Shown: positions 1 through 64,000 of the stretch, one piece after another
Layout: every line of letters begins with the position of its first letter
How positions within the stretch are numbered: the first letter of the stretch is position 1
Source of the DNA: Catalinimonas alkaloidigena
GTDB taxonomy: Bacteria; Bacteroidota; Bacteroidia; Cytophagales; Cyclobacteriaceae
Assembly: GCF_029504655.1 (NCBI RefSeq)
Contig: NZ_JAQFIL010000001.1
Location: 5,213,001-5,277,000, forward strand
Length of the DNA: 64,000 nt
Direction: 5' to 3'
Program-made: the position numbers and the translations under genes
Notes under the pieces: model-generated
The model's input: the letters and a program-made list of their open reading frames with translations, nothing else
What the model was told of the DNA's origin: nothing
Database searches by the model: none

Positions 1-214
1 CATCTTCTGTGTTTTCCAGCCGGTCGTTGAGTTTGAGTTCGCTAATGGCCTGATGGATCTTGTCTACTTCTTCCGTGTGATATACCTCCAGTTTACGGTT
101 TGAGATATCAAAAGAAAGCTGCTTTACCTCTTTATAAGGTTCCAGCTTCATACGGATCATCTGCTCCTCTGAGGGGCAGTCCATTTTGCTGATATGGAAT
201 GTGGTTTTTTTCAT
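1..214 (-). CDS. Cation transporter, N-terminal part (partial)
   Basis: Only the first 71 residues are in the window; the gene runs off the left edge. The visible part starts with an HMA-like metal-binding fold: a beta strand followed by MDCPSEEQMIRMKL near residues 10-24, with one cysteine in place of the usual CxxC pair. In Bacteroidota this N-terminus usually precedes the membrane domain of a cation-diffusion-facilitator-like transporter, so export of a divalent metal is the likely role, but the transporter domain is not visible. It lies 5 bases downstream of the DUF3703 gene and so is probably the last gene of the divalent-metal efflux operon seen here. It could instead be a free metallochaperone. 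Confidence 0.6.
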   Translation of the reverse strand, partial: MKKTTFHISKMDCPSEEQMIRMKLEPYKEVKQLSFDISNRKLEVYHTEEVDKIHQAISELKLNDRLENTED

Positions 215-219
215 TCTAT

Positions 220-600
220 TTATGCGAGCGGCTTTACACCGGATCTTTTAAAAATATCCATAATTTCATCGGGAATCGTCATTGGCTTAAGAGGCGGAAC
301 ATTCGCCCCTCCGGTATTGCCAACCGGAATATGACCCACAAATGATTTTACACCTCCAACTAAAAGCCGAGGAATCTGTCCAATAATTTCTTTGGTGTTC
401 TTAATATGGATTCCAAACAGGAGCATTTTCCAGTGAACATAACTGTGGTGCCAGGGATAAGTCTGGCCTAAAATGTGCGCCCTTTCCAGATGATACCATG
501 CAGTACGTAGATCGTTTTGATTTTTATAAAACCTATACTGATTCAGCTCTTCTTCAAAGTAGGGTTTGAGCGAATTGGGCATTCTTGTATTTAGTTTCAT
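220..600 (-). CDS. DUF3703 family protein
   Basis: Soluble protein of 126 aa with no signal peptide or membrane span. It matches the DUF3703 family: an N-terminal helix followed by an AWYHLERAHILGQ segment near residues 34-46 and a W-H-rich stretch (YPWHHSYVHWKML) near residues 48-60. The family is repeatedly found beside Zn/Cd/Co ATPases and cation transporters, and here it sits between exactly such genes. Its biochemical function is not known. The conserved His, Trp and Glu residues would allow metal binding or a role as a cytoplasmic partner of the transporter, but that is inference. Confidence 0.75.
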   Translation of the reverse strand: MKLNTRMPNSLKPYFEEELNQYRFYKNQNDLRTAWYHLERAHILGQTYPWHHSYVHWKMLLFGIHIKNTKEIIGQIPRLLVGGVKSFVGHIPVGNTGGANVPPLKPMTIPDEIMDIFKRSGVKPLA

Positions 601-618
601 CCTTTTAATTTTTATATG

Positions 619-3111
619 CTACTTCTTATAAGCTAACAATCTCAACGCATTAAAGACTACCAGCAAAGTGGAACCTTCATGGATCAACACAGCAGGCCCG
701 ATGGTCGCAATGCCTGAAATCGTCAGAGGAATTAAAATACCTACAATACCCAGGCTGACCCAAAGGTTTTGTTTGATAATGCCTTTGGCTTGTCTACTTA
801 AACCGATAGCAAAAGGCAGTGTTTCCAGCTTGTCGGCCATCAGGGCAATATCAGCTGTTTCCAGGGCTACATCACTGCCTGCTGCTCCCATTGCAATACC
901 CACAGTACTATTGGCCATGGCCGGAGCATCATTTACGCCATCACCGACCATCGCCACTTTGGATTCTTTTTCTCTGAGTTCTTTAATGGCTTCTACTTTT
1001 TCTTCCGGCAGCAGGCTGCCCCAAGCATCCGTGAGTCCAATCTCTTTGGCCACTGCATCGGCTACTTTCTGATTATCACCCGTAAGCATAATCATACGCT
1101 TGATACCGATTTCTTTCAGTCGTTCCAATGTGTTTTTAGCTTCTTCCCTCGGGGTATCCATCAGGGCAATTATGCCAATGTATTTGTCATTTTGACGGAT
1201 CAGCATGGTGGTATTGCCATCTGACTCCAGTGACTTTACTTTTTCTTCTGTTTCCTTCTCCGGCTTATTATCATCCAGGGATTCAAACAGGTCCAGGTTG
1301 CCGATGTACACTTTGTCATCACCCAAGGAGGCTTTGATCCCCTTACCAAGCACCGCTTCCAGATCTTTCGCATCAGGTATATCAGTACCATCCAATCGCT
1401 CTTTACCATCCCGCACTACAGCTTTGGCCAGTGGATGGTCACTGAGGTTTTCTACGGCTACTGCTATTTTTAACAGTTCTTGCTCGTTTACATCACCTAA
1501 AGGAGTTATTTCGGTGAGCTTGGGCTTACCTTCTGTTAGTGTTCCGGTTTTGTCAAAAGCCAGGGCGGTGAGTACACCCAGATCTTCCAACGGACGGCCA
1601 CCTTTGATAAGCACCCCGCTTTTGGCTGCCCTGGCTACTCCGCTTAGCACTGCACTTGGTGTGGCAATGGCCAAAGCGCAAGGGCTGGCTGCCACCAATA
1701 CGGCCATTGCACGGTAGAAACTTTCGCTAAACGTTTCGTCCAGTACCAAAAAAGCGAAATTGAGTATGACCACCAAGACCAATACAGAAGGCACAAAATA
1801 CTTCTCAAATTTGTCGGTGAGCCGCTGTGTAGGTGATTTCTGGGTCTGGGCTTCATTCACCAGTTTCACCAATCGGGAAAGTGTAGAGTCTTTGGCTTCT
1901 TTGATCACTTTGATTTCCAGCGTATTGTTGCCATTGATAGTACCCGAAAAAGCACGGTTCTCGTCTTTGATGTCTTTTTCCTCCGACCAGTCTTTATCAG
2001 GATTATCCACCGGTTCTTTATCTACCGGCACACTTTCCCCGGTGATAGGAGCCTGATTGACACTACTGGTACCGCTGACAACCACCCCATCGGCCGAAAT
2101 TTTGCTATTGGGCTTCACCACGATGATATCACCGATGCTCAATTCCTCAATACCGACTTCTTTGGTCTTACCATTTCTCTTAAGCAATGCCGTTTTAGGA
2201 GCGAGCTCTGCCAAAGCAGCAATGGATTTACGGGCTTTGTTCATGGCATAGTGTTCCAACGCATGCCCCATGCTAAATAGGAACAATAACAAAGCACCTT
2301 CGGCCCATTCGCCTAAAATTGCTGCACCAATGGCCGCTACCAGCATCAGGAAATCAATTTCAAAGCCGCCTTTTGCCACTGTTTGAATGGCCTCTTTGGC
2401 CGTGAAATATCCGCCAAAGAAATAGGCTCCGATATACAATGCGAGGCTCACCCAGGAAGGCACAGCCTCTACATAAGACAATCCAAAGCCAATTCCGAGC
2501 AATGCTCCACAGATAATGGAAAAAATCAGCTCGGTGTTTTTACCGAAAATGCCCCCATGCGAATGAGAATGTTCCTCACCTGCTCCATGACTATCACCTT
2601 CTTGGTGGTCATGCTCTTTTTCAGTTTTTTCTACCTGCTCAAGAAATCGTTCGGCACTTACCTGGGTATCCGGTATATCAAGCCCCTCTTTTCTCATCGC
2701 TTTCAAGATTTCCGCCTCATCCACCTTGGCCGTATCATACTCTACCCGCACCATACCGGATGCCGATACTGAGGCTTCCATAATACCCGCTATATCCCGA
2801 AGGTCACGCTCAATGTGACGGGCATGACGGGTATGGCGAATGCCTTCTACCTCTATGAGTTTATGTCCAAATTTCTGAGTGATTTCCGCCCCGGTTTGCT
2901 CTGCCATCGACTGAATGCGGTCAATAGAAATGACTTCAGGATCATAATGAAAGCAAAGCTGAGGCACACCATTGTCTGTTTCGTCAGCCACATGCACTTT
3001 TTCCAGGCCTTCTTTGTCTTGAAGCTGTTGAATAAGTTTTTGCACACATTGATCCTTCTCATCCGGTACTTCGGGCAGGAGCAATGGTATATTTATTTGT
3101 AATTTTTTCAT
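619..3111 (-). CDS. P1B-type heavy-metal ATPase, SPC (P1B-4-like) class
   Basis: Metal-exporting P-type ATPase of the inner membrane, 830 aa from the ATG at 3111; a longer frame from 3150 would run into the upstream gene. The N-terminus has two HMA-like folds that lack CxxC, then a His-rich linker near residues 165-190. The ion-channel motif is SPC (near 475), not CPC. The phosphorylation site DKTGTLTEG is near 520, GDGVNDAPAM follows, and the last helix carries HEGSTLLVVFNALRLL near 810. SPC together with HEGS/GT is the signature of the P1B-4 group, which exports Co, Zn, Cd or Fe. Its neighbours (Fur regulator, CzcA system, DUF3703) support a divalent ion as substrate. The exact metal cannot be read from the sequence. 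Confidence 0.9.
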   Translation of the reverse strand: MKKLQINIPLLLPEVPDEKDQCVQKLIQQLQDKEGLEKVHVADETDNGVPQLCFHYDPEVISIDRIQSMAEQTGAEITQKFGHKLIEVEGIRHTRHARHIERDLRDIAGIMEASVSASGMVRVEYDTAKVDEAEILKAMRKEGLDIPDTQVSAERFLEQVEKTEKEHDHQEGDSHGAGEEHSHSHGGIFGKNTELIFSIICGALLGIGFGLSYVEAVPSWVSLALYIGAYFFGGYFTAKEAIQTVAKGGFEIDFLMLVAAIGAAILGEWAEGALLLFLFSMGHALEHYAMNKARKSIAALAELAPKTALLKRNGKTKEVGIEELSIGDIIVVKPNSKISADGVVVSGTSSVNQAPITGESVPVDKEPVDNPDKDWSEEKDIKDENRAFSGTINGNNTLEIKVIKEAKDSTLSRLVKLVNEAQTQKSPTQRLTDKFEKYFVPSVLVLVVILNFAFLVLDETFSESFYRAMAVLVAASPCALAIATPSAVLSGVARAAKSGVLIKGGRPLEDLGVLTALAFDKTGTLTEGKPKLTEITPLGDVNEQELLKIAVAVENLSDHPLAKAVVRDGKERLDGTDIPDAKDLEAVLGKGIKASLGDDKVYIGNLDLFESLDDNKPEKETEEKVKSLESDGNTTMLIRQNDKYIGIIALMDTPREEAKNTLERLKEIGIKRMIMLTGDNQKVADAVAKEIGLTDAWGSLLPEEKVEAIKELREKESKVAMVGDGVNDAPAMANSTVGIAMGAAGSDVALETADIALMADKLETLPFAIGLSRQAKGIIKQNLWVSLGIVGILIPLTISGIATIGPAVLIHEGSTLLVVFNALRLLAYKK

Positions 3112-3118
3112 AATTTCT

Positions 3119-3541
3119 CTATTTATCTTCTGAGCAATTATCACAAACACCTTTTACCACTAAGTTGGCCTCTTCAGGAACATACTTCGGAGGCAAATCC
3201 ACTTCGGGAATTTTATAACTGGTCAGACATTTGGTTTGTCCACATATTCTGCAGTGAAAGTGCAGATGTAAGTCCCTTTCAATTTCGCATTTACAACCTT
3301 CTTCACACAAGGCGTATTTAGGAACACCTGTACCATCATCAATGCTGTGTGCCAAGCCATTATCCTCAAAAGCCTTCAGCGTTCTGTAGATAGTCGTCCG
3401 GTCCGATTTCTCAAAGTCTTTATACAGATCGGTCAGGCTTACTGCGGCTTCCCTACCCATGAGGTACTCTAATACCAACAACCGCATAGCTGTAGGTTTG
3501 ATATTGTGAGCCTTTAAGTTTTGTTCTAAATCCTTGATCAT
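3119..3541 (-). CDS. Fur-family metal-responsive repressor
   Basis: Protein of 140 aa with the Fur layout: an N-terminal winged helix (residues 1-85, including the recognition segment SDRTTIYRTLKAF) and a C-terminal dimerisation domain. The domain has HLHFHCRICG near 92-101 and a final CDNC near 134-137, which would form the structural Cys4 zinc site. The gene lies 7 bases upstream of the P1B-4 ATPase and downstream of the PII-like gene, so it probably controls this efflux operon. Whether it senses zinc (Zur-like) or another metal is not decided by sequence. Because the genes are exporters, it may respond to metal excess rather than starvation. Confidence 0.88.
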   Translation of the reverse strand: MIKDLEQNLKAHNIKPTAMRLLVLEYLMGREAAVSLTDLYKDFEKSDRTTIYRTLKAFEDNGLAHSIDDGTGVPKYALCEEGCKCEIERDLHLHFHCRICGQTKCLTSYKIPEVDLPPKYVPEEANLVVKGVCDNCSEDK

Positions 3542-3551
3542 TTGCTTGAGA

Positions 3552-3881
3552 TTATTCTTTTAAAGAATCACATGTCTTTATTCTATACGCATCATCTATT
3601 TCAGAGACGTAAATGATCCCATCGCCTGGTTCAGGGGTTTGTGCCTTGCCACATATTAATTGTACTGCTTTTTCCAATTCTTCATTTTGGCAGACCAGCT
3701 CTAATTTGACAATCGCGCTATCGGTAAAGTGAAAGTCAAGGGAAGGAGATGCATCGGGATCTTTATGAGCTCCTGTTCCCTCTCCTTTAGATAAGGTCAC
3801 ACTTTCAAACCCTGCATCGCGCAGAGACTTTACCACTACTTGTACTTTTTTCGGCTTTATAAGTGCTTTGATTTCTTTCAT
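3552..3881 (-). CDS. PII-like protein linked to metal efflux (PII-NG type)
   Basis: Protein of 109 aa from the ATG at 3881, which gives the standard PII start MKEIKALIKP. The fold shows the usual PII landmarks: KPKKVQVVVKSLRDAG at the start and PGDGIIYVSEIDDAYRIKT near the end. The T-loop region (EGTGAHKDPDASPSLDFHF) lacks the uridylylated tyrosine of GlnB/GlnK. A PII subgroup called PII-NG has been described next to heavy-metal efflux genes, and this gene sits between a CzcB-like adaptor and a Fur regulator, which fits. Nucleotide binding and gating of the pump are inferences. A second copy lies at 29442-29786. Confidence 0.85.
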   Translation of the reverse strand: MKEIKALIKPKKVQVVVKSLRDAGFESVTLSKGEGTGAHKDPDASPSLDFHFTDSAIVKLELVCQNEELEKAVQLICGKAQTPEPGDGIIYVSEIDDAYRIKTCDSLKE

Positions 3882-3953
3882 CTTGCTATTTTTTTCAGTT
3901 TTTAATCTTTTCAAAGTTTGGCAGTTGACATGTTTTCTTGTCAACTGCTTTAT

Positions 3954-5183
3954 TTAGTGACTATGTGAAGTCTGGCTTTTCTGCATCTCTGAAATCAGGT
4001 AATAGGCATTATTCCAAGCTACCAAAGTGCCATTAGGAAGCGGCTCTAGCAGGTTGATCTCGGTCCAGCCCTCGTCAGTAATACCGGTTCGCACTTCAAC
4101 AGGGGTAAATGCCCATTCCGTTTTTCCCTCTTCCTCATGGGCTTCCGCCATAAAAATGTAGGGTTTGCCTTCTTCTTCAATGATCGCTGCTTCTGGCAGT
4201 GCTTTTACCTCCTCATTTTCTGTGTGGATTTTACCATTGATATACATTCCCGGGATCAGAAAATCTTCCTTGTTCTCGATCTCTGCATGCACATGCACCG
4301 CTTTCGGATTTTGCTCAAACTGCTTACCCACTGAATAAATTTTGGCAGTCAGCGTATTTCCCGGAACAGACTCCACAGTAAAGGACACTTTCTGCCCTTT
4401 CTTCACTTTATATACATCCTTTTCAAACACCATCAGGTCGGCATGAATGTGGTCGGTATTGACAATCATAAACATCTCGGTCTGAGGGTCTACATATTGA
4501 CCGACCTGAACTTTTACTTTTTCAATATATCCATCTATGGGACTCACTACGGGTACGTATTGATAAATATCACCGCTTTGCACCTTATTCTCATTCAGGC
4601 TGAGTTGCCTGAGCTGAGCTTCATAGCCTTTTACTTCCCCTTTCATGGCTTGGTAGTCCGCCTGTATTTGCTGGTAGGTTTTTCCGGAACCTACTTCCTC
4701 TTCGTACAACCTTTTTTGTCGTTGGTTTTCTTTTTCCAGAAACTGTAGTTGGCTGTAAGCTCGTATATAATCCGTCTGCAATTTAGACAGGTTGGGATGG
4801 GAGAGATATGCCAATACCTGCCCTTTGCTCACCTGGTCTCCCTCTATCACTTTTATGGAAGTAACATTGGCTCCCAGAATAGCCGTAACGGTAGCCTCAT
4901 GCTGAGGAGGCACTTCTAACTGGCCATTGGCTTCTACCACACCCGATAGTGGGCGGGTGGGTAGTGTGTCAACTTTGATGCCCAAGCTTTCAAATTTGAG
5001 GTCCGAAAGGTGGAGCTCGGCCATTCCTTCTTCACTATGACCTTCCCCTTCCTGCCCCTCTTTACCCTCATTATGCGCTTCATGGGAAGCTTCATCCTGG
5101 TTATCAGCCGACTTGCTTCCGCAACCCGTAAATACCGATACAATCAGTACCAGGGTCAGTATATATATAATTTGCTTTTTCAT
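3954..5183 (-). CDS. RND efflux periplasmic adaptor, CzcB-like lipoprotein
   Basis: Membrane-fusion protein of 409 aa that links the inner-membrane RND pump to the outer-membrane channel. The ATG at 5183 starts a lipoprotein signal (KKQIIYILTLVLIVSVFTGC); the lipobox cysteine is near residue 21. A His/Glu-rich stretch follows (HEAHNEGKEGQEGEGHSEEG), then the barrel-sandwich halves (VEANGQLEVPPQHEA; VVSPIDGYIEKVKVQVGQYV), a helical hairpin near 140-205 and the beta-barrel region. The acidic/His stretch may capture divalent metal. It lies 48 bases downstream of the CzcA fusion gene and belongs to the same operon. Confidence 0.9.
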   Translation of the reverse strand: MKKQIIYILTLVLIVSVFTGCGSKSADNQDEASHEAHNEGKEGQEGEGHSEEGMAELHLSDLKFESLGIKVDTLPTRPLSGVVEANGQLEVPPQHEATVTAILGANVTSIKVIEGDQVSKGQVLAYLSHPNLSKLQTDYIRAYSQLQFLEKENQRQKRLYEEEVGSGKTYQQIQADYQAMKGEVKGYEAQLRQLSLNENKVQSGDIYQYVPVVSPIDGYIEKVKVQVGQYVDPQTEMFMIVNTDHIHADLMVFEKDVYKVKKGQKVSFTVESVPGNTLTAKIYSVGKQFEQNPKAVHVHAEIENKEDFLIPGMYINGKIHTENEEVKALPEAAIIEEEGKPYIFMAEAHEEEGKTEWAFTPVEVRTGITDEGWTEINLLEPLPNGTLVAWNNAYYLISEMQKSQTSHSH

Positions 5184-5231
5184 TTTGCTTATATTTTTAA
5201 TCTGATTATCCATTCAGATTTTATTAAATGC

Positions 5232-8200
5232 TTAATTTGATGTTTTTAAGTAGTATTCCAGTTGGTAGCGGCTATCCAGGTAGTTGCCAAACGCATTCCA
5301 AGCATCTATCTCTATTTGGATAGCATCCCGGATATTTTGCAGGAAAGAAACATAATCAATAGCGCCTTCCCGGTAAGCTGTAAGGGCACCTGCTCGCTGT
5401 TCTTGTGCCAAGGGCAAGGCTTCTTCCTGGTAATAATTCCAGGAATTGAGCCATTTCAGGTACTGCTCTCGCATACTTTGATAGGCTGTATTTAATTCCA
5501 ATTGAGTTTGTTGCAAATCTTGGTTGGCAATTTCCCGGTTAATTTTTGCCGCTTGAGTCCTACCTAATTCTGGTCCAAAAAACAAGGGAATCCGCACCCC
5601 AAGCTGATAGGTATAAAAACCACTTTGTCCGTCTACTGTTTGTTTTCCGTACTGGCCTTGTAGTTGGGGATAAAACTGAGAACGCCTTTCCTTTATGGTT
5701 GCGTCGGCCACGTTCACTCTTTGGCGAAAAACATTGAGTACAGGATGACTACCGAGAGAGTCGGCTACATAGTTTAAGGGTTCATCCAACTGATTTGCGG
5801 GAATGTCCGGTACAGTGAACAAGGTGTCATTGACAAACCATAAATTGAGGCGCTGTAAAGCACTCAAATAGTCACGATAATACTGCTCTTTTTGAATCTT
5901 CACCTGATTGGCCTGGTTAGAAGTTGCCAAGTATTCTAGCTTGGAGGTAGCCTCAACTTCAAGCCTAATTCTGGCTGCCCGCTCAATATCCGTAAAGACA
6001 GAATCCAACTGCTCATAGACCTGATAATTATTTTTGGCTGCATATACCATTGCCCATGCCTGGCTTACTTCCCTTTCCAACTCTATCACGGACAGGTCAA
6101 GGGCGGATTCGGCCAGTGCCACCCGTTCTTTTTGCAATTTCAAACGGGGTGCTATCCCAAAAATGTCAATCTGTTGTTGTTGAATGCCTATTTGGGTGTA
6201 CACTCCTTCAGCACTCACCTCCGAACCATTGCCTACCTCTTCTCTCCCGGTGAATATTTGGGTATTGCCAAAATCCCAGGCAGTTTTCTTCAGGGCTTGT
6301 TGGCTTTCAATTTCCAGACGTGCCGATTGAATTTTAGGATAACTCTCTACCGCCCGCTTCCTGGCCTGTTTTAATGTGACTGTAGGCAGGCTGTCTTGCT
6401 CTTGTTCCTGCTGTTGGGCATTGGACACAGCCGGTAATCCTAGCAATCCACCGCAAACGATCAGGACAACAATCACGTTGGCATTCGGTGCTTTCAGGCT
6501 TTTTCTTCTGTCACTTCTGCCTTCTACAAAAGTGTATAGCACGGGCAGCACTACCAGCGTAAGCAAAGTTGCGGTAAGCATACCACCAATCACTACAGTA
6601 GCCAAAGGCCGCTGCACTTCAGCTCCTGCAGATGCTGAAAAAGCCATGGGCAGAAATCCGAAAATATCTGTTGTTGCGGTAAGCATAATGGGTCTGATTC
6701 GTTCTTTTGTTCCTGTAAAAATGCGGTCTCTGATGCTGGTGACTCCTTCCTCTTTTAGGGAATTAAAGCGGTTAATCAAGACCAGGCCATTTAACACAGC
6801 CACTCCAAAAAGCACAATAAAACCAACGCCCGCTGAAATACTAAATGGCATATCTCTAATCCATAGAGCAAATACACCCCCAATAGCTGCCAGGGGTATA
6901 GCGATATAAATCATGATGGATTGTGAAAATGACTGTAGAGCAAAATAGAGTAAAACGAAAATCAGAAACAGTGCTATTGGAACAACAATGGCTAATCTGC
7001 TCTTAGCCCGTTCAAGGTTTTCAAATTCACCGCCATAGGTAATGTAATAGCCTGGAGGTAAATCTAGTTGTGTATCCAGTTTCTCCTGTATTTCATTCAC
7101 CACTGACTCTACGTCACGTCCCCTGGTATTGACTCCAACATAAGTTCTTCTATAGGTGTTGTCACGCGATATCTGCATAGGACCCGGTACATAGCTAATA
7201 TCAGCGACTTCTTTGATGGGTACTTGTGTGCCATCGGGCAGATCAATATAGAGTGTGCGCAGGTCATCTATACTTTGACGGTGCGCCTCATCAAAGCGGA
7301 TGACTAAGTCAAACCTTTTTTCTCCCTCAAAAATTACCCCGGCCACACCACCGGCAAAAGCAGAGCTTACATACTCATTGAGCTTTTGAATATCCAGGCC
7401 GTATTGTGCAATTTTATCCCGGTTGTAACGAACGGTCATTTGGGGAAGTCCTGATGTCCGTTCGGGGTTTACATCACCAGCTCCTGGCACGGTAGAAATG
7501 ATATCGGCCATCTCCTGCACTTTTTCGGAAAGCACTTCCAGGTCTTCACCATAGAGTTTAACGGCAATATCCTCCCGTACCCCTTCCAGCAACTCATTAA
7601 AACGCAGCTCTACCGGCTGGGTAAATACCAGGTTTACTCCTGTAAGATGCGTCTCAAGCTTATCCTTGATTTGCTCAATTAGTTCATCTTTAGTCTCTGC
7701 AGACACCCATTGGTCTTTATCTTTTTCTAAGATGAGGTACATATCGGCTATATCCATCGGCATAGGGTCGGTAGGGATGTCCGCCACCCCGATCCGGGCA
7801 GTTACTGTTTTTATTTCGGGGAAACTTTCCAGCAACAGGTTCTCAATCCTGATAGATACCTCTTTTGATTCGCTTAGGGAACTTCCAGGCCTGATGAGTG
7901 CCTGCATGGCGATATCTCCTTCATCAAGCTGAGGCACAAACTCACCTCCCATCCGTGAAAAAATGAACCCGGCTGTTCCCAGCAGCACAATAGCTACGAT
8001 AATCATTATTGCTTTAAAACGCAGGGCGCTTTTTAGCAAGGGCAGGTAAGCCTTTTGAATACCACCAATAATTTTATCACTTAGCCTTTCCAGCCAGCGT
8101 TCAAACTGGCCAAACCAGTTTTTCTTATTTTGAATGGGTTTCATAAAGAGAGCAGACATCATCGGTACATAGGTAAGGCACAGGATAATGGCACCAATCA

Positions 8201-9656
8201 TGGCAAAGCCAAAGGTGTAGGCCATGGGCTGGAACATTTTACCTTCCACACCGGTGAGGAATAGGATAGGAGCAAAAACAATAAGGATGATAATCTGTCC
8301 GAAAAATGCCGAACTCATCATGGTACTACCGGCATCATAAGCCACCTCGTCCATCACACCCTGATTGAACTTAATTTTCCCTGATCGGATGCGTTTCTGG
8401 ATATCGTAGACCGTACCTTCAATGATGATCACCGCCCCGTCAATGATGATCCCAAAGTCAATAGCCCCCAGACTCATGAGGTTGGCCCACACATTAAACT
8501 GCTTCATCAAGATGAAAGCAAACAACAAAGAAAGTGGAATGGTGGTAGCTGTGATGATGCCGCCTCGAAGGCTACCCAATAAGATAACTAGGGCAAAGAT
8601 TACGATAAGTGCTCCTTCCAGCAGGTTGGTCTTCACAGTATCGGTAGTCCGGGATATCAATTCACTCCGGTCAATGATCGTATTTATGGCCAGTCCCTCG
8701 GGAAGTGATTTTTCTACTTCTTCCATGCGTTCTTTTACATTCTGAATCACGGCATTCGGATTGGAGCCTTTCAGCATCATAATGATACCCCCTACAGCTT
8801 CCTTTCCATCCTGTGTGAAAGCTCCGTAGCGAACCTGATTGCCAAAGTGAACTTTAGAGGCGACATCACCTATCGTAACCGGGATTCCGTTTTCCGTTTT
8901 TATGACGATTTTTCTGATATCGTCCAGGGAGCGCACTAGTCCTTCTCCTCGGATAAAATTGGACATGCGGTTCTTTTCAATATAAGCACCTCCCGTATTG
9001 ACGTTATTTCTGACCAAGGCCTCATAGACCTGAGAGATGCTAACATTCATAGCATTGAGCTTCTCGGGGTTTATAGCCACTTCATACTGTTTGATATAAC
9101 CGCCAAAAGAATTGACTTCAACTACACCATCAAGTAGTGTAAGCTGCCTTTTTACGATCCAGTCCTGAATAGTAAGCAGCTCCATGGGTGAATACTGCGC
9201 CTCATAACCTTCTTGGGGTTGAATGGTGTATTCGTAAATCTGGCCTAAACCTGTAGAAATCGGGCCCATTGTAGGGCTGCCAAATTTCTCCGGAATGGCT
9301 TCTTTTAATTCGTTCAGTTTTTCCTGCACCAGTTGACGGGGCAGGTAAGTACCCATATCGTCTTCAAAAACAATGGTGACTACCGATAGGCCAAACCTGG
9401 AAATAGAGCGGATTTCGTCTACCCCTGGCAAATTACCCATGGCCAGCTCCACCGGATAGGTCACAAATTGTTCTATATCTTCTGTGGCAAGGTTGGGCGA
9501 TACGGTCATTACCTGTACCTGGTTATTGGTGATATCAGGTACAGAACCCAGATTGACCGTGTACATGGAGTGTATTCCAACTCCAATGAGGGCCAGGGTA
9601 AGCAGGCCCACTATGAATTTATTCTTTATGGAAAAAGAAATGATTTTATTGATCAT
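5232..9656 (-). CDS. CzcA-type heavy-metal RND pump fused to a TolC-like channel domain
   Basis: Protein of 1474 aa, far longer than a CzcA/CusA pump (about 1040 aa). The ATG at 9656 gives the normal pump N-terminus MINKIISFSIKNKFIV. Residues 1 to about 1040 are the RND pump, with TM4 motif GAIDFGIIIDGAVIIIEG typical of divalent-metal (HME-RND) pumps and the docking segment DEGDIAMQALIRPGSS. Residues from about 1055 contain a hydrophobic, signal-like segment ending VSNAQQQ, then a complete TolC-family outer-membrane-factor domain to the end (helical repeats with many Gln). Such fusions are known in Bacteroidota. How one chain crosses both membranes, or whether it is cleaved, is unclear. It is the first gene of the divalent-metal operon. 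Confidence 0.9.
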   Translation of the reverse strand: MINKIISFSIKNKFIVGLLTLALIGVGIHSMYTVNLGSVPDITNNQVQVMTVSPNLATEDIEQFVTYPVELAMGNLPGVDEIRSISRFGLSVVTIVFEDDMGTYLPRQLVQEKLNELKEAIPEKFGSPTMGPISTGLGQIYEYTIQPQEGYEAQYSPMELLTIQDWIVKRQLTLLDGVVEVNSFGGYIKQYEVAINPEKLNAMNVSISQVYEALVRNNVNTGGAYIEKNRMSNFIRGEGLVRSLDDIRKIVIKTENGIPVTIGDVASKVHFGNQVRYGAFTQDGKEAVGGIIMMLKGSNPNAVIQNVKERMEEVEKSLPEGLAINTIIDRSELISRTTDTVKTNLLEGALIVIFALVILLGSLRGGIITATTIPLSLLFAFILMKQFNVWANLMSLGAIDFGIIIDGAVIIIEGTVYDIQKRIRSGKIKFNQGVMDEVAYDAGSTMMSSAFFGQIIILIVFAPILFLTGVEGKMFQPMAYTFGFAMIGAIILCLTYVPMMSALFMKPIQNKKNWFGQFERWLERLSDKIIGGIQKAYLPLLKSALRFKAIMIIVAIVLLGTAGFIFSRMGGEFVPQLDEGDIAMQALIRPGSSLSESKEVSIRIENLLLESFPEIKTVTARIGVADIPTDPMPMDIADMYLILEKDKDQWVSAETKDELIEQIKDKLETHLTGVNLVFTQPVELRFNELLEGVREDIAVKLYGEDLEVLSEKVQEMADIISTVPGAGDVNPERTSGLPQMTVRYNRDKIAQYGLDIQKLNEYVSSAFAGGVAGVIFEGEKRFDLVIRFDEAHRQSIDDLRTLYIDLPDGTQVPIKEVADISYVPGPMQISRDNTYRRTYVGVNTRGRDVESVVNEIQEKLDTQLDLPPGYYITYGGEFENLERAKSRLAIVVPIALFLIFVLLYFALQSFSQSIMIYIAIPLAAIGGVFALWIRDMPFSISAGVGFIVLFGVAVLNGLVLINRFNSLKEEGVTSIRDRIFTGTKERIRPIMLTATTDIFGFLPMAFSASAGAEVQRPLATVVIGGMLTATLLTLVVLPVLYTFVEGRSDRRKSLKAPNANVIVVLIVCGGLLGLPAVSNAQQQEQEQDSLPTVTLKQARKRAVESYPKIQSARLEIESQQALKKTAWDFGNTQIFTGREEVGNGSEVSAEGVYTQIGIQQQQIDIFGIAPRLKLQKERVALAESALDLSVIELEREVSQAWAMVYAAKNNYQVYEQLDSVFTDIERAARIRLEVEATSKLEYLATSNQANQVKIQKEQYYRDYLSALQRLNLWFVNDTLFTVPDIPANQLDEPLNYVADSLGSHPVLNVFRQRVNVADATIKERRSQFYPQLQGQYGKQTVDGQSGFYTYQLGVRIPLFFGPELGRTQAAKINREIANQDLQQTQLELNTAYQSMREQYLKWLNSWNYYQEEALPLAQEQRAGALTAYREGAIDYVSFLQNIRDAIQIEIDAWNAFGNYLDSRYQLEYYLKTSN

Positions 9657-9667
9657 ACGACTTTTAA

Positions 9668-9814
9668 TTATTTGAAATGGACAGAGAAGAAGTGATAAAC
9701 TATGGCAACCATAGCTACTATCAGTATGATGCAGACCAACACAATAAAAAACCACTTAGAATCTGTTTGACGGTGATTTTCTTCCTTCTCTTTTTCCTTT
9801 TTTTGGTTTTGTTT
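9668..9814 (-). pseudogene. Possible small membrane protein without a usable start
   Basis: The 327 bases between the pump gene and the DUF6660 gene hold no ordinary gene. On the minus strand there is a 48-codon open stretch with a polar, Lys/Glu-rich N-terminus and one strong membrane helix (WFFIVLVCIILIVAMVAIVY), ending 11 bases before the pump start. It looks like a genuine single-span protein, but the frame has no ATG, GTG or TTG after the in-frame TAA at 9815-9817. A run of seven A lies near its beginning, so a frameshift or sequencing error is possible. The plus-strand frame across the same place is low-complexity and less convincing. Confidence 0.3.
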
Positions 9815-9983
9815 TTATTCAATTTTTTCAACTTTCTGAATAAGATTGAACACAATGAAAGGATGCCTTTGAAGATTAAAGGTTCATTAAAGAAAATGCC
9901 TGAGTGGTAAGTAAAATGCCTGATCAGTCCTGATAAAGGGGACTTTAACGACAGCGCATACTTATCCTATCAGGCAGGAAGGA

Positions 9984-10307
9984 TTATGATCTTGGGGGCT
10001 TGAGAAATCCAGAGATTTCAATGCTTCTGAAATCCTGAAAATAAGAAGTGTAAATAGCAGGTAATTTCACAACAATCTGTGTGAAGTCAACTCCCGAAGT
10101 AAATAAGAAATGTACATGGCAACAATGACAAACGCACAGTGGGGAGCAACCGTCCCAACCCTGATTGTGGTCATGGTCATGATTGTTATTAGCAGTATTA
10201 ACTACCGTGATGTTTTCTGAAGTATCCCTCTGAGGTACTGTATCGGCACAGGCAACCCCTGCCAGGGCCATGAAGTAGAAGCTCAATATGTAGCACGCGA
10301 TTTTCAC
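9984..10307 (-). CDS. DUF6660 family secreted Cys/His-rich protein
   Basis: Small exported protein, 107 aa from the GTG at 10307, which places the signal peptide (KIACYILSFYFMALAGVACA) at the very N-terminus. A longer ATG frame from 10349 would add a poor N-terminus. After the signal comes NNNHDHDHNQ and then the family hallmark CSPLCVCHCCHVHF near residues 55-68. DUF6660 proteins are found in Bacteroidota beside CusA/CzcA pumps; function unknown. The Cys/His cluster suggests copper or zinc binding in the periplasm. It lies between the copper genes and the CzcA fusion pump. Confidence 0.72.
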   Translation of the reverse strand: MKIACYILSFYFMALAGVACADTVPQRDTSENITVVNTANNNHDHDHNQGWDGCSPLCVCHCCHVHFLFTSGVDFTQIVVKLPAIYTSYFQDFRSIEISGFLKPPRS

Positions 10308-10365
10308 TATCACAAATATACGGATTAATGCAATGCAAGGATATTGCAAAGTTGGATCAGACTAC

Positions 10366-10410
10366 TAAAAAAGAAGGACTTCTGATATCTATTCGGATAT
10401 CAGAAGTCTT
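10366..10410 (-). terminator. Rho-independent terminator of the HMA chaperone gene
   Basis: Perfect 13-bp stem (GACTTCTGATATC, 10377-10389, with its complement at 10396-10408) and a 6-base loop. On the minus strand it is followed by a T-rich run (TTCTTTTTT). It starts a few bases beyond the stop codon of the HMA gene at 10415, so it should end the CopA-HMA transcript and separate it from the DUF6660 gene. Confidence 0.85.
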
Positions 10411-10414
10411 TGAA

Positions 10415-10624
10415 TTACAACGAATCAGCATTAAAACCCGCTTTCTGTACCGTTTTCTTTACTTCTTCTTCAGTCAGATCAGAAGTTTCTACAGTAAGTA
10501 TGCGGTCATCACTTTCAAGGTTGACATCCCATTTTTTTATGTTCTTTTCCTCGTTCAAGAAGGGAGTCACTTTTGAAAGGCATCCGCCACAATTGATATT
10601 GGTTTTGAATTTTAAAGTGTTCAT
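10415..10624 (-). CDS. HMA-domain copper chaperone
   Basis: Free-standing heavy-metal-associated domain, 69 aa, cytoplasmic. It shows the babbab fold: strand NTLKFKTNI, metal loop NCGGC near residues 11-15, helix VTPFLNEE, strand KWDVNL, strand RILTVET and a last helix. CGGC is a variant of the usual GMxCxxC. It lies 33 bases downstream of the CopA ATPase gene and is followed by a strong terminator, so it is probably co-transcribed and delivers Cu(I) to that ATPase, in the manner of CopZ. Confidence 0.88.
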   Translation of the reverse strand: MNTLKFKTNINCGGCLSKVTPFLNEEKNIKKWDVNLESDDRILTVETSDLTEEEVKKTVQKAGFNADSL

Positions 10625-10657
10625 TATTTAGTCTATTTAAAGTTTATAATTTGATTC

Positions 10658-12922
10658 TTAAATTTTTGCTGCTTTCAACCGCAGACTATTGGCTACTACC
10701 GATACCGAACTGAAGGCCATCGCCATGCCCGCAATCATCGGATCAAGTAAAAAGCCGTTTACCGGGTATAAAAGCCCGGCTGCTATCGGGATACCGATAA
10801 TGTTGTAAATGAATGCCCAAAAGAGGTTCTGACGAATACCCAATACGGTTTTCTTAGATAGCTTAAGTGCTTTGGGTATGGACTGCAGGTCTGAAGTTAT
10901 CAACGTCATCTTCGCCACATCCATTGCTATGTCAGAACCTTTGCCCATCGCAATACTCACATCGGCTTGTGCCAGAGCGTGTGAGTCGTTGATGCCATCT
11001 CCAACCATCGCCACAATTTTTCCTTTGACTTGTAGCCCTTTTACAAAATCTGCTTTGTCGGAAGGCAATACTTCTGCTTTAAACTCCTTAAGGCCTACCT
11101 GTTCGGCAACTGCATGGGCTGTTTGCTGATTATCACCGGTGAGCATGTACACGTTAATGTTTCTTTCCTGAAGGGTTTCAATAGCTTTTTTAGATGTTTC
11201 CTTAATCTTATCGGCAATTGCCAGCACAGCTAAAGCCTGATCTTGATTGGCAAAAAAGATGACTGTTTTAGCTTCCTCCCGAAGTGTTTTGGCTTTTTTG
11301 TCAAGTTGATTACTCACACTGATATTATGTTCGGCAAGCAATCTTTGGTTACCGATATAGAAGCTCGTGCCATTTTTATACTTTGCTTCAACCCCCCGCC
11401 CCGTAATGCTGTTAAACTGTGAAATGGTTGCAGATTTAATGCCTTCCTCTTTTAGCTTTTGAACCACCGCTTCTGCCAAAGGATGTTCCGATTGCGACTC
11501 CATGGCCAGTACCATGGGCTTGAGCTTTTCGGATTGCTCCTCATCTTCCCAAAAGATATCCGTAACGACCGGCTTCCCTTCGGTGATGGTGCCCGTTTTG
11601 TCTAAAACAACAGCATTTACCTGATATCCTAATTCCAGGCTTTCAGCGTCTTTGATCAGAATATTGTTTTCAGCGCCCTTTCCGACACCAACCATAATAG
11701 CCGTTGGGGTAGCTAGCCCCAAAGCACAGGGGCAGGCGATCACCAATACAGCTACCGAGGTAAGCAATGCATGCGTGAAGGCATCATCTCCACCTACCAA
11801 CATCCAGGTAATAAAAGTCACGATGGAAATAACCATTACTATCGGCACGAATATTCCGGCTATCTTATCCACCAGCTTTTGAACCGGGGCTTTACTCCCC
11901 TGGGCTTCTTGCACCATTTTGATTATTTGGGCAAGTAAGGTCTCCCCGGCTACTTTCTCAGCCGTAAAGCGAAAGCTACCTTTCTGGTTGACCGTCCCTG
12001 CAAACACTTTTTCACCTTTGCTTTTCTCCACCGGTATGGGTTCTCCTGTAATCATGCTTTCATCCACAAAAGAATTTCCCTCGGCCACTTCACCATCTAC
12101 AGGTATCTTCTCCCCCGGACGAACCAAAATGGTATAACCCACCTCAACCGAGGCAATGGGCATTTCCACTTCCTCTCCATCCACAATCACTCTCAATGTT
12201 TTCGGCTGTAAACCCATTAGTTTTTTGATGGCAGAAGAGGTATTGGATTTCGCTTTTTCCTCCAATACTTTTCCCAGTGAGATGAAAGTGATGATTACGG
12301 TAGCCGCTTCATAATACACATGTGGATGTATGCCCCTATTGTGCCAAAACTCAGGAAATAAGGTATTGAACAAGCTGAAAATGAATGCAATCCCCGTACT
12401 CAGGGCCACCAACGTATCCATGTTGGCCTTCCCGTGCCTGGCTTGTTTATAGGCATTAATGAAAAAACTTCTGCCAAACCAGAATAAAACCGGAATGGTA
12501 AATGCCAGAGAAATCCATCTGCCCGGCACCCAGTCCATGTAGAACATGCCCAGAATGAATACCGGTAGCGTTAAGATAGCAGACCAAATGGTTCGTCTTT
12601 TTACTTCCTGATAATGCTTTTCCTGAAGCTCCTGCTGCGCTTCTGATGGGTTTTCAGCGTCAACAATCAAATCATAACCAACTGACTGTAGCGCCTTACG
12701 CAAATCCTCTGAGGTGAGTGAATCGTTATATTCTACTAATACCGAACTATTAGCGAAATTGACACTTGCCTTGGCCACACCTTCAGTATGGGCAAGGATG
12801 GACTCCACGCTGGAGGCACAGGAGGCGCAAGTCATCCCCGTTACCGGAAAGGATTTTTTTAGTGTCTTGCCCATCTTTTGAGATGGTTTTCTGTTTGGTT
12901 CAATAATATCTATGGCTTCCAT
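10658..12922 (-). CDS. copA: Cu(I)-exporting P1B-1 ATPase CopA
   Basis: Inner-membrane ATPase of 754 aa that exports Cu(I) (and probably Ag(I)) from the cytoplasm. One N-terminal HMA domain carries GMTCASC near residues 29-35. The transport motif CPC lies in [11 protein letters not shown] near 399, the phosphorylated Asp in [11 protein letters not shown] near 439, and the hinge is [10 protein letters not shown] (Ser-His in place of the common Ala-Pro). The C-terminal helices include [15 protein letters not shown] and [15 protein letters not shown], the latter with the Met/Ser pair expected of P1B-1 enzymes. The start at 12922 allows a short leader; MGKTLKK further in is an alternative. A regulator of the HMA-AraC type lies just upstream. 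Confidence 0.93.
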
Positions 12923-13061
12923 ATATCATTTTTTAATCTATATGTTCTGAGATGAACAATACAAAATTCGGAAGTGCAGAAGGAATAAGTACTATAGGAT
13001 TTGCTTAAGGTTTTACAAAATTGTCAGTATGCCGAAGCATCTGGATTTGAATATTGAATAA

Positions 13062-13634
13062 TTATATGTTATCCAATGTGTTTCTTTTTCTATCAATGGT
13101 ACTTTTAAACTGAGAAGGTGTCATACCAGTGACTTTTTTAAATTGACTACTTAAATGTGCCGCACTGCTGTATCCTAACTGAAAGGCTATTTGGCTCAGT
13201 GTAAGTTCATCATAGATCAGCAATTCCTTAATGCGCTCAATTTTCTGGCGGATGATATATTGCTCAAGGGTGATGCTTTCTACCGAAGAAAAAAGCATGC
13301 CGAGATATTTATAGTCATAGTTGAGTTGGTCAGCGATCAAATCAGCCCACTTCACATCTAAAACCTCCTGTGAATGATGAATCTTTTGAACAATCAAATT
13401 TTTCATCTGCTCTATCAGTCTGCTTTTGCGATCATCTATAAGCGAAAAACCCACTGTTTCCAGCCCTTCATTTAACCTGCTTTTTTCCTCATCCCCTAAT
13501 CCTTTTTTGAGTTCAATCTTACCCAGTTCCACATTTTGAAAGGGTATCTCTAATTCTTCCATGAGTTGCTTAACCGCTGTTATACAGCGCGGGCAAACCA
13601 TATTTTTAATATGTAGAATTTTACTGTCTGTCAT
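13062..13634 (-). CDS. AraC-family regulator with HMA-like N-terminal sensor (copy 1)
   Basis: Protein of 190 aa, much shorter than classical AraC proteins. Residues 1-70 resemble an HMA domain with metal loop KNMVCPRC (Cys14 and Cys17). A helical linker follows, and residues 90-185 form the AraC DNA-binding domain (two HTH motifs; LTLSQIAFQLGYSSAAHLSSQFKKVTG... near 140-170). The layout suggests a one-component sensor in which Cu(I) or another soft metal binds the Cys pair. It lies directly upstream of the copA operon on the same strand and downstream of an unknown membrane protein. A repeated GATGTACGA element stands about 67 bases before its start. Related copies are at 30128-30988 and 47667-48251, with a fossil at 34213. 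Confidence 0.85.
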   Translation of the reverse strand: MTDSKILHIKNMVCPRCITAVKQLMEELEIPFQNVELGKIELKKGLGDEEKSRLNEGLETVGFSLIDDRKSRLIEQMKNLIVQKIHHSQEVLDVKWADLIADQLNYDYKYLGMLFSSVESITLEQYIIRQKIERIKELLIYDELTLSQIAFQLGYSSAAHLSSQFKKVTGMTPSQFKSTIDRKRNTLDNI

Positions 13635-13701
13635 TTAGATATGGCATTTATCATCATTTAAATAAACACTTTTTAGTGCGTTATGATTTATAAAATTCGG
13701 T

Positions 13702-13719
13702 GTTTGATGTACGAAATTA
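13702..13719 (-). promoter_or_regulatory. GATGTACGA-type operator or promoter element, copy 1
   Basis: The plus-strand text GTTTGATGTACGAAATTA agrees in 16 of 18 positions with 25788-25805 and shares a 12-base core (TTTGATGTACGA) with 30096-30113. All three precede minus-strand genes. Here the element ends 67 bases before the start codon of the HMA-AraC regulator. It is a partial dyad (TTTYG-ATGTA-CGAAA in its best copy). The factor that binds is unknown; an HMA-AraC regulator is the natural candidate. Confidence 0.55.
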
Positions 13720-13766
13720 TTGGCTTATACGGTTTGATGGTTCACTATTTTTATTCAATGAAAATA

Positions 13767-14207
13767 CTACGAAAAAACAATTTTACGAGCGCATATAAAA
13801 CTCAGTATTGGATTGACTATAATAGCCAGGAATGGTGACAGTCCTATATCTAAGAAAGGTACAACAGGCATTTGCTCATTGTAGCTCCAAAAGTCTAGTT
13901 CTACAGCCACCCACTCTGCTGTTAACGAAACTAAGCTGGCCATTATGAGGACGATTAGCAATATTTTAAAATTAAAATTTCTAATCCAGTACTTGTCTTT
14001 GAGGACAACAGCAACAAGGCCGTATATGATGAATGTGAGTACAACATCTCCAATCGTGCATCCGAGGAAGTAGATGCTTTTCATAAAGAGATTGTACTCA
14101 TTATATAAACCGGCATGAAGGTTTTCCCAGATAAAGTTCAGAACGAAAGCTATCAGCGCCATCCATGTTAATAAACTTTTAGCTTTAATTGTCTTAGACT
14201 CCTCCAT
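13767..14207 (-). CDS. Unknown multi-span membrane protein, WE/GLSPFL family (copy 1)
   Basis: Integral membrane protein of 146 aa with four to five hydrophobic segments; I do not recognise a named family. It is a clear paralog of 46229-46759. Shared features are FxxNFIWExxxxxLY near residues 22-35, an acidic residue in the next helix (GDVVLTFIIYG), TAEWVAVELDFWSYNEQMP near 97-115 and GLSPFLAIIVNPILSF near 122-137. Conserved Trp-Glu, Glu-Trp, Tyr and Pro residues within or next to membrane segments suggest a channel, enzyme or chaperone rather than a simple anchor. Both copies lie near an HMA-AraC regulator, which points to metal stress, but no function can be assigned. Confidence 0.65.
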   Translation of the reverse strand: MEESKTIKAKSLLTWMALIAFVLNFIWENLHAGLYNEYNLFMKSIYFLGCTIGDVVLTFIIYGLVAVVLKDKYWIRNFNFKILLIVLIMASLVSLTAEWVAVELDFWSYNEQMPVVPFLDIGLSPFLAIIVNPILSFICARKIVFS

Positions 14208-14217
14208 GTTTAAAGTT

Positions 14218-14248
14218 CAGGAATGGCTTTAATGCAATACCATTCCTG
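14218..14248 (-). terminator. Stem-loop between DUF2911 gene and membrane-protein gene
   Basis: Nine-base perfect arms (CAGGAATGG at 14218-14226 and its complement at 14240-14248) with a 13-base loop, just downstream of the DUF2911 stop on the minus strand. There is no strong T-run after it, so it may be a weak terminator or an mRNA-stabilising hairpin. Confidence 0.45.
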
Positions 14249-14259
14249 CTATTCTGATT

Positions 14260-15214
14260 TTACAGTGATTTCACCTCAAAAGAAACCTTCAGCTTTTCCC
14301 ATACGATAGTTACTTCTGCTGTTGAATTGCCCGTTTCATTCACCGCATAGGTAAGCGCTTCCTGGTTTTCTGATAGTTTCTCAGGGTTCACTTTTATTCT
14401 TACTACATCAAGGGATGGATCATAGTCATCACTCATGTGCTGATCCCAGTTTTTATTGATGATCAACGTCCATTCGTTTTCACCAGGAATAGTGAAAAAA
14501 ACCATATTTTCCTGCTGGAACTTTGGTGTTATTAATCTCTACATCTTCTGAAAAATTGATGGCTGTTGCCCTGTGTGCGCCAGTGGCCCATACTTTGTCA
14601 TATTCTACCAGGCCTCCCCAGATTGTTCTACCCCGCACACTTGGGGAAGAATAATCAATGTGTATGTGTGTATCTCCTGCATTTCCCATAGCTGCCGTCT
14701 TTGGACTCTTGGGTTTAGACTTATCATCATTATCTGCACCATGGGCAGCATGATCGTTTGCAGGCTTGTTACAACCTCTGGAGAACTGAAGGTGAACAAT
14801 CTTCCACATACCTTCCTCTACCTGCATGGAAAGGGTTACCAATCCGGCAGAATTAATCTGCTGGCCTTGCATCTCGCCCTTAATCAAATAATTGCCTCGC
14901 AATAATGTCATCTCTTTGTTGACCAGAGATTCGGCAACTTCAACAGAGAATGTCATCTCCTGCATCTCCTCAATTTCTTTTCCCAAATGACCGTCTCTGT
15001 AGTGCTCCCAGGAATCATCAACCGATCCCTGTTCGTATATTTTTGCTTTTGGAGAGAAAACTGCATTCAACGGCTCCAGATTTTTATCATTTACTGAACT
15101 GACAAATAAGTCCAGCACTTCGTTGGCTGTATTTTTGGGTTTGACTGAATCATTGCAAGAAATCATTAGTACTGATAAAGCCAAAATAGCGGTGGGAAAT
15201 AATTTTTTCATCAT
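14260..15214 (-). pseudogene. DUF2911 lipoprotein with NTF2-like domain, broken by a frameshift
   Basis: Two overlapping frames together make one protein of about 317 aa. The N-terminal part starts with a lipoprotein signal (LFPTAILALSVLMISC) and an NTF2/SnoaL-like domain (residues 25-145). The DUF2911 domain begins at HIHIDYSSPSVRGRTIWGG and runs to GKYGFF, where the frame shifts; it continues as TIPGENEWTLIINKNWDQH and ends at 14260. The shift is at a run of seven T on the coding strand (about 14494-14500): six T would keep the gene open. This could be a true inactivating mutation, slippage during transcription or a sequencing error. DUF2911 proteins are exported Bacteroidota proteins of unknown function. 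The start may be either of two adjacent ATGs (15214 or 15211). Confidence 0.78.
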
Positions 15215-15239
15215 AGATTATTGGGTTAGTTATAAATAT

Positions 15240-16298
15240 TTAAGCAATCGTAATTTCTTCATCCAGATACACCTGCTGGATTAAATTAAGTAGTTCAATC
15301 CCTTCCTTTCTTGGTCGCTGAAATGCTTTCCTTCCTGAAATCAATCCCATACCTCCGGCCCTTTTATTGATCACAGCCGTCTTTACAGCTTCTGCATAGT
15401 CCGAATCACCGGATGATGCCCCTCCCGAGTTGATCAGGCCTATCTTGCCCATGTAACAGTTGGCTACCTGGTAGCGGCACAGATCAATTGGATGATCCGA
15501 AGTATATTTCTCATACATTTCTTTAGAAGTCTTACCAAAATCCAAAGCCTTGAAACCGCCATTTGTTTCAGGCAGCTTTTGTTTGATAATATCTGCCTGA
15601 ATGGTGACTCCCAGATGGTTGGCCTGGCCTGTGAGGTCAGCGGCTGTATGGTAATCCTTGTCCTTGGTTTTGAAGGCTTCATTTCGGGTATAACACCACA
15701 AGATAGTGGCCATCCCTAATTCATGGGCATAAGCGAAGGCTTCTGAAATTTCACGGATCTGCCGGTTTGACTCTGCCGACCCAAAGTATACGGTAGCCCC
15801 AATGGCGCAAGCCCCCATATTCCAGGCATCCTTTACCGTTCCGAATAAGATCTGGTCATGTTTGTTGGGATAGGTAAGCAGCTCATTATGGTTGATTTTT
15901 ACGATATAAGGAATTTTATGCGCATACTTTCGGGCGTTAAGCCCTAATACACCAAAGGTAGAGGCTACACCGTTACAACCTGCTTCCAAACCAAGCTGTA
16001 CAATATTCTCCGGGTCAAAGTAGTCCGGATTGGGGCCAAAAGCGCTCCCAGCGGAATGTTCAATACCCTGATCTACCGGAAGAATTGACAAGTAGCCCGT
16101 GCCTGCCAGGTTACCACTATTATACAATCTTGATAGTGAATTAAGCACCTGCGGATTTCTGTTTGTATTCAGAAAAACCTGATCCAGATAATCCGGTCCG
16201 GGTATGGTAAGCCTTGTTTTGTCAAAGGTTTTGCAGCTGTACTCTAACAGGTATTCAGCCTGATCTCCTAAATATTCATTTATCTTTTTCATATCCAT
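15240..16298 (-). CDS. fbaB: Class I fructose-bisphosphate aldolase (DhnA/FbaB type)
   Basis: Cytoplasmic enzyme of 352 aa that cleaves fructose-1,6-bisphosphate to dihydroxyacetone phosphate and glyceraldehyde-3-phosphate through a Schiff base, without metal. Recognisable segments are [19 protein letters not shown] near residues 73-91, [25 protein letters not shown] near 126-136 and [16 protein letters not shown]. This is the archaeal/FbaB-like aldolase, not the class II enzyme. The ATG at 16298 is chosen because a TTG frame from 16316 would overlap the upstream gene. It lies at the downstream end of the stress block, behind the MFS and CopB genes. Metal independence would be useful under metal stress (inference). 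Confidence 0.92.
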
Positions 16299-16316
16299 TC
16301 TATTTACAGTTGACAA

Positions 16317-17552
16317 TTATTGACGTTTTTTACTTGTTGATTTTAACCTCGGGACGACCAGAACGGTTACAAGTAGTAATACTGTTCCGATGATCGGGTA
16401 TGGCCAGGATTTGCCAAAGGTGTACAACCAAATACCCAAAATAGGCCCCAGTACCTGACCGATGCTATTAACAGATGTTTGTAGCGAAAGATTAGCTCCG
16501 GTATGATTTTTATCAATGAAAGAAATCATAGCGATAAGATTTGGCGTAACCATGGCTCCTCCTACCGCAAAAACGATGATCATAGCGTAGACAAACAAGT
16601 TGTGTGTCCAGAAAGAAAAAGCGAACATGGCCAATGAGGCTATTGCAAAGCCGATAAATAGTTGTGTGTTTATAGACAATTTTTTCTCATCAAGACTGGC
16701 AAAGAGGGGCTGTAGTGCCGCCATGATCAAACCACAAAGCATAAAGCCCAGGCCTATCTGTGAAGTAGTAAAAGTAAGGACATCCTTAGCGTATACGGAA
16801 AAGACCGTTTCAAATAAGGTAACTGCTAATTGAATAACCAATGACATCAGTAACAGTAATATAAAATCTAATCTGATGCTCAATCTTGATTGCTGTACTT
16901 CTTGTAGAATATCAAGGTTACGTCTTTCGGGATTTTTCAACCATCCGATGGTTAGAAACAAAATCAATACCCCTAATAATGCCACCGCAAGGAAAGGAAC
17001 GCTGAATTTATCTAGCAGTAAATGCCCGAAGCTGGTATTAAAATGCAGGTTGGTTTGAGCGAGATAACCACCGATCATCGGCCCGGCTATCACTCCCGTA
17101 CTTACAGCCACCCCGGACCATGCCAAGACTTTCCTTCGCTGCATGCTGTTGGTAATGTCACTGAGGTAAGCATTACCAACGGGGATAACCGAAGATGAGA
17201 AGATCCCTCCAAGGATACGGGCCATGTACAGCATGGTTAAAGAAGTAGCCAGGCCGGTTAATGCCTGCATAACAACAAAACCTGTCAGCCCCATAATGAT
17301 GAGTAGTTTACGACCGAAACGGTCAGATAACTTACCCCAAACTACCGCAAATAATAGTTGAAAAAATGGGTATATGCTGGTAAGGATACCAATGTGATAG
17401 TTGATATCCTCATCCGCCACTACACCGGACTTTAAAGCAAGTCTTTCCGTATAGTAGGGTAAAACGGGCAGCAGTACGCCATACCCGCTCATAACCACAA
17501 AAATACTCAACAGGACAATTATTATCCTGCCAAGGATTTCTCTATTACCCAT
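16317..17552 (-). CDS. MFS efflux transporter (TetA/DHA1-like)
   Basis: Inner-membrane transporter of 411 aa with about 12 hydrophobic helices. The loop between helices 2 and 3 carries MFS motif A (GKLSDRFGRK near residues 72-81). The motif-C-like segment is GVAVSTGVIAGPMIGGYLA near helix 5, typical of drug:H+ antiporters of the TetA/DHA1 group. Substrate unknown. Its start overlaps the stop codon of the CopB-type ATPase (TAATG), so translation is coupled and the two are in one operon. It could export a metal chelate or a toxic organic compound. Confidence 0.85.
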   Translation of the reverse strand: MGNREILGRIIIVLLSIFVVMSGYGVLLPVLPYYTERLALKSGVVADEDINYHIGILTSIYPFFQLLFAVVWGKLSDRFGRKLLIIMGLTGFVVMQALTGLATSLTMLYMARILGGIFSSSVIPVGNAYLSDITNSMQRRKVLAWSGVAVSTGVIAGPMIGGYLAQTNLHFNTSFGHLLLDKFSVPFLAVALLGVLILFLTIGWLKNPERRNLDILQEVQQSRLSIRLDFILLLLMSLVIQLAVTLFETVFSVYAKDVLTFTTSQIGLGFMLCGLIMAALQPLFASLDEKKLSINTQLFIGFAIASLAMFAFSFWTHNLFVYAMIIVFAVGGAMVTPNLIAMISFIDKNHTGANLSLQTSVNSIGQVLGPILGIWLYTFGKSWPYPIIGTVLLLVTVLVVPRLKSTSKKRQ

Positions 17553-19639
17553 TACTTGCTACCAATTTTTTTCTTTAAAAGTTGGGCATTGATTGCCACT
17601 ATAATGGTACTCAAACTCATAAATACCGCACCTACAGCAGGCCCTAATACAAAGCCGGATGTGTAAAGCACCCCTGCCGCAAGAGGAATGGCAACCGCGT
17701 TGTATCCCGTAGCCCATATCAGGTTTTGGATCATCTTATTGTAAGTAGCTTTTCCAAACAGGATCAGATTGGCAATGTCTTGCGGGTTGCTATTGACCAA
17801 AATAATGTCGGCTGTTTCGGCTGCCACATCGGTTCCTGAGCCCACGGCAATACCTACGTTGGCCTGTGCCAGTGCAGGCGCATCGTTCACCCCATCACCG
17901 GTCATAGCGACAAATTCATTCTTAGCTTGTAGGTCTTTTACGATTTCAACCTTCTGGTGTGGCAATACCTCTGAGTAGTATCCGTCCAGGCCTAGTTCTT
18001 CACTTACTGCTTTGGCGACTGTTTCATTGTCACCGGTAGCCATCATCACTTTAATGTTATTGTTTTTGAACACTTTAATTGCCTGGGCACTTTCCGGCCT
18101 GATCTCATCGGCCAGGGCGATGTACCCGGCCAGTTTATTATCCACCAGCACAAATACAACTGTCTCCGCAGCACTGCTGTAGGCACCATCAGGTAGGGAA
18201 ATATTCTCATCTTTCAGATAACCCGGGCTCACTACTTTTACATCTTTTCCTTCCACTTTTGCTTCTACCCCTTTACCGGTAATGGCATTGAAGTTTTCCG
18301 GTTTGGGTACGGCTATGTCTTTCTCTTTTACTTTTTTGATAATACCAACGGCAATAGGATGTTCCGAACTTTGCTCCAAAGCACTGGAAAGCCGAAGTAG
18401 TTCGTCTGCCTCAAATTGCTGATCTACCGCTTCTACACGGGTAACGCCAAAATCGCCTTTGGTCAGGGTTCCGGTTTTATCAAAAACGAGGGCCGAGATC
18501 TTTCTTGATTCCTCAAAAGCAGTCCTGTTTCTAATCAGCAGACCATTCTGTGCCGAAACCGCAGTGGATATGGCTACCACTAATGGTATGGCTAAGCCAA
18601 GCGCATGCGGACAAGCAATGACCATGACGGTAACCATTCTTTCCAGGGCATATACGAAAGGAAAGCCTAAAAACAACCAGGTAGCCAGCGTACCAAAACC
18701 AATGGCCAATGCAATATAGGTAAGCCACTTGGCGGCACGGTCTGACAAATTCTGCATTTTTGACTTAGACTTTTGCGCCTCTTGTACCAGCGTAATTACC
18801 TTATTGAGGTAGCTGTCTTTACCTGTATGCTCTACTTTTACTTTTAGTGAGCCATTGCCATTGAGTGACCCTCCGATTACTTTATTCTCAAGGCCTTTTT
18901 TTACCGGTTTGGATTCCCCGGTCAGCATAGACTCATTCAGGTAACTTTCCCCCTCTACGATAATGCCATCAGCCGGAACTTTTTCACCGGGTTTAATCAA
19001 AATAATATCATCTTTTTGCAAGTCTTCCAGCTTCACATCTTCTACCGTGTCACCTTTGACCCGATGCGCTTCTGAGGGCATCATGCTTACCAATAACTGC
19101 AGGGCTTTTGAAGCTCCCAGTACGGATTTCATTTCCAGCCAGTGGCCGAGTAGCATGATATCAATCAGGGTGGCCAGTTCCCAAAAAAAGTCTTCTCCTT
19201 CAAGGCCGAACACTGTTGCGGAACTATAAAAATAGGCAACACTAATGGCCATGGATATTAAAGTCATCATGCCCGGGGCACCTTCCTTCAGCTCATCCTT
19301 CAATCCTTTCAGAAAAGGCCAGCCTCCGTAAAAATAAACGATGGTAGAAAGCCCGAACAGAATGTAAGCATTGCCCGGCAGCAGCCACTCATAACCGAAA
19401 AATCCCTGGATCATTGGCGAAAAAACAAGTATAGGGACAGTGAGTACCAGCGATATCCAGAATCGCTTTTTGAAGTCCTCTATCATCATTTTATGATGAT
19501 CATGTCCCATTTCACCATGCCCGGGGTTGTGACCCGAATGACTACTATGCCCATGTCCTTCATGTCCGGAATGATCTTCATGCTTTTTACTTTCTTCGTG
19601 CTTATGGTGTGTGTGATTATGCTCTTTATGATTTTCCAT
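17552..19639 (-). CDS. copB: CPH-type (P1B-3) copper ATPase, CopB-like
   Basis: Inner-membrane P-type ATPase of 695 aa. Its N-terminus is a His-rich tail of about 50 residues (many HxH, HHxH and GHxxH clusters), with no CxxC domain. The transport motif is CPH (IACPHALGLAIP near 343), which defines the P1B-3 group that exports copper, mainly Cu(II) or Ag. The phosphorylation site DKTGTLTKGDFG is near 388, followed by the GDGVNDAPAL hinge and a C-terminal MSLSTIIVAINAQLL helix. Together with CopA (CPC) and the SPC enzyme, this window encodes three different P1B classes. It is flanked by PPK2 upstream and MFS downstream on the same strand. Confidence 0.92.
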   Translation of the reverse strand: MENHKEHNHTHHKHEESKKHEDHSGHEGHGHSSHSGHNPGHGEMGHDHHKMMIEDFKKRFWISLVLTVPILVFSPMIQGFFGYEWLLPGNAYILFGLSTIVYFYGGWPFLKGLKDELKEGAPGMMTLISMAISVAYFYSSATVFGLEGEDFFWELATLIDIMLLGHWLEMKSVLGASKALQLLVSMMPSEAHRVKGDTVEDVKLEDLQKDDIILIKPGEKVPADGIIVEGESYLNESMLTGESKPVKKGLENKVIGGSLNGNGSLKVKVEHTGKDSYLNKVITLVQEAQKSKSKMQNLSDRAAKWLTYIALAIGFGTLATWLFLGFPFVYALERMVTVMVIACPHALGLAIPLVVAISTAVSAQNGLLIRNRTAFEESRKISALVFDKTGTLTKGDFGVTRVEAVDQQFEADELLRLSSALEQSSEHPIAVGIIKKVKEKDIAVPKPENFNAITGKGVEAKVEGKDVKVVSPGYLKDENISLPDGAYSSAAETVVFVLVDNKLAGYIALADEIRPESAQAIKVFKNNNIKVMMATGDNETVAKAVSEELGLDGYYSEVLPHQKVEIVKDLQAKNEFVAMTGDGVNDAPALAQANVGIAVGSGTDVAAETADIILVNSNPQDIANLILFGKATYNKMIQNLIWATGYNAVAIPLAAGVLYTSGFVLGPAVGAVFMSLSTIIVAINAQLLKKKIGSK

Positions 19640-19651
19640 AATGACTATTTT

Positions 19652-20383
19652 TTATTTGTTCGGGTATTTCAGATTTAGTTTTTCAAGCTGTTCGGCTAAA
19701 ATTTTAGCTGCTGTATAATTACGAAACCAGCGCTTATCTGCTGGGATGATGTGCCAGGGCAGATGGTCGCAGGCATTCAATATGGTATGATACGTTTTCC
19801 TGTAGTCATCCCATTTTTTTGGGATAAGTTCATCTTCTTTGGCATATTTCCATCGTTTGTGCGGTTTTGTCTTACGCTCCTCAATACGCTTTACCTGCTC
19901 GTTAGCCGATAGGTGTAGATAAAACTTTAAAATCAATGTACCATTCGCCATCAGATGATGTTCCAGTTCATTGATCAGGTTGATGCGGTGCTGCAAGACA
20001 TCTTCTGAAAGGCTCTTGTTTGTAGCCGGAACCAGAATGTCTTCAAAGTATGACCTGTTAAATACCCTGATCATACCTTTCTTGGGAAAATGTGGATAAA
20101 CGCGCCATAAAAAGTCATGTTTGAGCTCATCAATTGTGGGTTTCTTAAACGATGTTACCTGCACGCCCTGCGGGTTCATGCCGCTAAAAGCGTGACGGAT
20201 CGTACCATCCTTTCCGGAGGTATCAAGCCCCTGCAAGACAATGAGCATGCTGTATCTTCCATCGGCATAGAACTTATTCTGCAACTGAAAAAGCTCCTTT
20301 CGGAGTTTTTTCAAGGCTTTCTTTGTTTCCGCCTTATCGGCATCTTCCGGTGGCAGTGTTGATATGTGTTCTAACTCAACCAT
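19652..20383 (-). CDS. ppk2: Polyphosphate kinase 2 (PPK2) family
   Basis: Cytoplasmic kinase of 243 aa that transfers phosphate between polyphosphate and nucleotides (NMP or NDP). The Walker A motif GLDTSGKDGT is near residues 51-60, and the lid/Walker B region FPKKGMIRVFNRSYFEDIL near 100-118. RWKYAKEDE near 180 and the C-terminal WHIIPADKRWFRNY complete the family pattern. Length and motifs fit a short, single-domain PPK2. The upstream genes encode PRPP synthase and an AMP-phosphorylase-like enzyme, so a role in ATP or ADP regeneration from polyphosphate during stress is likely; the preferred nucleotide cannot be read off. Confidence 0.9.
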   Translation of the reverse strand: MVELEHISTLPPEDADKAETKKALKKLRKELFQLQNKFYADGRYSMLIVLQGLDTSGKDGTIRHAFSGMNPQGVQVTSFKKPTIDELKHDFLWRVYPHFPKKGMIRVFNRSYFEDILVPATNKSLSEDVLQHRINLINELEHHLMANGTLILKFYLHLSANEQVKRIEERKTKPHKRWKYAKEDELIPKKWDDYRKTYHTILNACDHLPWHIIPADKRWFRNYTAAKILAEQLEKLNLKYPNK

Positions 20384-20389
20384 CTGATT

Positions 20390-21079
20390 TTATTCAATTT
20401 CTTTTGCGTTCTGTTCATATTTCATGGTAAACCAGGCCCCATCATCCTCTGTAAACTGCTGACGTTGCAATACGAAATCGTTAGTCAGGTATTCTTCCAC
20501 GACATAGTTTATCGTTTTAATACGGATTCCCATCATGTATGCTTCAATAACAGCCTCACTACTTATTTTTACTGATTGGTTCACTAACTCCTTTTTCCTG
20601 TTTTTTATGGTGACCAGGCTTTTGGATCCGAAAAAACTTAACACCCCCGATTCAACACTCATCTTCAAATGAATATCTTTTAATTCTTCTCCTTTACCCA
20701 GTTCATACAGTTGCTGAAAGTCTTCTGAAGTGACATCCACTTTTATCTTCTCGTCATCCGGATCAGTAAAAGGAAATACATTCAATAGCACATCAAACTC
20801 ATTGGGATTGCACTTATATGTGGTCGTGTACTTTTCCGTAAGCCGGCCGCTTTCGTCATAGAGCTCGGTTATTACCTTTATCCGATAAGTTTTACCCTGC
20901 TGCTCTAACTCACCCGTTAAAAATATCTGCTTGCCCTGCAGGTCTCCATTTTGATCATAGTTTTCACGTACTATTCTTTTTTGCGCTATTTGCTGAATGA
21001 ACATTTCTTTCTCCTGACCATACAAAATTGCAGGGGCAAGTTGCAGACACGCTATTAAGGTGAGTAGCGCACTACGCAT
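20390..21079 (-). CDS. Exported protein, DUF3108/TapB-like
   Basis: Exported protein of 229 aa with a clear signal peptide (ALLTLIACLQLAPAILYGQ; cleavage near residue 22). The mature part is rich in beta strands and charged residues (RLTEKYTTTYKCNPNEFDV; FPFTDPDDEKIKVDVTSED). It resembles the lipocalin-like DUF3108/TapB-type periplasmic proteins of Bacteroidota, but I hold this only loosely. It overlaps the 3' end of the PRPP synthase gene by 8 bases and is followed 6 bases later by PPK2, so it is in the same operon. Function unknown. Confidence 0.65.
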   Translation of the reverse strand: MRSALLTLIACLQLAPAILYGQEKEMFIQQIAQKRIVRENYDQNGDLQGKQIFLTGELEQQGKTYRIKVITELYDESGRLTEKYTTTYKCNPNEFDVLLNVFPFTDPDDEKIKVDVTSEDFQQLYELGKGEELKDIHLKMSVESGVLSFFGSKSLVTIKNRKKELVNQSVKISSEAVIEAYMMGIRIKTINYVVEEYLTNDFVLQRQQFTEDDGAWFTMKYEQNAKEIE

Positions 21080-21968
21080 GATGCTTCATCAGTTGGTTAA
21101 TCTCTTTTGCCAGAATATCTGAAAGGTCAATCTGATTACTTTCATGAGGGATGGTGTTGCACGTGACGACCTGTTGTACCCCTGCATTTTTTAGATCCGC
21201 ATAGGCTGAGCCAGCAAATACGGCATGTACCCCAACACAAACCGGTGGGTGCATTCCGGCTTTTTTTAAATGGCCGACTGTCTCTATCATCGTTCTGGCG
21301 GTGGAAATTATATCATCCACCAGTACCGGGGTGTGGTCTTTGTATTTTGCTACATCGGGGACGGACACTTCCACATCCCTGTCACCGTGCCTCACCTTCT
21401 CTAACACCGTAAAAGGTGCTCCGGCTTCTTCTGCTACCTGAGAAACCCATTGCTCACTTTCACTATCCGGGCCGATGAATACCGGCTTTTCAATATTATC
21501 GCTCACCCATTTTGAAATGTGTGATGCCGCATGGATCAGTTTATTAGGTACGGTGTAAATCTCACTTAACGAACTTCTACGGTGAAGGTGTGGGTCAACG
21601 GTGGTCAACGTTTCTGCAAAGCCTGATATTAATTCAGCAAAATACGTAGAGGTAATACCTTCTCCCGGATTAAACTGCTTATCCTGACGCATGTAGGCCA
21701 GATAAGGCGCTACCAGGCACGTACAGGCAGCACCAAGTTCTTTGGCCGTCTTACTTAAAAAGTACAGGGGCAGCAATTTGGCATCCGGCTCGTGTAATGT
21801 GCATACCATTACCACGCATTTATCTTTAACCTCAGAGTGAATCTGCACATAGCTTTCCCCATCGGGAAACTGCCGGATGGTTGCCTCTCCCTTTTCAGCC
21901 TTAAGGTGTCCTGCTATTTTTTTTGTAAGTTCTTCGTTGCCCGGTAAGGCAAAAACTATCATTTCCAT
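21072..21968 (-). CDS. prs: Ribose-phosphate pyrophosphokinase-like enzyme (PRPP synthase)
   Basis: Cytoplasmic enzyme of 298 aa making PRPP from ribose-5-phosphate and ATP. Hallmarks are RQFPDGESYVQI near residues 34-45, APYLAYMRQDKQFNPGE near 94-110 (the ATP-binding RQD-K), DPHLHRR near 120-127 and the PRPP-binding loop VLVDDIISTARTM near 215-227. It is a little shorter than housekeeping Prs (about 315 aa) and closer to archaeal-like forms. It lies 3 bases behind the AMP-phosphorylase-like gene, which places both in one nucleotide-salvage unit rather than in general biosynthesis. Confidence 0.9.
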   Translation of the reverse strand: MEMIVFALPGNEELTKKIAGHLKAEKGEATIRQFPDGESYVQIHSEVKDKCVVMVCTLHEPDAKLLPLYFLSKTAKELGAACTCLVAPYLAYMRQDKQFNPGEGITSTYFAELISGFAETLTTVDPHLHRRSSLSEIYTVPNKLIHAASHISKWVSDNIEKPVFIGPDSESEQWVSQVAEEAGAPFTVLEKVRHGDRDVEVSVPDVAKYKDHTPVLVDDIISTARTMIETVGHLKKAGMHPPVCVGVHAVFAGSAYADLKNAGVQQVVTCNTIPHESNQIDLSDILAKEINQLMKHHA

Positions 21969-21971
21969 ATT

Positions 21972-23495
21972 TTAAGTCGCTTTGATTTTAATAATTTGTT
22001 TTTGTGCATCCAGGTAAGAAAGGGCGTATTCAAGCTCTCCTTGTGACTCAGCATGGATTTCAAACAGAGTATCGTTCTCTTCCACATGAGTACCCAATGG
22101 TGTAAGCAGCAAAATGCCTGCTGTCATCGCACCTGGAGCACCGGCCAGCTTAGCCACTTTGGCCAGTCTGCGATTATCAATTTCTGAAACTACTCCACTT
22201 GCTGCGGATCTAATCCTATGCTTATGGGGCGCTACCTCAGGTTCCCTGAAAAAACCTTGTGCCTCGCAGATAGCAGTGAATTTTTTGTAGGCGGCTCCAC
22301 TTTTCAAAACTCTCAAAGCTTCAAGAGTACCTGACCCTTCGGCTGCTTTTCCTCCCATTTCAAGTAACCTGCCTGCCAATATTATTGCTCTTTCTCGCAG
22401 GTCATCAGGTGCATTGTTTTCATTTCTCAAGACGGATAAAACATCCTTAGCTTCCAAGGCAGGCCCTATACCCCTCCCCACAGGTTGTGACCCATCGGTT
22501 AATACAATATCAATATTCAGCCCGATGGCTTTGCCTACCGCAACCATCTTTTCTGACAGATGCACAGCAGCCTCCTGCGACCGCACCTTAGCCGTAGCTC
22601 CAACAGGAATATCAATCACCACATCGGTAGAACCTGCTGCCGCCTTTTTAGAAAGCACGGAAGCGATCATCTGCCCTTCGCTATCAATATCCAAAGCTTT
22701 TTCTACACGGATGAGTATATCATCTGCCGGACTTAGCTGTACTGATCCGCCCCAGGCAAGGCAACCGCCTTCCTGTTCCACGACATTTTTCATTTGCCCG
22801 GTGGTGAGATTTACGTTGGTGACTATGTCCATGGTGTCAGCAGTACCGGCAGGAGAAGTAATGGCACGGGAAGAAGTTTTAGGGATGGTCAACCCAGCTG
22901 CGGCAACAATAGACACTACTAATGGAGTAGTTCTGTTACCAGGCAAGCCTCCTATGCAGTGTTTATCATAAACTTTATCCTTGCCCCAGTCCAGTTTGAA
23001 ACCCACATTGATCATAGAACGGGTCAGGGCAATCACTTCGTCCTGATTTAATGAGTTCCCTGTGCTGGAAGCCAGAAAAGCCGACAATTGAATATTAGAT
23101 AAGTTACGATTGACGATATCGCCAATGATCCTGTCAAACTCGGCCTGGTTCAGTCGGTGTCCATAAATTTTCTTACGGACATCACTCATGGAATCAAGCG
23201 CATCTAAATGGCTCAGCCTAAGTAAGTCACCTTCTTTAGTTTCCAAGGCTTCAATAGCGGCATCAGAAAGGCCCAATTGGTCATGACTTAATTGTGACTC
23301 ATCATCCCAAACGATAAGAGACGCTACAATGGTTTTTTCTCCTTTTGAAACTTTTATACGATTTAAAGCCTCAAACCCTTCCGATATACAAACCGGGCAG
23401 TCCTTACTCATAAATACCATATATTCGTTTCGGGCATCTATGCCTAATCTTACTAGTTTTAATACGTTATGCCGGGTATCCTTTGCTTCCATCAC
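21972..23495 (-). CDS. Thymidine-phosphorylase-family protein, AMP-phosphorylase type
   Basis: Cytoplasmic enzyme of 507 aa. It is longer than bacterial thymidine phosphorylase (about 440 aa) because of an extra N-terminal domain of about 90 residues, as in archaeal AMP phosphorylase. The active-site signatures are KHCIGGLPGNRTTP near 182-196 and SSRAITSPAGTADTM near 210-224, which follow the archaeal type rather than the bacterial form. Such enzymes split AMP (or CMP/UMP) with phosphate to give the base and ribose-1,5-bisphosphate. No ribose-bisphosphate isomerase or RuBisCO is visible in this window, so the fate of the product is open. It overlaps the RNase gene upstream by 4 bases and precedes prs. 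Confidence 0.88.
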   Translation of the reverse strand: MMEAKDTRHNVLKLVRLGIDARNEYMVFMSKDCPVCISEGFEALNRIKVSKGEKTIVASLIVWDDESQLSHDQLGLSDAAIEALETKEGDLLRLSHLDALDSMSDVRKKIYGHRLNQAEFDRIIGDIVNRNLSNIQLSAFLASSTGNSLNQDEVIALTRSMINVGFKLDWGKDKVYDKHCIGGLPGNRTTPLVVSIVAAAGLTIPKTSSRAITSPAGTADTMDIVTNVNLTTGQMKNVVEQEGGCLAWGGSVQLSPADDILIRVEKALDIDSEGQMIASVLSKKAAAGSTDVVIDIPVGATAKVRSQEAAVHLSEKMVAVGKAIGLNIDIVLTDGSQPVGRGIGPALEAKDVLSVLRNENNAPDDLRERAIILAGRLLEMGGKAAEGSGTLEALRVLKSGAAYKKFTAICEAQGFFREPEVAPHKHRIRSAASGVVSEIDNRRLAKVAKLAGAPGAMTAGILLLTPLGTHVEENDTLFEIHAESQGELEYALSYLDAQKQIIKIKAT

Positions 23496-24862
23496 AATTC
23501 TACCTTTTGATTAAGTTGTGGGATATCTGTTTGCCATCCTTTATTATCTTCCAGGGCTTTTGACAAAGCTTCTGCCTGCTCTGCTTCCCCATGAATAATA
23601 AACACCTTTTCGGGTTGTTTTTTAATTTCAGAGAGCCAATCAATCAAATCGTTTTGATCACCATGTGCACTCAGTCCTTCAATGTGTTCCATCTGCATGT
23701 TGAATGGCAGCCATTTGCCATACACTTTAATTTCTTTTGCACCTTCAAGTAGCTTTCTTCCTCTTGTTCCTTCTGCCTGATAGCCTACAAAAAGTAGGGT
23801 GTCGTTACTATTGCCTGATCTTGTTTCCATGTAGTTGAGTATTCGTCCGCCCGTCATCATACCGCTACCTGCAATGATGATCTTGGATTTATTGTCTTCC
23901 CGCAGTGTCAGTGTTTCCCGATAGTTGCTCACTTCCTGAAAATGAGAACACATTTCATCACATTCTTCCGGCTTAAGCTTGTGCCAGTCCCTGGAAGCAT
24001 GAAATAGATGGAGTACATTAGCACCCATAGGGCTATCCATGATCATTGGTATTTTTGGAATCCTTTTCTCCTTCAAAAGCCTCCAAAGCATTAGCATCAT
24101 GAGCTGAGTGCGCTCTACGGCAAAACTGGGAATGAACAGGCTTCCTCCACGCTCTACCGTTTCGTTGACTATACGTTCCAGTTCAGGGACAATACTTTCT
24201 TCTTCAGGATGAATCCTTCCTCCATAGGTGGATTCAATAAGCAGGACATCCGCTTTTTCAGGCTTTTTTGGCGTATACAAAAGCAAATCTTTTTTTCTGC
24301 CAATATCACCTGAAAACACCAGGCGGCTATCGTTGGTCTCTACTTCAATAAAAGTTGATCCAATGATATGGCCATTGTATTGCCACCTTACTTTAAAGGC
24401 ACCTTCAATTACATGCCATTTACCTTCTGAAACAGGGTTGAAAAGTGGAAGGGTATTTTCAACGTCTTTTAAGTCATAGAAAGCCTCTGCCGGACTGTGC
24501 TTACTGTAACCCTCTTTATTTGCCCTGGCTGCCTCTTCTTCCTGAATTTTGGCGCTATCCTTTAAGATAATTTCTGCGATTTTTAAGGTAGGCGCACTAC
24601 CATATATTTTTCCTCTAAAACCAAGCTTTACCAAACGAGCCAGGTAGCCGGTATGATCAAGATGTCCGTGCGTAAGCACAACAGCATCAATGGCTTTCGG
24701 ATCATATTCAGGTTGTTCCCAATTGAGTAAACGTAATTCTTTTAATCCTTGAAACACACCGCAATCCACCATCAGTTTTTTATTTCCTGATTCAAGTAAA
24801 TATTTGGAGCCTGTAACCGTACCAGCGGCTCCTAAAAAGTTTATGGTCATTTTATCATTCAT
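23492..24862 (-). CDS. Metallo-beta-lactamase/beta-CASP RNase
   Basis: Predicted zinc-dependent RNA nuclease of 456 aa, cytoplasmic. The MBL core carries THGHLDHTGYLARL near residues 64-77, FSGDIGRKKDLLLY near 185-198 and ESTYGGRIH. The beta-CASP insert has the CPSF/YSH1-like blocks DSPMGANVL and GSGMMTGGRIL. C-terminal SAHGDQNDLIDW and VFIIHGEAEQAEAL complete the metal site and the Zn-dependent RNA-metabolism (RMMBL) domain. It overlaps the AMP-phosphorylase gene and follows the ATP-cone protein by 8 bases. One idea is that it releases 5'-nucleotides from RNA that the next enzymes salvage (inference). Confidence 0.9.
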   Translation of the reverse strand: MNDKMTINFLGAAGTVTGSKYLLESGNKKLMVDCGVFQGLKELRLLNWEQPEYDPKAIDAVVLTHGHLDHTGYLARLVKLGFRGKIYGSAPTLKIAEIILKDSAKIQEEEAARANKEGYSKHSPAEAFYDLKDVENTLPLFNPVSEGKWHVIEGAFKVRWQYNGHIIGSTFIEVETNDSRLVFSGDIGRKKDLLLYTPKKPEKADVLLIESTYGGRIHPEEESIVPELERIVNETVERGGSLFIPSFAVERTQLMMLMLWRLLKEKRIPKIPMIMDSPMGANVLHLFHASRDWHKLKPEECDEMCSHFQEVSNYRETLTLREDNKSKIIIAGSGMMTGGRILNYMETRSGNSNDTLLFVGYQAEGTRGRKLLEGAKEIKVYGKWLPFNMQMEHIEGLSAHGDQNDLIDWLSEIKKQPEKVFIIHGEAEQAEALSKALEDNKGWQTDIPQLNQKVEL

Positions 24863-24870
24863 TTGTTGTG

Positions 24871-25719
24871 TTACGTACTACCTGAGCAAATTTCCTCTCC
24901 CTCTTTGATGATTCTTTTGACTCGTGTATGAGAAATGCCCATTTCTTCAAGTAATTCGGGTTTATTGCATAACTCCTTACAAAGCACGATCATCTTATCA
25001 ATCAGCTTTTGCTTCTCAGCCTTTGTAAGGCTGGTAAGACATGTAACAGGGTGCAGACCAGACATATTTATCCGGTCGCTAATGCTTCCTTGCTGTGGAT
25101 AATCCCAACCTATCAGTATTAGACCTGAACATTTGCCATATTGGATGGCATCTTCGGTAAACCGGGTATTGGTCACCACCCAGCCTTCATGAAATTTTGT
25201 CGCGTGTCCTTTGCGCTTTTCCCATTGCTTTTTCACATCCTCAAACCGGGATTTGATATAAAGTGGAATTTTCACATCACACTTATAACCTTGGCGGTTA
25301 TGAAATTTGCACTCCACCATGAAGTGCTGATTATCTTTCTCAGCCTCCACATCTATTTCGTGAGAGACGCAATGACCCTGAATGATTACCCCGACTTTAG
25401 TACGGTACCCCTGATGTTTTAAAATTTCACCTACAAACTTTTCAAAGGGATAACCAGAGGGACCCAGCTCCAGAATCGCCTGCTTGATCTTATACCTACC
25501 TGCTACAGGTTTTGAGTGCTTCCGTAGCATGGAGAATGCCTGGCTGTAGATTTTCTTTGTGGACATACCATCAACAAGCTGCGCTTCAATCTCACTCACA
25601 ATCCGATCAATAACGGCAGAAACTGCCCCTGCCTTTTCAAGGGATTGCCTGAGTTTGGTTGGTGAAAATGGAGCTTTTTCACCGGAAGCCTTGGTTATTA
25701 AAACGGTCTTTTCTGGCAT
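24871..25719 (-). CDS. ATP-cone domain fused to a Mrr-like restriction-endonuclease fold
   Basis: Protein of 282 aa. Residues 1-90 form an ATP-cone (KASGEKAPFSPTKLRQSLEKAG; CELL-type helices; VAGRYKIKQAILELGPSGYP), the regulatory nucleotide-binding fold known from ribonucleotide reductases and NrdR. Residues 95-215 look like a PD-(D/E)xK nuclease of the Mrr type: FEKFVGEILKHQGY, then HEIDVEAEKDNQHFMVECKF, with Asp near 125 and E-C-K near 135-137. The C-terminus (TKAEKQKLIDKMIVLCKELC and onwards) is a helical tail. The pair suggests a nuclease gated by ATP or dATP level. It is the first gene of the RNase-AMP phosphorylase-prs-PPK2 run and is preceded by a GATGTACGA element. Confidence 0.82.
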   Translation of the reverse strand: MPEKTVLITKASGEKAPFSPTKLRQSLEKAGAVSAVIDRIVSEIEAQLVDGMSTKKIYSQAFSMLRKHSKPVAGRYKIKQAILELGPSGYPFEKFVGEILKHQGYRTKVGVIIQGHCVSHEIDVEAEKDNQHFMVECKFHNRQGYKCDVKIPLYIKSRFEDVKKQWEKRKGHATKFHEGWVVTNTRFTEDAIQYGKCSGLILIGWDYPQQGSISDRINMSGLHPVTCLTSLTKAEKQKLIDKMIVLCKELCNKPELLEEMGISHTRVKRIIKEGEEICSGST

Positions 25720-25787
25720 TCAATCTACTTTAACAATTGGATGTTAAAGTTAGAATTTTACACTCGGAGGTTTTTATGATATCTCAC

Positions 25788-25805
25788 TTTCGATGTACGA
25801 AATTA
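25788..25805 (-). promoter_or_regulatory. GATGTACGA-type operator or promoter element, copy 2
   Basis: TTTCGATGTACGAAATTA on the plus strand contains a perfect short dyad, TTTCG-ATGTA-CGAAA. It ends 68 bases before the start of the ATP-cone gene, almost the same distance as copy 1 before the HMA-AraC gene (67). This spacing, and the conserved core, argue for a real control element for the downstream stress operon. Confidence 0.58.
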
Positions 25806-25842
25806 CGTCTCTGATTTCAGCCAACCTTAAGCTACAAATTTT

Positions 25843-26961
25843 CTACTTATTGAGTAGCATTTCGGTCTTTATAGCCTCATTTACCATAAGCAACTCATTG
25901 ATATTTTCTTTATCCACAATGCCAATAAGTTGACCATTGTCCAGTACTGGGGCCACCGAGCAGTGGCTAGCCATCAGTTTTTGATAGACCTCCTGTAGTG
26001 CCATAGTCGGGTGCAGTGTCAAATAATCATTTCGCACCATACGAGACACCGGTGACGCCTTCCCGTATTCGGACAATCCTTTTATCAGTTCTTTTCGCGT
26101 TAAAACACCATGAATATGATTGTTTTTAGTAACTATAAATTCTTGTTCCTGGCTATCAAGTAGCACCTGTACTACCTTTTCCAAATTGTCTTCCGGTACT
26201 AAACGGGTAAACTTTCTCATCAGTACATCTTTTGCCGTATATCCGGATAAAGCGGATTTTGTTGATTCGTACACCGCTTCTGAACCGGCTCCCAGGTAGA
26301 TGAACAACCCTATGAATACCAGCCAGAAATTGTAGAAGAACCCGAAAAACACGAAGGCTATGGCGAGAAATTGTCCCACGGTTGCCGCAATGCGTGTTGC
26401 CCGTGGGCGATCCATAGTAAAGGCTAGCACGGCCCGTAATATCCGGCCTCCATCCATAGGAAAAGCCGGAATAAGGTTGAATACCGCCAGGATTAGATTA
26501 GCGGCAAAAAGATTAAAACCAAAGGGCCGACCGAGCATATGCGCGTTTTGATTTTCCACTTCCAGCATTGAGAGATCGGGCACCTTTCCAGTGTACTGTA
26601 GGTAGATCAACAGTATTGCTGCAATTCCCAAGTTTACGGCTGGCCCCGCAATGGCAACCAATAATTCCTGCCGCGGCTTCTCCGGCATCGCCTCCAGGCT
26701 GGCTACGCCACCAATGGGATAAATAGTGATGTCGCGGGTTAGGATATGATAACGTTTGGCGGTGAGGGCATGCCCAAACTCATGTAATACTACGCAGCCA
26801 AACAATGCCAAAATAAACAGTACCCCCCATAACCCTTCGTAGATACCATGTCCCATATTGTAGTGCATCAGAAAAATCCATCCAATAATTATCCAGAAGG
26901 TCCAGTGAATGAAGACTTTAATGCTGGCATAACTGCCTATGTACAGTGACCATTTTTTCAT
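25843..26961 (-). CDS. Site-2 protease family (M50) with CBS pair
   Basis: Inner-membrane zinc metalloprotease of 372 aa. Residues 1-215 hold about six membrane helices with the M50 active site HEFGHALTAKRY near residues 61-72 and the second metal motif NLIPAFPMDGGRILRA near 158-173. Residues 225-360 form two CBS domains, which usually bind adenine nucleotides (MRKFTRLVPEDNLEKVVQVL; MVRNDYLTLHPTMALQEV). Such CBS-S2P proteins are often sited in stress islands; substrates are unknown. It is last in the GAPDH-led run, 48 bases after the GAPDH gene. Nucleotide sensing by CBS fits the energy theme of the block (inference). Confidence 0.9.
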   Translation of the reverse strand: MKKWSLYIGSYASIKVFIHWTFWIIIGWIFLMHYNMGHGIYEGLWGVLFILALFGCVVLHEFGHALTAKRYHILTRDITIYPIGGVASLEAMPEKPRQELLVAIAGPAVNLGIAAILLIYLQYTGKVPDLSMLEVENQNAHMLGRPFGFNLFAANLILAVFNLIPAFPMDGGRILRAVLAFTMDRPRATRIAATVGQFLAIAFVFFGFFYNFWLVFIGLFIYLGAGSEAVYESTKSALSGYTAKDVLMRKFTRLVPEDNLEKVVQVLLDSQEQEFIVTKNNHIHGVLTRKELIKGLSEYGKASPVSRMVRNDYLTLHPTMALQEVYQKLMASHCSVAPVLDNGQLIGIVDKENINELLMVNEAIKTEMLLNK

Positions 26962-27009
26962 TTTAGGTATATGTTTTTCGTTCGCTTGATTAAACCTAAA
27001 TATCCTATC

Positions 27010-28026
27010 TTACTTAATCCCTAAACTTTCATTCGTCTTTTTAATAGAGCTTTCTGCACTTTTCTCTATTCCCGTCAATGCCCTTATAGCATCAATTGTT
27101 TCCGGTATAACAATAGCCTGGTTATCGACCACATACGCATAATAGAGCTCATCTCCCTCGACTTTAAGCATATCTTGCCAAAGGGCTACTTCATACATAT
27201 CGCCCCAGGGCCGTCCCATATCCAGGTACTTTTCTTTGATCGTATTATTGGAAACCAGACCATCGCTGTAGTTAATCAATTTGATTCGCGTAGATGTCTG
27301 AAATGCTTCTATCACCTCTTTTTTATCTGCTTTCCGGGTAAGACGGACATTCCAGTAGTGCAGGTGGCTAAGGGTTTGAGGTACTTTCACAGCCATGGTT
27401 ACTACATCCAGTTCAGAGTCCACGCTCTGTGCGTCCGGCCCCTGGTGGCTGGGAATATCTTTCTCTGGCACGAGCGTATTCATGATGCCCCCTAAATGGC
27501 TTTCCCAGGGGTCTGTTGCCCTGCGCAGCAAAGTTCCCCGGGCACTCTGTAACAGATCCGCCTTTTTAAGAGCGGTAAGCGTACGCAAAATGGAGGTGGT
27601 GTTGCAGGAGACCACACGGGTACTGTCCCGCTTCAGGGCGGAGGCATAGTTATTTTCCGCACTAAAGGAGTGGCCGGTAGTTTTGTGTTTTTCTCCACCT
27701 TGCAGGATAAATTTTATTCCCCGCTCTTTATAAATTTTTACATTTTGTGCGGCTATCTTCTTTGGCGTACAATCTACCACCAGGTGAGCAACCCCTAATA
27801 GGTCTGCCATATTACCAGCCAGGGGAATACCGGCCTTTTGCATGTAACCACTGGCATCTTCGGTAGCTGCATAAACAGGGTATCCTTTATTTACTGCAGC
27901 TTGAATGCGCCAGTCGCTGATCACATCACATACCCCGGCTAATTCCATATCGTCTTGTAAAGCAATTGCATCGGCTACTCTTTTGCCGATTACGCCATAT
28001 CCTATAAGTGCTATTTTCTTTTTCAT
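27010..28026 (-). CDS. gap2: Type II (archaeal-type) glyceraldehyde-3-phosphate dehydrogenase
   Basis: Cytoplasmic enzyme of 338 aa from the ATG at 28026, which places the nucleotide fold at the start (KKKIALIGYGVIGKRVADAI). It oxidises glyceraldehyde-3-phosphate to 1,3-bisphosphoglycerate. The sequence follows archaeal GAPDH: VVDCTPKKIAAQN near 84-96, the catalytic Cys in VVSCNTTSILRTL near 138, then LRRATDPWESHLGGIMNTLVP. Bacterial GAPDH has SCTTNC at the active site instead. In a bacterium this is unusual and suggests transfer as part of an island. The class I aldolase at 15240 makes its substrate. Confidence 0.9.
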   Translation of the reverse strand: MKKKIALIGYGVIGKRVADAIALQDDMELAGVCDVISDWRIQAAVNKGYPVYAATEDASGYMQKAGIPLAGNMADLLGVAHLVVDCTPKKIAAQNVKIYKERGIKFILQGGEKHKTTGHSFSAENNYASALKRDSTRVVSCNTTSILRTLTALKKADLLQSARGTLLRRATDPWESHLGGIMNTLVPEKDIPSHQGPDAQSVDSELDVVTMAVKVPQTLSHLHYWNVRLTRKADKKEVIEAFQTSTRIKLINYSDGLVSNNTIKEKYLDMGRPWGDMYEVALWQDMLKVEGDELYYAYVVDNQAIVIPETIDAIRALTGIEKSAESSIKKTNESLGIK

Positions 28027-28114
28027 GATATCATTGGTTTTTAATTGAGGTGTGAATATTATTAACATGGAAAAGCCCGAATACGACCAGCACAAAGCTT
28101 TACCGGGTCTCCAA

Positions 28115-28396
28115 TCAGCGGTACTTTTTATTAAACGAGATGTTATAGACGGATGCTACCAGGGCACCAAACAACCAGCCTAATATAAACATTTCTACCA
28201 GACCTATTAAGGCTTCAGTCCAGGGCACGTCCATTCTAATTACAGCACTTGTATCCAGCCCGTGTAACAGGCTATTAAAAAACAAGATGGTCCCCTCACG
28301 GCCTACTGTTGCCATTAAAATAATACAACCCAGGTAAAATATGGCCCCTGCCACTCCCCAGGCTAATGCGAATTTCTTAATGTTGATGTGTTGCAT
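28115..28396 (-). CDS. DUF5676-like small membrane protein
   Basis: Membrane protein of 93 aa with two hydrophobic segments (ALAWGVAGAIFYLGCIILMA and EALIGLVEMFILGWLFGALV) and a short basic tail. The ATG at 28396 (MQHINIKKFALAWG) is preferred; it overlaps the end of the upstream gene by 20 bases, whereas the longer frame would overlap more. The layout KFALAWGxAxAxxYLGC...VE...GWxxGxLxAxxYN fits the DUF5676 family. Function unknown. It stands in the run of small membrane and stress genes. Confidence 0.68.
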   Translation of the reverse strand: MQHINIKKFALAWGVAGAIFYLGCIILMATVGREGTILFFNSLLHGLDTSAVIRMDVPWTEALIGLVEMFILGWLFGALVASVYNISFNKKYR

Positions 28397-28607
28397 GACC
28401 GCTTTCTTTTTTTGATTGTTTATCTTCATGACTTCTGTGCCCGCCATGTCCCCCATGGCTGCCCATTATAAAGAGGTGAGCCACAAAAAAAATGATCATA
28501 AAAACAAACAGTGAATTGGTTCCATTGAACCCAAAGACAGGCAATAGGAATAGTAGAAGGAATATTCCCAAGCACCCTATTAACATCCATAGCATGTGAT
28601 TTTTCAT
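28377..28607 (-). CDS. Small His-rich membrane protein, DUF2933-like
   Basis: Protein of 76 aa with two adjacent hydrophobic helices (LWMLIGCLGIFLLLFLLPVF and SLFVFMIIFFVAHLFIMGSH) and a polar C-terminus packed with His (GGHGGHRSHED and HATHQH). This matches the general form of DUF2933 proteins, which occur in metal-resistance islands. The His tail may bind copper or zinc. It is 4 bases downstream of the universal stress protein gene and overlaps the next gene. Confidence 0.62.
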   Translation of the reverse strand: MKNHMLWMLIGCLGIFLLLFLLPVFGFNGTNSLFVFMIIFFVAHLFIMGSHGGHGGHRSHEDKQSKKESGHATHQH

Positions 28608-28611
28608 ATCG

Positions 28612-29445
28612 TTATCGGTTAAGGTTAATACTTAGTATAGGTATATCGGCATGGTTTGCCAGGTTTTCGGTAATGCTCTTTCCTATCAGGTTAAAAAAGC
28701 CGGACCTCCCATGTGTAGTTAATGCAATAAGGTCAGCATTTACAGATTCGGAAAACTTTAGAATGCCACGTTCTTCATTTAGCGAATTGTAGATGTTGGT
28801 GGTGCAGGTTCCTCCGCGAGGACAGGTTTCATGAAAAGCATGCATTTTCTCAAGGCTCCTGTCCGTCTCCTCAAATGAAAACGGCACATTGACATAAAGA
28901 AGGTGAATATTGGATTCGTTGAGATCAGCGAACTTCACCACGGTCTTAAAGGGTTCTTTGACATCTTCTTCAAAATTGGATGCAAAAACCACATTTTTAA
29001 CGGGCCACTTAGACTTTTCTTTGATGATCAATACCGGAACCGAAGCGTCTCTTAGTACCTTTTGGGCATTGGACCCTACAAACAATTCTTTTGCACCAGA
29101 GGCGCCATGGGAACCCATGACCACAAAATCATGATGATGAAAGGGAATATGTTTGAGGATTTCCTCTCTACCCACATCAAACACTAGAAACTGTACAGCT
29201 TTCAAACCTTTGTTTTCCGCTTCCTTTACCAGCTTATTAAGCTCGCTCTTCGCATGCCCGATTTCCTTTAATGTTTCGGGAAATCGCTGCTCCTTCTCCT
29301 TATTAAGTTTAACCCACTGCACTGGCGTGATCTGTAAGTGCAAAAAATGAATCTCCGCACCTGATTTCTCGGCTATGGCAATGGCAATATCCGCAGCCCG
29401 GTTAGCTGTTTCTGAAAAGTCGGTTGGAACTAAAATATTTTTCAT
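28612..29445 (-). CDS. Universal stress protein, two UspA domains
   Basis: Cytoplasmic protein of 277 aa made of two UspA domains. The first begins NILVPTDFSETANRAADIAI and contains VMGSHGASGAKELFVGSNAQ near 108-127; the second contains LTTHGRSGFFNLIGKSITEN near 250-269. Both keep the G-x2-G-x9-G(S/N) nucleotide-binding pattern, so ATP binding is likely. Its start overlaps the end of the PII-like gene (4 bases), so translation is coupled. A CPRGGTC segment near residues 210-216 is an unusual Cys pair in this family. Confidence 0.92.
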   Translation of the reverse strand: MKNILVPTDFSETANRAADIAIAIAEKSGAEIHFLHLQITPVQWVKLNKEKEQRFPETLKEIGHAKSELNKLVKEAENKGLKAVQFLVFDVGREEILKHIPFHHHDFVVMGSHGASGAKELFVGSNAQKVLRDASVPVLIIKEKSKWPVKNVVFASNFEEDVKEPFKTVVKFADLNESNIHLLYVNVPFSFEETDRSLEKMHAFHETCPRGGTCTTNIYNSLNEERGILKFSESVNADLIALTTHGRSGFFNLIGKSITENLANHADIPILSINLNR

Positions 29446-29786
29446 AAGTCTCTGTTCTCCAAGTCGGGTTCTAATGTTTTTACTTTGACCATCTCACTAA
29501 CCTCTGTGATATAAATAATACCGTCCCCGGAGTGAGCTGTTTTTCCGTTTTGATGTATAATCTCTAGTGCTTTCTTCACCTTCTTTTCGGGTAAAACAAC
29601 TTCCAGTTTTGCTATTTTAGCGTGAGAAAATGGGTGTCTCAAAGACGGAAAATCCTTACGCTCATCGGTATAGTGACCGGTTCCCTCTCCTTCGAAGACA
29701 GTTAAGCAACAAACTCCTTCTTCGCGCAGATGATTTACAATATCAGGTAATCGATCCGGTCTGACGAAAGCCTTTATTTCTTTCAT
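29442..29786 (-). CDS. PII-like protein (second copy, PII-NG type)
   Basis: Protein of 114 aa with the same start as the first copy (MKEIKAFVRP) and the same PII layout: EGEGTGHYTDERKDFPSLR for the T-loop region, VVLPEKKVKKALEIIHQNG, then SGDGIIYITEVSEMVKVKT. The GlnB tyrosine is missing. Here the gene is tied by overlaps to a SHOCT protein upstream and a universal stress protein downstream rather than to a pump. That suggests it senses energy state (ATP/ADP) for the stress operon rather than nitrogen (inference). Confidence 0.83.
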   Translation of the reverse strand: MKEIKAFVRPDRLPDIVNHLREEGVCCLTVFEGEGTGHYTDERKDFPSLRHPFSHAKIAKLEVVLPEKKVKKALEIIHQNGKTAHSGDGIIYITEVSEMVKVKTLEPDLENRDL

Positions 29787-29995
29787 TTTTGTAACGTCTT
29801 TTTTATGTCTTCATACTCTTCTTTGCTGATTTCACCTTTGGCATACCTTTTTTTCAAAAGGTCTAATGGTGTTTCTTTTATCGTTCTTTGTCCGGGTATA
29901 TCCCAAGGGGTTGCAAAAATCCAAATGATGAAAATCACCCAGATCACCCACCAGATGATGTGCATACCCCAATAGTGTCCTTCAAACCAATGCAT
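29783..29995 (-). CDS. SHOCT-domain small membrane protein
   Basis: Protein of 70 aa: one membrane helix (HIIWWVIWVIFIIWIFATPW) followed by a C-terminal SHOCT motif (PLDLLKKRYAKGEISKEEYEDIKKTL near 43-68). SHOCT is a short oligomerisation domain. It is the first gene of the run that continues with the PII-like and stress proteins, with its stop overlapping the next start. A GATGTACGA element lies about 100 bases upstream. A close relative in form is at 53287-53490. Confidence 0.8.
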   Translation of the reverse strand: MHWFEGHYWGMHIIWWVIWVIFIIWIFATPWDIPGQRTIKETPLDLLKKRYAKGEISKEEYEDIKKTLQK

Positions 29996-30095
29996 GATAT
30001 TTAATTTTATGGTTTCAAATAATTTATCAACCCTTGATCACTGATTGTTATTCAAAATTACGAGAAAGTACGGCTCTCTATTTTCGAAATCTTGT

Positions 30096-30113
30096 CTTTG
30101 ATGTACGATATAT
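30096..30113 (-). promoter_or_regulatory. GATGTACGA-type operator or promoter element, copy 3
   Basis: CTTTGATGTACGATATAT shares the 12-base core TTTGATGTACGA with copy 1. It lies 100 bases upstream of the SHOCT gene and just behind the stop of an HMA-AraC gene. The match is weaker outside the core than between copies 1 and 2, and the spacing differs by about 33 bases. Confidence 0.48.
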
Positions 30114-30127
30114 TGTTCATAAAGTGG

Positions 30128-30988
30128 TTACCTTTTTTTTGTATTTTCTTTTTCATTCAACTTGTTAGAACTCCTGAATAATGCCTTGTTTTGTTGATTG
30201 CTATTGTCAATGAGTAGTCCTTTCAGGCCATCTTTTGTTTCTATACCATAAATAACAGACTTGCCTGCTGCATCTTCATTTTCATCAAACCGGTAGAACT
30301 CTGAAATATTCAATTCCTCAATTTGAAAGCTGGCACACAGATCCTTACATTCCAGACAATCTTCCTTCCTGTTGAAATTATAGGTGTAGCCTTTTTCCCT
30401 TAAGTCGCCCAGTGCTTCAGATAAGTTCTTGTAATACCGGTTCTCGTTTCTCATTACTTCTTTATAATCAGATACAGACAGACCGGTAACACGCTTAAAT
30501 TGACTGGATAGGTAATGGACGGAACTGTATCCGAGCTTAACCGCAATCTCACTTAAGTTCAGTTCATCATACTTTATCAGCTCTTTTACCCTGTCCACTC
30601 TTTTGTTTATGTAGTAGGTCTCTATCGTAAGCCCCTCAATTTTTGAAAAGAGCTTGCTAAGAAAATTGTAATTTTTACCAATTTCGTGTGCCAGAAAATC
30701 AGACAACATCACCTCTTTGGTAGATTTTTCAAGGATTTCTATATAGTGTTGAATTCCAAGCTTAATCTTTTCCATCAGGATTTCTTCTTTGTCTTCAAGA
30801 AGTTCAAACCCATAAGTATTTAACCTGGACGCGATTTTGTCCTTGTTCAGGGCCTCAGGCACTTGTATTGTAGCATGCCCAAGCCGGATCGTTGAAATAA
30901 TTGCTCCGAGTTCCTCTAATTCATTTCGTACAACCAGAATGCATCTCGGGCACACCATATTTTTAATATTCAGATTTAATGTTTTCAT
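30128..30988 (-). CDS. AraC-family regulator with HMA-like sensor and C-terminal extension (copy 2)
   Basis: Protein of 286 aa. The HMA-like domain carries KNMVCPRC (Cys13 and Cys16). The AraC domain follows (RVDRVKELIKYDELNLSEIA near 128-147; LGYSSVHYLSSQFKRVTGLS). Unlike the other two copies it has a further 95 residues, with the Cys cluster CLECKDLC near 208-215, a small domain (KSVIYGIETKDGLKGLLID) and a basic tail. The extension could be a second metal or redox site. It sits between the stress operon and the His-rich secreted protein gene. A short palindrome about 30 bases upstream may be its own operator. Confidence 0.83.
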   Translation of the reverse strand: MKTLNLNIKNMVCPRCILVVRNELEELGAIISTIRLGHATIQVPEALNKDKIASRLNTYGFELLEDKEEILMEKIKLGIQHYIEILEKSTKEVMLSDFLAHEIGKNYNFLSKLFSKIEGLTIETYYINKRVDRVKELIKYDELNLSEIAVKLGYSSVHYLSSQFKRVTGLSVSDYKEVMRNENRYYKNLSEALGDLREKGYTYNFNRKEDCLECKDLCASFQIEELNISEFYRFDENEDAAGKSVIYGIETKDGLKGLLIDNSNQQNKALFRSSNKLNEKENTKKR

Positions 30989-31017
30989 CTGTTATAGGGG
31001 TTAAACTTTTTCTGATC

Positions 31018-31032
31018 CTGGATTAAATCCAG
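31018..31032. promoter_or_regulatory. Palindrome upstream of HMA-AraC copy 2
   Basis: CTGGATTAAATCCAG has 7-base perfect arms around one central base and lies 29 bases before the start codon of the regulator. Position and symmetry fit an operator for autoregulation, but a palindrome this short can arise by chance. Confidence 0.35.
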
Positions 31033-31228
31033 TGATTGCGAAGGAGTATCAGCCGATCTAAATCTTATTGCTCATTACCAAATGAATGATTTCAACAATA
31101 ATTTAAGGTCGGCAATACATTGCCCTCGCAGAAAAAGTGATTAAGAATTATTGAAAAGAATAGAATAAGGCTGATAAGCTTGCGGAGTAGAACATGGCAA
31201 ACTTCACGATCAGCCTAACAGATGAATG

Positions 31229-31696
31229 CTAATTGAGGAAGGATTGAATAAAAATACGAATATGGTTACCACTAACCGGTGGTGGCAGATTGGTATATAA
31301 AAACGGGAGTAATTGCTGATTAAAAGTTTCAACCTCAAAATCTATGGCGTACACCTGATAAAGCACGTGAAAGATGGGAGTCTCAGCCGCTATTTGCTTT
31401 AGCTCATATTTGATTAATGAGGCATAGAGGTTATTCACTACTTCATCACAACACTCATCTTCCTCGCTATCATCATGGCTATGCTTATCATCGTGATGAT
31501 GATCAGTAGCGGCTTTGTTATGATTATGGTCATGTGTTTTTTTTGGGTGAGGATCAGCTTCTTTAACCATAGCAGGATAATTCCCCCACGATATTAATCC
31601 TAAATCACATAGCGCATCGCATACAAATACACTGATAAACCCTGTAAGGAGCAGGGTTACTATGTATTGTTTGATGTTATGCAATTTTCTTATCAT
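31229..31696 (-). CDS. His-rich secreted protein, HYC_CC_PP-like (copy 1)
   Basis: Exported protein of 155 aa from the ATG at 31696. A signal or anchor segment (IVTLLLTGFISVFVCDALC) is followed by a strongly His/Asp-rich part (KKTHDHNHNKAATDHHHDDK), then ECCDEV. The C-terminus is LPPPVSGNHIRIFIQSFLN, nearly identical in its last ten residues to 46967-47419 and close to 37502-37921, a clear HYC_CC_PP protein. The CC pair, PP and FxQSFL tail are kept, while the HYC motif is not. Likely a periplasmic copper/zinc binder beside its HMA-AraC regulator; function unproven. Confidence 0.65.
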   Translation of the reverse strand: MIRKLHNIKQYIVTLLLTGFISVFVCDALCDLGLISWGNYPAMVKEADPHPKKTHDHNHNKAATDHHHDDKHSHDDSEEDECCDEVVNNLYASLIKYELKQIAAETPIFHVLYQVYAIDFEVETFNQQLLPFLYTNLPPPVSGNHIRIFIQSFLN

Positions 31697-31752
31697 GACC
31701 ATTGGCAGTGATACTCTACTATAACATAAGTACATGGTTTAGGGTGGTATTT

Positions 31753-31792
31753 AAATGACATAAATCATTTTTTTCAATGATTTATGTCATTT
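31753..31792. repeat. Perfect 17-bp inverted repeat with 6-base loop
   Basis: AAATGACATAAATCATT (31753-31769) and its exact complement (31776-31792) flank the loop TTTTTC. Each arm also contains TGA-N6-TCA, the spacing of Crp/Fnr-type half sites, so the place could be a double operator for the His-rich protein gene starting at 31696. It could alternatively be a transcription terminator or a remnant of a mobile-element end. Confidence 0.6.
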
Positions 31793-31869
31793 TGCCCCCT
31801 AACACTGCACTAATAAACAAGATTCTTCTTACAAAAATGAGAATCAAAAATAAATCAACTTGTTTTATT

Positions 31870-32946
31870 TAGGACTTTCGCTTTGCATTAAAGATAGCTT
31901 ACATTATTTGGATGATAAAGAAAGAAGACTATATCCGCTACCTGATTAGTACTCACACTAATTATACAGCTACGCATCTTGCAGAGCATAGTGCTAAACT
32001 AAGTCATGATGCGGTAAGTGATTTTTTGCGGCGTGAGCATTTCTCACCCTCTCAGCTTTGGGAAGTAGTTAGTTCTCATATTGATGATCATGCAAAGTCG
32101 GCCATTATCGTAGATGATAGTGTTCAAGATAAGAGGTACTCCCGCTTCATAGAGTTAGTCAAATGCCAGTATTCAGGCAATGAGCATGGCACTGTGCGCG
32201 GTATTGGCTTAGTGAATTTTGTACATTCAGGTGGGAATGATGGGGATTTTTGGCCAATTGACTACCGTATCTATCATCCAGATACGGATGGCAAGACCAA
32301 GAATGATCATTTTCAAGAGATGTTTGCCAGACTTATTACTCACAAACACTTTAAAGCCAGAACCATCCTATTTGATACCTGGTATGGCTCAGTGGATAAC
32401 CTAAAGCTAATTCATCGCAGTAGTTGGACATTCTTTACTACCCTAAAGAGCAACCGTAAGGTGAGTGTAAGCCGAGACATCGGTTATCAACATCTGGATG
32501 AATTGATATTTAATGAGCAGGCTTTAGTGCAGGGATTAGTGGTCAAACTACAAAAATTGCCCTTTCAAGTGAAACTTTTCAAGATAGTGGCCACAGACGG
32601 CCGCATTGAATGGATTGTTACAAATGATCTAGACCAGAATGTTAACTGCTTTGTTGCTGAATTAAAGAATGAAAACCGTTGGCAGGTGGAAGATTTTCAC
32701 AGTCATGCCCGACCGGGAGGGTTCAAACAGTTAACTGGTTCAGAAAAATGTCAATCACGCAAAGCACGTGCCCAGCGAAATCATCTAGCCTGTTGCTACC
32801 ACGCATGGATCTCCTTAAAGGTAAAAGCCAAGCAACTAGGTACAACGATCTATCAAATTAAGCATGGGCAACTTACTGATTATTTGGTGAATCAGCTTTA
32901 TAACACAACTATTCAAGTTATATAAATCATTGAAGCGAAAGTCCTA
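31870..32946 (+). mobile_element. IS701-like insertion sequence
   Basis: Complete element of 1077 bp. The ends are perfect 14-bp inverted repeats (TAGGACTTTCGCTT at 31870-31883, complement at 32933-32946). A 5-bp direct repeat TTATT lies on either side (31865-31869 and 32947-32951), as expected for target duplication, though in an AT-rich site. It contains one transposase gene. It lies between the His-rich protein gene and the propeller gene and interrupts nothing that I recognise. Confidence 0.82.
31912..32925 (+). CDS. IS701-like DDE transposase
   Basis: Transposase of 337 aa filling the IS. The DDE residues appear in AIIVDDSVQDKRYS near residues 64-77 (first Asp), RTILFDTWYGSVDNL near 148-162 (second Asp) and a C-terminal ENRWQVEDFHSHARPGGF near 264-281 (Glu). 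The pattern fits the IS701/IS4-related group. The frame is intact with an ATG start, and the inverted repeats are perfect, so the element may still be active. Confidence 0.88.
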   Translation: MIKKEDYIRYLISTHTNYTATHLAEHSAKLSHDAVSDFLRREHFSPSQLWEVVSSHIDDHAKSAIIVDDSVQDKRYSRFIELVKCQYSGNEHGTVRGIGLVNFVHSGGNDGDFWPIDYRIYHPDTDGKTKNDHFQEMFARLITHKHFKARTILFDTWYGSVDNLKLIHRSSWTFFTTLKSNRKVSVSRDIGYQHLDELIFNEQALVQGLVVKLQKLPFQVKLFKIVATDGRIEWIVTNDLDQNVNCFVAELKNENRWQVEDFHSHARPGGFKQLTGSEKCQSRKARAQRNHLACCYHAWISLKVKAKQLGTTIYQIKHGQLTDYLVNQLYNTTIQVI

Positions 32947-33017
32947 TTATTTTACAGCATATTTAAGAAATTGTTGAGAAGAATTGACTGTAGCCTGACT
33001 GTAAAATTAACTTTACA

Positions 33018-34064
33018 CTATTCTCTTTTGGAATAAATTTCACTCTCGTTTTCCCATACACAGAAGGTACTATTATCTTTCAAAGATACTACCTCAATAA
33101 AAGCGCCTTCTCCTACCTGAATTTCTTTGCCTGAATCCAGAGACTTGATTTTTAATGTACCGCCATCTTGCCAGGCAACCACCGGGTTTTTCTGCCCTCT
33201 GATGCTACTGGCTCTTCCCTCTCCAACTTGCATTTCCTTTTTTCCAGGTTGGGCATAGAATATTTTGCCCTCCCGCTGCCAGCTCGTATGCACTTCATTT
33301 TGATCATCAATCAAAACTCCACCACCATCCATAGGGCAACCTTTTAACGGCCAGGTCTCTTCCCCCAATTTTTTTGGGAGAGCAAATGAAAGTTTATCAG
33401 CCTCAGATTGCATCACATACATATCTCTGGAGCCATCCAACCAATTTCTAAACATCACATAAACTTTAGAGTCGCCCAAAGCAATGTTAGGTTTACAGCA
33501 CTCACAGACGGTTCCATCAGGGGATTGATAAGCCAATACATTTTTTGACCATTGCTCTCCTGCTTTTCTCTTAGCTACATAAACCTTGTTATTTTTGTCT
33601 AATCGGACGTCAAGCCAGACCGCAAAAAAATTATCCTGATCATCAGCAGCAATACTCATCAGACCTTCAGGAGCAGATGCGGGAACATCATTTACATTGG
33701 CGATCTTTTTCCATTGATTAATTTCATGATTAAGCTGAAAGGTATGAATATTTCCATCATTACTCATAGCAGTGACAAGCGAATAGTTAGCAGAACTGGC
33801 TATCTGAGGACCTCTTGACATACCCAGATGCATTCCTTTTAGCTGGGCTATAAGTTCAGGTTTTGAGAAAGTTTTGCCTTGATCTGAAGAGTTCATTACC
33901 ATGATTGAATCATTGGTTCCAAACACGATACGCATTACTCCTTGTGGATCTACAGATATTTGAGGTTGCCTGCCCTTGGCCAGTTGATTTTGTGCATTCG
34001 CATGAGAAAACACTTGCAGGTAGAGAGCTACACTCAGAAACAAGAAAGGTAAGAAGAGTTTCAT
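33018..34064 (-). CDS. Exported sialidase-fold beta-propeller protein with CECC motif
   Basis: Exported protein of 348 aa with a signal peptide (LFLPFLFLSVALYLQVFSHANA). The mature part has repeated propeller blades (PQISVDPQGVMRIVFG; SSDQGKTFSKP, an Asp-box-like motif; LMSIAADDQDNFFAVWLD), as in the sialidase/BNR superfamily. A striking CECCKPNIAL near residues 187-196 and GCPMDGGGV near 246-254 add Cys and Met ligands seen in propeller proteins of copper islands. True sialidase activity is unlikely, since the catalytic Arg triad is not evident. Possibly a periplasmic copper or redox protein (inference). The gene is convergent with the IS. Confidence 0.65.
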   Translation of the reverse strand: MKLFLPFLFLSVALYLQVFSHANAQNQLAKGRQPQISVDPQGVMRIVFGTNDSIMVMNSSDQGKTFSKPELIAQLKGMHLGMSRGPQIASSANYSLVTAMSNDGNIHTFQLNHEINQWKKIANVNDVPASAPEGLMSIAADDQDNFFAVWLDVRLDKNNKVYVAKRKAGEQWSKNVLAYQSPDGTVCECCKPNIALGDSKVYVMFRNWLDGSRDMYVMQSEADKLSFALPKKLGEETWPLKGCPMDGGGVLIDDQNEVHTSWQREGKIFYAQPGKKEMQVGEGRASSIRGQKNPVVAWQDGGTLKIKSLDSGKEIQVGEGAFIEVVSLKDNSTFCVWENESEIYSKRE

Positions 34065-34212
34065 AAGTTATTGGTTACAATATGATGGCAATCTAATACA
34101 CATAAAATTAATATTTATGGCAAGCTTAATTCTTTTTTAACTTTTTACATCTCCATGATTATAAGGGTTTCAATTAACCTTCTTATTCTTCATAAGAATA
34201 AAGGTTTTTAAC

Positions 34213-34407
34213 ATGAGGACTGTGATCACTTTATATATCAAAAACATGGTTTGTGACCGTTGTATCATGATGGTAGAACAGCTTTTCCATCAAGCAGGAT
34301 TGCCCCCCCTGTCTGTTAGCCTTAGTGAGGTAAAAATTGAAGGAGAAGCATTGACATAAGATCAAAAAGCGCAACCTCATGACTTAATGACAAAAAAAAG
34401 GTTTTGA
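34213..34407 (+). pseudogene. Fossil HMA domain of an HMA-AraC regulator
   Basis: An ATG at 34213 opens 48 codons that match the N-terminus of the HMA-AraC regulators: LYIKNMVCDRCIMMVEQLF, with the Cys pair 14/17 kept (CDRC). A TAA at 34357-34359 interrupts; after it the same frame continues with recognisable HMA sequence (DQKAQPHDLMTKK) to a second stop at 34405. No AraC part follows. The gene has lost its DNA-binding half. The remaining bases to 34633 show no gene. A short free HMA peptide could still be made, but decay is the simpler reading. Confidence 0.7.
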
Positions 34408-34633
34408 AAGAACATAAGCATTCGTCCGGAATCACTGTAGCAGGAAGCGCAAATCAATGTTTTTCATTCAGCTCTTTCAAAACAAGAATTCATACATAAT
34501 AGACATAATACTATACAGCTTACTCAAGCTTGTCTAAATACTTTTGAAGGAAATTTCTAAAGAGATAATAATCATGCATTTCAATCTCAAAAAGACCTAT
34601 ATGACATGATTATAAGGCTAAAATGAGTAAGTG

Positions 34634-35212
34634 ATGAGATACATTAAAAAATATGGTTGGGTTCTGGTGCTGGCTATTTCGCTAATGGCAGGCAGACAGT
34701 CAATAGCGCAACAAAGCTATGTACTTTCTTCTGATCAGCAGTTGAAGGTAGAAGGCACTTCTACCATTCATGATTGGGACATGATATCTGATAAAGCCAC
34801 GGGCAATGCAAAGATTGAATTGAATGCCGACAATATCACAGATATCAACTCATTTGCTGTCAACCTGCCTGTTATTTCCTTAAAAAGTGGCAAAGGAAGC
34901 ATGGACGACAATGCTTATGAGGCACTCCTGGCAAAGCAATATCCGCAAATACAATTTGAACTGACGAAGGTAGAAAACATTACAGGTCAAATGATCAAGG
35001 CAGAAGGTAAAATCACTATTGCCGGAACCGCTCGCGTGATTCTGCTTCAAGTCAATTACAAGGTTTCGGAGGGGGAGATTCTTTTTAGCGGGGGATTTCC
35101 CATCACTTTCACACAATATAAAATTGACCCTCCAAAAGCCATGTTTGGAACAATCAAAACTGGCGATGAACTACAAATTTCTTTTGAAGCAACTTTTAAG
35201 TTAATAAACTAA
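34634..35212 (+). CDS. YceI-family periplasmic protein
   Basis: Exported protein of 192 aa (ATG at 34634; a GTG three bases earlier is possible). A signal peptide (WVLVLAISLMAGRQSIAQQ) precedes the YceI lipocalin-like fold: SYVLSSDQQLKVEGTSTIHDW, LPVISLKSGKGSMDDNAYEAL, YPQIQFELTKVENI, GKITIAGTAR and YKIDPPKAMFGTIKTGDELQI. YceI proteins bind lipid-like, often polyprenyl, ligands; copies in copper clusters are common, with an unclear role. It starts a plus-strand run with the porin-like gene 13 bases later. Confidence 0.88.
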   Translation: MRYIKKYGWVLVLAISLMAGRQSIAQQSYVLSSDQQLKVEGTSTIHDWDMISDKATGNAKIELNADNITDINSFAVNLPVISLKSGKGSMDDNAYEALLAKQYPQIQFELTKVENITGQMIKAEGKITIAGTARVILLQVNYKVSEGEILFSGGFPITFTQYKIDPPKAMFGTIKTGDELQISFEATFKLIN

Positions 35213-35225
35213 AATTCAGATAATT

Positions 35226-36494
35226 ATGAAAACGAGTAACAATTGGTATAGAGCCACCATACTTTCACTGGTGCTTCTTACATCAGGTGCAGTGTATGCG
35301 CAGCAGCCTGCCCTACAGTATTTCCGGCCTAATGATAAAGCCGGGCTTAATGTATTTGAACCTTCCAAGCAAGATACCGTGGAGTTTGATGGAGTTAAAG
35401 TACGTATAGGAGGTGATTTTGCCATGCAGTTCCAAAGTATAAACCAAACAAACTCATTGGACAGCCTGGTAGAATTGGGGACAAATTTTAACCTTCCTAC
35501 AGCCAACCTCAACATTGATGTCCAGCTATATGATGGATTGAGAATGCATTTGAGAACTTATCTATCTTCTCAAAACCATCGCGAAGCATGGGTAAAAGGA
35601 GGTTATCTTCAAATTGACAAATTGGACTTTATAAAACCGGATTTTTTGCAAGGTTTTATGGATGTAGCCCGTATAACCATTGGCTTGGACGAGTTCAATT
35701 ATGGAGATGCCCACTTCAGAAGAAGTGATAATGCACGGGCCATTTTTAATCCATTTGTAGGCAATTATATCATGGATGCTTTTTCTACCGAGGCTTTCGG
35801 TGAGCTTACTATTATGAAAAATGGTTTTTTGGGAGTCATTGGAATAACAAATGGTAAATTGAATCAAAATGTAGTAGTCAATGACAACTCTGACAACAAA
35901 GCTTCCTTTTTCGGAAAACTGGGTTATGATAACCAGTTGAGTGATGATTTCAGATTGCGTTTGACAGGCTCCTGGTATATTAACAAAGGAACCACTACAG
36001 GAACCTGGATCTATGGTGGAGACCGTGCCGGGAGCAGATATTATAGCGTAATGGAGACCTTAGATGGAGATGGAGGGCCTTTTGAAGGGAGGTTCAACCC
36101 AAGATTCAGAGAATTAACTGCTATTCAGATCAACCCGTATATCAAATACAAAGGGTTGGAATTTTTTGGTATATACGAGGTAGCCTCAAACAGTGACGAT
36201 CAAGGCGGAGGAGCTTTTACACAGTTAGCAGGAGAACTCCTTTATCGTTTTGGAAATACAGAACAGTTTTACCTGGGAGGACGATACAATACCGTTTCCG
36301 GAGAAATGGTAGAAAATGCTCTAACACAAGAAATAAATCGCCTGAATATAGGAGGTGGCTGGTATATGACCAAAAACGTAATGGCCAAGCTGGAATATGT
36401 AAATCAAAAATATGAAGGTGAAGGCTGGACAGGTACCAAATATAATGGAGGCGAATTTGATGGTATCAACATTGAGGCAGTAATTAGCTTTTAA
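35226..36494 (+). CDS. Porin-like outer-membrane beta-barrel protein
   Basis: Exported protein of 422 aa with signal peptide (ATILSLVLLTSGAVYAQQ). The mature chain has alternating amphipathic strands typical of a porin (VRIGGDFAMQFQSINQTN; LNIDVQLYDGLRMHLRTYLS; GELLYRFGNTEQFYLGGRYN) and ends in Phe (NIEAVISF), the usual outer-membrane barrel signal. I do not recognise a precise family; it resembles Bacteroidota OprO/P-like or uncharacterised porins. It lies between two YceI genes, which suggests a shared role in the envelope. Confidence 0.7.
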   Translation: MKTSNNWYRATILSLVLLTSGAVYAQQPALQYFRPNDKAGLNVFEPSKQDTVEFDGVKVRIGGDFAMQFQSINQTNSLDSLVELGTNFNLPTANLNIDVQLYDGLRMHLRTYLSSQNHREAWVKGGYLQIDKLDFIKPDFLQGFMDVARITIGLDEFNYGDAHFRRSDNARAIFNPFVGNYIMDAFSTEAFGELTIMKNGFLGVIGITNGKLNQNVVVNDNSDNKASFFGKLGYDNQLSDDFRLRLTGSWYINKGTTTGTWIYGGDRAGSRYYSVMETLDGDGGPFEGRFNPRFRELTAIQINPYIKYKGLEFFGIYEVASNSDDQGGGAFTQLAGELLYRFGNTEQFYLGGRYNTVSGEMVENALTQEINRLNIGGGWYMTKNVMAKLEYVNQKYEGEGWTGTKYNGGEFDGINIEAVISF

Positions 36495-36506
36495 ACAGGG
36501 GAAGAT

Positions 36507-36534
36507 GTGCCGGATACTAATTCCGGCACTTTTC
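36507..36534 (+). terminator. Rho-independent terminator after the porin-like gene
   Basis: Seven-base GC-rich stem (GTGCCGG at 36507-36513, complement at 36523-36529) with a 9-base loop, followed by TTTT. It starts 12 bases after the porin stop codon. Confidence 0.75.
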
Positions 36535-36552
36535 TGAATACTGATTTACAAA

Positions 36553-36747
36553 ATGGACAAGCTTGAATACTGTAAAGAGATTCTTGAAAAAGTGAGTTTT
36601 GATAAAGAGCTTTTAAGGAAGGAGTATGAAAAAGCCTTGATATCTCTTACTGATGAGAAAGCGGATTTACTAGATCAATGGTATAAAGAAAAGTTTGAGA
36701 ATAGTTACCGCGAGTCATCAGATGACAACAGGACCGATAAAAACTAA
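36553..36747 (+). CDS. Small charged cytoplasmic protein, unknown
   Basis: Protein of 64 aa, helical and highly charged (LEYCKEILEKVSFDKELLRK and KYEKALISLTDEKADLLDQW-like stretches), with no signal or membrane span. I do not recognise a family; small proteins of this shape occur in Bacteroidota beside YceI genes. The stop overlaps the start of the next gene (TAATG), so translation is coupled and the frame is likely real. Confidence 0.6.
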   Translation: MDKLEYCKEILEKVSFDKELLRKEYEKALISLTDEKADLLDQWYKEKFENSYRESSDDNRTDKN

Positions 36748-37337
36748 TGTTGTTTAATTTACTTGTAGCAATAATAAATATTAACACACTTCTTTCCTGT
36801 AATAATGGAGATTGTCAGGAAACAAGCTGGCAGGTTAGAGGAAATAGTCGGCTGGAAATATCGGGTACAACCAATATCAATGAGTTTCATTGTCTTTCTG
36901 TAAGCTATGGAGGCGAAGACATTATGAAGGAGGACTATTCCCAAGCTTCTGAAAGTTCGTCTCTCAGTGGTGAAATCGTTATGAAATCATCTGGTTTTGA
37001 TTGCCATAATTCCATGATGACCCGTGATTTTTCCAAAGCTGTCAAAGCAAGTGAGTTTCCGGAGATAAGCATCAGGTTTATTGGGTTAAAAGAGAACCCT
37101 TCCCGCAAAAACGTACTGTTTGGGAAAGTAGAAATTACGTTGGCAGGAGAGGCTAGAATCTATACGGTTTCTTGTATAGTTAAAGAGGAAAGCGAGAAGA
37201 GTAAACATCTCAAAGGTACCCGGACATTCTATTTCTCTGATTTTGGCTTACAACCTCCACAAAAATTATTTGGAGCTGTAAAAGTAAAAGATGCAGTTTC
37301 AGTAGATTTTCATCTCAAATTGCAAAAATTATTGTAA
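36747..37337 (+). CDS. YceI-like exported protein (second copy)
   Basis: Protein of 196 aa with a short hydrophobic start ending in a possible lipobox (ININTLLSC near residues 10-18). The remainder follows the YceI fold: WQVRGNSRLEISGTTNINEFHC, SSGFDCHNSMMTRDFSKAVK, FPEISIRFIGL, GKVEITLAGEARIY and FGLQPPQKLFGAVKVKDAVSV. Compared with the copy at 34634 it has extra Cys and Met residues that might bind metal. It is coupled to the small upstream gene. Confidence 0.78.
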   Translation: MLFNLLVAIININTLLSCNNGDCQETSWQVRGNSRLEISGTTNINEFHCLSVSYGGEDIMKEDYSQASESSSLSGEIVMKSSGFDCHNSMMTRDFSKAVKASEFPEISIRFIGLKENPSRKNVLFGKVEITLAGEARIYTVSCIVKEESEKSKHLKGTRTFYFSDFGLQPPQKLFGAVKVKDAVSVDFHLKLQKLL

Positions 37338-37501
37338 AGGTGTTAGTTGAATGAATTGCTTAAAGGCGGTATTACCTTTGAGAGGAAGGTATGTCGGAGT
37401 GAAATTTCATACATTTAAAACAAGATATTGAACAGAATCTGGAATCATTTAATCTTAATTTTACGTTTCACAAACTATTAACAAGGACGAAGATCAACTT
37501 C

Positions 37502-37921
37502 TTGAAAAAATTAATCTCCATATCGCTACTATTCATCTTGCTTATCGGTAATTCCGGTTTGGCAGTAGCTACTCATTATTGTGGAGGATTGGCCGTGGAA
37601 TCACAATTTGTTCTCGGTCATACCAAATTAAACTGCGGAATGTCCGATATGGACAAGAGTTGTGAAACCGGTTCGTCAAAAGAAGAGCATACCAAGAAAA
37701 AACCTTGTTGTGAAAATGAGTATCAATCTCTTGAGCTGGAAGATGAATTTAAACCTCAGGTTATTGGTAGTTCTTTGAATTTAGAATTCGTAGCTGCTTT
37801 TGTTATAACTTTTACAAGCAGTGCAAATGCTTCTAAAGCTGATAAAGCAAAGTATAAAAATTACTCCCCTCCGCTGATTGAACGTGATATACCAGTGTTC
37901 GTTCAATCCTTCCTTATTTAA
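37502..37921 (+). CDS. HYC_CC_PP family protein
   Basis: Exported protein of 139 aa that shows all three hallmarks of the HYC_CC_PP family: THYCGGLAVES near residues 28-38, KKPCCENEYQ near 60-69 and YSPPLIERDIPVFVQSFLI at the C-terminus. The start is a TTG at 37502, since no in-frame ATG lies nearby; an AAGGA-like site stands about 8 bases before it. Signal peptide: ISISLLFILLIGNSGLAVA. The family is found beside CusA/CusB genes of Bacteroidota, as here (CusA follows after about 100 bases). A periplasmic copper role is likely but unproven. Confidence 0.82.
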   Translation: MKKLISISLLFILLIGNSGLAVATHYCGGLAVESQFVLGHTKLNCGMSDMDKSCETGSSKEEHTKKKPCCENEYQSLELEDEFKPQVIGSSLNLEFVAAFVITFTSSANASKADKAKYKNYSPPLIERDIPVFVQSFLI

Positions 37922-38023
37922 GCATTTCATTCAATTGATCGTGATCAAGGCTTAGCTCTTTAGAGCCTTGGGGCATTATTACTATGCCTTTTTAAATCAA
38001 TTCAAAAGTTGAATGTAAATAAC

Positions 38024-41000
38024 ATGCTTAATAAAATCATTAAATACTTTCTTGAGAACAAGTTAGTTACCGTTCTCATCTTAATTGGCTTCATTGCCTG
38101 GGGCATTGTGACCGCCCCTTTCGGTTGGCAGATAGGTGCGTTACCTTCTGATCCCGTTCCGGTAGATGCTATTCCGGATATAGGAGAAAACCAACAGATT
38201 GTCTTTACCCAGTGGCAGGGCCGATCACCACAAGACATAGAAGACCAAATTTCCTATCCGCTGACTACCTATTTATTAGGTATTCCGGGCGTAAAATCTA
38301 TACGGAGTTCTTCTATATTTGGCTTTTCCAGTATCTTCATCATTTTCAGTGAAGATGTAGAGTTTTACTGGTCACGTTCCCGTATCCTTGAGAAACTAAG
38401 TTCCTTGCCTTCCGGCTTATTACCGGAAGGGGTTCAGCCCGCACTCGGCCCTGATGCCACTGCGCTGGGCCAGGTGTATTGGTATACGATTGAGGGCAGA
38501 GATAAGGACGGAAACCCTTCCGGAGGATGGGATCTCCACGAAATCCGTACCGTACAGGACTTCTATGTTAAATATGGATTAAATGCAACAGAAGGCGTTT
38601 CGGAAGTGGCTTCTATTGGTGGCTTTGTACAGGAATATCAGATTGATGTTAACCCTGATGCCCTAAAAGCCTATGATATTCCCTTGCATAAAGTAATGCA
38701 GGCGGTACAGAAATCAAACAAAGACGTGGGGGCTAAAACCATTGAGATCAACCAGGCAGAATACCTGGTGCGTGGTTTGGGATACATCAAAAAAGTAGAA
38801 GACATTGAAAAGGCCGTGGTGGCCGTTCAGGAAAATGTTCCCGTTCGTATTAAAGATATAGGTGTAGTTACCCTGGGGCCATCCACCCGTAGAGGCCTGC
38901 TGGATAAAGACGGTGCTGAGGTGGTAGGTGGCGTAGTGGTGGCCCGCTATGGTGCCAATCCCTTGCAGGTCATTAACAACGTCAAGGATAAGATCAAAGA
39001 AATAGCCCCGGGACTGCCTAAAAAAACGTTGGCAGATGGAAGGGAAAGCCAGTTGACTATCGTTCCGTTTTATGACCGCTCCGAGCTAATTTATGAAACA
39101 TTGGGAACCCTGGAAGAAGCCATTTCGCTTCAAGTGCTCATTACCATTTTAGTAGTGATCGTGATGGTGTATAATCTCAGGGCTTCATTTCTCATTTCAA
39201 GTATCCTGCCGATTGCGGTATTGATGGTGTTTATCGCCATGCGCTATTTTGGTGTGGATGCCAATATAGTGGCCTTGTCTGGAATTGCCATTGCCATTGG
39301 TACAATGGTGGACTTGGGAGTTATCCTTTCTGAAAATATTATCAAGCATATAGATGAAGCTCCTCCCGGTCAAAAACTGATAGATACCATTTACAATGGA
39401 GCTTCAGAAGTGGGTACCGCTATTCTCACCGCTGTTTCCACCACCATTGTCAGCTTCATTCCGGTATTTACCATGCAAGCTGCCGAAGGTAAATTATTTG
39501 GCCCTCTGGCCTTTACTAAAACCTTTGCCTTGATAGCTGCCCTGTTGGTGAGTCTGTTGATCATGCCTACTTTGGCACATTGGTTCTTTGGGTTCAAAAT
39601 CAAGAATAGGTTTCTTAAGAAATATGGCGGCTACGCATTAGTGCTATTTGGAATTATAGGGCTCTTTATTGGGCAGATATGGGGGGGTGTATTGCTGGTA
39701 CTATTTGGTGCAATCGGAATTGTAAAGAATTTTTTTGACACTAAAAAGGAACGCTTTTCCAGGCCTGTATTATTTCTCTTTAATTATGCCGAGCTGATCA
39801 TTGTACTCATTGGCGTAATCTGGCTTTTAGCTAAATATTGGCTACCACTGGGAGCCTCAAAGTCTCTGTTACTCAACTTTATTTTCGTGACCTTATTGGT
39901 AGGATTTATCCTGGGGTCGTTTACGCTTTTAGAATATTACTACAAATCTATATTAAAATGGTGCCTGGATAATAAAGTAACTTTTTTATTGATACCTACT
40001 TTCTTGATTTTGCTTGGTGCTAATGTTTGGTTGGGTTTTAATACCATTTTCGGGTTTATCCCTAAAGCATTGGACAATCTCGGATGGGATGTACGGACAA
40101 CTACAGTTTGGTCAGGCTTGACCCATACCTTCCCGGGTGTAGGAAAAGAATTTATGCCTTCTCTGGACGAAGGAAGTTTCCTGCTGATGCCAACGTCCAT
40201 GCCGCATTCCGGTATTGAGTTCAACCGTAAAGTAGTTGGTCAGTTGGATATGCTCCTGACCAACATTCCAGAAGTAGAATTAACGGTAGGCAAACTAGGC
40301 CGGGTAGAATCTGCACTGGACCCGGCACCTATTTCCATGTACGAAAATATCATCAACTATAAAACGGAGTACATGCTCAGTGAAAAAGGGCACAGGCTAA
40401 GGTTCAAAGTTGATAAGGAAGATCGCTTCATACTCAATAGCGGTGATAGCCTTTCTAATGAAGAAGCCATTAACCGAGGGGTTACAATAGCGGAACTCAT
40501 CCCTGATGATAATGGGAATTATTTCCGTAACTGGCGGCCGCAGATAAAATCCCCGGATGATATCTGGAATGAAATTGTAAAGGTCACCAAAATTCCTGGA
40601 GTTACTTCTGCACCAAAGCTGCAGCCTATTGAAACCAGGCTGGTCATGCTCCAAACAGGCATGAGGGCTCCCATGGGTATCAAAGTCTATGGTCCTAATC
40701 TTAAAACTATTGAGGATTTTGGCCTTCAACTAGAGGAAGTACTAAAAAATGTTCCTTCTGTAAAAGAGGAAGCGGTGTTTGCTGATCGTATTGTGGGCAA
40801 ACCTTATCTCCATCTCAACATCAACCGGGATGAGATTTCGCGCTATGGGCTGAATGTGGAAGATGTACAGCAGACCATTGAAACTGCCATTGGAGGAATG
40901 AAAATTACTTCTACCGTGGAAGGACGCGAACGTTTTCCGGTGAGGGTACGCTACCCGCGCGAACTCAGGGACGATCCCGAATCATTGGGTAAAATTCTTT

Positions 41001-41848
41001 TGCCTACACCTACAGGAGCACAGATACCAATTAGCCAGGTGGTGGACTTTGAGTATGTGAGGGGGCCACAGGCGATCAAAAGTGAGGAAACCTTTTTGGT
41101 GGGTTATGTACTATTTGACAAAAGGGACGGATACTCGGAAGTTGGAGTGGTCAATGATGCCCAGGCAGCTATTCAGGAAAGAATAGATACAGGTGATTTA
41201 GTCGTTCCTGCCGGGGTCAGCTACAAGTTCTCAGGAAGCTATGAAAATCAGGTAAGGGCTGAAAAGAGGCTTTCAATCATTGTTCCGTTGGTATTGGGTA
41301 TCGTCTTCCTCATCCTTTACTTCCAATTTAAGTCTGTAGCGACTTCATTAATGGTGTTTACTGGTATTGCCATGGCATTTAGTGGAGGCTTTATCATGCT
41401 ATGGTTGTATGGCCAGACCTGGTTTGCGGACTTCTCCCTTTTCGGTACGAATTTCCGAGACTTGTTCCAAATACATACTATCAATTTGAGCGTGGCTGTT
41501 TGGGTCGGGTTTATTGCCTTGTTTGGTATAGCCACTGATGATGGGGTATTAATGGCTACTTATTTAGATCAAAGTTTTAATCGTAATAAAACAGACAGTC
41601 TGAAAGGAATAAGAGCGGCAACAGTGGAAGCTGGTCAACGAAGAATAAAACCTGCCGTGATGACCTCCGCCACCACCATCATTGCCTTGCTGCCTATACT
41701 TACCTCAACGGGTCGCGGAGCAGACATCATGATCCCAATGGCTATTCCAGCATTCGGAGGTATGTTCTTCGCAGCCGTCACCTACTTCATCGTGCCGGTT
41801 TTATACGCTATGAGGGAAGAAAGAAAATTTAAAAAGACACAACCATGA
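38024..41848 (+). CDS. cusA: CusA-type Cu(I)/Ag(I) RND efflux pump
   Basis: Inner-membrane RND pump of 1274 aa (ATG at 38024). TM4 carries GIAIAIGTMVDLGVILSEN (proton-relay Asp near 428), the form seen in monovalent CusA pumps, unlike the divalent pattern of the fused pump at 5232. Porter-domain segments with Met include SFLLMPTSMPHSGIEF and RLVMLQTGMRAPMGIKVYG, fitting Cu(I)/Ag(I) relay. It is about 200 residues longer than E. coli CusA, with extra hydrophobic segments near residues 525-640 between TM6 and TM7 and a longer porter loop near 785-850. Its stop overlaps the start of the outer-membrane gene (ATGA). Confidence 0.92.
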   Translation: MLNKIIKYFLENKLVTVLILIGFIAWGIVTAPFGWQIGALPSDPVPVDAIPDIGENQQIVFTQWQGRSPQDIEDQISYPLTTYLLGIPGVKSIRSSSIFGFSSIFIIFSEDVEFYWSRSRILEKLSSLPSGLLPEGVQPALGPDATALGQVYWYTIEGRDKDGNPSGGWDLHEIRTVQDFYVKYGLNATEGVSEVASIGGFVQEYQIDVNPDALKAYDIPLHKVMQAVQKSNKDVGAKTIEINQAEYLVRGLGYIKKVEDIEKAVVAVQENVPVRIKDIGVVTLGPSTRRGLLDKDGAEVVGGVVVARYGANPLQVINNVKDKIKEIAPGLPKKTLADGRESQLTIVPFYDRSELIYETLGTLEEAISLQVLITILVVIVMVYNLRASFLISSILPIAVLMVFIAMRYFGVDANIVALSGIAIAIGTMVDLGVILSENIIKHIDEAPPGQKLIDTIYNGASEVGTAILTAVSTTIVSFIPVFTMQAAEGKLFGPLAFTKTFALIAALLVSLLIMPTLAHWFFGFKIKNRFLKKYGGYALVLFGIIGLFIGQIWGGVLLVLFGAIGIVKNFFDTKKERFSRPVLFLFNYAELIIVLIGVIWLLAKYWLPLGASKSLLLNFIFVTLLVGFILGSFTLLEYYYKSILKWCLDNKVTFLLIPTFLILLGANVWLGFNTIFGFIPKALDNLGWDVRTTTVWSGLTHTFPGVGKEFMPSLDEGSFLLMPTSMPHSGIEFNRKVVGQLDMLLTNIPEVELTVGKLGRVESALDPAPISMYENIINYKTEYMLSEKGHRLRFKVDKEDRFILNSGDSLSNEEAINRGVTIAELIPDDNGNYFRNWRPQIKSPDDIWNEIVKVTKIPGVTSAPKLQPIETRLVMLQTGMRAPMGIKVYGPNLKTIEDFGLQLEEVLKNVPSVKEEAVFADRIVGKPYLHLNINRDEISRYGLNVEDVQQTIETAIGGMKITSTVEGRERFPVRVRYPRELRDDPESLGKILLPTPTGAQIPISQVVDFEYVRGPQAIKSEETFLVGYVLFDKRDGYSEVGVVNDAQAAIQERIDTGDLVVPAGVSYKFSGSYENQVRAEKRLSIIVPLVLGIVFLILYFQFKSVATSLMVFTGIAMAFSGGFIMLWLYGQTWFADFSLFGTNFRDLFQIHTINLSVAVWVGFIALFGIATDDGVLMATYLDQSFNRNKTDSLKGIRAATVEAGQRRIKPAVMTSATTIIALLPILTSTGRGADIMIPMAIPAFGGMFFAAVTYFIVPVLYAMREERKFKKTQP

Positions 41849-43092
41849 AGATTATTGTAAATATTGTAATACTTGTTTTCCTCGGAACCAGCGTAAGTCA
41901 GGCGCAGGTCCTGGATGACTATTTTAAAATAGCAGCGGAAAACAATCCGGGATTACAGGCGAAATATCGGGAATTTGAAGCGGCCATACAGAAGGTGGAG
42001 CAGGTAAATACTTTACCGGACCCTAATTTCTCTTTTGGTTATTTCATTTCACCGGTGGAAACGAGGGTAGGGCCACAAAAGGCAAGGTTTTCCCTGACCC
42101 AGATGTTTCCCTGGTTTGGGACGCTACGGGCACAGGGAAATGCCGCAGCTTTAATGGCAGAGGCACAATATCAAGCCTTCTTAGACGCTCGTAACAGGTT
42201 ATACTACCAGGTGGCAGCAGCCTATTATCCGCTTTATGAACTTAATCAATGGAAAGAGATTGAGCGGGAGAATATTGAAATACTGGAGTCTTATAAAACC
42301 ATTGGTACTAAAAAGTTTGAAAATGGAGAGGGACCGATGGTGGATGTACTTCGGGTGGATATTATGCTCAAAGAGGCGCAGACCAATCTGGAAATTCTTT
42401 CTAAAAAAGAAAAGCCCCTGCGAGTCACTTTTAATAACCTGCTCAACCGAAACGAATCCGAAGAGGTAGAGGTATCTGAGATATTGCCCACCCCTGTGTT
42501 AGAATCAGATTATAGAAAAGATTCTTTATTTGATAGTAATCCGGTATTGGAAGAACTGGACTTAAAAACAGCCTCCAGTGAGGCAAGTGAAGAGGTAGCT
42601 TACAAACAAGGACTTCCAAAGTTTGGCCTGGGTCTGGACTATGTGTTGGTTGGAGACCGCACAGACTTGGCCTCCGATATGGCTGCTCCGCAAGACAATG
42701 GCAAAAATGCTTTGATGCCTATGGTTTCTGTCAGTATTCCCATTTTCAGGAATAAATACAAAGCCGCTGTTAAAGAAGCACAGCTCATGCAGGAAAGCTA
42801 TTCACTCCAAAAAGAGGATTTTGCCAATGCCCTTACGTCAAGCTACGAAATGACCTGGTTTGAAATTCAACAACAGCAGGAATTGCTTGAGTTATATGAT
42901 CAACAAATTCAGGAATCCAATCAGGCTTTAAATCTATTGTTTACGGCTTATGGGAATTCAGGAAATGAATTTGAAGAAGTACTACGTATGCAGCAACAGT
43001 TGCTAAAGTATGAAAAGATGAAGGCAACGGCCGAAACACAATATCAAATTGCCCTGGCCAGACTCAATTACTTAACTGCAAAAACATATTAA
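41845..43092 (+). CDS. cusC: TolC-family outer-membrane channel, CusC-like
   Basis: Outer-membrane factor of 415 aa with signal peptide (NIVILVFLGTSVSQA). Two OEP repeats of long amphipathic helices are visible (QAKYREFEAAIQKVEQVNTL and onwards; DQQIQESNQALNLLFTAYGN near the end), together with strand segments such as PNFSFGYFISPVETRVG. It couples with CusA and CusB to export Cu/Ag to the outside. Translationally coupled to cusA (4-base overlap); cusB starts 1 base after its stop. Confidence 0.9.
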   Translation: MKIIVNIVILVFLGTSVSQAQVLDDYFKIAAENNPGLQAKYREFEAAIQKVEQVNTLPDPNFSFGYFISPVETRVGPQKARFSLTQMFPWFGTLRAQGNAAALMAEAQYQAFLDARNRLYYQVAAAYYPLYELNQWKEIERENIEILESYKTIGTKKFENGEGPMVDVLRVDIMLKEAQTNLEILSKKEKPLRVTFNNLLNRNESEEVEVSEILPTPVLESDYRKDSLFDSNPVLEELDLKTASSEASEEVAYKQGLPKFGLGLDYVLVGDRTDLASDMAAPQDNGKNALMPMVSVSIPIFRNKYKAAVKEAQLMQESYSLQKEDFANALTSSYEMTWFEIQQQQELLELYDQQIQESNQALNLLFTAYGNSGNEFEEVLRMQQQLLKYEKMKATAETQYQIALARLNYLTAKTY

Positions 43093-43093
43093 G

Positions 43094-44884
43094 ATGAACG
43101 CAAATAAAAAAATAATAATCATAGCACTGTCAACACTGGCAATAGGTTTAATGCTGGGTTGGTTGATTTTTGGTGGTTCATCATCCGAAAGTAAAATGGA
43201 TGATGAGCACCAGCACACTACAGAAATAGCAGGAGAGACCGTGTGGACTTGCTCCATGCATCCTCAGATCCGTCAGGGTGAACCTGGAGACTGCCCTATC
43301 TGTGGCATGAACCTTATTCCTTTGGAGGATGATCAGAATGAAGTACTTGATCCCATGGCAGTAAGTATGTCGCCTACCGCCATGCAACTGGCTGATATCA
43401 GAACGGCTGCTGTAGGTACCATGGATCCTGTAAAGTCGGTCAGATTGAACGGAAAGGTACAGGAAGATGAACGATTGGTTTTTTCTCAGTCTTCCCATAT
43501 ACCGGGCAGGATAGAAAAGCTGATGGTCAATTTCACCGGTGAGTTCGTAAGAAAAGGGCAGGCCATTGCGTATATATACTCTCCGGATTTGGTTACTGCT
43601 CAGGAAGAATTATTTGAAGCGCAAAAAATTAAAGAGACACAGCCACAATTATTTAAATCAGCACGGGTAAAACTCAAAAACTGGAAGCTTTCAGACAGCC
43701 AGATAGATAAAATATTAGAAAGGGGCACCCCTTCTGATGAATTTCCAATCACGGCAGATATTTCAGGCTATGTGTTGAGCAAAAATGTAAATGTGGGTGA
43801 CTACATTAAGCGAGGAGAGCCCATTTATGAGATTGCGAATTTATCCCGCGTATGGGTGATGTTTGATGTGTATGAGTCGGATATGCCCTGGATAAATAAA
43901 GGAGACCAGGTGCAGTTCACAGTTCAATCACTGCCGGGACAAACATTTGAAAGCAAGATAAGCTTTTTAGATCCGGTAATTGATCCAAAAACCAGGGTAG
44001 CCAAAGCACGGGTAGAAATGCCCAACAAAGACAATCAGCTAAAACCTGAAATGTTTGCATCCGGTACGGTAGAAGCTATATTGCCCAAAAAATCAAACAA
44101 CATAGTAGTTCCCAAAACTGCTGTTATGTGGACAGGCAAGCGTTCGGTAGTTTATGTAAAAAACACTACCGCTAGTGGAGTAAGTTTCATGATGCGTGAT
44201 GTGACGCTTGGGCCAGGTTTGGGTGACAGCTTTATCGTGGAGAGTGGCCTTGAAGAAGGGGAAGAGATAGCAGTCAATGGTACCTTTAGCATTGATGCGG
44301 CAGCACAGTTGGCTGGTAAGCCAAGCATGATGAATCCGGAAGGAGGCCCGGCTATGACAGGGCATAACCACGGGGGTATGGACATGCCAGCTTCATCAGA
44401 CCAGGTCATGAAAAAAGAGACCAAGCCAGTGTCAATTAGTCAGAAGGCGAAAGAAGCATTGCGGCCCCTTTATACTGAATACCTCAAATTTAAGGATGCC
44501 TTAACGACCGATGAATTTGATCAGGCTCAAAAAGCCGCTTCCGATCTCAAAACAACACTGGATAAGGTGAATATGTCTGCTTTTACCGGTGAGTCACACA
44601 ATGCCTGGATGAGCTATAGCAGTGACCTGAAAAATGCATTGCAACATGTTCAGCACCTTAAAACGATAGCCGAACTACGAACTACATTTCAGCAGGTATC
44701 TGAAGGAATGATTGCCATGACCAAAACCTTTAACCCATTGGATCAGACACTGTACGTTCAGTTTTGCCCAATGGCAGATGATAATAAGGGGGCGAATTGG
44801 TTGAGTACCGAAGAGGAAATCCGCAATCCCTACTTCGGGGAATCTATGCTCACTTGTGGGGAGGTACAGGAAAATATCAAGTAA
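43094..44884 (+). CDS. cusB: CusB-like adaptor with metal-binding domain and C-terminal DUF3347
   Basis: Periplasmic adaptor of 596 aa. An N-terminal membrane anchor (IIIIALSTLAIGLMLGWLIF) is followed by a heavy-metal-binding domain (TCSMHPQIRQGEPGDCPICG near residues 52-71), then the adaptor core (VKSVRLNGKVQEDERLVFSQ; a hairpin near 150-200; barrel and membrane-proximal parts to about 420). A His/Met linker (MTGHNHGGMDMPASS) leads to a DUF3347 domain (residues 455-596) with FCPMADDNKGANWLS and IRNPYFGESMLTCG. The Cys, Met and His ligands suggest copper capture at two places. The fusion is typical of Bacteroidota. Confidence 0.9.
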   Translation: MNANKKIIIIALSTLAIGLMLGWLIFGGSSSESKMDDEHQHTTEIAGETVWTCSMHPQIRQGEPGDCPICGMNLIPLEDDQNEVLDPMAVSMSPTAMQLADIRTAAVGTMDPVKSVRLNGKVQEDERLVFSQSSHIPGRIEKLMVNFTGEFVRKGQAIAYIYSPDLVTAQEELFEAQKIKETQPQLFKSARVKLKNWKLSDSQIDKILERGTPSDEFPITADISGYVLSKNVNVGDYIKRGEPIYEIANLSRVWVMFDVYESDMPWINKGDQVQFTVQSLPGQTFESKISFLDPVIDPKTRVAKARVEMPNKDNQLKPEMFASGTVEAILPKKSNNIVVPKTAVMWTGKRSVVYVKNTTASGVSFMMRDVTLGPGLGDSFIVESGLEEGEEIAVNGTFSIDAAAQLAGKPSMMNPEGGPAMTGHNHGGMDMPASSDQVMKKETKPVSISQKAKEALRPLYTEYLKFKDALTTDEFDQAQKAASDLKTTLDKVNMSAFTGESHNAWMSYSSDLKNALQHVQHLKTIAELRTTFQQVSEGMIAMTKTFNPLDQTLYVQFCPMADDNKGANWLSTEEEIRNPYFGESMLTCGEVQENIK

Positions 44885-44885
44885 A

Positions 44886-45017
44886 ATGAAAGAATGCTGT
44901 AAAGCGGGGGATGAACAAAAGCCCTCAAAAATAAAGAAAACTGTAAGTCGGACCTTATGGTCTGTACTATTCATCATCATCATTACTTTATCTATTATTC
45001 AAATTTTGAACCTATAA
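44886..45017 (+). CDS. Tiny Cys-rich single-span protein
   Basis: Protein of 43 aa starting two bases after the cusB stop: a polar head with CC (MKECCKAGDEQKPSK), a basic stretch and one membrane helix (WSVLFIIIITLSIIQIL). Similar tiny proteins with an N-terminal CC pair are common behind cusB in Bacteroidota. The CC pair could bind Cu(I) at the cytoplasmic face; role unknown. The frame is supported by tight spacing and by sensible protein composition. Confidence 0.65.
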   Translation: MKECCKAGDEQKPSKIKKTVSRTLWSVLFIIIITLSIIQILNL

Positions 45018-45028
45018 ATTTTAACATC

Positions 45029-45601
45029 ATGAAAAAGCAAATTTTAAGTGTAGCACTCGGATTAAGTCTGTTGGCAGTTGGTGCAAAGGCACAAAGCCAT
45101 GATCATAGTAAGATGACCGAAGGAAATCATCACAGCACAAGTGCAACTTATCAAACGCCTGAAGCTTTTCAGCAGCAGCTTGCTGAAGTTTACCAGGCAA
45201 GTCTGGATTTAAAAGAAGCTTTTGTAGCTTCCAGCAAGACCCAGGTGAAAGAGGCTGTAAATCCCGTGCAGGAAGCTTTATCTAAAGTGGACATGAAGCT
45301 TCTGAAGGACCATGCACACATGGACTGGATGGATCACCTCAAAACAATTAAAAGTAATTTGGAAACCGTAGAAAAATCCAATGCTATAGATGAGCAGAGA
45401 AAAGGCTTCACCCATTTTAGCGAAGCACTCTATCAAAGCATTAAAGCCTTTGGTATAGGTGATGAAGAAGCCTATTATCAGTACTGCCCAATGGCTAATA
45501 ACAACAAAGGTGCTTACTGGCTCAGCGACAATAAGGAAATCCGCAATCCTTACTTCGGTGATAAGATGCTGAAGTGTGGAACAGTCAAAGAAAGCCTGTA
45601 A
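45029..45601 (+). CDS. DUF3347 periplasmic protein
   Basis: Exported protein of 190 aa from the ATG at 45029, with signal peptide (ILSVALGLSLLAVGAKAQ). After a short His-rich head (HDHSKMTEGNHHS) comes DUF3347, which matches the C-terminal domain of the CusB protein just upstream: YCPMANNNKGAYWLS and IRNPYFGDKMLKCG near the end. The shared Cys-Pro-Met and Lys-Cys positions are likely metal ligands. A free copy of the CusB domain may act as a periplasmic copper carrier that docks on the pump (inference). Confidence 0.87.
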   Translation: MKKQILSVALGLSLLAVGAKAQSHDHSKMTEGNHHSTSATYQTPEAFQQQLAEVYQASLDLKEAFVASSKTQVKEAVNPVQEALSKVDMKLLKDHAHMDWMDHLKTIKSNLETVEKSNAIDEQRKGFTHFSEALYQSIKAFGIGDEEAYYQYCPMANNNKGAYWLSDNKEIRNPYFGDKMLKCGTVKESL

Positions 45602-45615
45602 GGCTGAGTATTTCA

Positions 45616-45641
45616 AAGAGGCACTCTTTTTTGTGCCTCTT
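45616..45641 (+). terminator. Stem-loop terminator after the DUF3347 gene
   Basis: Nine-base arms AAGAGGCAC (45616-45624) and complement (45633-45641), with loop TCTTTTTT. It is placed 14 bases after the stop codon; there is no long T tail after it, so termination may be partial. Confidence 0.65.
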
Positions 45642-45667
45642 AATCCACCCTATAAAATCCTGTTATC

Positions 45668-46117
45668 ATGAAAAAAAGCAAAAAGAACAACACAAGCGGT
45701 GTAATTACTACCATTGCAGCTTTATCCGTTTTGGTTATTGCTTTATTTGGCTTCACCTATTTCAATTTCACTAAGCTGAATGAAGATAATCAGATCCTAC
45801 CTGTACAACAGGCACAGGATATAGAGCAGGAGGGGATTTCTCCTGAACTGGTATGCATGGTCAATGATGCCTATATGGGAGGTAAGAAGCAAATTCCTGT
45901 CGCCTATGAAGAAAAAACATACTATGGCTGCTGTCAGATGTGTGTAGGCAGAATTCAGAATGATGCTCAGGTAAGATACGCCACTGATCCTTATTCGGGA
46001 GAGGTAATAGATAAATCAGAGGCTTTTATTGTACTCCAATCCGGCAGTGACAATCAAGTCTCTTATTATAAATCAGAAGCCACTTTTCATCTTCATCACC
46101 AGTCCCTGACAAAATAA
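45668..46117 (+). CDS. Membrane-anchored YHS/TRASH-like Cys-rich protein
   Basis: Protein of 149 aa with a single N-terminal membrane anchor (TIAALSVLVIALFGFTYFNF) and a periplasmic domain holding VCMVNDAYMGGKKQIPV near 76-92 and YYGCCQMCVGRIQ near 98-110. The spacing of Cys-x-Asn, then Cys-Cys-x-x-Cys after a Tyr-Tyr, is like YHS/TRASH metal-binding domains. The remainder (YATDPYSGEVIDKSEAFIVL) also fits. Probably binds copper near the Cus system; exact family uncertain. Confidence 0.7.
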   Translation: MKKSKKNNTSGVITTIAALSVLVIALFGFTYFNFTKLNEDNQILPVQQAQDIEQEGISPELVCMVNDAYMGGKKQIPVAYEEKTYYGCCQMCVGRIQNDAQVRYATDPYSGEVIDKSEAFIVLQSGSDNQVSYYKSEATFHLHHQSLTK

Positions 46118-46228
46118 GGATACTTTTTTATCAACTGAAGATATATAATATGGTTTATCAACCAGCAATGCATCCATAAATTATTATTATAATATTTGTA
46201 ATGTCTATAACACAATAAAGTCTATTAC

Positions 46229-46759
46229 ATGGATAGCTTGGAACCTAACATATTCATCGTACCAGTAGCTGCTCTGGTCCTGTTAGTAACAGGTTATGTG
46301 TATTTCTTAAGGAAAGTGTCTGATCAAACAACATATAAGAAGTTGGTAATCCATATACTGATTTTGGCTTTTCTGTTTAATCTGGTTTGGGAAGTTCTAC
46401 AAGGACCTCTTTATGAAGGTTTCCAATACAATATTAAGCATATTTCAATTTGTGCACTAGCCTCAGTGGCTGATGCTATGTGGGTGATGCTACTTTACTA
46501 TATTTTTGCCCTGATTTACAGAGATTTTTTTTGGATTCAGAAGTTAAAAAAAAAACGTATTGTATTAGTAATTTTGGTTGGTGGAATGGGGGCAATTCTA
46601 TCTGAAATGAGTCATGTCTCTGCTGACCATTGGGCTTACGCTGAAAGCATGCCCATCATTCCTGTTATTGAAGTTGGCCTTTCCCCATTCTTACAGTTTT
46701 TAGTTTTACCCATTTTGATTTACCTGATAAGTAAATACTTTTTGAAAGCCTATGGATAG
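46229..46759 (+). CDS. Unknown multi-span membrane protein, WE/GLSPFL family (copy 2)
   Basis: Membrane protein of 176 aa with about five helices, paralogous to 13767-14207 but with one more N-terminal span. Shared: FLFNLVWEVLQGPLYEG near residues 50-66, ASVADAMWVMLLYYIFAL, LSEMSHVSADHWAYAESMPI near 126-145 and VIEVGLSPFLQFLVLPILIY near 147-166. Conserved Trp-Glu, Asp, Tyr, Met-Pro and Gly-Leu-Ser-Pro positions suggest a specific function. Both copies lie within about 1 kb of an HMA-AraC regulator; this one is in the copper block. Not assignable to a known family by me. Confidence 0.66.
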   Translation: MDSLEPNIFIVPVAALVLLVTGYVYFLRKVSDQTTYKKLVIHILILAFLFNLVWEVLQGPLYEGFQYNIKHISICALASVADAMWVMLLYYIFALIYRDFFWIQKLKKKRIVLVILVGGMGAILSEMSHVSADHWAYAESMPIIPVIEVGLSPFLQFLVLPILIYLISKYFLKAYG

Positions 46760-46966
46760 GCTCAGTTAGTCTGACAGGGAATGACAATACTAGAGTGGAA
46801 TTTTAGATATTATGTTTATTTGTTGTAAGTCAGCTCCATATTTTGTGTAGAAAGTAGTAATTAAGGTTAAAGGGGTTTCTAATTGAAATGTAGATTAGTT
46901 TACCTTAACTTAATTATATAACTTTTATCACCCTCTTTAGTTTTATAATAATCAATTGTACAGAGG

Positions 46967-47419
46967 TTGCGAAGAAAAAATAACATATCACGAATAAATA
47001 TTGCCAGTTCTTTACTGGTTCTTTATGCTTGCTTTGGGAGCATTAGTTTTAACTGTGTTATTGGTATATGTTTTTGTCATAGTGAGATATTTAATAAGTC
47101 CGATACTCATTCAAGCGTTTCTCATGAGATTCATGATGCCACTCATGCTCATGGAGATATGGACGATAAGCTTCCGTATGATCATGCTGAAAAATGTTGT
47201 AATGAGTTTTCAGAATCACTGATCGGAAAGGAACTGGTACTTAAAGACAATTCATCTGAAAGAACAAAAACCTCTCAGGCATTTCTTCCTCTTTTCATTT
47301 TGTCCTATCGGATAATGCGTAATAGTAGTTTGGAATCTGATATTCCAAACATCAGGTACAAATATCCCCCTCCTAAAGTGCCTGACATACGGATATTTAT
47401 CCAATCTTTTCTCAATTAG
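46967..47419 (+). CDS. His-rich secreted protein, HYC_CC_PP-like (copy 2)
   Basis: Exported protein of 150 aa with signal-like start (INIASSLLVLYACFGSIS). A His-rich middle (HSSVSHEIHDATHAHGDMDD) leads to KCCNEF near 76-81 and a C-terminus YPPPKVPDIRIFIQSFLN, sharing the last nine residues with 31229-31696. The start is probably the TTG at 46967, preceded closely by AGAGG; no ATG stands in a useful place. It lies between the unknown membrane protein and HMA-AraC copy 3. Confidence 0.62.
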   Translation: MRRKNNISRINIASSLLVLYACFGSISFNCVIGICFCHSEIFNKSDTHSSVSHEIHDATHAHGDMDDKLPYDHAEKCCNEFSESLIGKELVLKDNSSERTKTSQAFLPLFILSYRIMRNSSLESDIPNIRYKYPPPKVPDIRIFIQSFLN

Positions 47420-47666
47420 CCATCGCTATATCATTTCTTGGATAGCCTGGGACTGCTATATCTCATAGCGAAGTAAATTTATATTGCTAACCACAGATGC
47501 ATTATACAGTGTGAGCGTGCGGGTTTTTTCGCGGCTCTTATGCTGTTAATAAGATAGTTGGTTACAAAGCATCCTAATATTTTCTTCCATATCCCGTCTG
47601 GCTATCACATTGTCTTTTTTAAACTACAAAAGCCTAAGCAGAAAGCACTGGTTAAATGATACCGTT

Positions 47667-48251
47667 ATGAAGAAAACGAAGCTGCATATAAAGAATATGA
47701 TCTGTCCACGTTGCGAAACAGTCATCCGCATTGAGATGAAATCTTTAGGAATCAAAGTGATAGACTTCAGACCCGGTTATGCTACAGTCGTAATCCCTGA
47801 TTCAGTTAACCTCACTACTTTGGAGAAAAAACTTGACAACCATGGATTTGAACTGTTAAACGACCCGGAGAGCAAGTTGGTTGAGCAACTGAAATCTGCT
47901 GTCCTGGATTACTTGCTGCTTCAGGAAACTGTGGCAGGGCAAAAAAAAGAAATACCAATTTTTTCTGCCTTTCTCATCGCTCAGGTAGGAAAGAACTATG
48001 CACATCTAAGCAAGTTTTTTTCAAAGCACGAAGGCAGGACATTGGAAAGTTACTACATCCATTTGCGAATAGAACGGGTAAAAGAACTTTTGGATTATGG
48101 CGAACTCAATGTAAGTGAAATTGCCAGAAAACTGGGTTATAGTAGCGTACATTATCTATCCGCCCAATTTAAGAAAGTTACCGGCATGTCAATTTCTGAT
48201 TATAAGAAGAACGCAGAAAAGATAGGCAGGACTTATCTCAACAGGATTTGA
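47667..48251 (+). CDS. AraC-family regulator with HMA-like sensor (copy 3)
   Basis: Protein of 194 aa from the ATG at 47667 (an earlier in-frame TTG would add an unrelated tail). HMA-like residues 1-70 hold KNMICPRC (Cys13/Cys16) and YATVVIPDSVNLTTLEKKLD; the AraC domain follows (RVKELLDYGELNVSEIARKL near 138-157; YSSVHYLSAQFKKVTGMS). Closest to copy 2 in sequence, without its C-terminal extension. It is just upstream of the multicopper oxidase gene on the same strand, with the 33-nt conserved element between them, so control of that promoter is plausible. Confidence 0.85.
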   Translation: MKKTKLHIKNMICPRCETVIRIEMKSLGIKVIDFRPGYATVVIPDSVNLTTLEKKLDNHGFELLNDPESKLVEQLKSAVLDYLLLQETVAGQKKEIPIFSAFLIAQVGKNYAHLSKFFSKHEGRTLESYYIHLRIERVKELLDYGELNVSEIARKLGYSSVHYLSAQFKKVTGMSISDYKKNAEKIGRTYLNRI

Positions 48252-48256
48252 ATTTA

Positions 48257-48289
48257 TTTCATAAAAAAAATACAGAATTTCTAACATTT
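48257..48289 (+). promoter_or_regulatory. 33-nt element shared with 58677-58709 (copper promoter, copy 1)
   Basis: The 33 bases agree in 29 positions, without gaps, with 58677-58709. The core is ATACAGAATT followed by AACATTT after three variable bases. It lies 67 bases before the start codon of the multicopper oxidase gene. Conservation in two otherwise different intergenic regions suggests an operator or promoter for copper genes. Confidence 0.6.
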
Positions 48290-48356
48290 ATTTCAAGCTC
48301 ACTTTAAACAGCACCTTATCTGAGGGATTGTTATACTAGACATATCAGTTAGCATA

Positions 48357-50684
48357 ATGAAATTACATATTTACTTTTTATCCTTATCGTTTTTATTACT
48401 TTTCACTTCACATATTGTCTATAGCCAGGATACACAAGATACAGTAGTGTATAACCTTACCATCAGACAAGAGATGGTTAAGAAGGCTGGAAAAGAATCT
48501 ATGGGTATGACGGTCAATGGAGGTATTCCGGGGCCTACAATTCGCTTTAAAGAAGGAAATTATGCTGTTATTTATGTGAAAAATGAGATGGATGTAGAAA
48601 CATCTGTCCACTGGCATGGGCTATTGTTGCCCAACTTCTATGATGGTGTACCTTACTTGACTACTCCTCCTATTGAACCCGGTCAGACGCAGAAATACGA
48701 GTTTCCGTTGATACAATCGGGCACTTATTGGTACCATTCTCATACCATGTTGCAGGAGCAGAGTGGGGTCTATGGTTCTATCGTGATTGAACCTAAGGAG
48801 GGAGAAATCCTGGATTATGACAAGGAGTTAGTGATGATACTGTCTGACTGGACTCACCAGAAGCCAATGAATGTATTGCGGAACCTAAAACGTGGCAATG
48901 AGTGGTACAATATCAAGAAAGGGACGGCCACACCGCTGAACCAGGTGATCGCCCGGGGTGCTTTCGGTGCCCAGCTGAACTTCTGGAGACAGAGGATGGA
49001 AAGCGCAGATATAGCAGATATTTATTACCCGGCTTTTCTCAATAACGGCCAGGAAGTACAGGAATACCCCCAGTTTGAGCCGGGAGATAAGGTTCGTCTG
49101 CGGATTATCAATGGTGCAGCCTCCTCGCAATTTTGGATGACCTTTGGTGGAGAAGACCCATTGTTGGTAGCAGCAGATGGTTTAAACGTGGTACCGGTGA
49201 AACGCAACAAAACCTTTATTGGCATTGCTGAGACTTATGATTTTATCGTCACAATTCCTGATGAAGGGAAGATAGAGTTTAGAGCCACTGCACAAGATGG
49301 TTCCGGCTACTCTGTGGCTTACCTTGGGACCGGTGACATTATTCCTGCTTCGGAAGTTCCACGTCCTGATAAAATCAAAATGATGCAACAGATGGCAAAA
49401 ATGGATATGCGGATGGGAGCTCCGGCTATGAAGTATAACCCAAGTGAAGAAGAACCACAGGAAATGATGAAGAATTGGGGCATGCAGATGGATAGCGAAA
49501 TGAACATGGAGGGTATGGATCATGCTGACATGGACCACCATATTTATAAAAATGGAGACATGGACATGCCTGATGAGGATGCATCCAAACAAATAGATCA
49601 TGAAAATAGTATGGAGATGAACGAGTCGACATCAGGTGATCAGATGGCAGGTATGAATATGTTCGCAGAATACAACTATAACTATTTGAAAGCTCCTACA
49701 AGTACCACTATAAGCGAAGATCAACCGGTAAGAAATATCCTCCTTAACCTTACAGGTAATATGTGGCGCTACATATGGAGCATGAACGGTGTCCCTTTGT
49801 CTGAAGCTGACATGATCAAGATTTCCCAGGGAGAAAAGGTGCGCATCACCTTTAACAATTTGACGATGATGCACCATCCCATGCACTTACACGGGCACTT
49901 TTTTAGAGTGGTAAATAAGCACGGAGAATACTCTCCTTTAAAACATACCGTCAATGTACCCCCTATGCAAAAAACGGCGATTGAATTTGATGCCACTGAA
50001 GACAGCGACTGGTTTTTGCACTGCCACGTACTCTATCACATGATAGGAGGTATGGCCAGAGCCGTAAGCTACGATACAGAGCGCGATCCACGAATGGAAG
50101 AATTTCCAGCCAAAATTTTATTTGGAGAAGGTAACCACTTTTATAGTTGGGGATTGGCTGATGTCGCCTCTCATATGTCAGAGTTGAACCTCGTTTCTTC
50201 CAACATCAGAAACCAATTTAATTTGAATGCCGAGTATGGATACAACCAAAATATGGAAGCCGAACTTACCTATGAGTACTATCTGTATGATTACTTTAGG
50301 ATATTTGCTGGGATGAACGTAGAAAACGAGATAGAAAATAGCCTGGATGAAATTTCAGCAACCGCTATTGCCGGTATCCGATTCTTTACACCCTACATGT
50401 TCAATCTGGATGTAAGAGTCGATAATAAATTACGACCTGAAATCCGAATAAGCCGAGAGATCATGATATTTCCCCGTACCGCTATTTTCGGGAACTATGA
50501 GTATCAGGCAGACTTTGGTTGGGTAAACACTTTAACTGAAGAAGGAACTGATGTGCCGCTAGATTATAAGGAAGAGACCACCTGGTCAGCTGGTGTGGAA
50601 TATTTCCTGAACAGAAATTTTTCACTTATGGGGAGCTACGATAATCGCTTCGGCGCGGGAGGAGGTTTATCCTTAAGATTTTGA
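48357..50684 (+). CDS. Multicopper oxidase fused to a C-terminal beta-barrel-like domain
   Basis: Exported protein of 775 aa with signal peptide (IYFLSLSFLLLFTSHIVYSQ). Residues 25-580 are a CopA/PcoA-type multicopper oxidase: HWHGLLLPNF near 84, YWYHSHTMLQEQSG near 123, HHPMHLHGHFFRV near 502 and FLHCHVLYHMIGGM near 551 give the copper ligands of the T1 and T2/T3 sites. Between them is a Met/His-rich region (MMQQMAKMDMRMGAPAMKYN; MDHADMDHHIYKNGDMDMPD), likely for Cu(I) binding. Residues 590-775 are strand-rich and end in SLRF, resembling the CopB/PcoB outer-membrane barrel. The fusion would tether periplasmic Cu(I) oxidation to the outer membrane (inference). Confidence 0.88.
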   Translation: MKLHIYFLSLSFLLLFTSHIVYSQDTQDTVVYNLTIRQEMVKKAGKESMGMTVNGGIPGPTIRFKEGNYAVIYVKNEMDVETSVHWHGLLLPNFYDGVPYLTTPPIEPGQTQKYEFPLIQSGTYWYHSHTMLQEQSGVYGSIVIEPKEGEILDYDKELVMILSDWTHQKPMNVLRNLKRGNEWYNIKKGTATPLNQVIARGAFGAQLNFWRQRMESADIADIYYPAFLNNGQEVQEYPQFEPGDKVRLRIINGAASSQFWMTFGGEDPLLVAADGLNVVPVKRNKTFIGIAETYDFIVTIPDEGKIEFRATAQDGSGYSVAYLGTGDIIPASEVPRPDKIKMMQQMAKMDMRMGAPAMKYNPSEEEPQEMMKNWGMQMDSEMNMEGMDHADMDHHIYKNGDMDMPDEDASKQIDHENSMEMNESTSGDQMAGMNMFAEYNYNYLKAPTSTTISEDQPVRNILLNLTGNMWRYIWSMNGVPLSEADMIKISQGEKVRITFNNLTMMHHPMHLHGHFFRVVNKHGEYSPLKHTVNVPPMQKTAIEFDATEDSDWFLHCHVLYHMIGGMARAVSYDTERDPRMEEFPAKILFGEGNHFYSWGLADVASHMSELNLVSSNIRNQFNLNAEYGYNQNMEAELTYEYYLYDYFRIFAGMNVENEIENSLDEISATAIAGIRFFTPYMFNLDVRVDNKLRPEIRISREIMIFPRTAIFGNYEYQADFGWVNTLTEEGTDVPLDYKEETTWSAGVEYFLNRNFSLMGSYDNRFGAGGGLSLRF

Positions 50685-50731
50685 CCAAACTATAAACTTT
50701 TAAAACAATTAAATTATAAAAACTCAAAAAG

Positions 50732-51295
50732 ATGCAAAGCGAACAGAAACACGGCAACAATTACACTAAATTTTTCGCAATGATTGCAACCGCTATGGTA
50801 GCAATGTTTTTTTTAATGTATACCCATTCTTATCAGATTATTGATCATTTCTGGTTCAGTGAAACGAGGCTTTTTATGACGCTGATCATGACTGGTTCCA
50901 TGATCATCATAATGCTCCTGTTTATGCTGAATATGTATCAAAATCGAGGGGCAAACATAGCGACCATCGGATTGGGTATAGTATTGATTGCCGGTGGTAT
51001 AGGTTTGGTAAGAAGCCAGGTCACTGTTACGGGTATTGACTACATGGAAGGCATGATTCCACATCATTCAATTGCTATTTTGACGAGTGAGCGTGCTCAA
51101 ATTGAGGATATAAGGGTAAGGGAACTCGCTGATGAGATCATCGAAGCCCAGCGTAGGGAAATCATGGAAATGCAATGGTTGATCAATGACATCAGAGAAA
51201 ATGGTGTGGTAGAAACAGAAGAGGAAGAGAAAAACAGGCCCTTGCCTGAGTTTGAAGGTTTGCTTGAAGAAGAAACACGAAACCTGACTGAATAG
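50732..51295 (+). CDS. DUF305 membrane protein
   Basis: Protein of 187 aa with about three helices (FFAMIATAMVAMFFLMYTHS; FMTLIMTGSMIIIMLLFMLN; IATIGLGIVLIAGGIGLV), then a DUF305 segment: YMEGMIPHHSIAILTSERAQ near residues 105-124 and EIIEAQRREIMEMQWLINDI near 132-151. The HH pair and Met residues of DUF305 are thought to bind copper. It lies 47 bases after the multicopper oxidase and is probably in the same operon. Confidence 0.87.
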   Translation: MQSEQKHGNNYTKFFAMIATAMVAMFFLMYTHSYQIIDHFWFSETRLFMTLIMTGSMIIIMLLFMLNMYQNRGANIATIGLGIVLIAGGIGLVRSQVTVTGIDYMEGMIPHHSIAILTSERAQIEDIRVRELADEIIEAQRREIMEMQWLINDIRENGVVETEEEEKNRPLPEFEGLLEEETRNLTE

Positions 51296-51377
51296 CAGGC
51301 TGACCTAAGCTTGTAAGGTAATCATTGATCGTCTCAAAGTGATAGGGATCATTTACTAAGGGTTAGCTATACAGATG

Positions 51378-51393
51378 TGTAACAATTGTTACA
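51378..51393. promoter_or_regulatory. 16-bp perfect palindrome before the DUF302 genes
   Basis: TGTAACAATTGTTACA is a perfect palindrome, 60 bases before the start of the DUF302 gene; a TATAAT-like sequence follows at about 51415. This is a good candidate operator for a dimeric repressor. The regulator is not known. Confidence 0.5.
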
Positions 51394-51453
51394 TCGTTTT
51401 ACAATTCAAATCACTATAATCTCTTAAGACGAAACAGAAAAAAATATAAACAC

Positions 51454-51840
51454 ATGAAATACTACCACGAAAAAATATTAAAAGACGCAAGCTTCGAGGA
51501 AGCTATTCAAAAAGTAATGGATGCCCTGAAAGATGAAGGCTTTGGTATCCTTACCGAAATTGATGTAAAAGAAACGCTTAAGAAAAAGCTGGATGAAGAT
51601 TTTCGGCCTTACAAGATTCTGGGTGCCTGCAATCCGCCTTTTGCGTATAAAGCATTGTTAGCCGAAGATAAAATTGGCGCGATGCTGCCCTGCAATGTAA
51701 TTGTACAGCAAGTTGATGATGGCGTTGAGGTCGCGGCAGTGGATCCGGTGGCCTCCATGCAGGCGGTTGACAGCCCAAAGTTGAACGACCTCGCCAAAGA
51801 AATTAGCATCAAACTCAAAGCCGTTATTGAGAAACTATAA
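51454..51840 (+). CDS. DUF302 family protein (copy 1)
   Basis: Cytoplasmic protein of 128 aa with the DUF302 pattern: SFEEAIQKVMDALKDEGFGI, LTEIDVKETLKKKLDEDFRP, YKILGACNPPFAYKALLAED and LLPCNVIVQQVDDGVEVAAV (here GAMLPCNV). The conserved Cys residues (GAC and LPC) may bind a soft metal. DUF302 genes are often beside copper-resistance genes. It is followed 11 bases later by a second DUF302 gene. Confidence 0.88.
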   Translation: MKYYHEKILKDASFEEAIQKVMDALKDEGFGILTEIDVKETLKKKLDEDFRPYKILGACNPPFAYKALLAEDKIGAMLPCNVIVQQVDDGVEVAAVDPVASMQAVDSPKLNDLAKEISIKLKAVIEKL

Positions 51841-51851
51841 ATCAAACTTTT

Positions 51852-52316
51852 ATGAAGAATAAAGATCCACTTCCTCAGCCCGATTACAAAGAAAGTAAAG
51901 AGACCTCATACTGTTTGAGCAGGAGGTTCTCGAACTTAACTTTTGATGAAACAGTGGCAAATACCAGGCAAGCTTTACATGATATAGGCTTTGAGATAAT
52001 CAGTGAAATGAAGATGCATGAGTACTTTAAGCAACGACTGAGCAAAGATATTAATCGTTATACCCTTATTGGTGTGTGCAAAGCAGAACTAGCTTATGAG
52101 TTGCTTCAGACAGAAAACAAGCTTGGGGTACTATTACCTTGCAATATTGTGATACAGGATGTAAAGGATGGGCAACTAATAGAGGTATCGCTAATTGATG
52201 CTGCTGTCTCCTGGGGACTTTCCAAAAATACAATAGTAAGCCAGAAAGCTAAAGAAGTAAAAGAAAAATTTAAATCCATATTGGATAAAGTTGAACAATC
52301 TAATACAAGCATATGA
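51852..52316 (+). CDS. DUF302 family protein (copy 2)
   Basis: Protein of 154 aa with the same fold as copy 1 plus an N-terminal extension of about 25 residues. Motifs: FDETVANTRQALHDIGFEII, YTLIGVCKAELAYELLQTEN and GVLLPCNIVIQDVKDGQLIE. Both Cys positions of copy 1 are kept. Its end overlaps the next lipoprotein gene by 4 bases, so translation is coupled. Confidence 0.87.
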   Translation: MKNKDPLPQPDYKESKETSYCLSRRFSNLTFDETVANTRQALHDIGFEIISEMKMHEYFKQRLSKDINRYTLIGVCKAELAYELLQTENKLGVLLPCNIVIQDVKDGQLIEVSLIDAAVSWGLSKNTIVSQKAKEVKEKFKSILDKVEQSNTSI

Positions 52317-52552
52317 AAGCTAGATATAAAATCAGAGCGCTCATTTTGATGATCAGTTTAGGTTTTATCATGTTGAGTTGTGGCCGCGCTGAAAATGAGC
52401 AGCAACAAAATGATCACGGTGATATGATGGATGATGAACAGACTGAAATGATGGAAGGTGATAATGATCACATGTACGAGGACGGGCAGTCTAACGAACA
52501 CCTGATGAACGATACCACTTCAATGGATACTAACGAAGAAATGGAACAATAG
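52313..52552 (+). CDS. Small Met/Asp/His-rich lipoprotein
   Basis: Protein of 79 aa with a lipoprotein signal (ALILMISLGFIMLSC; lipobox Cys near residue 23). The mature part is short and unstructured, rich in Met, Asp, Glu and His (NDHGDMMDDEQTEMMEGDND; HMYEDGQ; HLMNDTTSMD). It looks like a periplasmic metal sponge. No family recognised. Coupled to the DUF302 gene upstream. Confidence 0.68.
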   Translation: MKARYKIRALILMISLGFIMLSCGRAENEQQQNDHGDMMDDEQTEMMEGDNDHMYEDGQSNEHLMNDTTSMDTNEEMEQ

Positions 52553-52614
52553 TACCAACTCAGGCACAACTCGTACCAGATTAAATTAATTAACCTAACC
52601 AATAAACAATAGAA

Positions 52615-53211
52615 ATGATGAATACTAAAAAACTAACAATTGCTACCCTGCTCTTCTTTTCATTAAGCTCCGCTTTACAGGCGCAAAACGTGGAGAAAAT
52701 GATGAAAAAAGAAAACAAGCAGGAAGAGGTCTTTGCTACCATCATGAATGATGAGCAAATGATGAACAAATTCATGCAACAGTTCTCAAGCAACCCTGAA
52801 GCGATGAAGGCCGTGCATCAGCAAATGATGCAAAATCCGGAGCACCGAAAGATGATGATGAAAGATATGATGGGAAATAAGGAGGAAGGCCAGATGATGA
52901 TGCAACAGATGATGGCTGACAAAGAAAAGAAGCATATGATGATGGAAAAAATGATGGGTGACAAGGAGGCTAAAAAGCAAATGATGGAGCAGATGATGGA
53001 AGACCAGTCCATGAAAAAGATGATGATGAAGGAAATGATGGAAAAACATCACGACCAGATGATGGAGAAAATGACGGATAACCCTGATATGATGAAGAAG
53101 ATGATGCAAAAGATGCACGACAAAGGCATGATGGACAAGAACTCCATGATGAAGGGACACGAAATGATGGATAAAAAGAAAAAAGGAAAGGGCAGTCAGG
53201 ATCAGAACTAA
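52615..53211 (+). CDS. Extremely methionine-rich exported protein
   Basis: Exported protein of 198 aa with signal peptide (LTIATLLFFSLSSALQAQ). By hand count about 50 residues, a quarter of the chain, are Met, mostly as MM or MMM every 8-11 residues with Lys, Glu, Gln and Asp between (KMMMKDMMGNKEEGQMMMQQ; MMEKMMGDKEAKKQMMEQMM). The pattern predicts a helical rod with Met clusters along one face, suited to many Cu(I) or Ag(I) ions. No enzyme motif. It follows the small lipoprotein and ends with a clear terminator. Function as a periplasmic copper store is inference. Confidence 0.75.
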   Translation: MMNTKKLTIATLLFFSLSSALQAQNVEKMMKKENKQEEVFATIMNDEQMMNKFMQQFSSNPEAMKAVHQQMMQNPEHRKMMMKDMMGNKEEGQMMMQQMMADKEKKHMMMEKMMGDKEAKKQMMEQMMEDQSMKKMMMKEMMEKHHDQMMEKMTDNPDMMKKMMQKMHDKGMMDKNSMMKGHEMMDKKKKGKGSQDQN

Positions 53212-53233
53212 TAGCTCTTCTTTTTCAATATTC

Positions 53234-53266
53234 AAGCCTGTCAGGAATTTAAGATTTGACAGGCTT
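53234..53266 (+). terminator. Rho-independent terminator after the Met-rich gene
   Basis: Ten-base arms AAGCCTGTCA (53234-53243) and complement (53257-53266) with a 13-base loop, followed by AAAATTT. It is placed 22 bases after the stop codon. Confidence 0.72.
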
Positions 53267-53286
53267 AAAATTTAAACACTCAAATT

Positions 53287-53490
53287 ATGATGTACGGATG
53301 GATTATCGGGGTAATACTCGTCATCGTTCTGATTGTTGCGCTGGGTAGAGGTGGTATCTTTCAAAAAGGAGCCAGTCAATCCACCAGTAAAAGCTCAGCG
53401 ATGGAGACGCTAAAAAACCGCTATGCCAAAGGAGAAATTGACAAAGCGGAGTTTGAAGAAAGAAAAGCAGAACTGGAAAAGACCAAATAG
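53287..53490 (+). CDS. SHOCT-domain small membrane protein (second copy)
   Basis: Protein of 67 aa with one helix (YGWIIGVILVIVLIVALGRG) and a C-terminal SHOCT motif (AMETLKNRYAKGEIDKAEFE near 40-59). Very like the protein at 29783-29995 in layout and motif. It lies three bases before the broken permease gene and may have been co-transcribed with it. Confidence 0.82.
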   Translation: MMYGWIIGVILVIVLIVALGRGGIFQKGASQSTSKSSAMETLKNRYAKGEIDKAEFEERKAELEKTK

Positions 53491-54209
53491 ACGGTGGGTA
53501 AATATAAGAAGAACAGCCTTTCACTCACAGGAGCTATTTCTTTGGGAACCGGGGTAATGATTGGTGCAGCTATTTTTGCCTTGCTGGGACAGGTGGCTGA
53601 ATTTTCTGGTTCATTGTTTCCGATAGCCTTTCTGGTCGGAGCAATAATAGCAGGGTTTAGTGCATATGCCTACATAAAAATGTCAAATGCTTATCCATCT
53701 TCCGGAGGTATAGCCATGTACTTAAAGAAAGCTTATGGTAAAGGTATCATAACAGCTGTAGCTGCGCTATTGATGGCTTTCGCCATGGTCATTAACCAGA
53801 GTTTGGTAGCACGTACATTCGGATCTTATACCATGCAGTTATTTGATGGAAATCAAAACGATTTCTGGATACCCCTACTGGGCGTGATTTTATTGGTCAT
53901 CACTTTTTTTGATCAACATTGCTGGTAATAAGGTCATTGACAGGGTTTCCTTCGTCATGGCAATTGTCAAGGTTGGCGGTATAGCCATTTTTGCCGTAGG
54001 AGGACTTTGAGCGGCTGGTTTTTCATTTGGAGAAGCTATCCCTTCTGAAATTTCAGGCGACTATTCCGTAGGGAGTTACTTAGGCGCCCTCGCGCTTGCT
54101 ATCCTGGCTTATGCAGGATTTACCACCATCACTAATAGTGGTGAGGAAATTGTAACGCCTCACAAAAATGTAGTAAGAGCGATATGAATATCACTCCTTA
54201 TCTGTACTA

Positions 54210-55198
54210 GACATTATTCTGATAATTTGTTAAGAGGTTCTAGCAGCAGTTCTCATGTTATGTAAACCACAGGCGATGAGTATGACTTGATCACGAGCAT
54301 CTTTGAAACGTAACCTCACCTTTTCTCTGACAATATTGAGCCTCTTCACTCCTGCCATTACATGTTCTACTGGCACTCTGATTCGGCTTATATCTGTATT
54401 TTCCTGTTTCTGCTGTTGTGTTAATTCACCATTTTTGGTTTTTTTATGAGGCATCAACACGCTAATGTTTTCTAGATCATAACCCTGATAGCCTAAATCC
54501 TTTATAAGCACAGTATTATCCGGATAACAATGCCCCGCTTCATCAGCTAGCCTCTTGTCATGTACACTCCCTGGATAGGTACTACTGAGAAACAAGATTT
54601 GGTCTTGCTGATCAACAATTAGATTGTTGGTAACGGTATGGGCTTTCTTCTTACCGCTGTATTCATGCTTTTGCCGCTCATAGTCCACTGAGCGGGGTAT
54701 AGGGCGTTCTGTTGCATCCATAAGTAGCACATAACGAGTAAAGGTCTGTAAAAACGCATACAAGGCACTGCCGAAGCGTTTGGGTAATACTTTTAACTGA
54801 CCTAATGCTCTTTCAAGCAGGGGTAGTAGCACTTTGATCCATTTGCTCACACGGGGTTGTTGCACCCTGAAAAGTTGGCCATGAAAGTGTTGGCGTGGAT
54901 TTTCCTTCATATAAATCAGAATAAAAAGTAGTTTCTGTCCGCTGCCTGGCAGACTGCACCGTGTATCGTCTTTGAACTTAGGGATACGCCGGGGATTCCC
55001 CTCCAAATCATAATGCTGGAAGTAGTTGCGGCACAAGGGGGCAAAGACGGAAAGCAAATCCATAAACTCAGCGGGATGTAAACTCGTTAGTTGTAATAAA
55101 TTAGGGTGATCTGTTAGGTTATTTTTGTTAGTTTGCATATTAAAAATAGCCAGCAAATTGCCCTTTTTGTTCCTATATTAATTTATCAGAATATCCTC
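54210..55198 (-). mobile_element. IS5-family insertion sequence in the permease gene
   Basis: Complete element of 989 bp. Its imperfect terminal inverted repeats start GACATTATTCTGATAA at 54210-54225 and match 13 of 16 bases at the right end (up to 55198). The 5-bp direct repeat TACTA (54205-54209 and 55199-55203) marks target duplication; joining the flanks restores the permease frame across the site (ISLLICT then IVYLLVAF). One transposase gene is present on the minus strand. Confidence 0.87.
54230..55138 (-). CDS. IS5-family DDE transposase
   Basis: Transposase of 302 aa from the ATG at 55138 (an ATG at 55156 is possible). DDE signature: MDATERPIPR near residues 140-150 (first Asp), IKDLGYQGYDLENI near 213-226 (second Asp) and IRVPVEHVMAGVKRL near 254-268 (Glu in VEH). 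This is the DDE_Tnp_4 type of the IS5 family. An N-terminal helix-turn-helix region includes QQPRVSKWIKVLLPLLE. Frame intact. Confidence 0.9.
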   Translation of the reverse strand: MQTNKNNLTDHPNLLQLTSLHPAEFMDLLSVFAPLCRNYFQHYDLEGNPRRIPKFKDDTRCSLPGSGQKLLFILIYMKENPRQHFHGQLFRVQQPRVSKWIKVLLPLLERALGQLKVLPKRFGSALYAFLQTFTRYVLLMDATERPIPRSVDYERQKHEYSGKKKAHTVTNNLIVDQQDQILFLSSTYPGSVHDKRLADEAGHCYPDNTVLIKDLGYQGYDLENISVLMPHKKTKNGELTQQQKQENTDISRIRVPVEHVMAGVKRLNIVREKVRLRFKDARDQVILIACGLHNMRTAARTS

Positions 55199-55575
55199 TA
55201 CTATTGTCTATTTGCTGGTCGCATTCGCGGTATCGGTCAATCTTTCTGTTCCAAAGATTATAGAAGCAAAAGATTACTCCCTGTCTGAAGCGGCCAGGCC
55301 TACTTTCGGAAAATATGGCCTATGGTTCACCGTTGGAATCGCCATCATTGCTACCGTATCCAGTGTTTTGGCCAATGTATTTGCTATGTCCAGAATGACA
55401 ACGATGCTTACCGAAATGAAGCTGATACCTCATAAGCATTTTGGAATGCCGGGTAACCTGCAACAGCATATGTTGACTTATACCATAGTCATCGCCATCA
55501 CCTTAACCATAATTTTTTTGATCTCAGCAGGATTGCATCTTTAGGAGCAATCTTTTATCTGATTATGGACATCAT

Positions 55576-56761
55576 TACTCTACCCGATGATATTTATCAG
55601 TTGATAATCGCAGGCCCCAGTTCGCTCTACTCTTCGCAGAAATAGTTGAAGCAGCCTATCAAAGTCAGCTTGATGCTTGCCTTTTAAATACTGCCGGAAC
55701 CAATCTAACCCTCTGCGGAAAGTACTCTTGGCTGGATAGCCGTGCTTTTTGATCGCTACTTTTTGTGTTTTATCCAAGAACTCTCTGCCTAAGGACAGGC
55801 AAATAGCAAAAGCAATACACACTAAAGCAAATAGTTTTTTCCACTTGTCTAGACTTCGTAAATGTGAACCTTCCAATTTGAAACCGCGTCCTTTCAAACT
55901 TTGAAAGAAAACCTCTATGGTCCAGCGTTTGCGATATATGTGCGGAAGCTGCTTAGCAAAGTGAGTACCGATGACATACAACATTTCTCGGTTAGCCAGT
56001 CTTCTAATAGCTACATTAACTCTTACTCCATCCACAATAGCATTTTGAAAGTACCGTGTAGACTGGTGAGCCATTAATTCTTCGGCTTGGTAGGTTTCAC
56101 CGTTACGCAAGGTGATAGTATGATGTTTAGGAACGCGGACACAGAAGGGAATTTCAGCCTTCTGAAGCCAAGTCAGCCACTGATGGCCGATAAATTCTCT
56201 ATCCATAATGACTGAAGCGATGCGTGCTTTACCTAGCAGCCTTACACACTGCTTCAGTAGATCGATCCGATCTTGATAGTTGCTATTCCCACTTTTATTA
56301 TCCAACATCTCAAAGTATAAAGGCAAGCCCACTTTACCTACACAAGCGGTGATACATAAAATATTAACCTGGCACTGGCCAAAATCCCATTCCGTACGGT
56401 CAAGACTCAGACTCACTTCTCCGGGGGGTAGAAACCTAGATAGAAGGGCCGCTACTTGTTGATAATCAAGAAGAGCATCTTTGAAAAAAGCTTGGATGCG
56501 CCGTTCATTTGAAGTCTCTCGTACTTCATCATTCAGTTCCGTAGCTAACTCACAGAATTGCACAGTGCGCATTTTGATAACTGTTTTTACAAACTGCCAG
56601 ACAAATTTCTGTCGTGACAAATGGCGGACAACAGGAAAGGCATTCAAAGTTTTTTTATCTTTGATTCTAATAAATATTTCATGGTAAAGCTGAGTTTAGA
56701 GTGTATGGTAACCTCAAAATTCAGCTTTTCTTTTTCTTACTCAAAATCATCGGGTAGAGTA
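55576..56761 (-). mobile_element. IS4-family insertion sequence in the permease gene
   Basis: Complete element of 1186 bp with perfect 16-bp inverted repeats (TACTCTACCCGATGAT at 55576-55591, complement at 56746-56761). A 9-bp target duplication GGACATCAT flanks it (55567-55575 and 56762-56770). Joining the flanks restores the permease frame (YLIMDIIIQWGIF). The exact repeats suggest recent insertion. Confidence 0.93.
55580..56647 (-). CDS. IS4-family DDE transposase
   Basis: Transposase of 355 aa. DDE signature: SLSLDRTEWDFGQ near residues 80-92 (first Asp), IASVIMDREFIGHQW near 142-156 (second Asp) and YRKRWTIEVFFQSLKGRGF near 236-254, the IS4 YREK-like motif with catalytic Glu. The start is a TTG at 56647; no ATG lies upstream in frame within the element. 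Frame intact to the stop at 55580, close to the end of the element. Confidence 0.9.
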   Translation of the reverse strand: MNAFPVVRHLSRQKFVWQFVKTVIKMRTVQFCELATELNDEVRETSNERRIQAFFKDALLDYQQVAALLSRFLPPGEVSLSLDRTEWDFGQCQVNILCITACVGKVGLPLYFEMLDNKSGNSNYQDRIDLLKQCVRLLGKARIASVIMDREFIGHQWLTWLQKAEIPFCVRVPKHHTITLRNGETYQAEELMAHQSTRYFQNAIVDGVRVNVAIRRLANREMLYVIGTHFAKQLPHIYRKRWTIEVFFQSLKGRGFKLEGSHLRSLDKWKKLFALVCIAFAICLSLGREFLDKTQKVAIKKHGYPAKSTFRRGLDWFRQYLKGKHQADFDRLLQLFLRRVERTGACDYQLINIIG

Positions 56762-57013
56762 GGACATCATTATACAATGGGGCATTTTTAAACATTTACG
56801 GAAAGAAATCAAGGCAAACGGAGCAATATTATTGGCCACTATTGTCCTTGATGTAGTTGTTTTGGGGGCCTTCATTTGGATGAAAGAGCAAAGTGACATG
56901 CTCCTCATTATTGTTTCGGCAGTTCTATTACTACTAATTTTCATAGGGGAAAAGTGGTTTTTGAAAATGAGGAAAGACAAGGTGGAATTAAGTAAAAACT
57001 AAGACAAAAAATT

Positions 57014-57136
57014 ATGATGGATCAAGGAACAGATTTTGGAATGCATGGTGGAGGCTGGATGTGGCTTTTTTGAGGGCTGTTGCTGGTAGTCCTGATGCTT
57101 TTGATTGTCTGGTTGGTAAAGCAAATACGGAAATAA
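57014..57136 (+). pseudogene. Small single-span membrane protein with an in-frame TGA
   Basis: Forty codons that closely match the intact gene at 59883-60002: a Gly/Met-rich head (MHGGGWMWLF), a membrane helix and the same tail (VKQIRK, against IKQIRK). A TGA at 57071-57073 interrupts the helix. It lies 12 bases after the permease remnant and belongs to the same decaying zone. Confidence 0.65.
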
Positions 57137-57153
57137 TTTAAACCTAAAGAGAT

Positions 57154-57543
57154 ATGAAAGAACTTTTCGGAATAAACAGAAGAAAATTTTTGGCAAAGGT
57201 TGGAGCAGGCGCTGCGGTAACCATGATATGGCCTTTCTTTTCTTCTTGCGACAGTCAATCTTCTACTACAGCAAAGCCTGAACTCAGCAAGGATTTTCAG
57301 CCCGATGTAGATTTGGAACTGAAAGCGGTGCAACGTGACTTATCCATTTTATCCGGGCCAAAAACGAAGGTGTGGGTGTATGAGGGGAAATTAATTAAGG
57401 GCAACAAAGAGGCGTTTAAACCCTTAGAAGGGAGTTATCTGGGGCCGGTCATCAAAGTACGTAAAGGATAGAAAGTCCGTATTCGCTTTACAAATGACTT
57501 ACCAGAAGAGAGTATTATCCACTGGGATGGTATGAAGTACTAG
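57154..57543 (+). pseudogene. N-terminal remnant of a Tat-exported multicopper oxidase
   Basis: An ATG at 57154 starts a twin-arginine signal (NRRKFLAKVGAGAAVTMIWP) and the first cupredoxin domain (TKVWVYEGKLIKGNKEAF; YLGPVIKVRKG). A TAG at 57469 interrupts, after which the frame goes on with VRIRFTNDLPEESIIHWDGM, where a functional enzyme would have HWHGM. A second TAG stands at 57541; nothing of the other domains follows. The gene has lost about three quarters of its length. The bases from 57544 to 57693 show no gene. Confidence 0.82.
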
Positions 57544-57693
57544 ATTCCGGCTACACTTAAAGGCTTTTGTGCACCCCTTCTTAGAGGCAAAATAATATAC
57601 AACAAAACCATATTACCATACAATATTTTATGCTTTAAACTACTGATTCCACTGCTAATCACTTAGCTTAATTCAGGCGTATTTTGTCAGATT

Positions 57694-57921
57694 ATGAAGG
57701 TACAAAAACTCTCCACCCTTAGATGTCCGATTTGTAAACATCAAATTTTGAAAAGGATGCCCCTGGAAAAAACAATTTCGGAGTTTGTGTGCATGAATTG
57801 CTCCTCAATCATTAAAACAAAAAGGCATGAATGCTGTGTATTCTGTACTTATGGTTCTGTAAAGTGTCCAAGAGCACAAGCATGGAGACTTTTGGAAAAT
57901 ATCCTGGATGGAAACCTTTAA
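57694..57921 (+). CDS. GDCCVxC-type Cys-rich small protein
   Basis: Protein of 75 aa, cytoplasmic, with three Cys clusters: RCPICKHQI near 10-18, EFVCMNCSSI near 31-40 and HECCVFCTYGSVKCPRAQ near 45-62. The last matches the GDCCVxC motif family (His-Glu here for Gly-Asp). The two CxxC pairs likely bind one zinc as a ribbon. These small proteins occur in metal- and mercury-resistance islands; function unknown. It is intact although surrounded by broken genes. Confidence 0.76.
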   Translation: MKVQKLSTLRCPICKHQILKRMPLEKTISEFVCMNCSSIIKTKRHECCVFCTYGSVKCPRAQAWRLLENILDGNL

Positions 57922-57961
57922 AATATAATAATCATATAAAATCTTTATTAGAAAGCTCAAA

Positions 57962-58630
57962 ATGAAGACACAAACTATTTTGACATTTTCTTTTTTTATT
58001 CTATTTCAATGTACCTATCCACTTCATGCACACGAAGGTGAGAATCATCAACAAACTCAGCAAGAAACTACTGTACATGAGGAAAACAATCATTCTGAAG
58101 ATGAAGAAGATATTGAAGCATTAGAAGAGGAAACTGCGCACGCTAGTTCTAAAGAGATTAGTGCTGATTTTGATGATTTCCCTAACCTGGACCCTCTCCT
58201 TGTGCATTTCCCGATTGTACTGCTAATATTGGTAGCTATCTTGGGAATATTTAATATTTTCTTCTTAAAGCAAGAGTTAAATTGGGTTTTGACCATCGTA
58301 ATTTTTGTAGTTGCTCTGGGTGCTTACGCAGCAGGACGTTGGTATCATCCTCACACACATGCCCTCACAGAACAAGCAAAACTGGTGCTGGAGTAACATG
58401 ATTTGTATGCTGATTGGACAATTTATCTGTCAATTGCTGCTTTGATAGCACAGCTAACCCACCTTTTTGTAATCAAAGGAAAACGTTGGTCTATGGTAGC
58501 AGTAGCCCTTATTCTTATCGGAGGTGCATATACTGTGAGTCAAGCAGCACATTATGGCTCACAATTAGTCTACATTGAAGGAGGCGGGCCTCAGGGAGAT
58601 TTTTTAGAAACAGAAGCACACAGCCGCTAA
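57962..58630 (+). pseudogene. DUF2231-like membrane protein interrupted by TAA
   Basis: One frame from 57962 to 58630 (222 codons plus stop) broken by a TAA at 58394-58396; the sequence before (EQAKLVLE) and after (HDLYADWTIYLSIAALIAQL) reads on in the same frame. The N-terminus is a signal (ILTFSFFILFQCTYPLHA), then a His/Glu-rich stretch (HEGENHQQTQQETTVHEENN). Four membrane helices follow (PLLVHFPIVLLILVAILGIF; WVLTIVIFVVALGAYAAGRW; two after the stop). LLVHFP near the first helix is typical of DUF2231 proteins of metal islands. A CAA-to-TAA change would explain the break. A truncated product with two helices is possible. Confidence 0.72.
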
Positions 58631-58676
58631 GCATGGCAATTGACTTTAAGTCTCCTAGATTTAGGGTCTAAAATAA

Positions 58677-58709
58677 TTTCATACAAAAAATACAGAATTC
58701 TGAACATTT
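58677..58709 (+). promoter_or_regulatory. 33-nt element shared with 48257-48289 (copper promoter, copy 2)
   Basis: Matches the element before the multicopper oxidase in 29 of 33 positions. Its core CAGAATTCTG (58693-58702) is a perfect 10-bp palindrome here. It lies 121 bases before the DUF302 gene at 58831. The other bases of this 200-base gap contain nothing else I can name. Confidence 0.58.
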
Positions 58710-58830
58710 CTAGAAGCAACTTACCAAACAATTAAGTAACTATTATTTTATTATGCTCTGAGATAATGGCTTTAGACATCAATAAAGAAGCCATTCCATT
58801 CCATTCCATCACGCTGAACTAAGCATTTTT

Positions 58831-59211
58831 ATGGAATACAATCATTGTATAAACAAAAGATACAATAACCTTTACTTTGATGAAGCGATACGCAACATCA
58901 AATATGGGCTTATACAAGCAGAGTTTGATACCATTAATGAATATGTTCTGGATGAATACTTTTATCAGTTAATTGAGGAGAAAGTAGGTCGCTCCCTTGT
59001 ATTGGCAGCAGATAAGTCAAAATTATCTGAAATAAGTGATTTAACGCCTTCGTCATGCAATGTTATCCTCATAGAGGTAGTAAACATGCAATTCATTGAT
59101 ATAACATTAATTGACCTAACAGCTCTGGCAAGCATGAGTGATCCAAAAGCTACTATGCCAAAAAATGACATGAGAAAAAGACAATTTAAGACTATTTTGA
59201 ATTATGTATAA
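58831..59211 (+). CDS. DUF302 family protein (copy 3)
   Basis: Protein of 126 aa, more divergent than the pair at 51454-52316. It retains YFDEAIRNIKYGLIQAEFDT, EYVLDEYFYQLIEEKVGRSL and SSCNVILIEVVNMQFIDITL; only one of the two Cys positions (SSCNV for LPCNV) is kept, the GxC one being replaced by an AAD segment. So it may not bind metal in the same way. It is followed 17 bases later by a Met-rich lipoprotein, as in the other DUF302 cluster. Confidence 0.75.
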   Translation: MEYNHCINKRYNNLYFDEAIRNIKYGLIQAEFDTINEYVLDEYFYQLIEEKVGRSLVLAADKSKLSEISDLTPSSCNVILIEVVNMQFIDITLIDLTALASMSDPKATMPKNDMRKRQFKTILNYV

Positions 59212-59228
59212 CAATTAAATATTAGCCT

Positions 59229-59855
59229 ATGAAACTCTCAAATACAGCTACTTACATTGCTTTAGTTATTAGTTTTACCTTTCTCATAACCAATTGTGTT
59301 GGAACAGAAAAAGAGCAGGAGCAGAAAGAGAGTGAAATGATGGGAGATGATCATGAAAACATGATGGGGGAAGGGATGATGGGGAATAATGAAATGAGGG
59401 ATGAAGAAATGCGAAAGGCCATGATGTCTGGCGAGATGGGCGAGAGTATGATGGGTGATATGCGCAACATTCATCAGCTGTTAACAAATCATGAGAAAAT
59501 CCAACGCCGTGTTGAAACCCTGGACAATGGCGTCAAAACCTGGACAGAATCCAATGATCCTGAGTTGGTCCCTGTGATACAAACGCATGTACGACAAATG
59601 AAAGAAAGAGTAGAGAACAATCGCCCGATCCGGCAGATGGACCCGCTTTTCAGGGAAATTTTTGAACATGCTGATGAGATTGAGATGCAAATTGAAAATA
59701 CAGAAAAAGGCATATTTGTACTGGAAACCTCCGATAATGCCCAGGTAGTAAAGCTGATACAACAACACGCCCAACGGGCGGTAAGTGAATTTGTGGAACA
59801 GGGGATGTCTCGGGCTATGGAACCTACTCCTTTACCTGATGGATACGAGCAATAA
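59229..59855 (+). CDS. Met-rich lipoprotein
   Basis: Protein of 208 aa with a lipoprotein signal (TYIALVISFTFLITNC; lipobox Cys near 23). A Met/Glu/Gly-rich stretch comes next (SEMMGDDHENMMGEGMMGNN; MRDEEMRKAMMSGEMGESMM), then a helical domain from about residue 85 (IHQLLTNHEKIQRRVETLDN; HVRQMKERVENNRPIRQMDP; HADEIEMQIE) with regular His residues, resembling copper-binding four-helix proteins. It probably binds Cu(I) at the membrane. The C-terminal domain family is not certain. Confidence 0.75.
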   Translation: MKLSNTATYIALVISFTFLITNCVGTEKEQEQKESEMMGDDHENMMGEGMMGNNEMRDEEMRKAMMSGEMGESMMGDMRNIHQLLTNHEKIQRRVETLDNGVKTWTESNDPELVPVIQTHVRQMKERVENNRPIRQMDPLFREIFEHADEIEMQIENTEKGIFVLETSDNAQVVKLIQQHAQRAVSEFVEQGMSRAMEPTPLPDGYEQ

Positions 59856-59882
59856 GATGTTAAAACAAAAATTTCATAAATA

Positions 59883-60002
59883 ATGATGAATCAAAACGGA
59901 ATGGGCTTGGGAGGTGGAATCTGGATGTGGGTATTTGGCATCTTGGTATTTATCGTACTTGTTTTGCTGATTATGTGGATGATAAAGCAAATCAGGAAAT
60001 AG
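59883..60002 (+). CDS. Small single-span membrane protein, Gly/Met-rich head
   Basis: Protein of 39 aa: head NQNGMGLGGGIWMW, one helix (VFGILVFIVLVLLIMWMI) and basic tail KQIRK. Its near copy at 57014-57136 is interrupted by TGA, so comparison of the two supports the frame. It lies 27 bases after the Met-rich lipoprotein gene. Role unknown; perhaps a subunit or anchor for copper proteins. Confidence 0.68.
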   Translation: MMNQNGMGLGGGIWMWVFGILVFIVLVLLIMWMIKQIRK

Positions 60003-60057
60003 TGTTTATCTTATAATAGGCATTTAATTTTTTAACCTTACATAAACTAACTTTTTT

Positions 60058-61593
60058 ATGGCTAGCAAAGATGATAAGCACTCTACAGGCATGGGTTCCC
60101 GCGGTGTGGTCCGCCCTATGGATATGCATCAAAATAATAGCAACGACCATCAGGACCATGAAGGGGGCGGCCATGAACATCATAAGATGGATCACCAACA
60201 ACGTCTGCAAATGTTGCACATGCACCATCAGCAAACTTTATGGATCTATTGGATGCTTGTGCTTTTAGGCTTCTGGCTGGTTTTGTCACCCTTGACTTTT
60301 AGCTATGGGATAGGAACAGTAGAACCTAGTGGGGGTCGGGAAGTTTGGCTTTCATTATCCCAAAGAATTACTGTACTCAAATGGAGCGATATCATCAGTG
60401 GGCTGCTGCTGATCTTCTTCGGTTGGCGGTCGCTGACACCCAACCGGCCTGTGAGTCTTTGGATATGCTGCTTTATTGGTGTATGGCTCAACATAGCGCC
60501 GGTGTTGTTCTGGGCACCAACTGCGGTGGCCTACTACAACGATACGCTGGTAGGTGCGCTGATTATTGCCCTGACCATCCTGATACCCGGTATGCCCAAC
60601 ATGATTATGTACATGAAGATGGGTTCAAAAGTACCTTCGGGTTGGAGCTATAACCCTTCCAGTTGGCCTCAGCGCTGGATCATGATTGTCTTAGCCTTTG
60701 CCGGATGGATAGTATCCCGCTACCTAGGGGCTTTTCAATTGGGTTACATAGATCAGATATGGGACCCTTTCTTTGGAGAAGGGAGCCGTTTGGTACTCAA
60801 CTCTGATATGTCCCACTCCCTTCCGGTGTCTGATGGAATGCTTGGAGCCCTGGCTTATACTTTTGAATTTCTGATGGGTTGGATGGGAAGCCCTTCCCGC
60901 TGGCGCACTATGCCCTGGATGGTAGCACTATTTGGTATTCTAGTAATTCCCCTTGGTCTTGTACATATCTTCCTGGTGATTTCCCAGCCTGTAATTGTAG
61001 GGTATTGGTGTACACCCTGCTTGCTGGCCGCAGCTATTATGCTGCCCATGATTCCGCTGGAGTTTGATGAGGTAATAGCGATGGGGCAGCACATGGTACA
61101 GGCTAAACGGAGAGGAGACAATTTCTGGAAAGTATTCTGGAAAGGTGGAGAACCGTTCGAGCACAATGAAGATGAACGTTCTCCTAAGTTGATGGAGCTT
61201 TCGAAAAGTCCCGGAAAAGTAATCAAAGCCTCCATCTGGGGGATGAGCATTCCCTGGACGCTCGCTGTGTCTACGCTATTAGGCATTTGGCTGATGTTTG
61301 CTCCCGCTGCATTTGGGGTTAGTATAGAAGCTTCGGCAGCCGACATCAACCATCTGGGAGGTTCACTAATAGTAGTGGTATCGGTGATAAGCATGGGAGA
61401 AGTAGTGAGAAGAGGGCGTTATCTCAATATTTTGTTAGGATTATTAGTAGCTGTAGTCCCCTGGTTTTTACAGGATAGTAACTTTGTATTAAACCTAAGC
61501 AGTGCGATTACAGGGCTGCTAGTAGCCGGACTTGCTATACCACGAGGCCCTAAAAAAGAAAGCTATGGCCTATGGGATAAGTATGTAAAATAG
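60058..61593 (+). CDS. SPW-repeat membrane protein with central VKOR-like CxxC domain
   Basis: Membrane protein of 511 aa. A His/Met-rich cytoplasmic or periplasmic head (HQDHEGGGHEHHKMDHQQ) precedes an SPW-type block (LGFWLVLSPLTFSYG near 71-85; SLWICCFIGVWLNIAPVLFW near 137-156). A central part follows with LGALAYTFEFLMGWMGSPSR and YWCTPCLLAAAIMLPMIPLE near 316-335, in which the CxxC and context resemble vitamin K epoxide reductase. A second SPW block ends the protein (LAVSTLLGIWLMFAPAAFGV). This could be a quinone-linked thiol oxidase in metal stress (inference). About ten helices. Confidence 0.75.
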   Translation: MASKDDKHSTGMGSRGVVRPMDMHQNNSNDHQDHEGGGHEHHKMDHQQRLQMLHMHHQQTLWIYWMLVLLGFWLVLSPLTFSYGIGTVEPSGGREVWLSLSQRITVLKWSDIISGLLLIFFGWRSLTPNRPVSLWICCFIGVWLNIAPVLFWAPTAVAYYNDTLVGALIIALTILIPGMPNMIMYMKMGSKVPSGWSYNPSSWPQRWIMIVLAFAGWIVSRYLGAFQLGYIDQIWDPFFGEGSRLVLNSDMSHSLPVSDGMLGALAYTFEFLMGWMGSPSRWRTMPWMVALFGILVIPLGLVHIFLVISQPVIVGYWCTPCLLAAAIMLPMIPLEFDEVIAMGQHMVQAKRRGDNFWKVFWKGGEPFEHNEDERSPKLMELSKSPGKVIKASIWGMSIPWTLAVSTLLGIWLMFAPAAFGVSIEASAADINHLGGSLIVVVSVISMGEVVRRGRYLNILLGLLVAVVPWFLQDSNFVLNLSSAITGLLVAGLAIPRGPKKESYGLWDKYVK

Positions 61594-61603
61594 TTTTGGT
61601 GTT

Positions 61604-61648
61604 TAGCTGCAAGCTTTCTGTTTATCATCATACTGAAGCTTGCAGCTA
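61604..61648 (+). terminator. Stem-loop terminator after the SPW/VKOR-like gene
   Basis: Perfect 13-bp arms TAGCTGCAAGCTT (61604-61616) and complement (61636-61648) with a 19-base loop, followed by TTTAG. It starts 10 bases after the stop codon and should end the DUF302-to-SPW transcript. Confidence 0.75.
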
Positions 61649-61668
61649 TTTAGCACAAAAGACATCTG

Positions 61669-62325
61669 ATGAAAATGTCAGTCAACTACTACAAAAATAT
61701 AGCAGACTCGTATGATAAGAAATGGAAGAGCTATACAGACAATACATTAGAAATAGCCATACAGCATTTCCCTGAATCATTGGAAGGAAAAACAATGCTT
61801 GATTTTGGCTGTGGTACTGGGGAACTAATCAGAAGGATATTGGAAAAACATCCTAATCTGGATCATATTACGGGTTATGATCCTGTAGAAGAAATGTTAC
61901 ACCAGGCCAGGAAGAAAATTCAACATCTCCCTGGGTACTTAAGAGATAAGGTAAAAATGCAAAATCAGAAAAACTTTGAGAATAAATATGACCTCATAGT
62001 ATCTACAAGTGTCTTCCATTATCTTCAGCACCCTGATTCAGAGATGGTCAATCTTAAAGCACACTTGCAAAAAGACGGTATGTTGATTTTGTTAGATTAT
62101 ATAAAGAGCGGATTTCTAGCAAAGTACTTTGAATGGGCTATCAAACGCATAGACAACATGCTCATCAAGTGTATAGCCTCTATCAAATTCAAGAAATTCT
62201 TGGAAGAGCAGGTTTTAAAATTATCAATAGTGAAAAATTTACGATTACTTTTTTCTGGAAAGGCGTTGTGGTTTGCGCTACCCATAAAGAGTAAATTTCC
62301 GGATAAAAAGATTCTATGCCAATGA
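61669..62325 (+). CDS. Class I SAM-dependent methyltransferase
   Basis: Cytoplasmic enzyme of 218 aa. SAM-binding motif I is MLDFGCGTGELIRRI near residues 44-58, then an acidic residue after strand 2 (HITGYDPVEEMLHQARKK near 67-84), and motif III-like YDLIVSTSVFHYLQHPDSEM near 105-124. The substrate is unknown (arsenite, lipid and small-molecule methyltransferases share this fold); the Cys set of ArsM is not seen. Its end overlaps the next gene by 10 bases. Confidence 0.83.
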   Translation: MKMSVNYYKNIADSYDKKWKSYTDNTLEIAIQHFPESLEGKTMLDFGCGTGELIRRILEKHPNLDHITGYDPVEEMLHQARKKIQHLPGYLRDKVKMQNQKNFENKYDLIVSTSVFHYLQHPDSEMVNLKAHLQKDGMLILLDYIKSGFLAKYFEWAIKRIDNMLIKCIASIKFKKFLEEQVLKLSIVKNLRLLFSGKALWFALPIKSKFPDKKILCQ

Positions 62326-63347
62326 ATGTAATCGTATTTTTAGTGGGTTTATGCATCATATTGATAACCGCACATGACTTTTTCTATACTACCCTTTCTT
62401 CCAATGGAGCTGGAATAATCACGCATAAGGTCACTAAAGCTATTTGGAGCCTGTTCCTAAACGTAAGCAAGCTGAGGAGTAACAGAAGCGTATTGAAATT
62501 CTCTGGAATTACCATCATGCTATTTCTTTTTAGCATGTGGATTATGCTGCTCTGGATAGGTTTGTTTGTCATGCTGGTCAGTGAAGAAATTTCCGTAGTC
62601 ACCTCTAGCAAAGGACTATCAGCTAGCCTACTTGATAAGTTTTATTATAGCGGTTATGTTTTGTCAACCATGGGAAATGGTGACTTCAAACCGGGAGCTG
62701 AATTTTGGCAGGTCATTACTGCTATTTTTTCGTTTGCAGGTTTCATTTTTATCACCACCGGTATCAGCTACATCATTTCTGTTTCTTCTGCTATTATCAA
62801 CAAGCGAACGCTGAGCCTCACCATCAGTAACCTGGGTAACACCCCCCAGCAAATATTGCTTAGGACCTGGAATGGAAATGATTTCTCTCGGCTGCTCAAC
62901 TATGTTCCTCAACTTCAGCAGCAGATCAACAGGCATGTTCAGAATCACATGGCCTTTCCGATTTTACATTTTTTTCATACAGGCCGGAAGAAAGATGCTA
63001 TAGCTGTCAATATCACTAATCTGGATGAAGCACTCAGTATAGTTTTATTATTTGGTGAACCTGACAAAACCAATCAAGGGCTTACTGATGGTCTACATCC
63101 TTTGAGAGATGCCTTGTACTTTTATCTTGCTTCATTAAAAGGCCCTTTCATTCAAGCCACTGATGGTGAACAGGATTTTCCCAACCTTTCTTCATTAGAG
63201 GGAATGCCCATAAAACCGTCTATATCCGGGGATGAGATAAAAAATAATTATGATCCTTTAAAACAAAGAAGAATGTTGCTTTCCGGTTTATTACAAAATG
63301 GCGGATGGAATTGGAAAGACATTTACCCTTCAGAAAAAGTGCATTAA
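62316..63347 (+). CDS. Ion-channel family membrane protein with C-terminal cytoplasmic domain
   Basis: Protein of 343 aa. Three to four helices lie in residues 1-160, with the two pore helices around a filter-like loop (YVLSTMGNGDFKPGAEFW near 112-129). In potassium channels the filter is TxGYGD; here it is STMGNGDF, so ion choice is uncertain. The remaining 180 residues are cytoplasmic, with NLDEALSIVLLFGEPDKTNQ and a helical end. It overlaps the methyltransferase gene. Similar proteins appear as two-pore-domain-like potassium channels in bacteria. Confidence 0.72.
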   Translation: MPMNVIVFLVGLCIILITAHDFFYTTLSSNGAGIITHKVTKAIWSLFLNVSKLRSNRSVLKFSGITIMLFLFSMWIMLLWIGLFVMLVSEEISVVTSSKGLSASLLDKFYYSGYVLSTMGNGDFKPGAEFWQVITAIFSFAGFIFITTGISYIISVSSAIINKRTLSLTISNLGNTPQQILLRTWNGNDFSRLLNYVPQLQQQINRHVQNHMAFPILHFFHTGRKKDAIAVNITNLDEALSIVLLFGEPDKTNQGLTDGLHPLRDALYFYLASLKGPFIQATDGEQDFPNLSSLEGMPIKPSISGDEIKNNYDPLKQRRMLLSGLLQNGGWNWKDIYPSEKVH

Positions 63348-63348
63348 A

Positions 63349-64000
63349 ATGACGGAAAATGAAATTCGTAAGAAAGCCAGTGAAGTGATATATAAAAATA
63401 TGGTCACTGGTTATTCCAAGTCAACCAATACTCATTTTCATTATACCAAACCTTCACCGGACACATATCCTTATCAGTTTTTTTGGGATACATGCCTTCA
63501 TATTTTCATCCTTACTACTTTAGGCGAGCATGATATGGCTAAAAAGCACCTTGTTAGTCTCTTTGCTTTGCAGGAAGAAAATGGGTTTGTGGGCCATATG
63601 AACTATTGGAACAACATCTCACCCGGTAGATTTACCGATATCTTTCAGTCTCACCCCGGCCTGAAATGGAAGTTGTTCAAAACCCATATGAGTGCTTTAA
63701 TCCAGCCTTTTAGTAGCTCAGGCAGTAGCGAAAGTTTATCATGACACTGGCGATCGCGAATTTCTTGAACTTATGCTGCCCAAACTAAAGAAATATTATC
63801 ACTGGCTGGCTATTAATAGAGATTTTGAGGGCGATGGATTGCTCTCTATTATTTCTCCTTTTGAGTCAGGAATAGATTGGAAACCAACTTTTGATGTAGT
63901 GGTAGGTTTTCCGCAGAAAAAAGCAGACTGGAGGCTATTTTGGAGAGTGATATGGGTAGATGTGCGTAATTTCTGGCATCGCTACAATAATGAAACAATC
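63349..64000 (+). pseudogene. GH63-like glycoside hydrolase, frameshifted and partial
   Basis: The ATG at 63349 opens an (alpha/alpha)6 glycosidase similar to mannosylglycerate/glucosylglycerate hydrolases of family GH63 (YPYQFFWDTCLHIFILTTLG near 40-60). One extra A at about 63712 shifts the frame; with it removed the protein reads on without stops to the window edge (PFVAQAVAKVYHDTGDREFL; ISPFESGIDWKPTFD, the typical acidic ExGxDxxPxxD region). The start overlaps nothing and lies one base after the channel gene. The shift may be a sequencing error. The substrate would be an alpha-linked glycoside such as a compatible solute. Confidence 0.75.

Follow-up and report, generated by a model that had tools for sequence, protein, structure and literature searches.

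What do the three proteins of this locus that join an HMA-type domain to an AraC-type DNA-binding domain sense, and which promoters do they govern? Their genes, R1, R2 and R3, lie together with a fossil copy in the window (the whole 64,000-nucleotide stretch of DNA analysed), and the account that we consider likely is that they are phylum-wide one-component copper regulators, which would sense Cu(I), bind an operator and most likely activate copA and other metal-island genes at their promoters. The features are collected in Table 1.

Table 1. Regulator genes, neighbouring genes and predicted operator sites in the window
Feature	Coordinates	Strand	Remarks
R1	13062..13634	-	HMA-AraC regulator, 190 aa, MVCPRC
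R2	30128..30988	-	HMA-AraC regulator with extra C-terminal domain, 286 aa, MVCPRC
R3	47667..48251	+	HMA-AraC regulator, 194 aa, MICPRC
Fossil	34213..34359	+	HMA half only, MVCDRC, 48 codons then stop
CopA-type copper P1B ATPase	10658..12922	-	downstream of R1, same strand; TIGR01511 613 bits (cut-off 397)
WE/GLSPFL membrane protein	13767..14207	-	adjoins R1
WE/GLSPFL membrane protein	46229..46759	+	near R3
His-rich protein	31229..31735	-	directly upstream of R2
His-rich protein	46967..47419	+	directly upstream of R3
HYC_CC_PP family protein	37502..37921	+	first gene before RND efflux genes; 77.9 bits (cut-off 28)
Copper-resistance-type multicopper oxidase	48357..50684	+	downstream of R3; TIGR01480 406 bits, below cut-off 479
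Predicted operator and -7 box before copA	12960..13022	-	21-bp-period direct repeat, then GAATTTTG; model R1 16.4 bits
Predicted operator before R1 (putative autoregulation)	13660..13721	-	model R1 11.3 bits, E 0.03; second weight matrix 20.7
Predicted operator (core 30082-30115) and TAATTTTG box	30048..30115	-	weight matrix 42.7
Predicted operator before HYC_CC_PP gene leading RND efflux genes	37400..37433	+	weight matrix 28.8
Predicted operator before 24871-25719 (ATP-cone and Mrr_cat protein)	25774..25807	-	weight matrix 27.5
Predicted operator, interval between fossil and YceI-like gene 34631-35212	34483..34516	+	weight matrix 18.0
Predicted operator before small ORF 57694	57588..57621	+	weight matrix 18.9
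Predicted operator before gene 58831-59211	58672..58705	+	weight matrix 14.5, barely over shuffle maximum 13.5
Weak operator-like repeat before multicopper oxidase gene	48252..48285	+	9.7, within shuffle noise

The minus strand is the sole open strand for R1 and R2 and R3 reads on the plus strand, and the HMA-like start with MVCPRC or MICPRC that a sequence-only reading of the window had seen in all three proteins is borne out. The only Pfam families above cut-off in R1-R3 are HTH_18 (66.8, 51.0 and 61.0 bits in that order, against a curated cut-off of 33.6) and HTH_AraC; a CueR-like MerR-type DNA-binding domain is not among them, and Pfam HMA (PF00403) gives no match in R1-R3 up to an E of 1. 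The HMA assignment comes from the family profile, which finds HMA domains of copper proteins among PDB chains (ATP7B at 1.8e-10, CopZ at 7e-4), and from a confident structure model of R3, in which the N-terminus takes the beta-alpha-beta-beta-alpha-beta order of the ferredoxin-like fold with MxCxxC at its first loop. The same reading had each protein end with the AraC domain, which is right for R1 and R3; R2 runs on for some 100 residues past it, into a domain (about residues 184-270) akin to a small protein that occurs on its own (39% over 87 residues). It had also correctly recognised the fossil as an HMA half alone: nucleotides 34231-34341 align with R1 residues 7-43 (43%, 1.9e-5), and a tblastn search of the window with R1-R3 finds no AraC half beside them. 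The host genome holds five full-length HMA-AraC copies, two of them outside the window.

Set against known systems, the two-HTH DNA-binding domain is shared with the AraC/XylS proteins (AraC, MelR, SoxS), the DNA-binding domain of AraC itself (2k9s) being the best fold match, and a direct-repeat site of 21-bp period by the core promoter, predicted here, is a further likeness, to the I1-I2 spacing of AraC; the N-terminal HMA-type sensor stands where those proteins have a cupin or other effector domain. The fold and MxCxxC motif are those of CopZ/ATOX1 and of the HMA domains of copper ATPases (CopZ 2qif, TM 0.72 over its own length), although here there is CxRC with a near-invariant Arg, a fusion to a DNA-binding domain and a sequence that escapes Pfam HMA. 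None of the listed PDB chains matched over both the HMA and the AraC domain. Ada also joins a metal-binding cysteine domain to an AraC-type DNA-binding domain, but that domain is a zinc methyl-acceptor and not an HMA domain, and its signal is DNA alkylation. The expected job, one-component control of copA, is that of CueR (of the MerR family) and CsoR, whose folds differ from that of the HMA-AraC proteins. CueR was found above its cut-off in none of 148 sampled genomes of the phylum, and the CsoR family occurs in 7 of 71 regulator-bearing genomes versus 38 of 77 that lack the regulator.

The HMA-AraC family is large and little described. Of 392 genomes sampled across the phylum, 193 encode the architecture, and a search of viral contigs gave no relatives; source annotation of these proteins is generic (AraC family, helix-turn-helix, YesN/AraC, hypothetical), and a literature search at the depth of abstract openings met no description of such regulators, which does not establish their absence from print. 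In 87 aligned near homologues the motif retains M in 87, the first C in 86, R in 86 and the second C in 87, and of the 117 named and sampled loci together 112 keep both cysteines (in 4 the first is replaced by Ser, and 1 is unclear), a count biased by the selection of the named loci through motif patterns. A cysteine-less side clade bears on whether the HMA domain might mainly be a structural or dimerisation module, with a signal other than copper (a different soft metal, the redox state or a partner protein): 29 of its 30 inspected loci have no trace of MxCxxC and 1 has the second Cys only, yet sites of the same operator model (below) lie beside 17 of the 29. Since the cysteines are almost invariant elsewhere, and the linked genes are those of copper ATPases, CopZ-like proteins and copper islands, such a role for the domain across the family seems unlikely, and Cu(I) sensing is the reading carried forward.

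Linkage across genomes was surveyed with 15 neighbour families picked from the window and from named loci (80, of which 77 were used, 3 lacking a clear regulator ORF), and with 40 sampled sites, one per genus from the best-listed matches and so leaning to strong ones, against 40 control regions 50-60 kb away from them. Of the 40 sampled copies 30 have metal-island genes within 3 kb, against none of the 40 controls. Together with the profile match, the structure model and the operator association described below, this strongly supports a regulator family that carries a domain of metal-binding type and sits in metal loci. The commonest partner is one that the sequence-only reading had not named, the copper ATPase CopA, within 3 kb of 24 of the 40 sampled sites; among the 50 CopA genes counted inside that distance, 43 sit downstream of the regulator on the same strand.

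In place of CopA that reading had proposed dedicated membrane and periplasmic partners, each intact copy lying next to a His-rich protein gene, a WE/GLSPFL gene or both, and this grouping does hold within the window (GLSPFL for R1, His-rich for R2, both for R3). The label HYC_CC_PP-like (NF047658) fits 37502-37921; of the two His-rich proteins, 31229-31735 falls below the cut-off at 21.7 and 46967-47419 has no match. A dedicated new system, of the regulator with its own GLSPFL membrane protein and His-rich periplasmic protein, would also accord with the His-rich/HYC-type gene found directly upstream of the regulator in all 6 inspected fusion-type loci. The tabulation of neighbours within 3 kb that had been suggested as a check gives a split outcome. 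HYC genes (20/77 named and 5/40 sampled loci) and His-rich genes (11/77 and 1/40) are enriched over controls (0/40 for each), but near a minority of the family, and no GLSPFL gene lies within 3 kb of any of the 117 loci (77 named and 40 sampled), which rules that protein out as a general partner; it appears farther out, at about 3.6-5.4 kb, in 4 of the 80 named loci. A dedicated three-part system is thus very improbable, and regulators tied chiefly to copA are the better description.

The chief new finding is a predicted operator, which a de novo search of the stretches from the regulator to the next metal gene brought out with a log-likelihood of 155.7, compared with 68 and 52 when two shuffled sets were searched. 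It is a direct repeat of 21-bp period, with half-sites of about AAWTnYRTAMATC, followed 22 nt later by TAnnTTTG. In a held-out test with scores above 17 it was recovered in 24 of 40 sampled loci and in 1 of 40 controls; a first split training set had caught the motif in reverse register, with weak separation, and training was redone strand-specifically. The 80 upstream regions of the family's own genes (set A) scored at best slightly above two shuffles and gave no clear motif, and an operator in the regulator's own promoter was dropped as a family-wide rule. Gapped-word signals in upstream regions fell in a stretch common to Hymenobacter loci, judged to be coding sequence of the neighbour, and a 10-mer common to R1 and the L004 copy occurs at chance level in other regions. 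In the window alone, de novo search at width 16 returned an unrelated word, and at width 34 reached 121 versus 101-108, likely sites being mixed with others.

Across whole genomes, at an E of 0.01, the operator model finds sites in 123 of 193 genomes with the regulator and in 9 of 199 without, and among CopA-bearing genomes in 112 of 172 versus 5 of 171. Related genomes are not independent in these counts, and in the 15 taxonomic families having both kinds the comparison is 82 of 122 versus 1 of 41, a difference reached in 0 of 20000 shuffles. It might be argued that the repeat is a copA promoter element, or the site of another regulator travelling with CopA, and that the HMA-AraC proteins do something different: the -7-like box is part of the site, and sites also precede non-copper genes and another AraC-type gene (L276). 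However, the CopA-bearing genomes that lack the regulator hardly ever have the site, one family having it in 15 of 15 genomes with the regulator and 0 of 8 without, and 28 of the 30 sites that fall no more than 2 kb from a regulator place are downstream on the same strand (69 best-listed sites, own genome left out, compared with a subset of regulator places). The idea is therefore quite improbable, and a site belonging to the regulator is preferred. The association is incomplete: where regulator and CopA are both encoded, 60 of 172 genomes have no site at the threshold, and some families are poor in sites (f15, 0/3; f24, 16/39). When E is relaxed to 0.1, sites appear in 53 of 59 relatives regardless of regulator; in one relative (G441) their E-values go down to 2e-6, with no regulator match at 1e-25. 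Among 20 strong sites away from that subset of regulator places, 7 lie ahead of copA or of a multicopper oxidase gene and the remainder ahead of genes of stress type, for secreted proteins or for other regulators; the stress-gene names of targets in L284-L293 are tentative assignments from sequence.

At home, the copA site has an E-value of 7e-4 in the window and 0.09 in the whole genome, where it ranks fourth; the best site of the genome (34.1 bits, E 2e-7) precedes a second, unlinked copA far from any regulator gene, and those ranked 2 and 5 precede non-copper genes. The site at 30048..30115 precedes a SHOCT-protein gene (29783-29995) downstream of R2, in a block conserved in three other loci (L050, L051, L053); its top score of 42.7 is no independent test, the matrix having been trained on six sites chosen by eye, with three training loci orthologous to the 29995 site. 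With the copA-type matrix the sites at 37400..37433 (15.0) and 34483..34516 (14.4) are inside their shuffle ranges, and a further match at 15171 (15.3, shuffle maximum 16.2) was discarded. A strict consensus pattern gave 15 matches in the genome versus 9 for its reversed control, and no convincing sites. The product of gene 58831-59211 clusters with DUF302 proteins.

As to the sign of control, a -33 element would lie about where the downstream half-site ends, 22 nt before the TAnnTTTG box, and with the half-site at that position the promoter is therefore most likely activated. Column information reveals no conserved -33 box between the repeat and the -7 box, as in activator-dependent promoters, and AraC proteins bound at such a place are usually activators. 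The same site and regulator could instead repress copA, with copper releasing the repression, for the polymerase could be blocked from a site next to the -7 box and several metal sensors (CsoR and CopY) are repressors; given the promoter architecture this has some plausibility but is on balance unlikely, and the HMA-AraC regulator is probably an activator. In the mechanism proposed for it, the HMA domain would take up Cu(I), perhaps Ag(I), via the MxCxRC motif, a long helix would relay the change to the AraC-type domain, and the protein, presumably as a dimer, would contact two half-sites on the same face of the DNA, spaced by 21 bp, R1, R2 and R3 each binding sites of this kind.

How Proteobacteria, Firmicutes and Actinobacteria sense copper has been established. 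For much of Bacteroidota it is somewhat probable that HMA-AraC proteins are the main copper regulators, in the place of CueR, CsoR and CopY, as a radiated family with one operator code. If so, that code would be a direct repeat of 21-bp period standing where a -33 box would be, solo copies would act in trans on chromosomal copA, island copies would use slightly changed half-sites and other copies would be fused to a further small domain, while the cysteine-less clade would have left metal sensing and now govern stress genes via similar sites. That clade may then be a naturally occurring example of a metal sensor put to work on a different signal, and the sensor family, its operator and the list of target promoters would make copper sensing in Bacteroidota directly testable.

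The window holds three intact genes for HMA-AraC regulators (R1, R2 and R3) and an HMA-only fossil, as the sequence-only reading had proposed and as reading frames, domain matches and profile matches bear out (see table). Pfam searches with R1-R3 placed the AraC part over cut-offs and detected no other part; a profile built from 25 family members found HMA domains in ATP7B (1.8e-10), CopZ (7e-4) and bacterial copper ATPases, and also AraC-type domains, and no chain among those listed matched it across both domains. The AlphaFold2 model of R3 is confident (pLDDT 90.2) and predicts a beta-alpha-beta-beta-alpha-beta order, then a long helix and two HTH units; Foldseek retrieved AraC DNA-binding domains and CopZ-like proteins with it separately. 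The M-x-C-x-R-C motif is almost invariant across 87 aligned homologues (mostly close to R3), and both cysteines are kept in 112 of the 117 named and sampled loci, with Ser first in four and one unclear.

Regulator genes and predicted operator sites in the window (for promoters, the coordinate is that of the gene)
Feature	Coordinates	Strand	Content or score
R1	13062-13634	minus	N-terminal HMA-like domain and AraC-type DNA-binding domain
R2	30128-30988	minus	N-terminal HMA-like domain, AraC-type DNA-binding domain and extra C-terminal residues
R3	47667-48251	plus	N-terminal HMA-like domain and AraC-type DNA-binding domain
Fossil	34213		HMA part alone remains
Predicted operator before copA			16.4 bits, E 7e-4
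Predicted operator before R1			11.3 bits, E 0.03
Second-matrix match, promoter of SHOCT-protein gene	29995	minus	42.7
Second-matrix match, promoter of HYC_CC_PP gene	37502	plus	28.8
Second-matrix match, promoter of ATP-cone/Mrr_cat gene	25719	minus	27.5
Second-matrix match, promoter of R1			20.7
Second-matrix match, promoter of 57694	57694	plus	18.9
Second-matrix match, promoter of YceI-like gene	34631	plus	18.0
Second-matrix match, promoter of gene clustering with DUF302	58831	plus	14.5

The extra residues of R2 (about 100) resemble a small protein encoded on its own, at 39% over 87 residues, and an R2-like length (262-310 aa) is seen in 15 of the best 120 R3 homologues listed. This C-terminal domain (window 30128-30430, minus strand) has neither a Pfam nor an NCBIfam match; it occurs as a separate small protein too, for example at 6092-6433 of L053, a locus in another genome, and the separate version sits in the same gene clusters in L050, L051 and L053. 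A Pfam search with the separate protein, and an NCBIfam search with its relative in L107, gave no match. By eye, a 105-aa ORF at 57154-57471 (plus strand) looks like the beginning of a 564-aa protein of L053 (2198-3892) and seems truncated in the window. Also by eye, 53494-53928 and 55212-55544 seem two pieces of one amino-acid permease, with a transposase-like gene between them (54230-55156) and a further one after them (55580-56647).

The whole genome (7.9 Mb) carries five full-length copies, those beyond the window being at C1:333604 and C1:1767993, the latter reading MVSLRC and so lacking the first cysteine. A protein search returned 1211 relatives at E 0.001, the best 120 of which bear generic names only, and matches at 1e-20 occur in 193 of the 392 genomes of the phylum set. 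Most of the 80 named loci come from Bacteroidota; a few contigs are of Balneolia or Ignavibacteria type, and two MAGs carry proteobacterial labels.

Gene neighbours were counted for 15 metal-island families within 3 kb of 40 sites, one per genus, each with a control region 50-60 kb off on the same contig. Any such gene was found at 30/40 sites vs 0/40 controls: a CopA-type ATPase at 24, a small HMA protein at 12, an HYC-type protein at 5 and a His-rich protein at 1. Among 77 usable named loci the counts were any 51, CopA 24, HYC 20, small HMA 18, DUF3347 13 and His-rich 11. Where a CopA gene lay within 3 kb, it was downstream on the regulator's strand in 43 of 50 cases. A His-rich/HYC-type gene stands immediately upstream of the regulator in all six fusion-type loci inspected (L050, L051, L053-L056). 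Of the dedicated membrane and His-rich partners proposed earlier, the His-rich association is therefore real for part of the family, and the WE/GLSPFL membrane protein is a local neighbour: it was absent within 3 kb from all 40 sampled and 77 named loci, and lay 3.6-5.4 kb away in 4 of the 80 named ones.

When the gap separating the regulator from the next metal gene on its strand was searched for motifs in 53 loci, a strong one of approximately AAATTnTRTAAatctttTccAAAATTnTRTAA emerged, with a log-likelihood of 155.7 vs 68 and 52 in shuffled gaps. The predicted operator contains the same half-site twice at a 21-bp period, followed by 22 poorly conserved nucleotides and TAnnTTTG, the -7 element of Bacteroidota promoters. 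All 33 best-scoring sites face the gene. A matrix trained on named loci alone scored above 17 in 24/40 sampled loci vs 1/40 control regions, the training/test overlap being small (one or two 40-mers, confined to two loci). R2/R3-type loci of other genomes are built likewise, with a half-site that differs slightly (AAATATCATACATC).

A calibrated model of 18 sites, run on the 392 genomes, found a site at E 0.01 in 123/193 genomes with the regulator vs 9/199 without, and at 1e-3 in 92/193 vs 1/199. CopA itself occurs in 343 of the 392. Among CopA-bearing genomes alone the counts are 112/172 vs 5/171, and within the 15 families containing both kinds of genome 82/122 vs 1/41, an argument that the site goes with the regulator rather than with copA itself. 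The outcome depends on the threshold: at E 0.1, 53/59 relatives show sites, 38 of them having the regulator by a stricter search. Among 69 sites taken from the top of the list, 30 fall within 2 kb of a noted regulator position, and 28 of these 30 are downstream of it on its strand.

In the window this model finds two sites only, before copA and before R1. The best site of the whole genome (34.1 bits, E 2e-7) directly precedes a second CopA gene, its product 69% identical to the window's CopA, and is separated by megabases of the contig from the two solo regulators and by about 1 Mb from the window, which would imply that this second copA is controlled in trans. The window copA site ranks fourth genome-wide (E 0.09); genes downstream of ranks 2 and 5 have no visible copper link. 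A second matrix came from six R2/R3-type sites chosen by eye, none from the window, orthologues of the 29995 site included. Its seven top window matches all lie upstream of a gene on the correct strand, six shuffled windows peaking at 8.7-13.5; the multicopper oxidase promoter matches weakly (9.7). The 29995 promoter block, TAAWTTTG included, is kept in three other loci. The protein of 24871-25719 (minus strand), whose gene follows a strong predicted operator within the metal island, has ATP-cone and Mrr endonuclease-like domains, and L057 has a similar-looking ORF close to its regulator. Elsewhere, eight operator-model matches within 35 kb adjoin an HMA-AraC gene (genome G296, contig C6, about 33-67 kb; L272, L273), which suggests a whole island under putative operator/HMA-AraC control.

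One-component metal sensors are a known kind, as are AraC regulators; a limited literature search found no description of HMA-AraC regulators in the material it reached. No CueR exceeded its cut-off in 148 genomes of the phylum, and MerR-type proteins near CueR (E 5e-28 or better, our own cut) are equally frequent with and without HMA-AraC (9/71 and 8/77). The CsoR family occurs in 7/71 genomes with HMA-AraC vs 38/77 without, 30 of those 38 being in one family. In the likeliest mechanism the HMA domain would acquire Cu(I), perhaps from a CopZ-like protein, and the loaded protein would then bind the tandem half-sites and recruit polymerase to promoters without a -33 box. The sequences themselves show the protein anatomy, its conservation, the gene linkage, the site and how the site is associated with the regulator; the metal, the direction of control and the stoichiometry are what we infer here.

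At 20 strong sites remote from noted regulator positions, the next gene encodes a CopA ATPase in six cases, a multicopper oxidase in one, a cysteine-less HMA-AraC paralogue in one and an AraC-type protein in one, with a similar gene by eye at another and one site without an ORF; most of the remainder are presumably small proteins that are secreted or of a stress type. The cysteine-less paralogue has relatives in 52/392 genomes at 1e-12, a cut at which ordinary family members are picked up as well. MxCxxC is wholly absent from 29 of 30 loci inspected (L294-L322), which group in a single, fully supported clade; the thirtieth (L323) reads MVSLRC. Stress-type genes are among the possible targets of this clade. 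Sites of the same model are found in 17 of the 29 loci, and together with the clade these suggest that a metal sensor has been re-used for another signal with its operator type retained.
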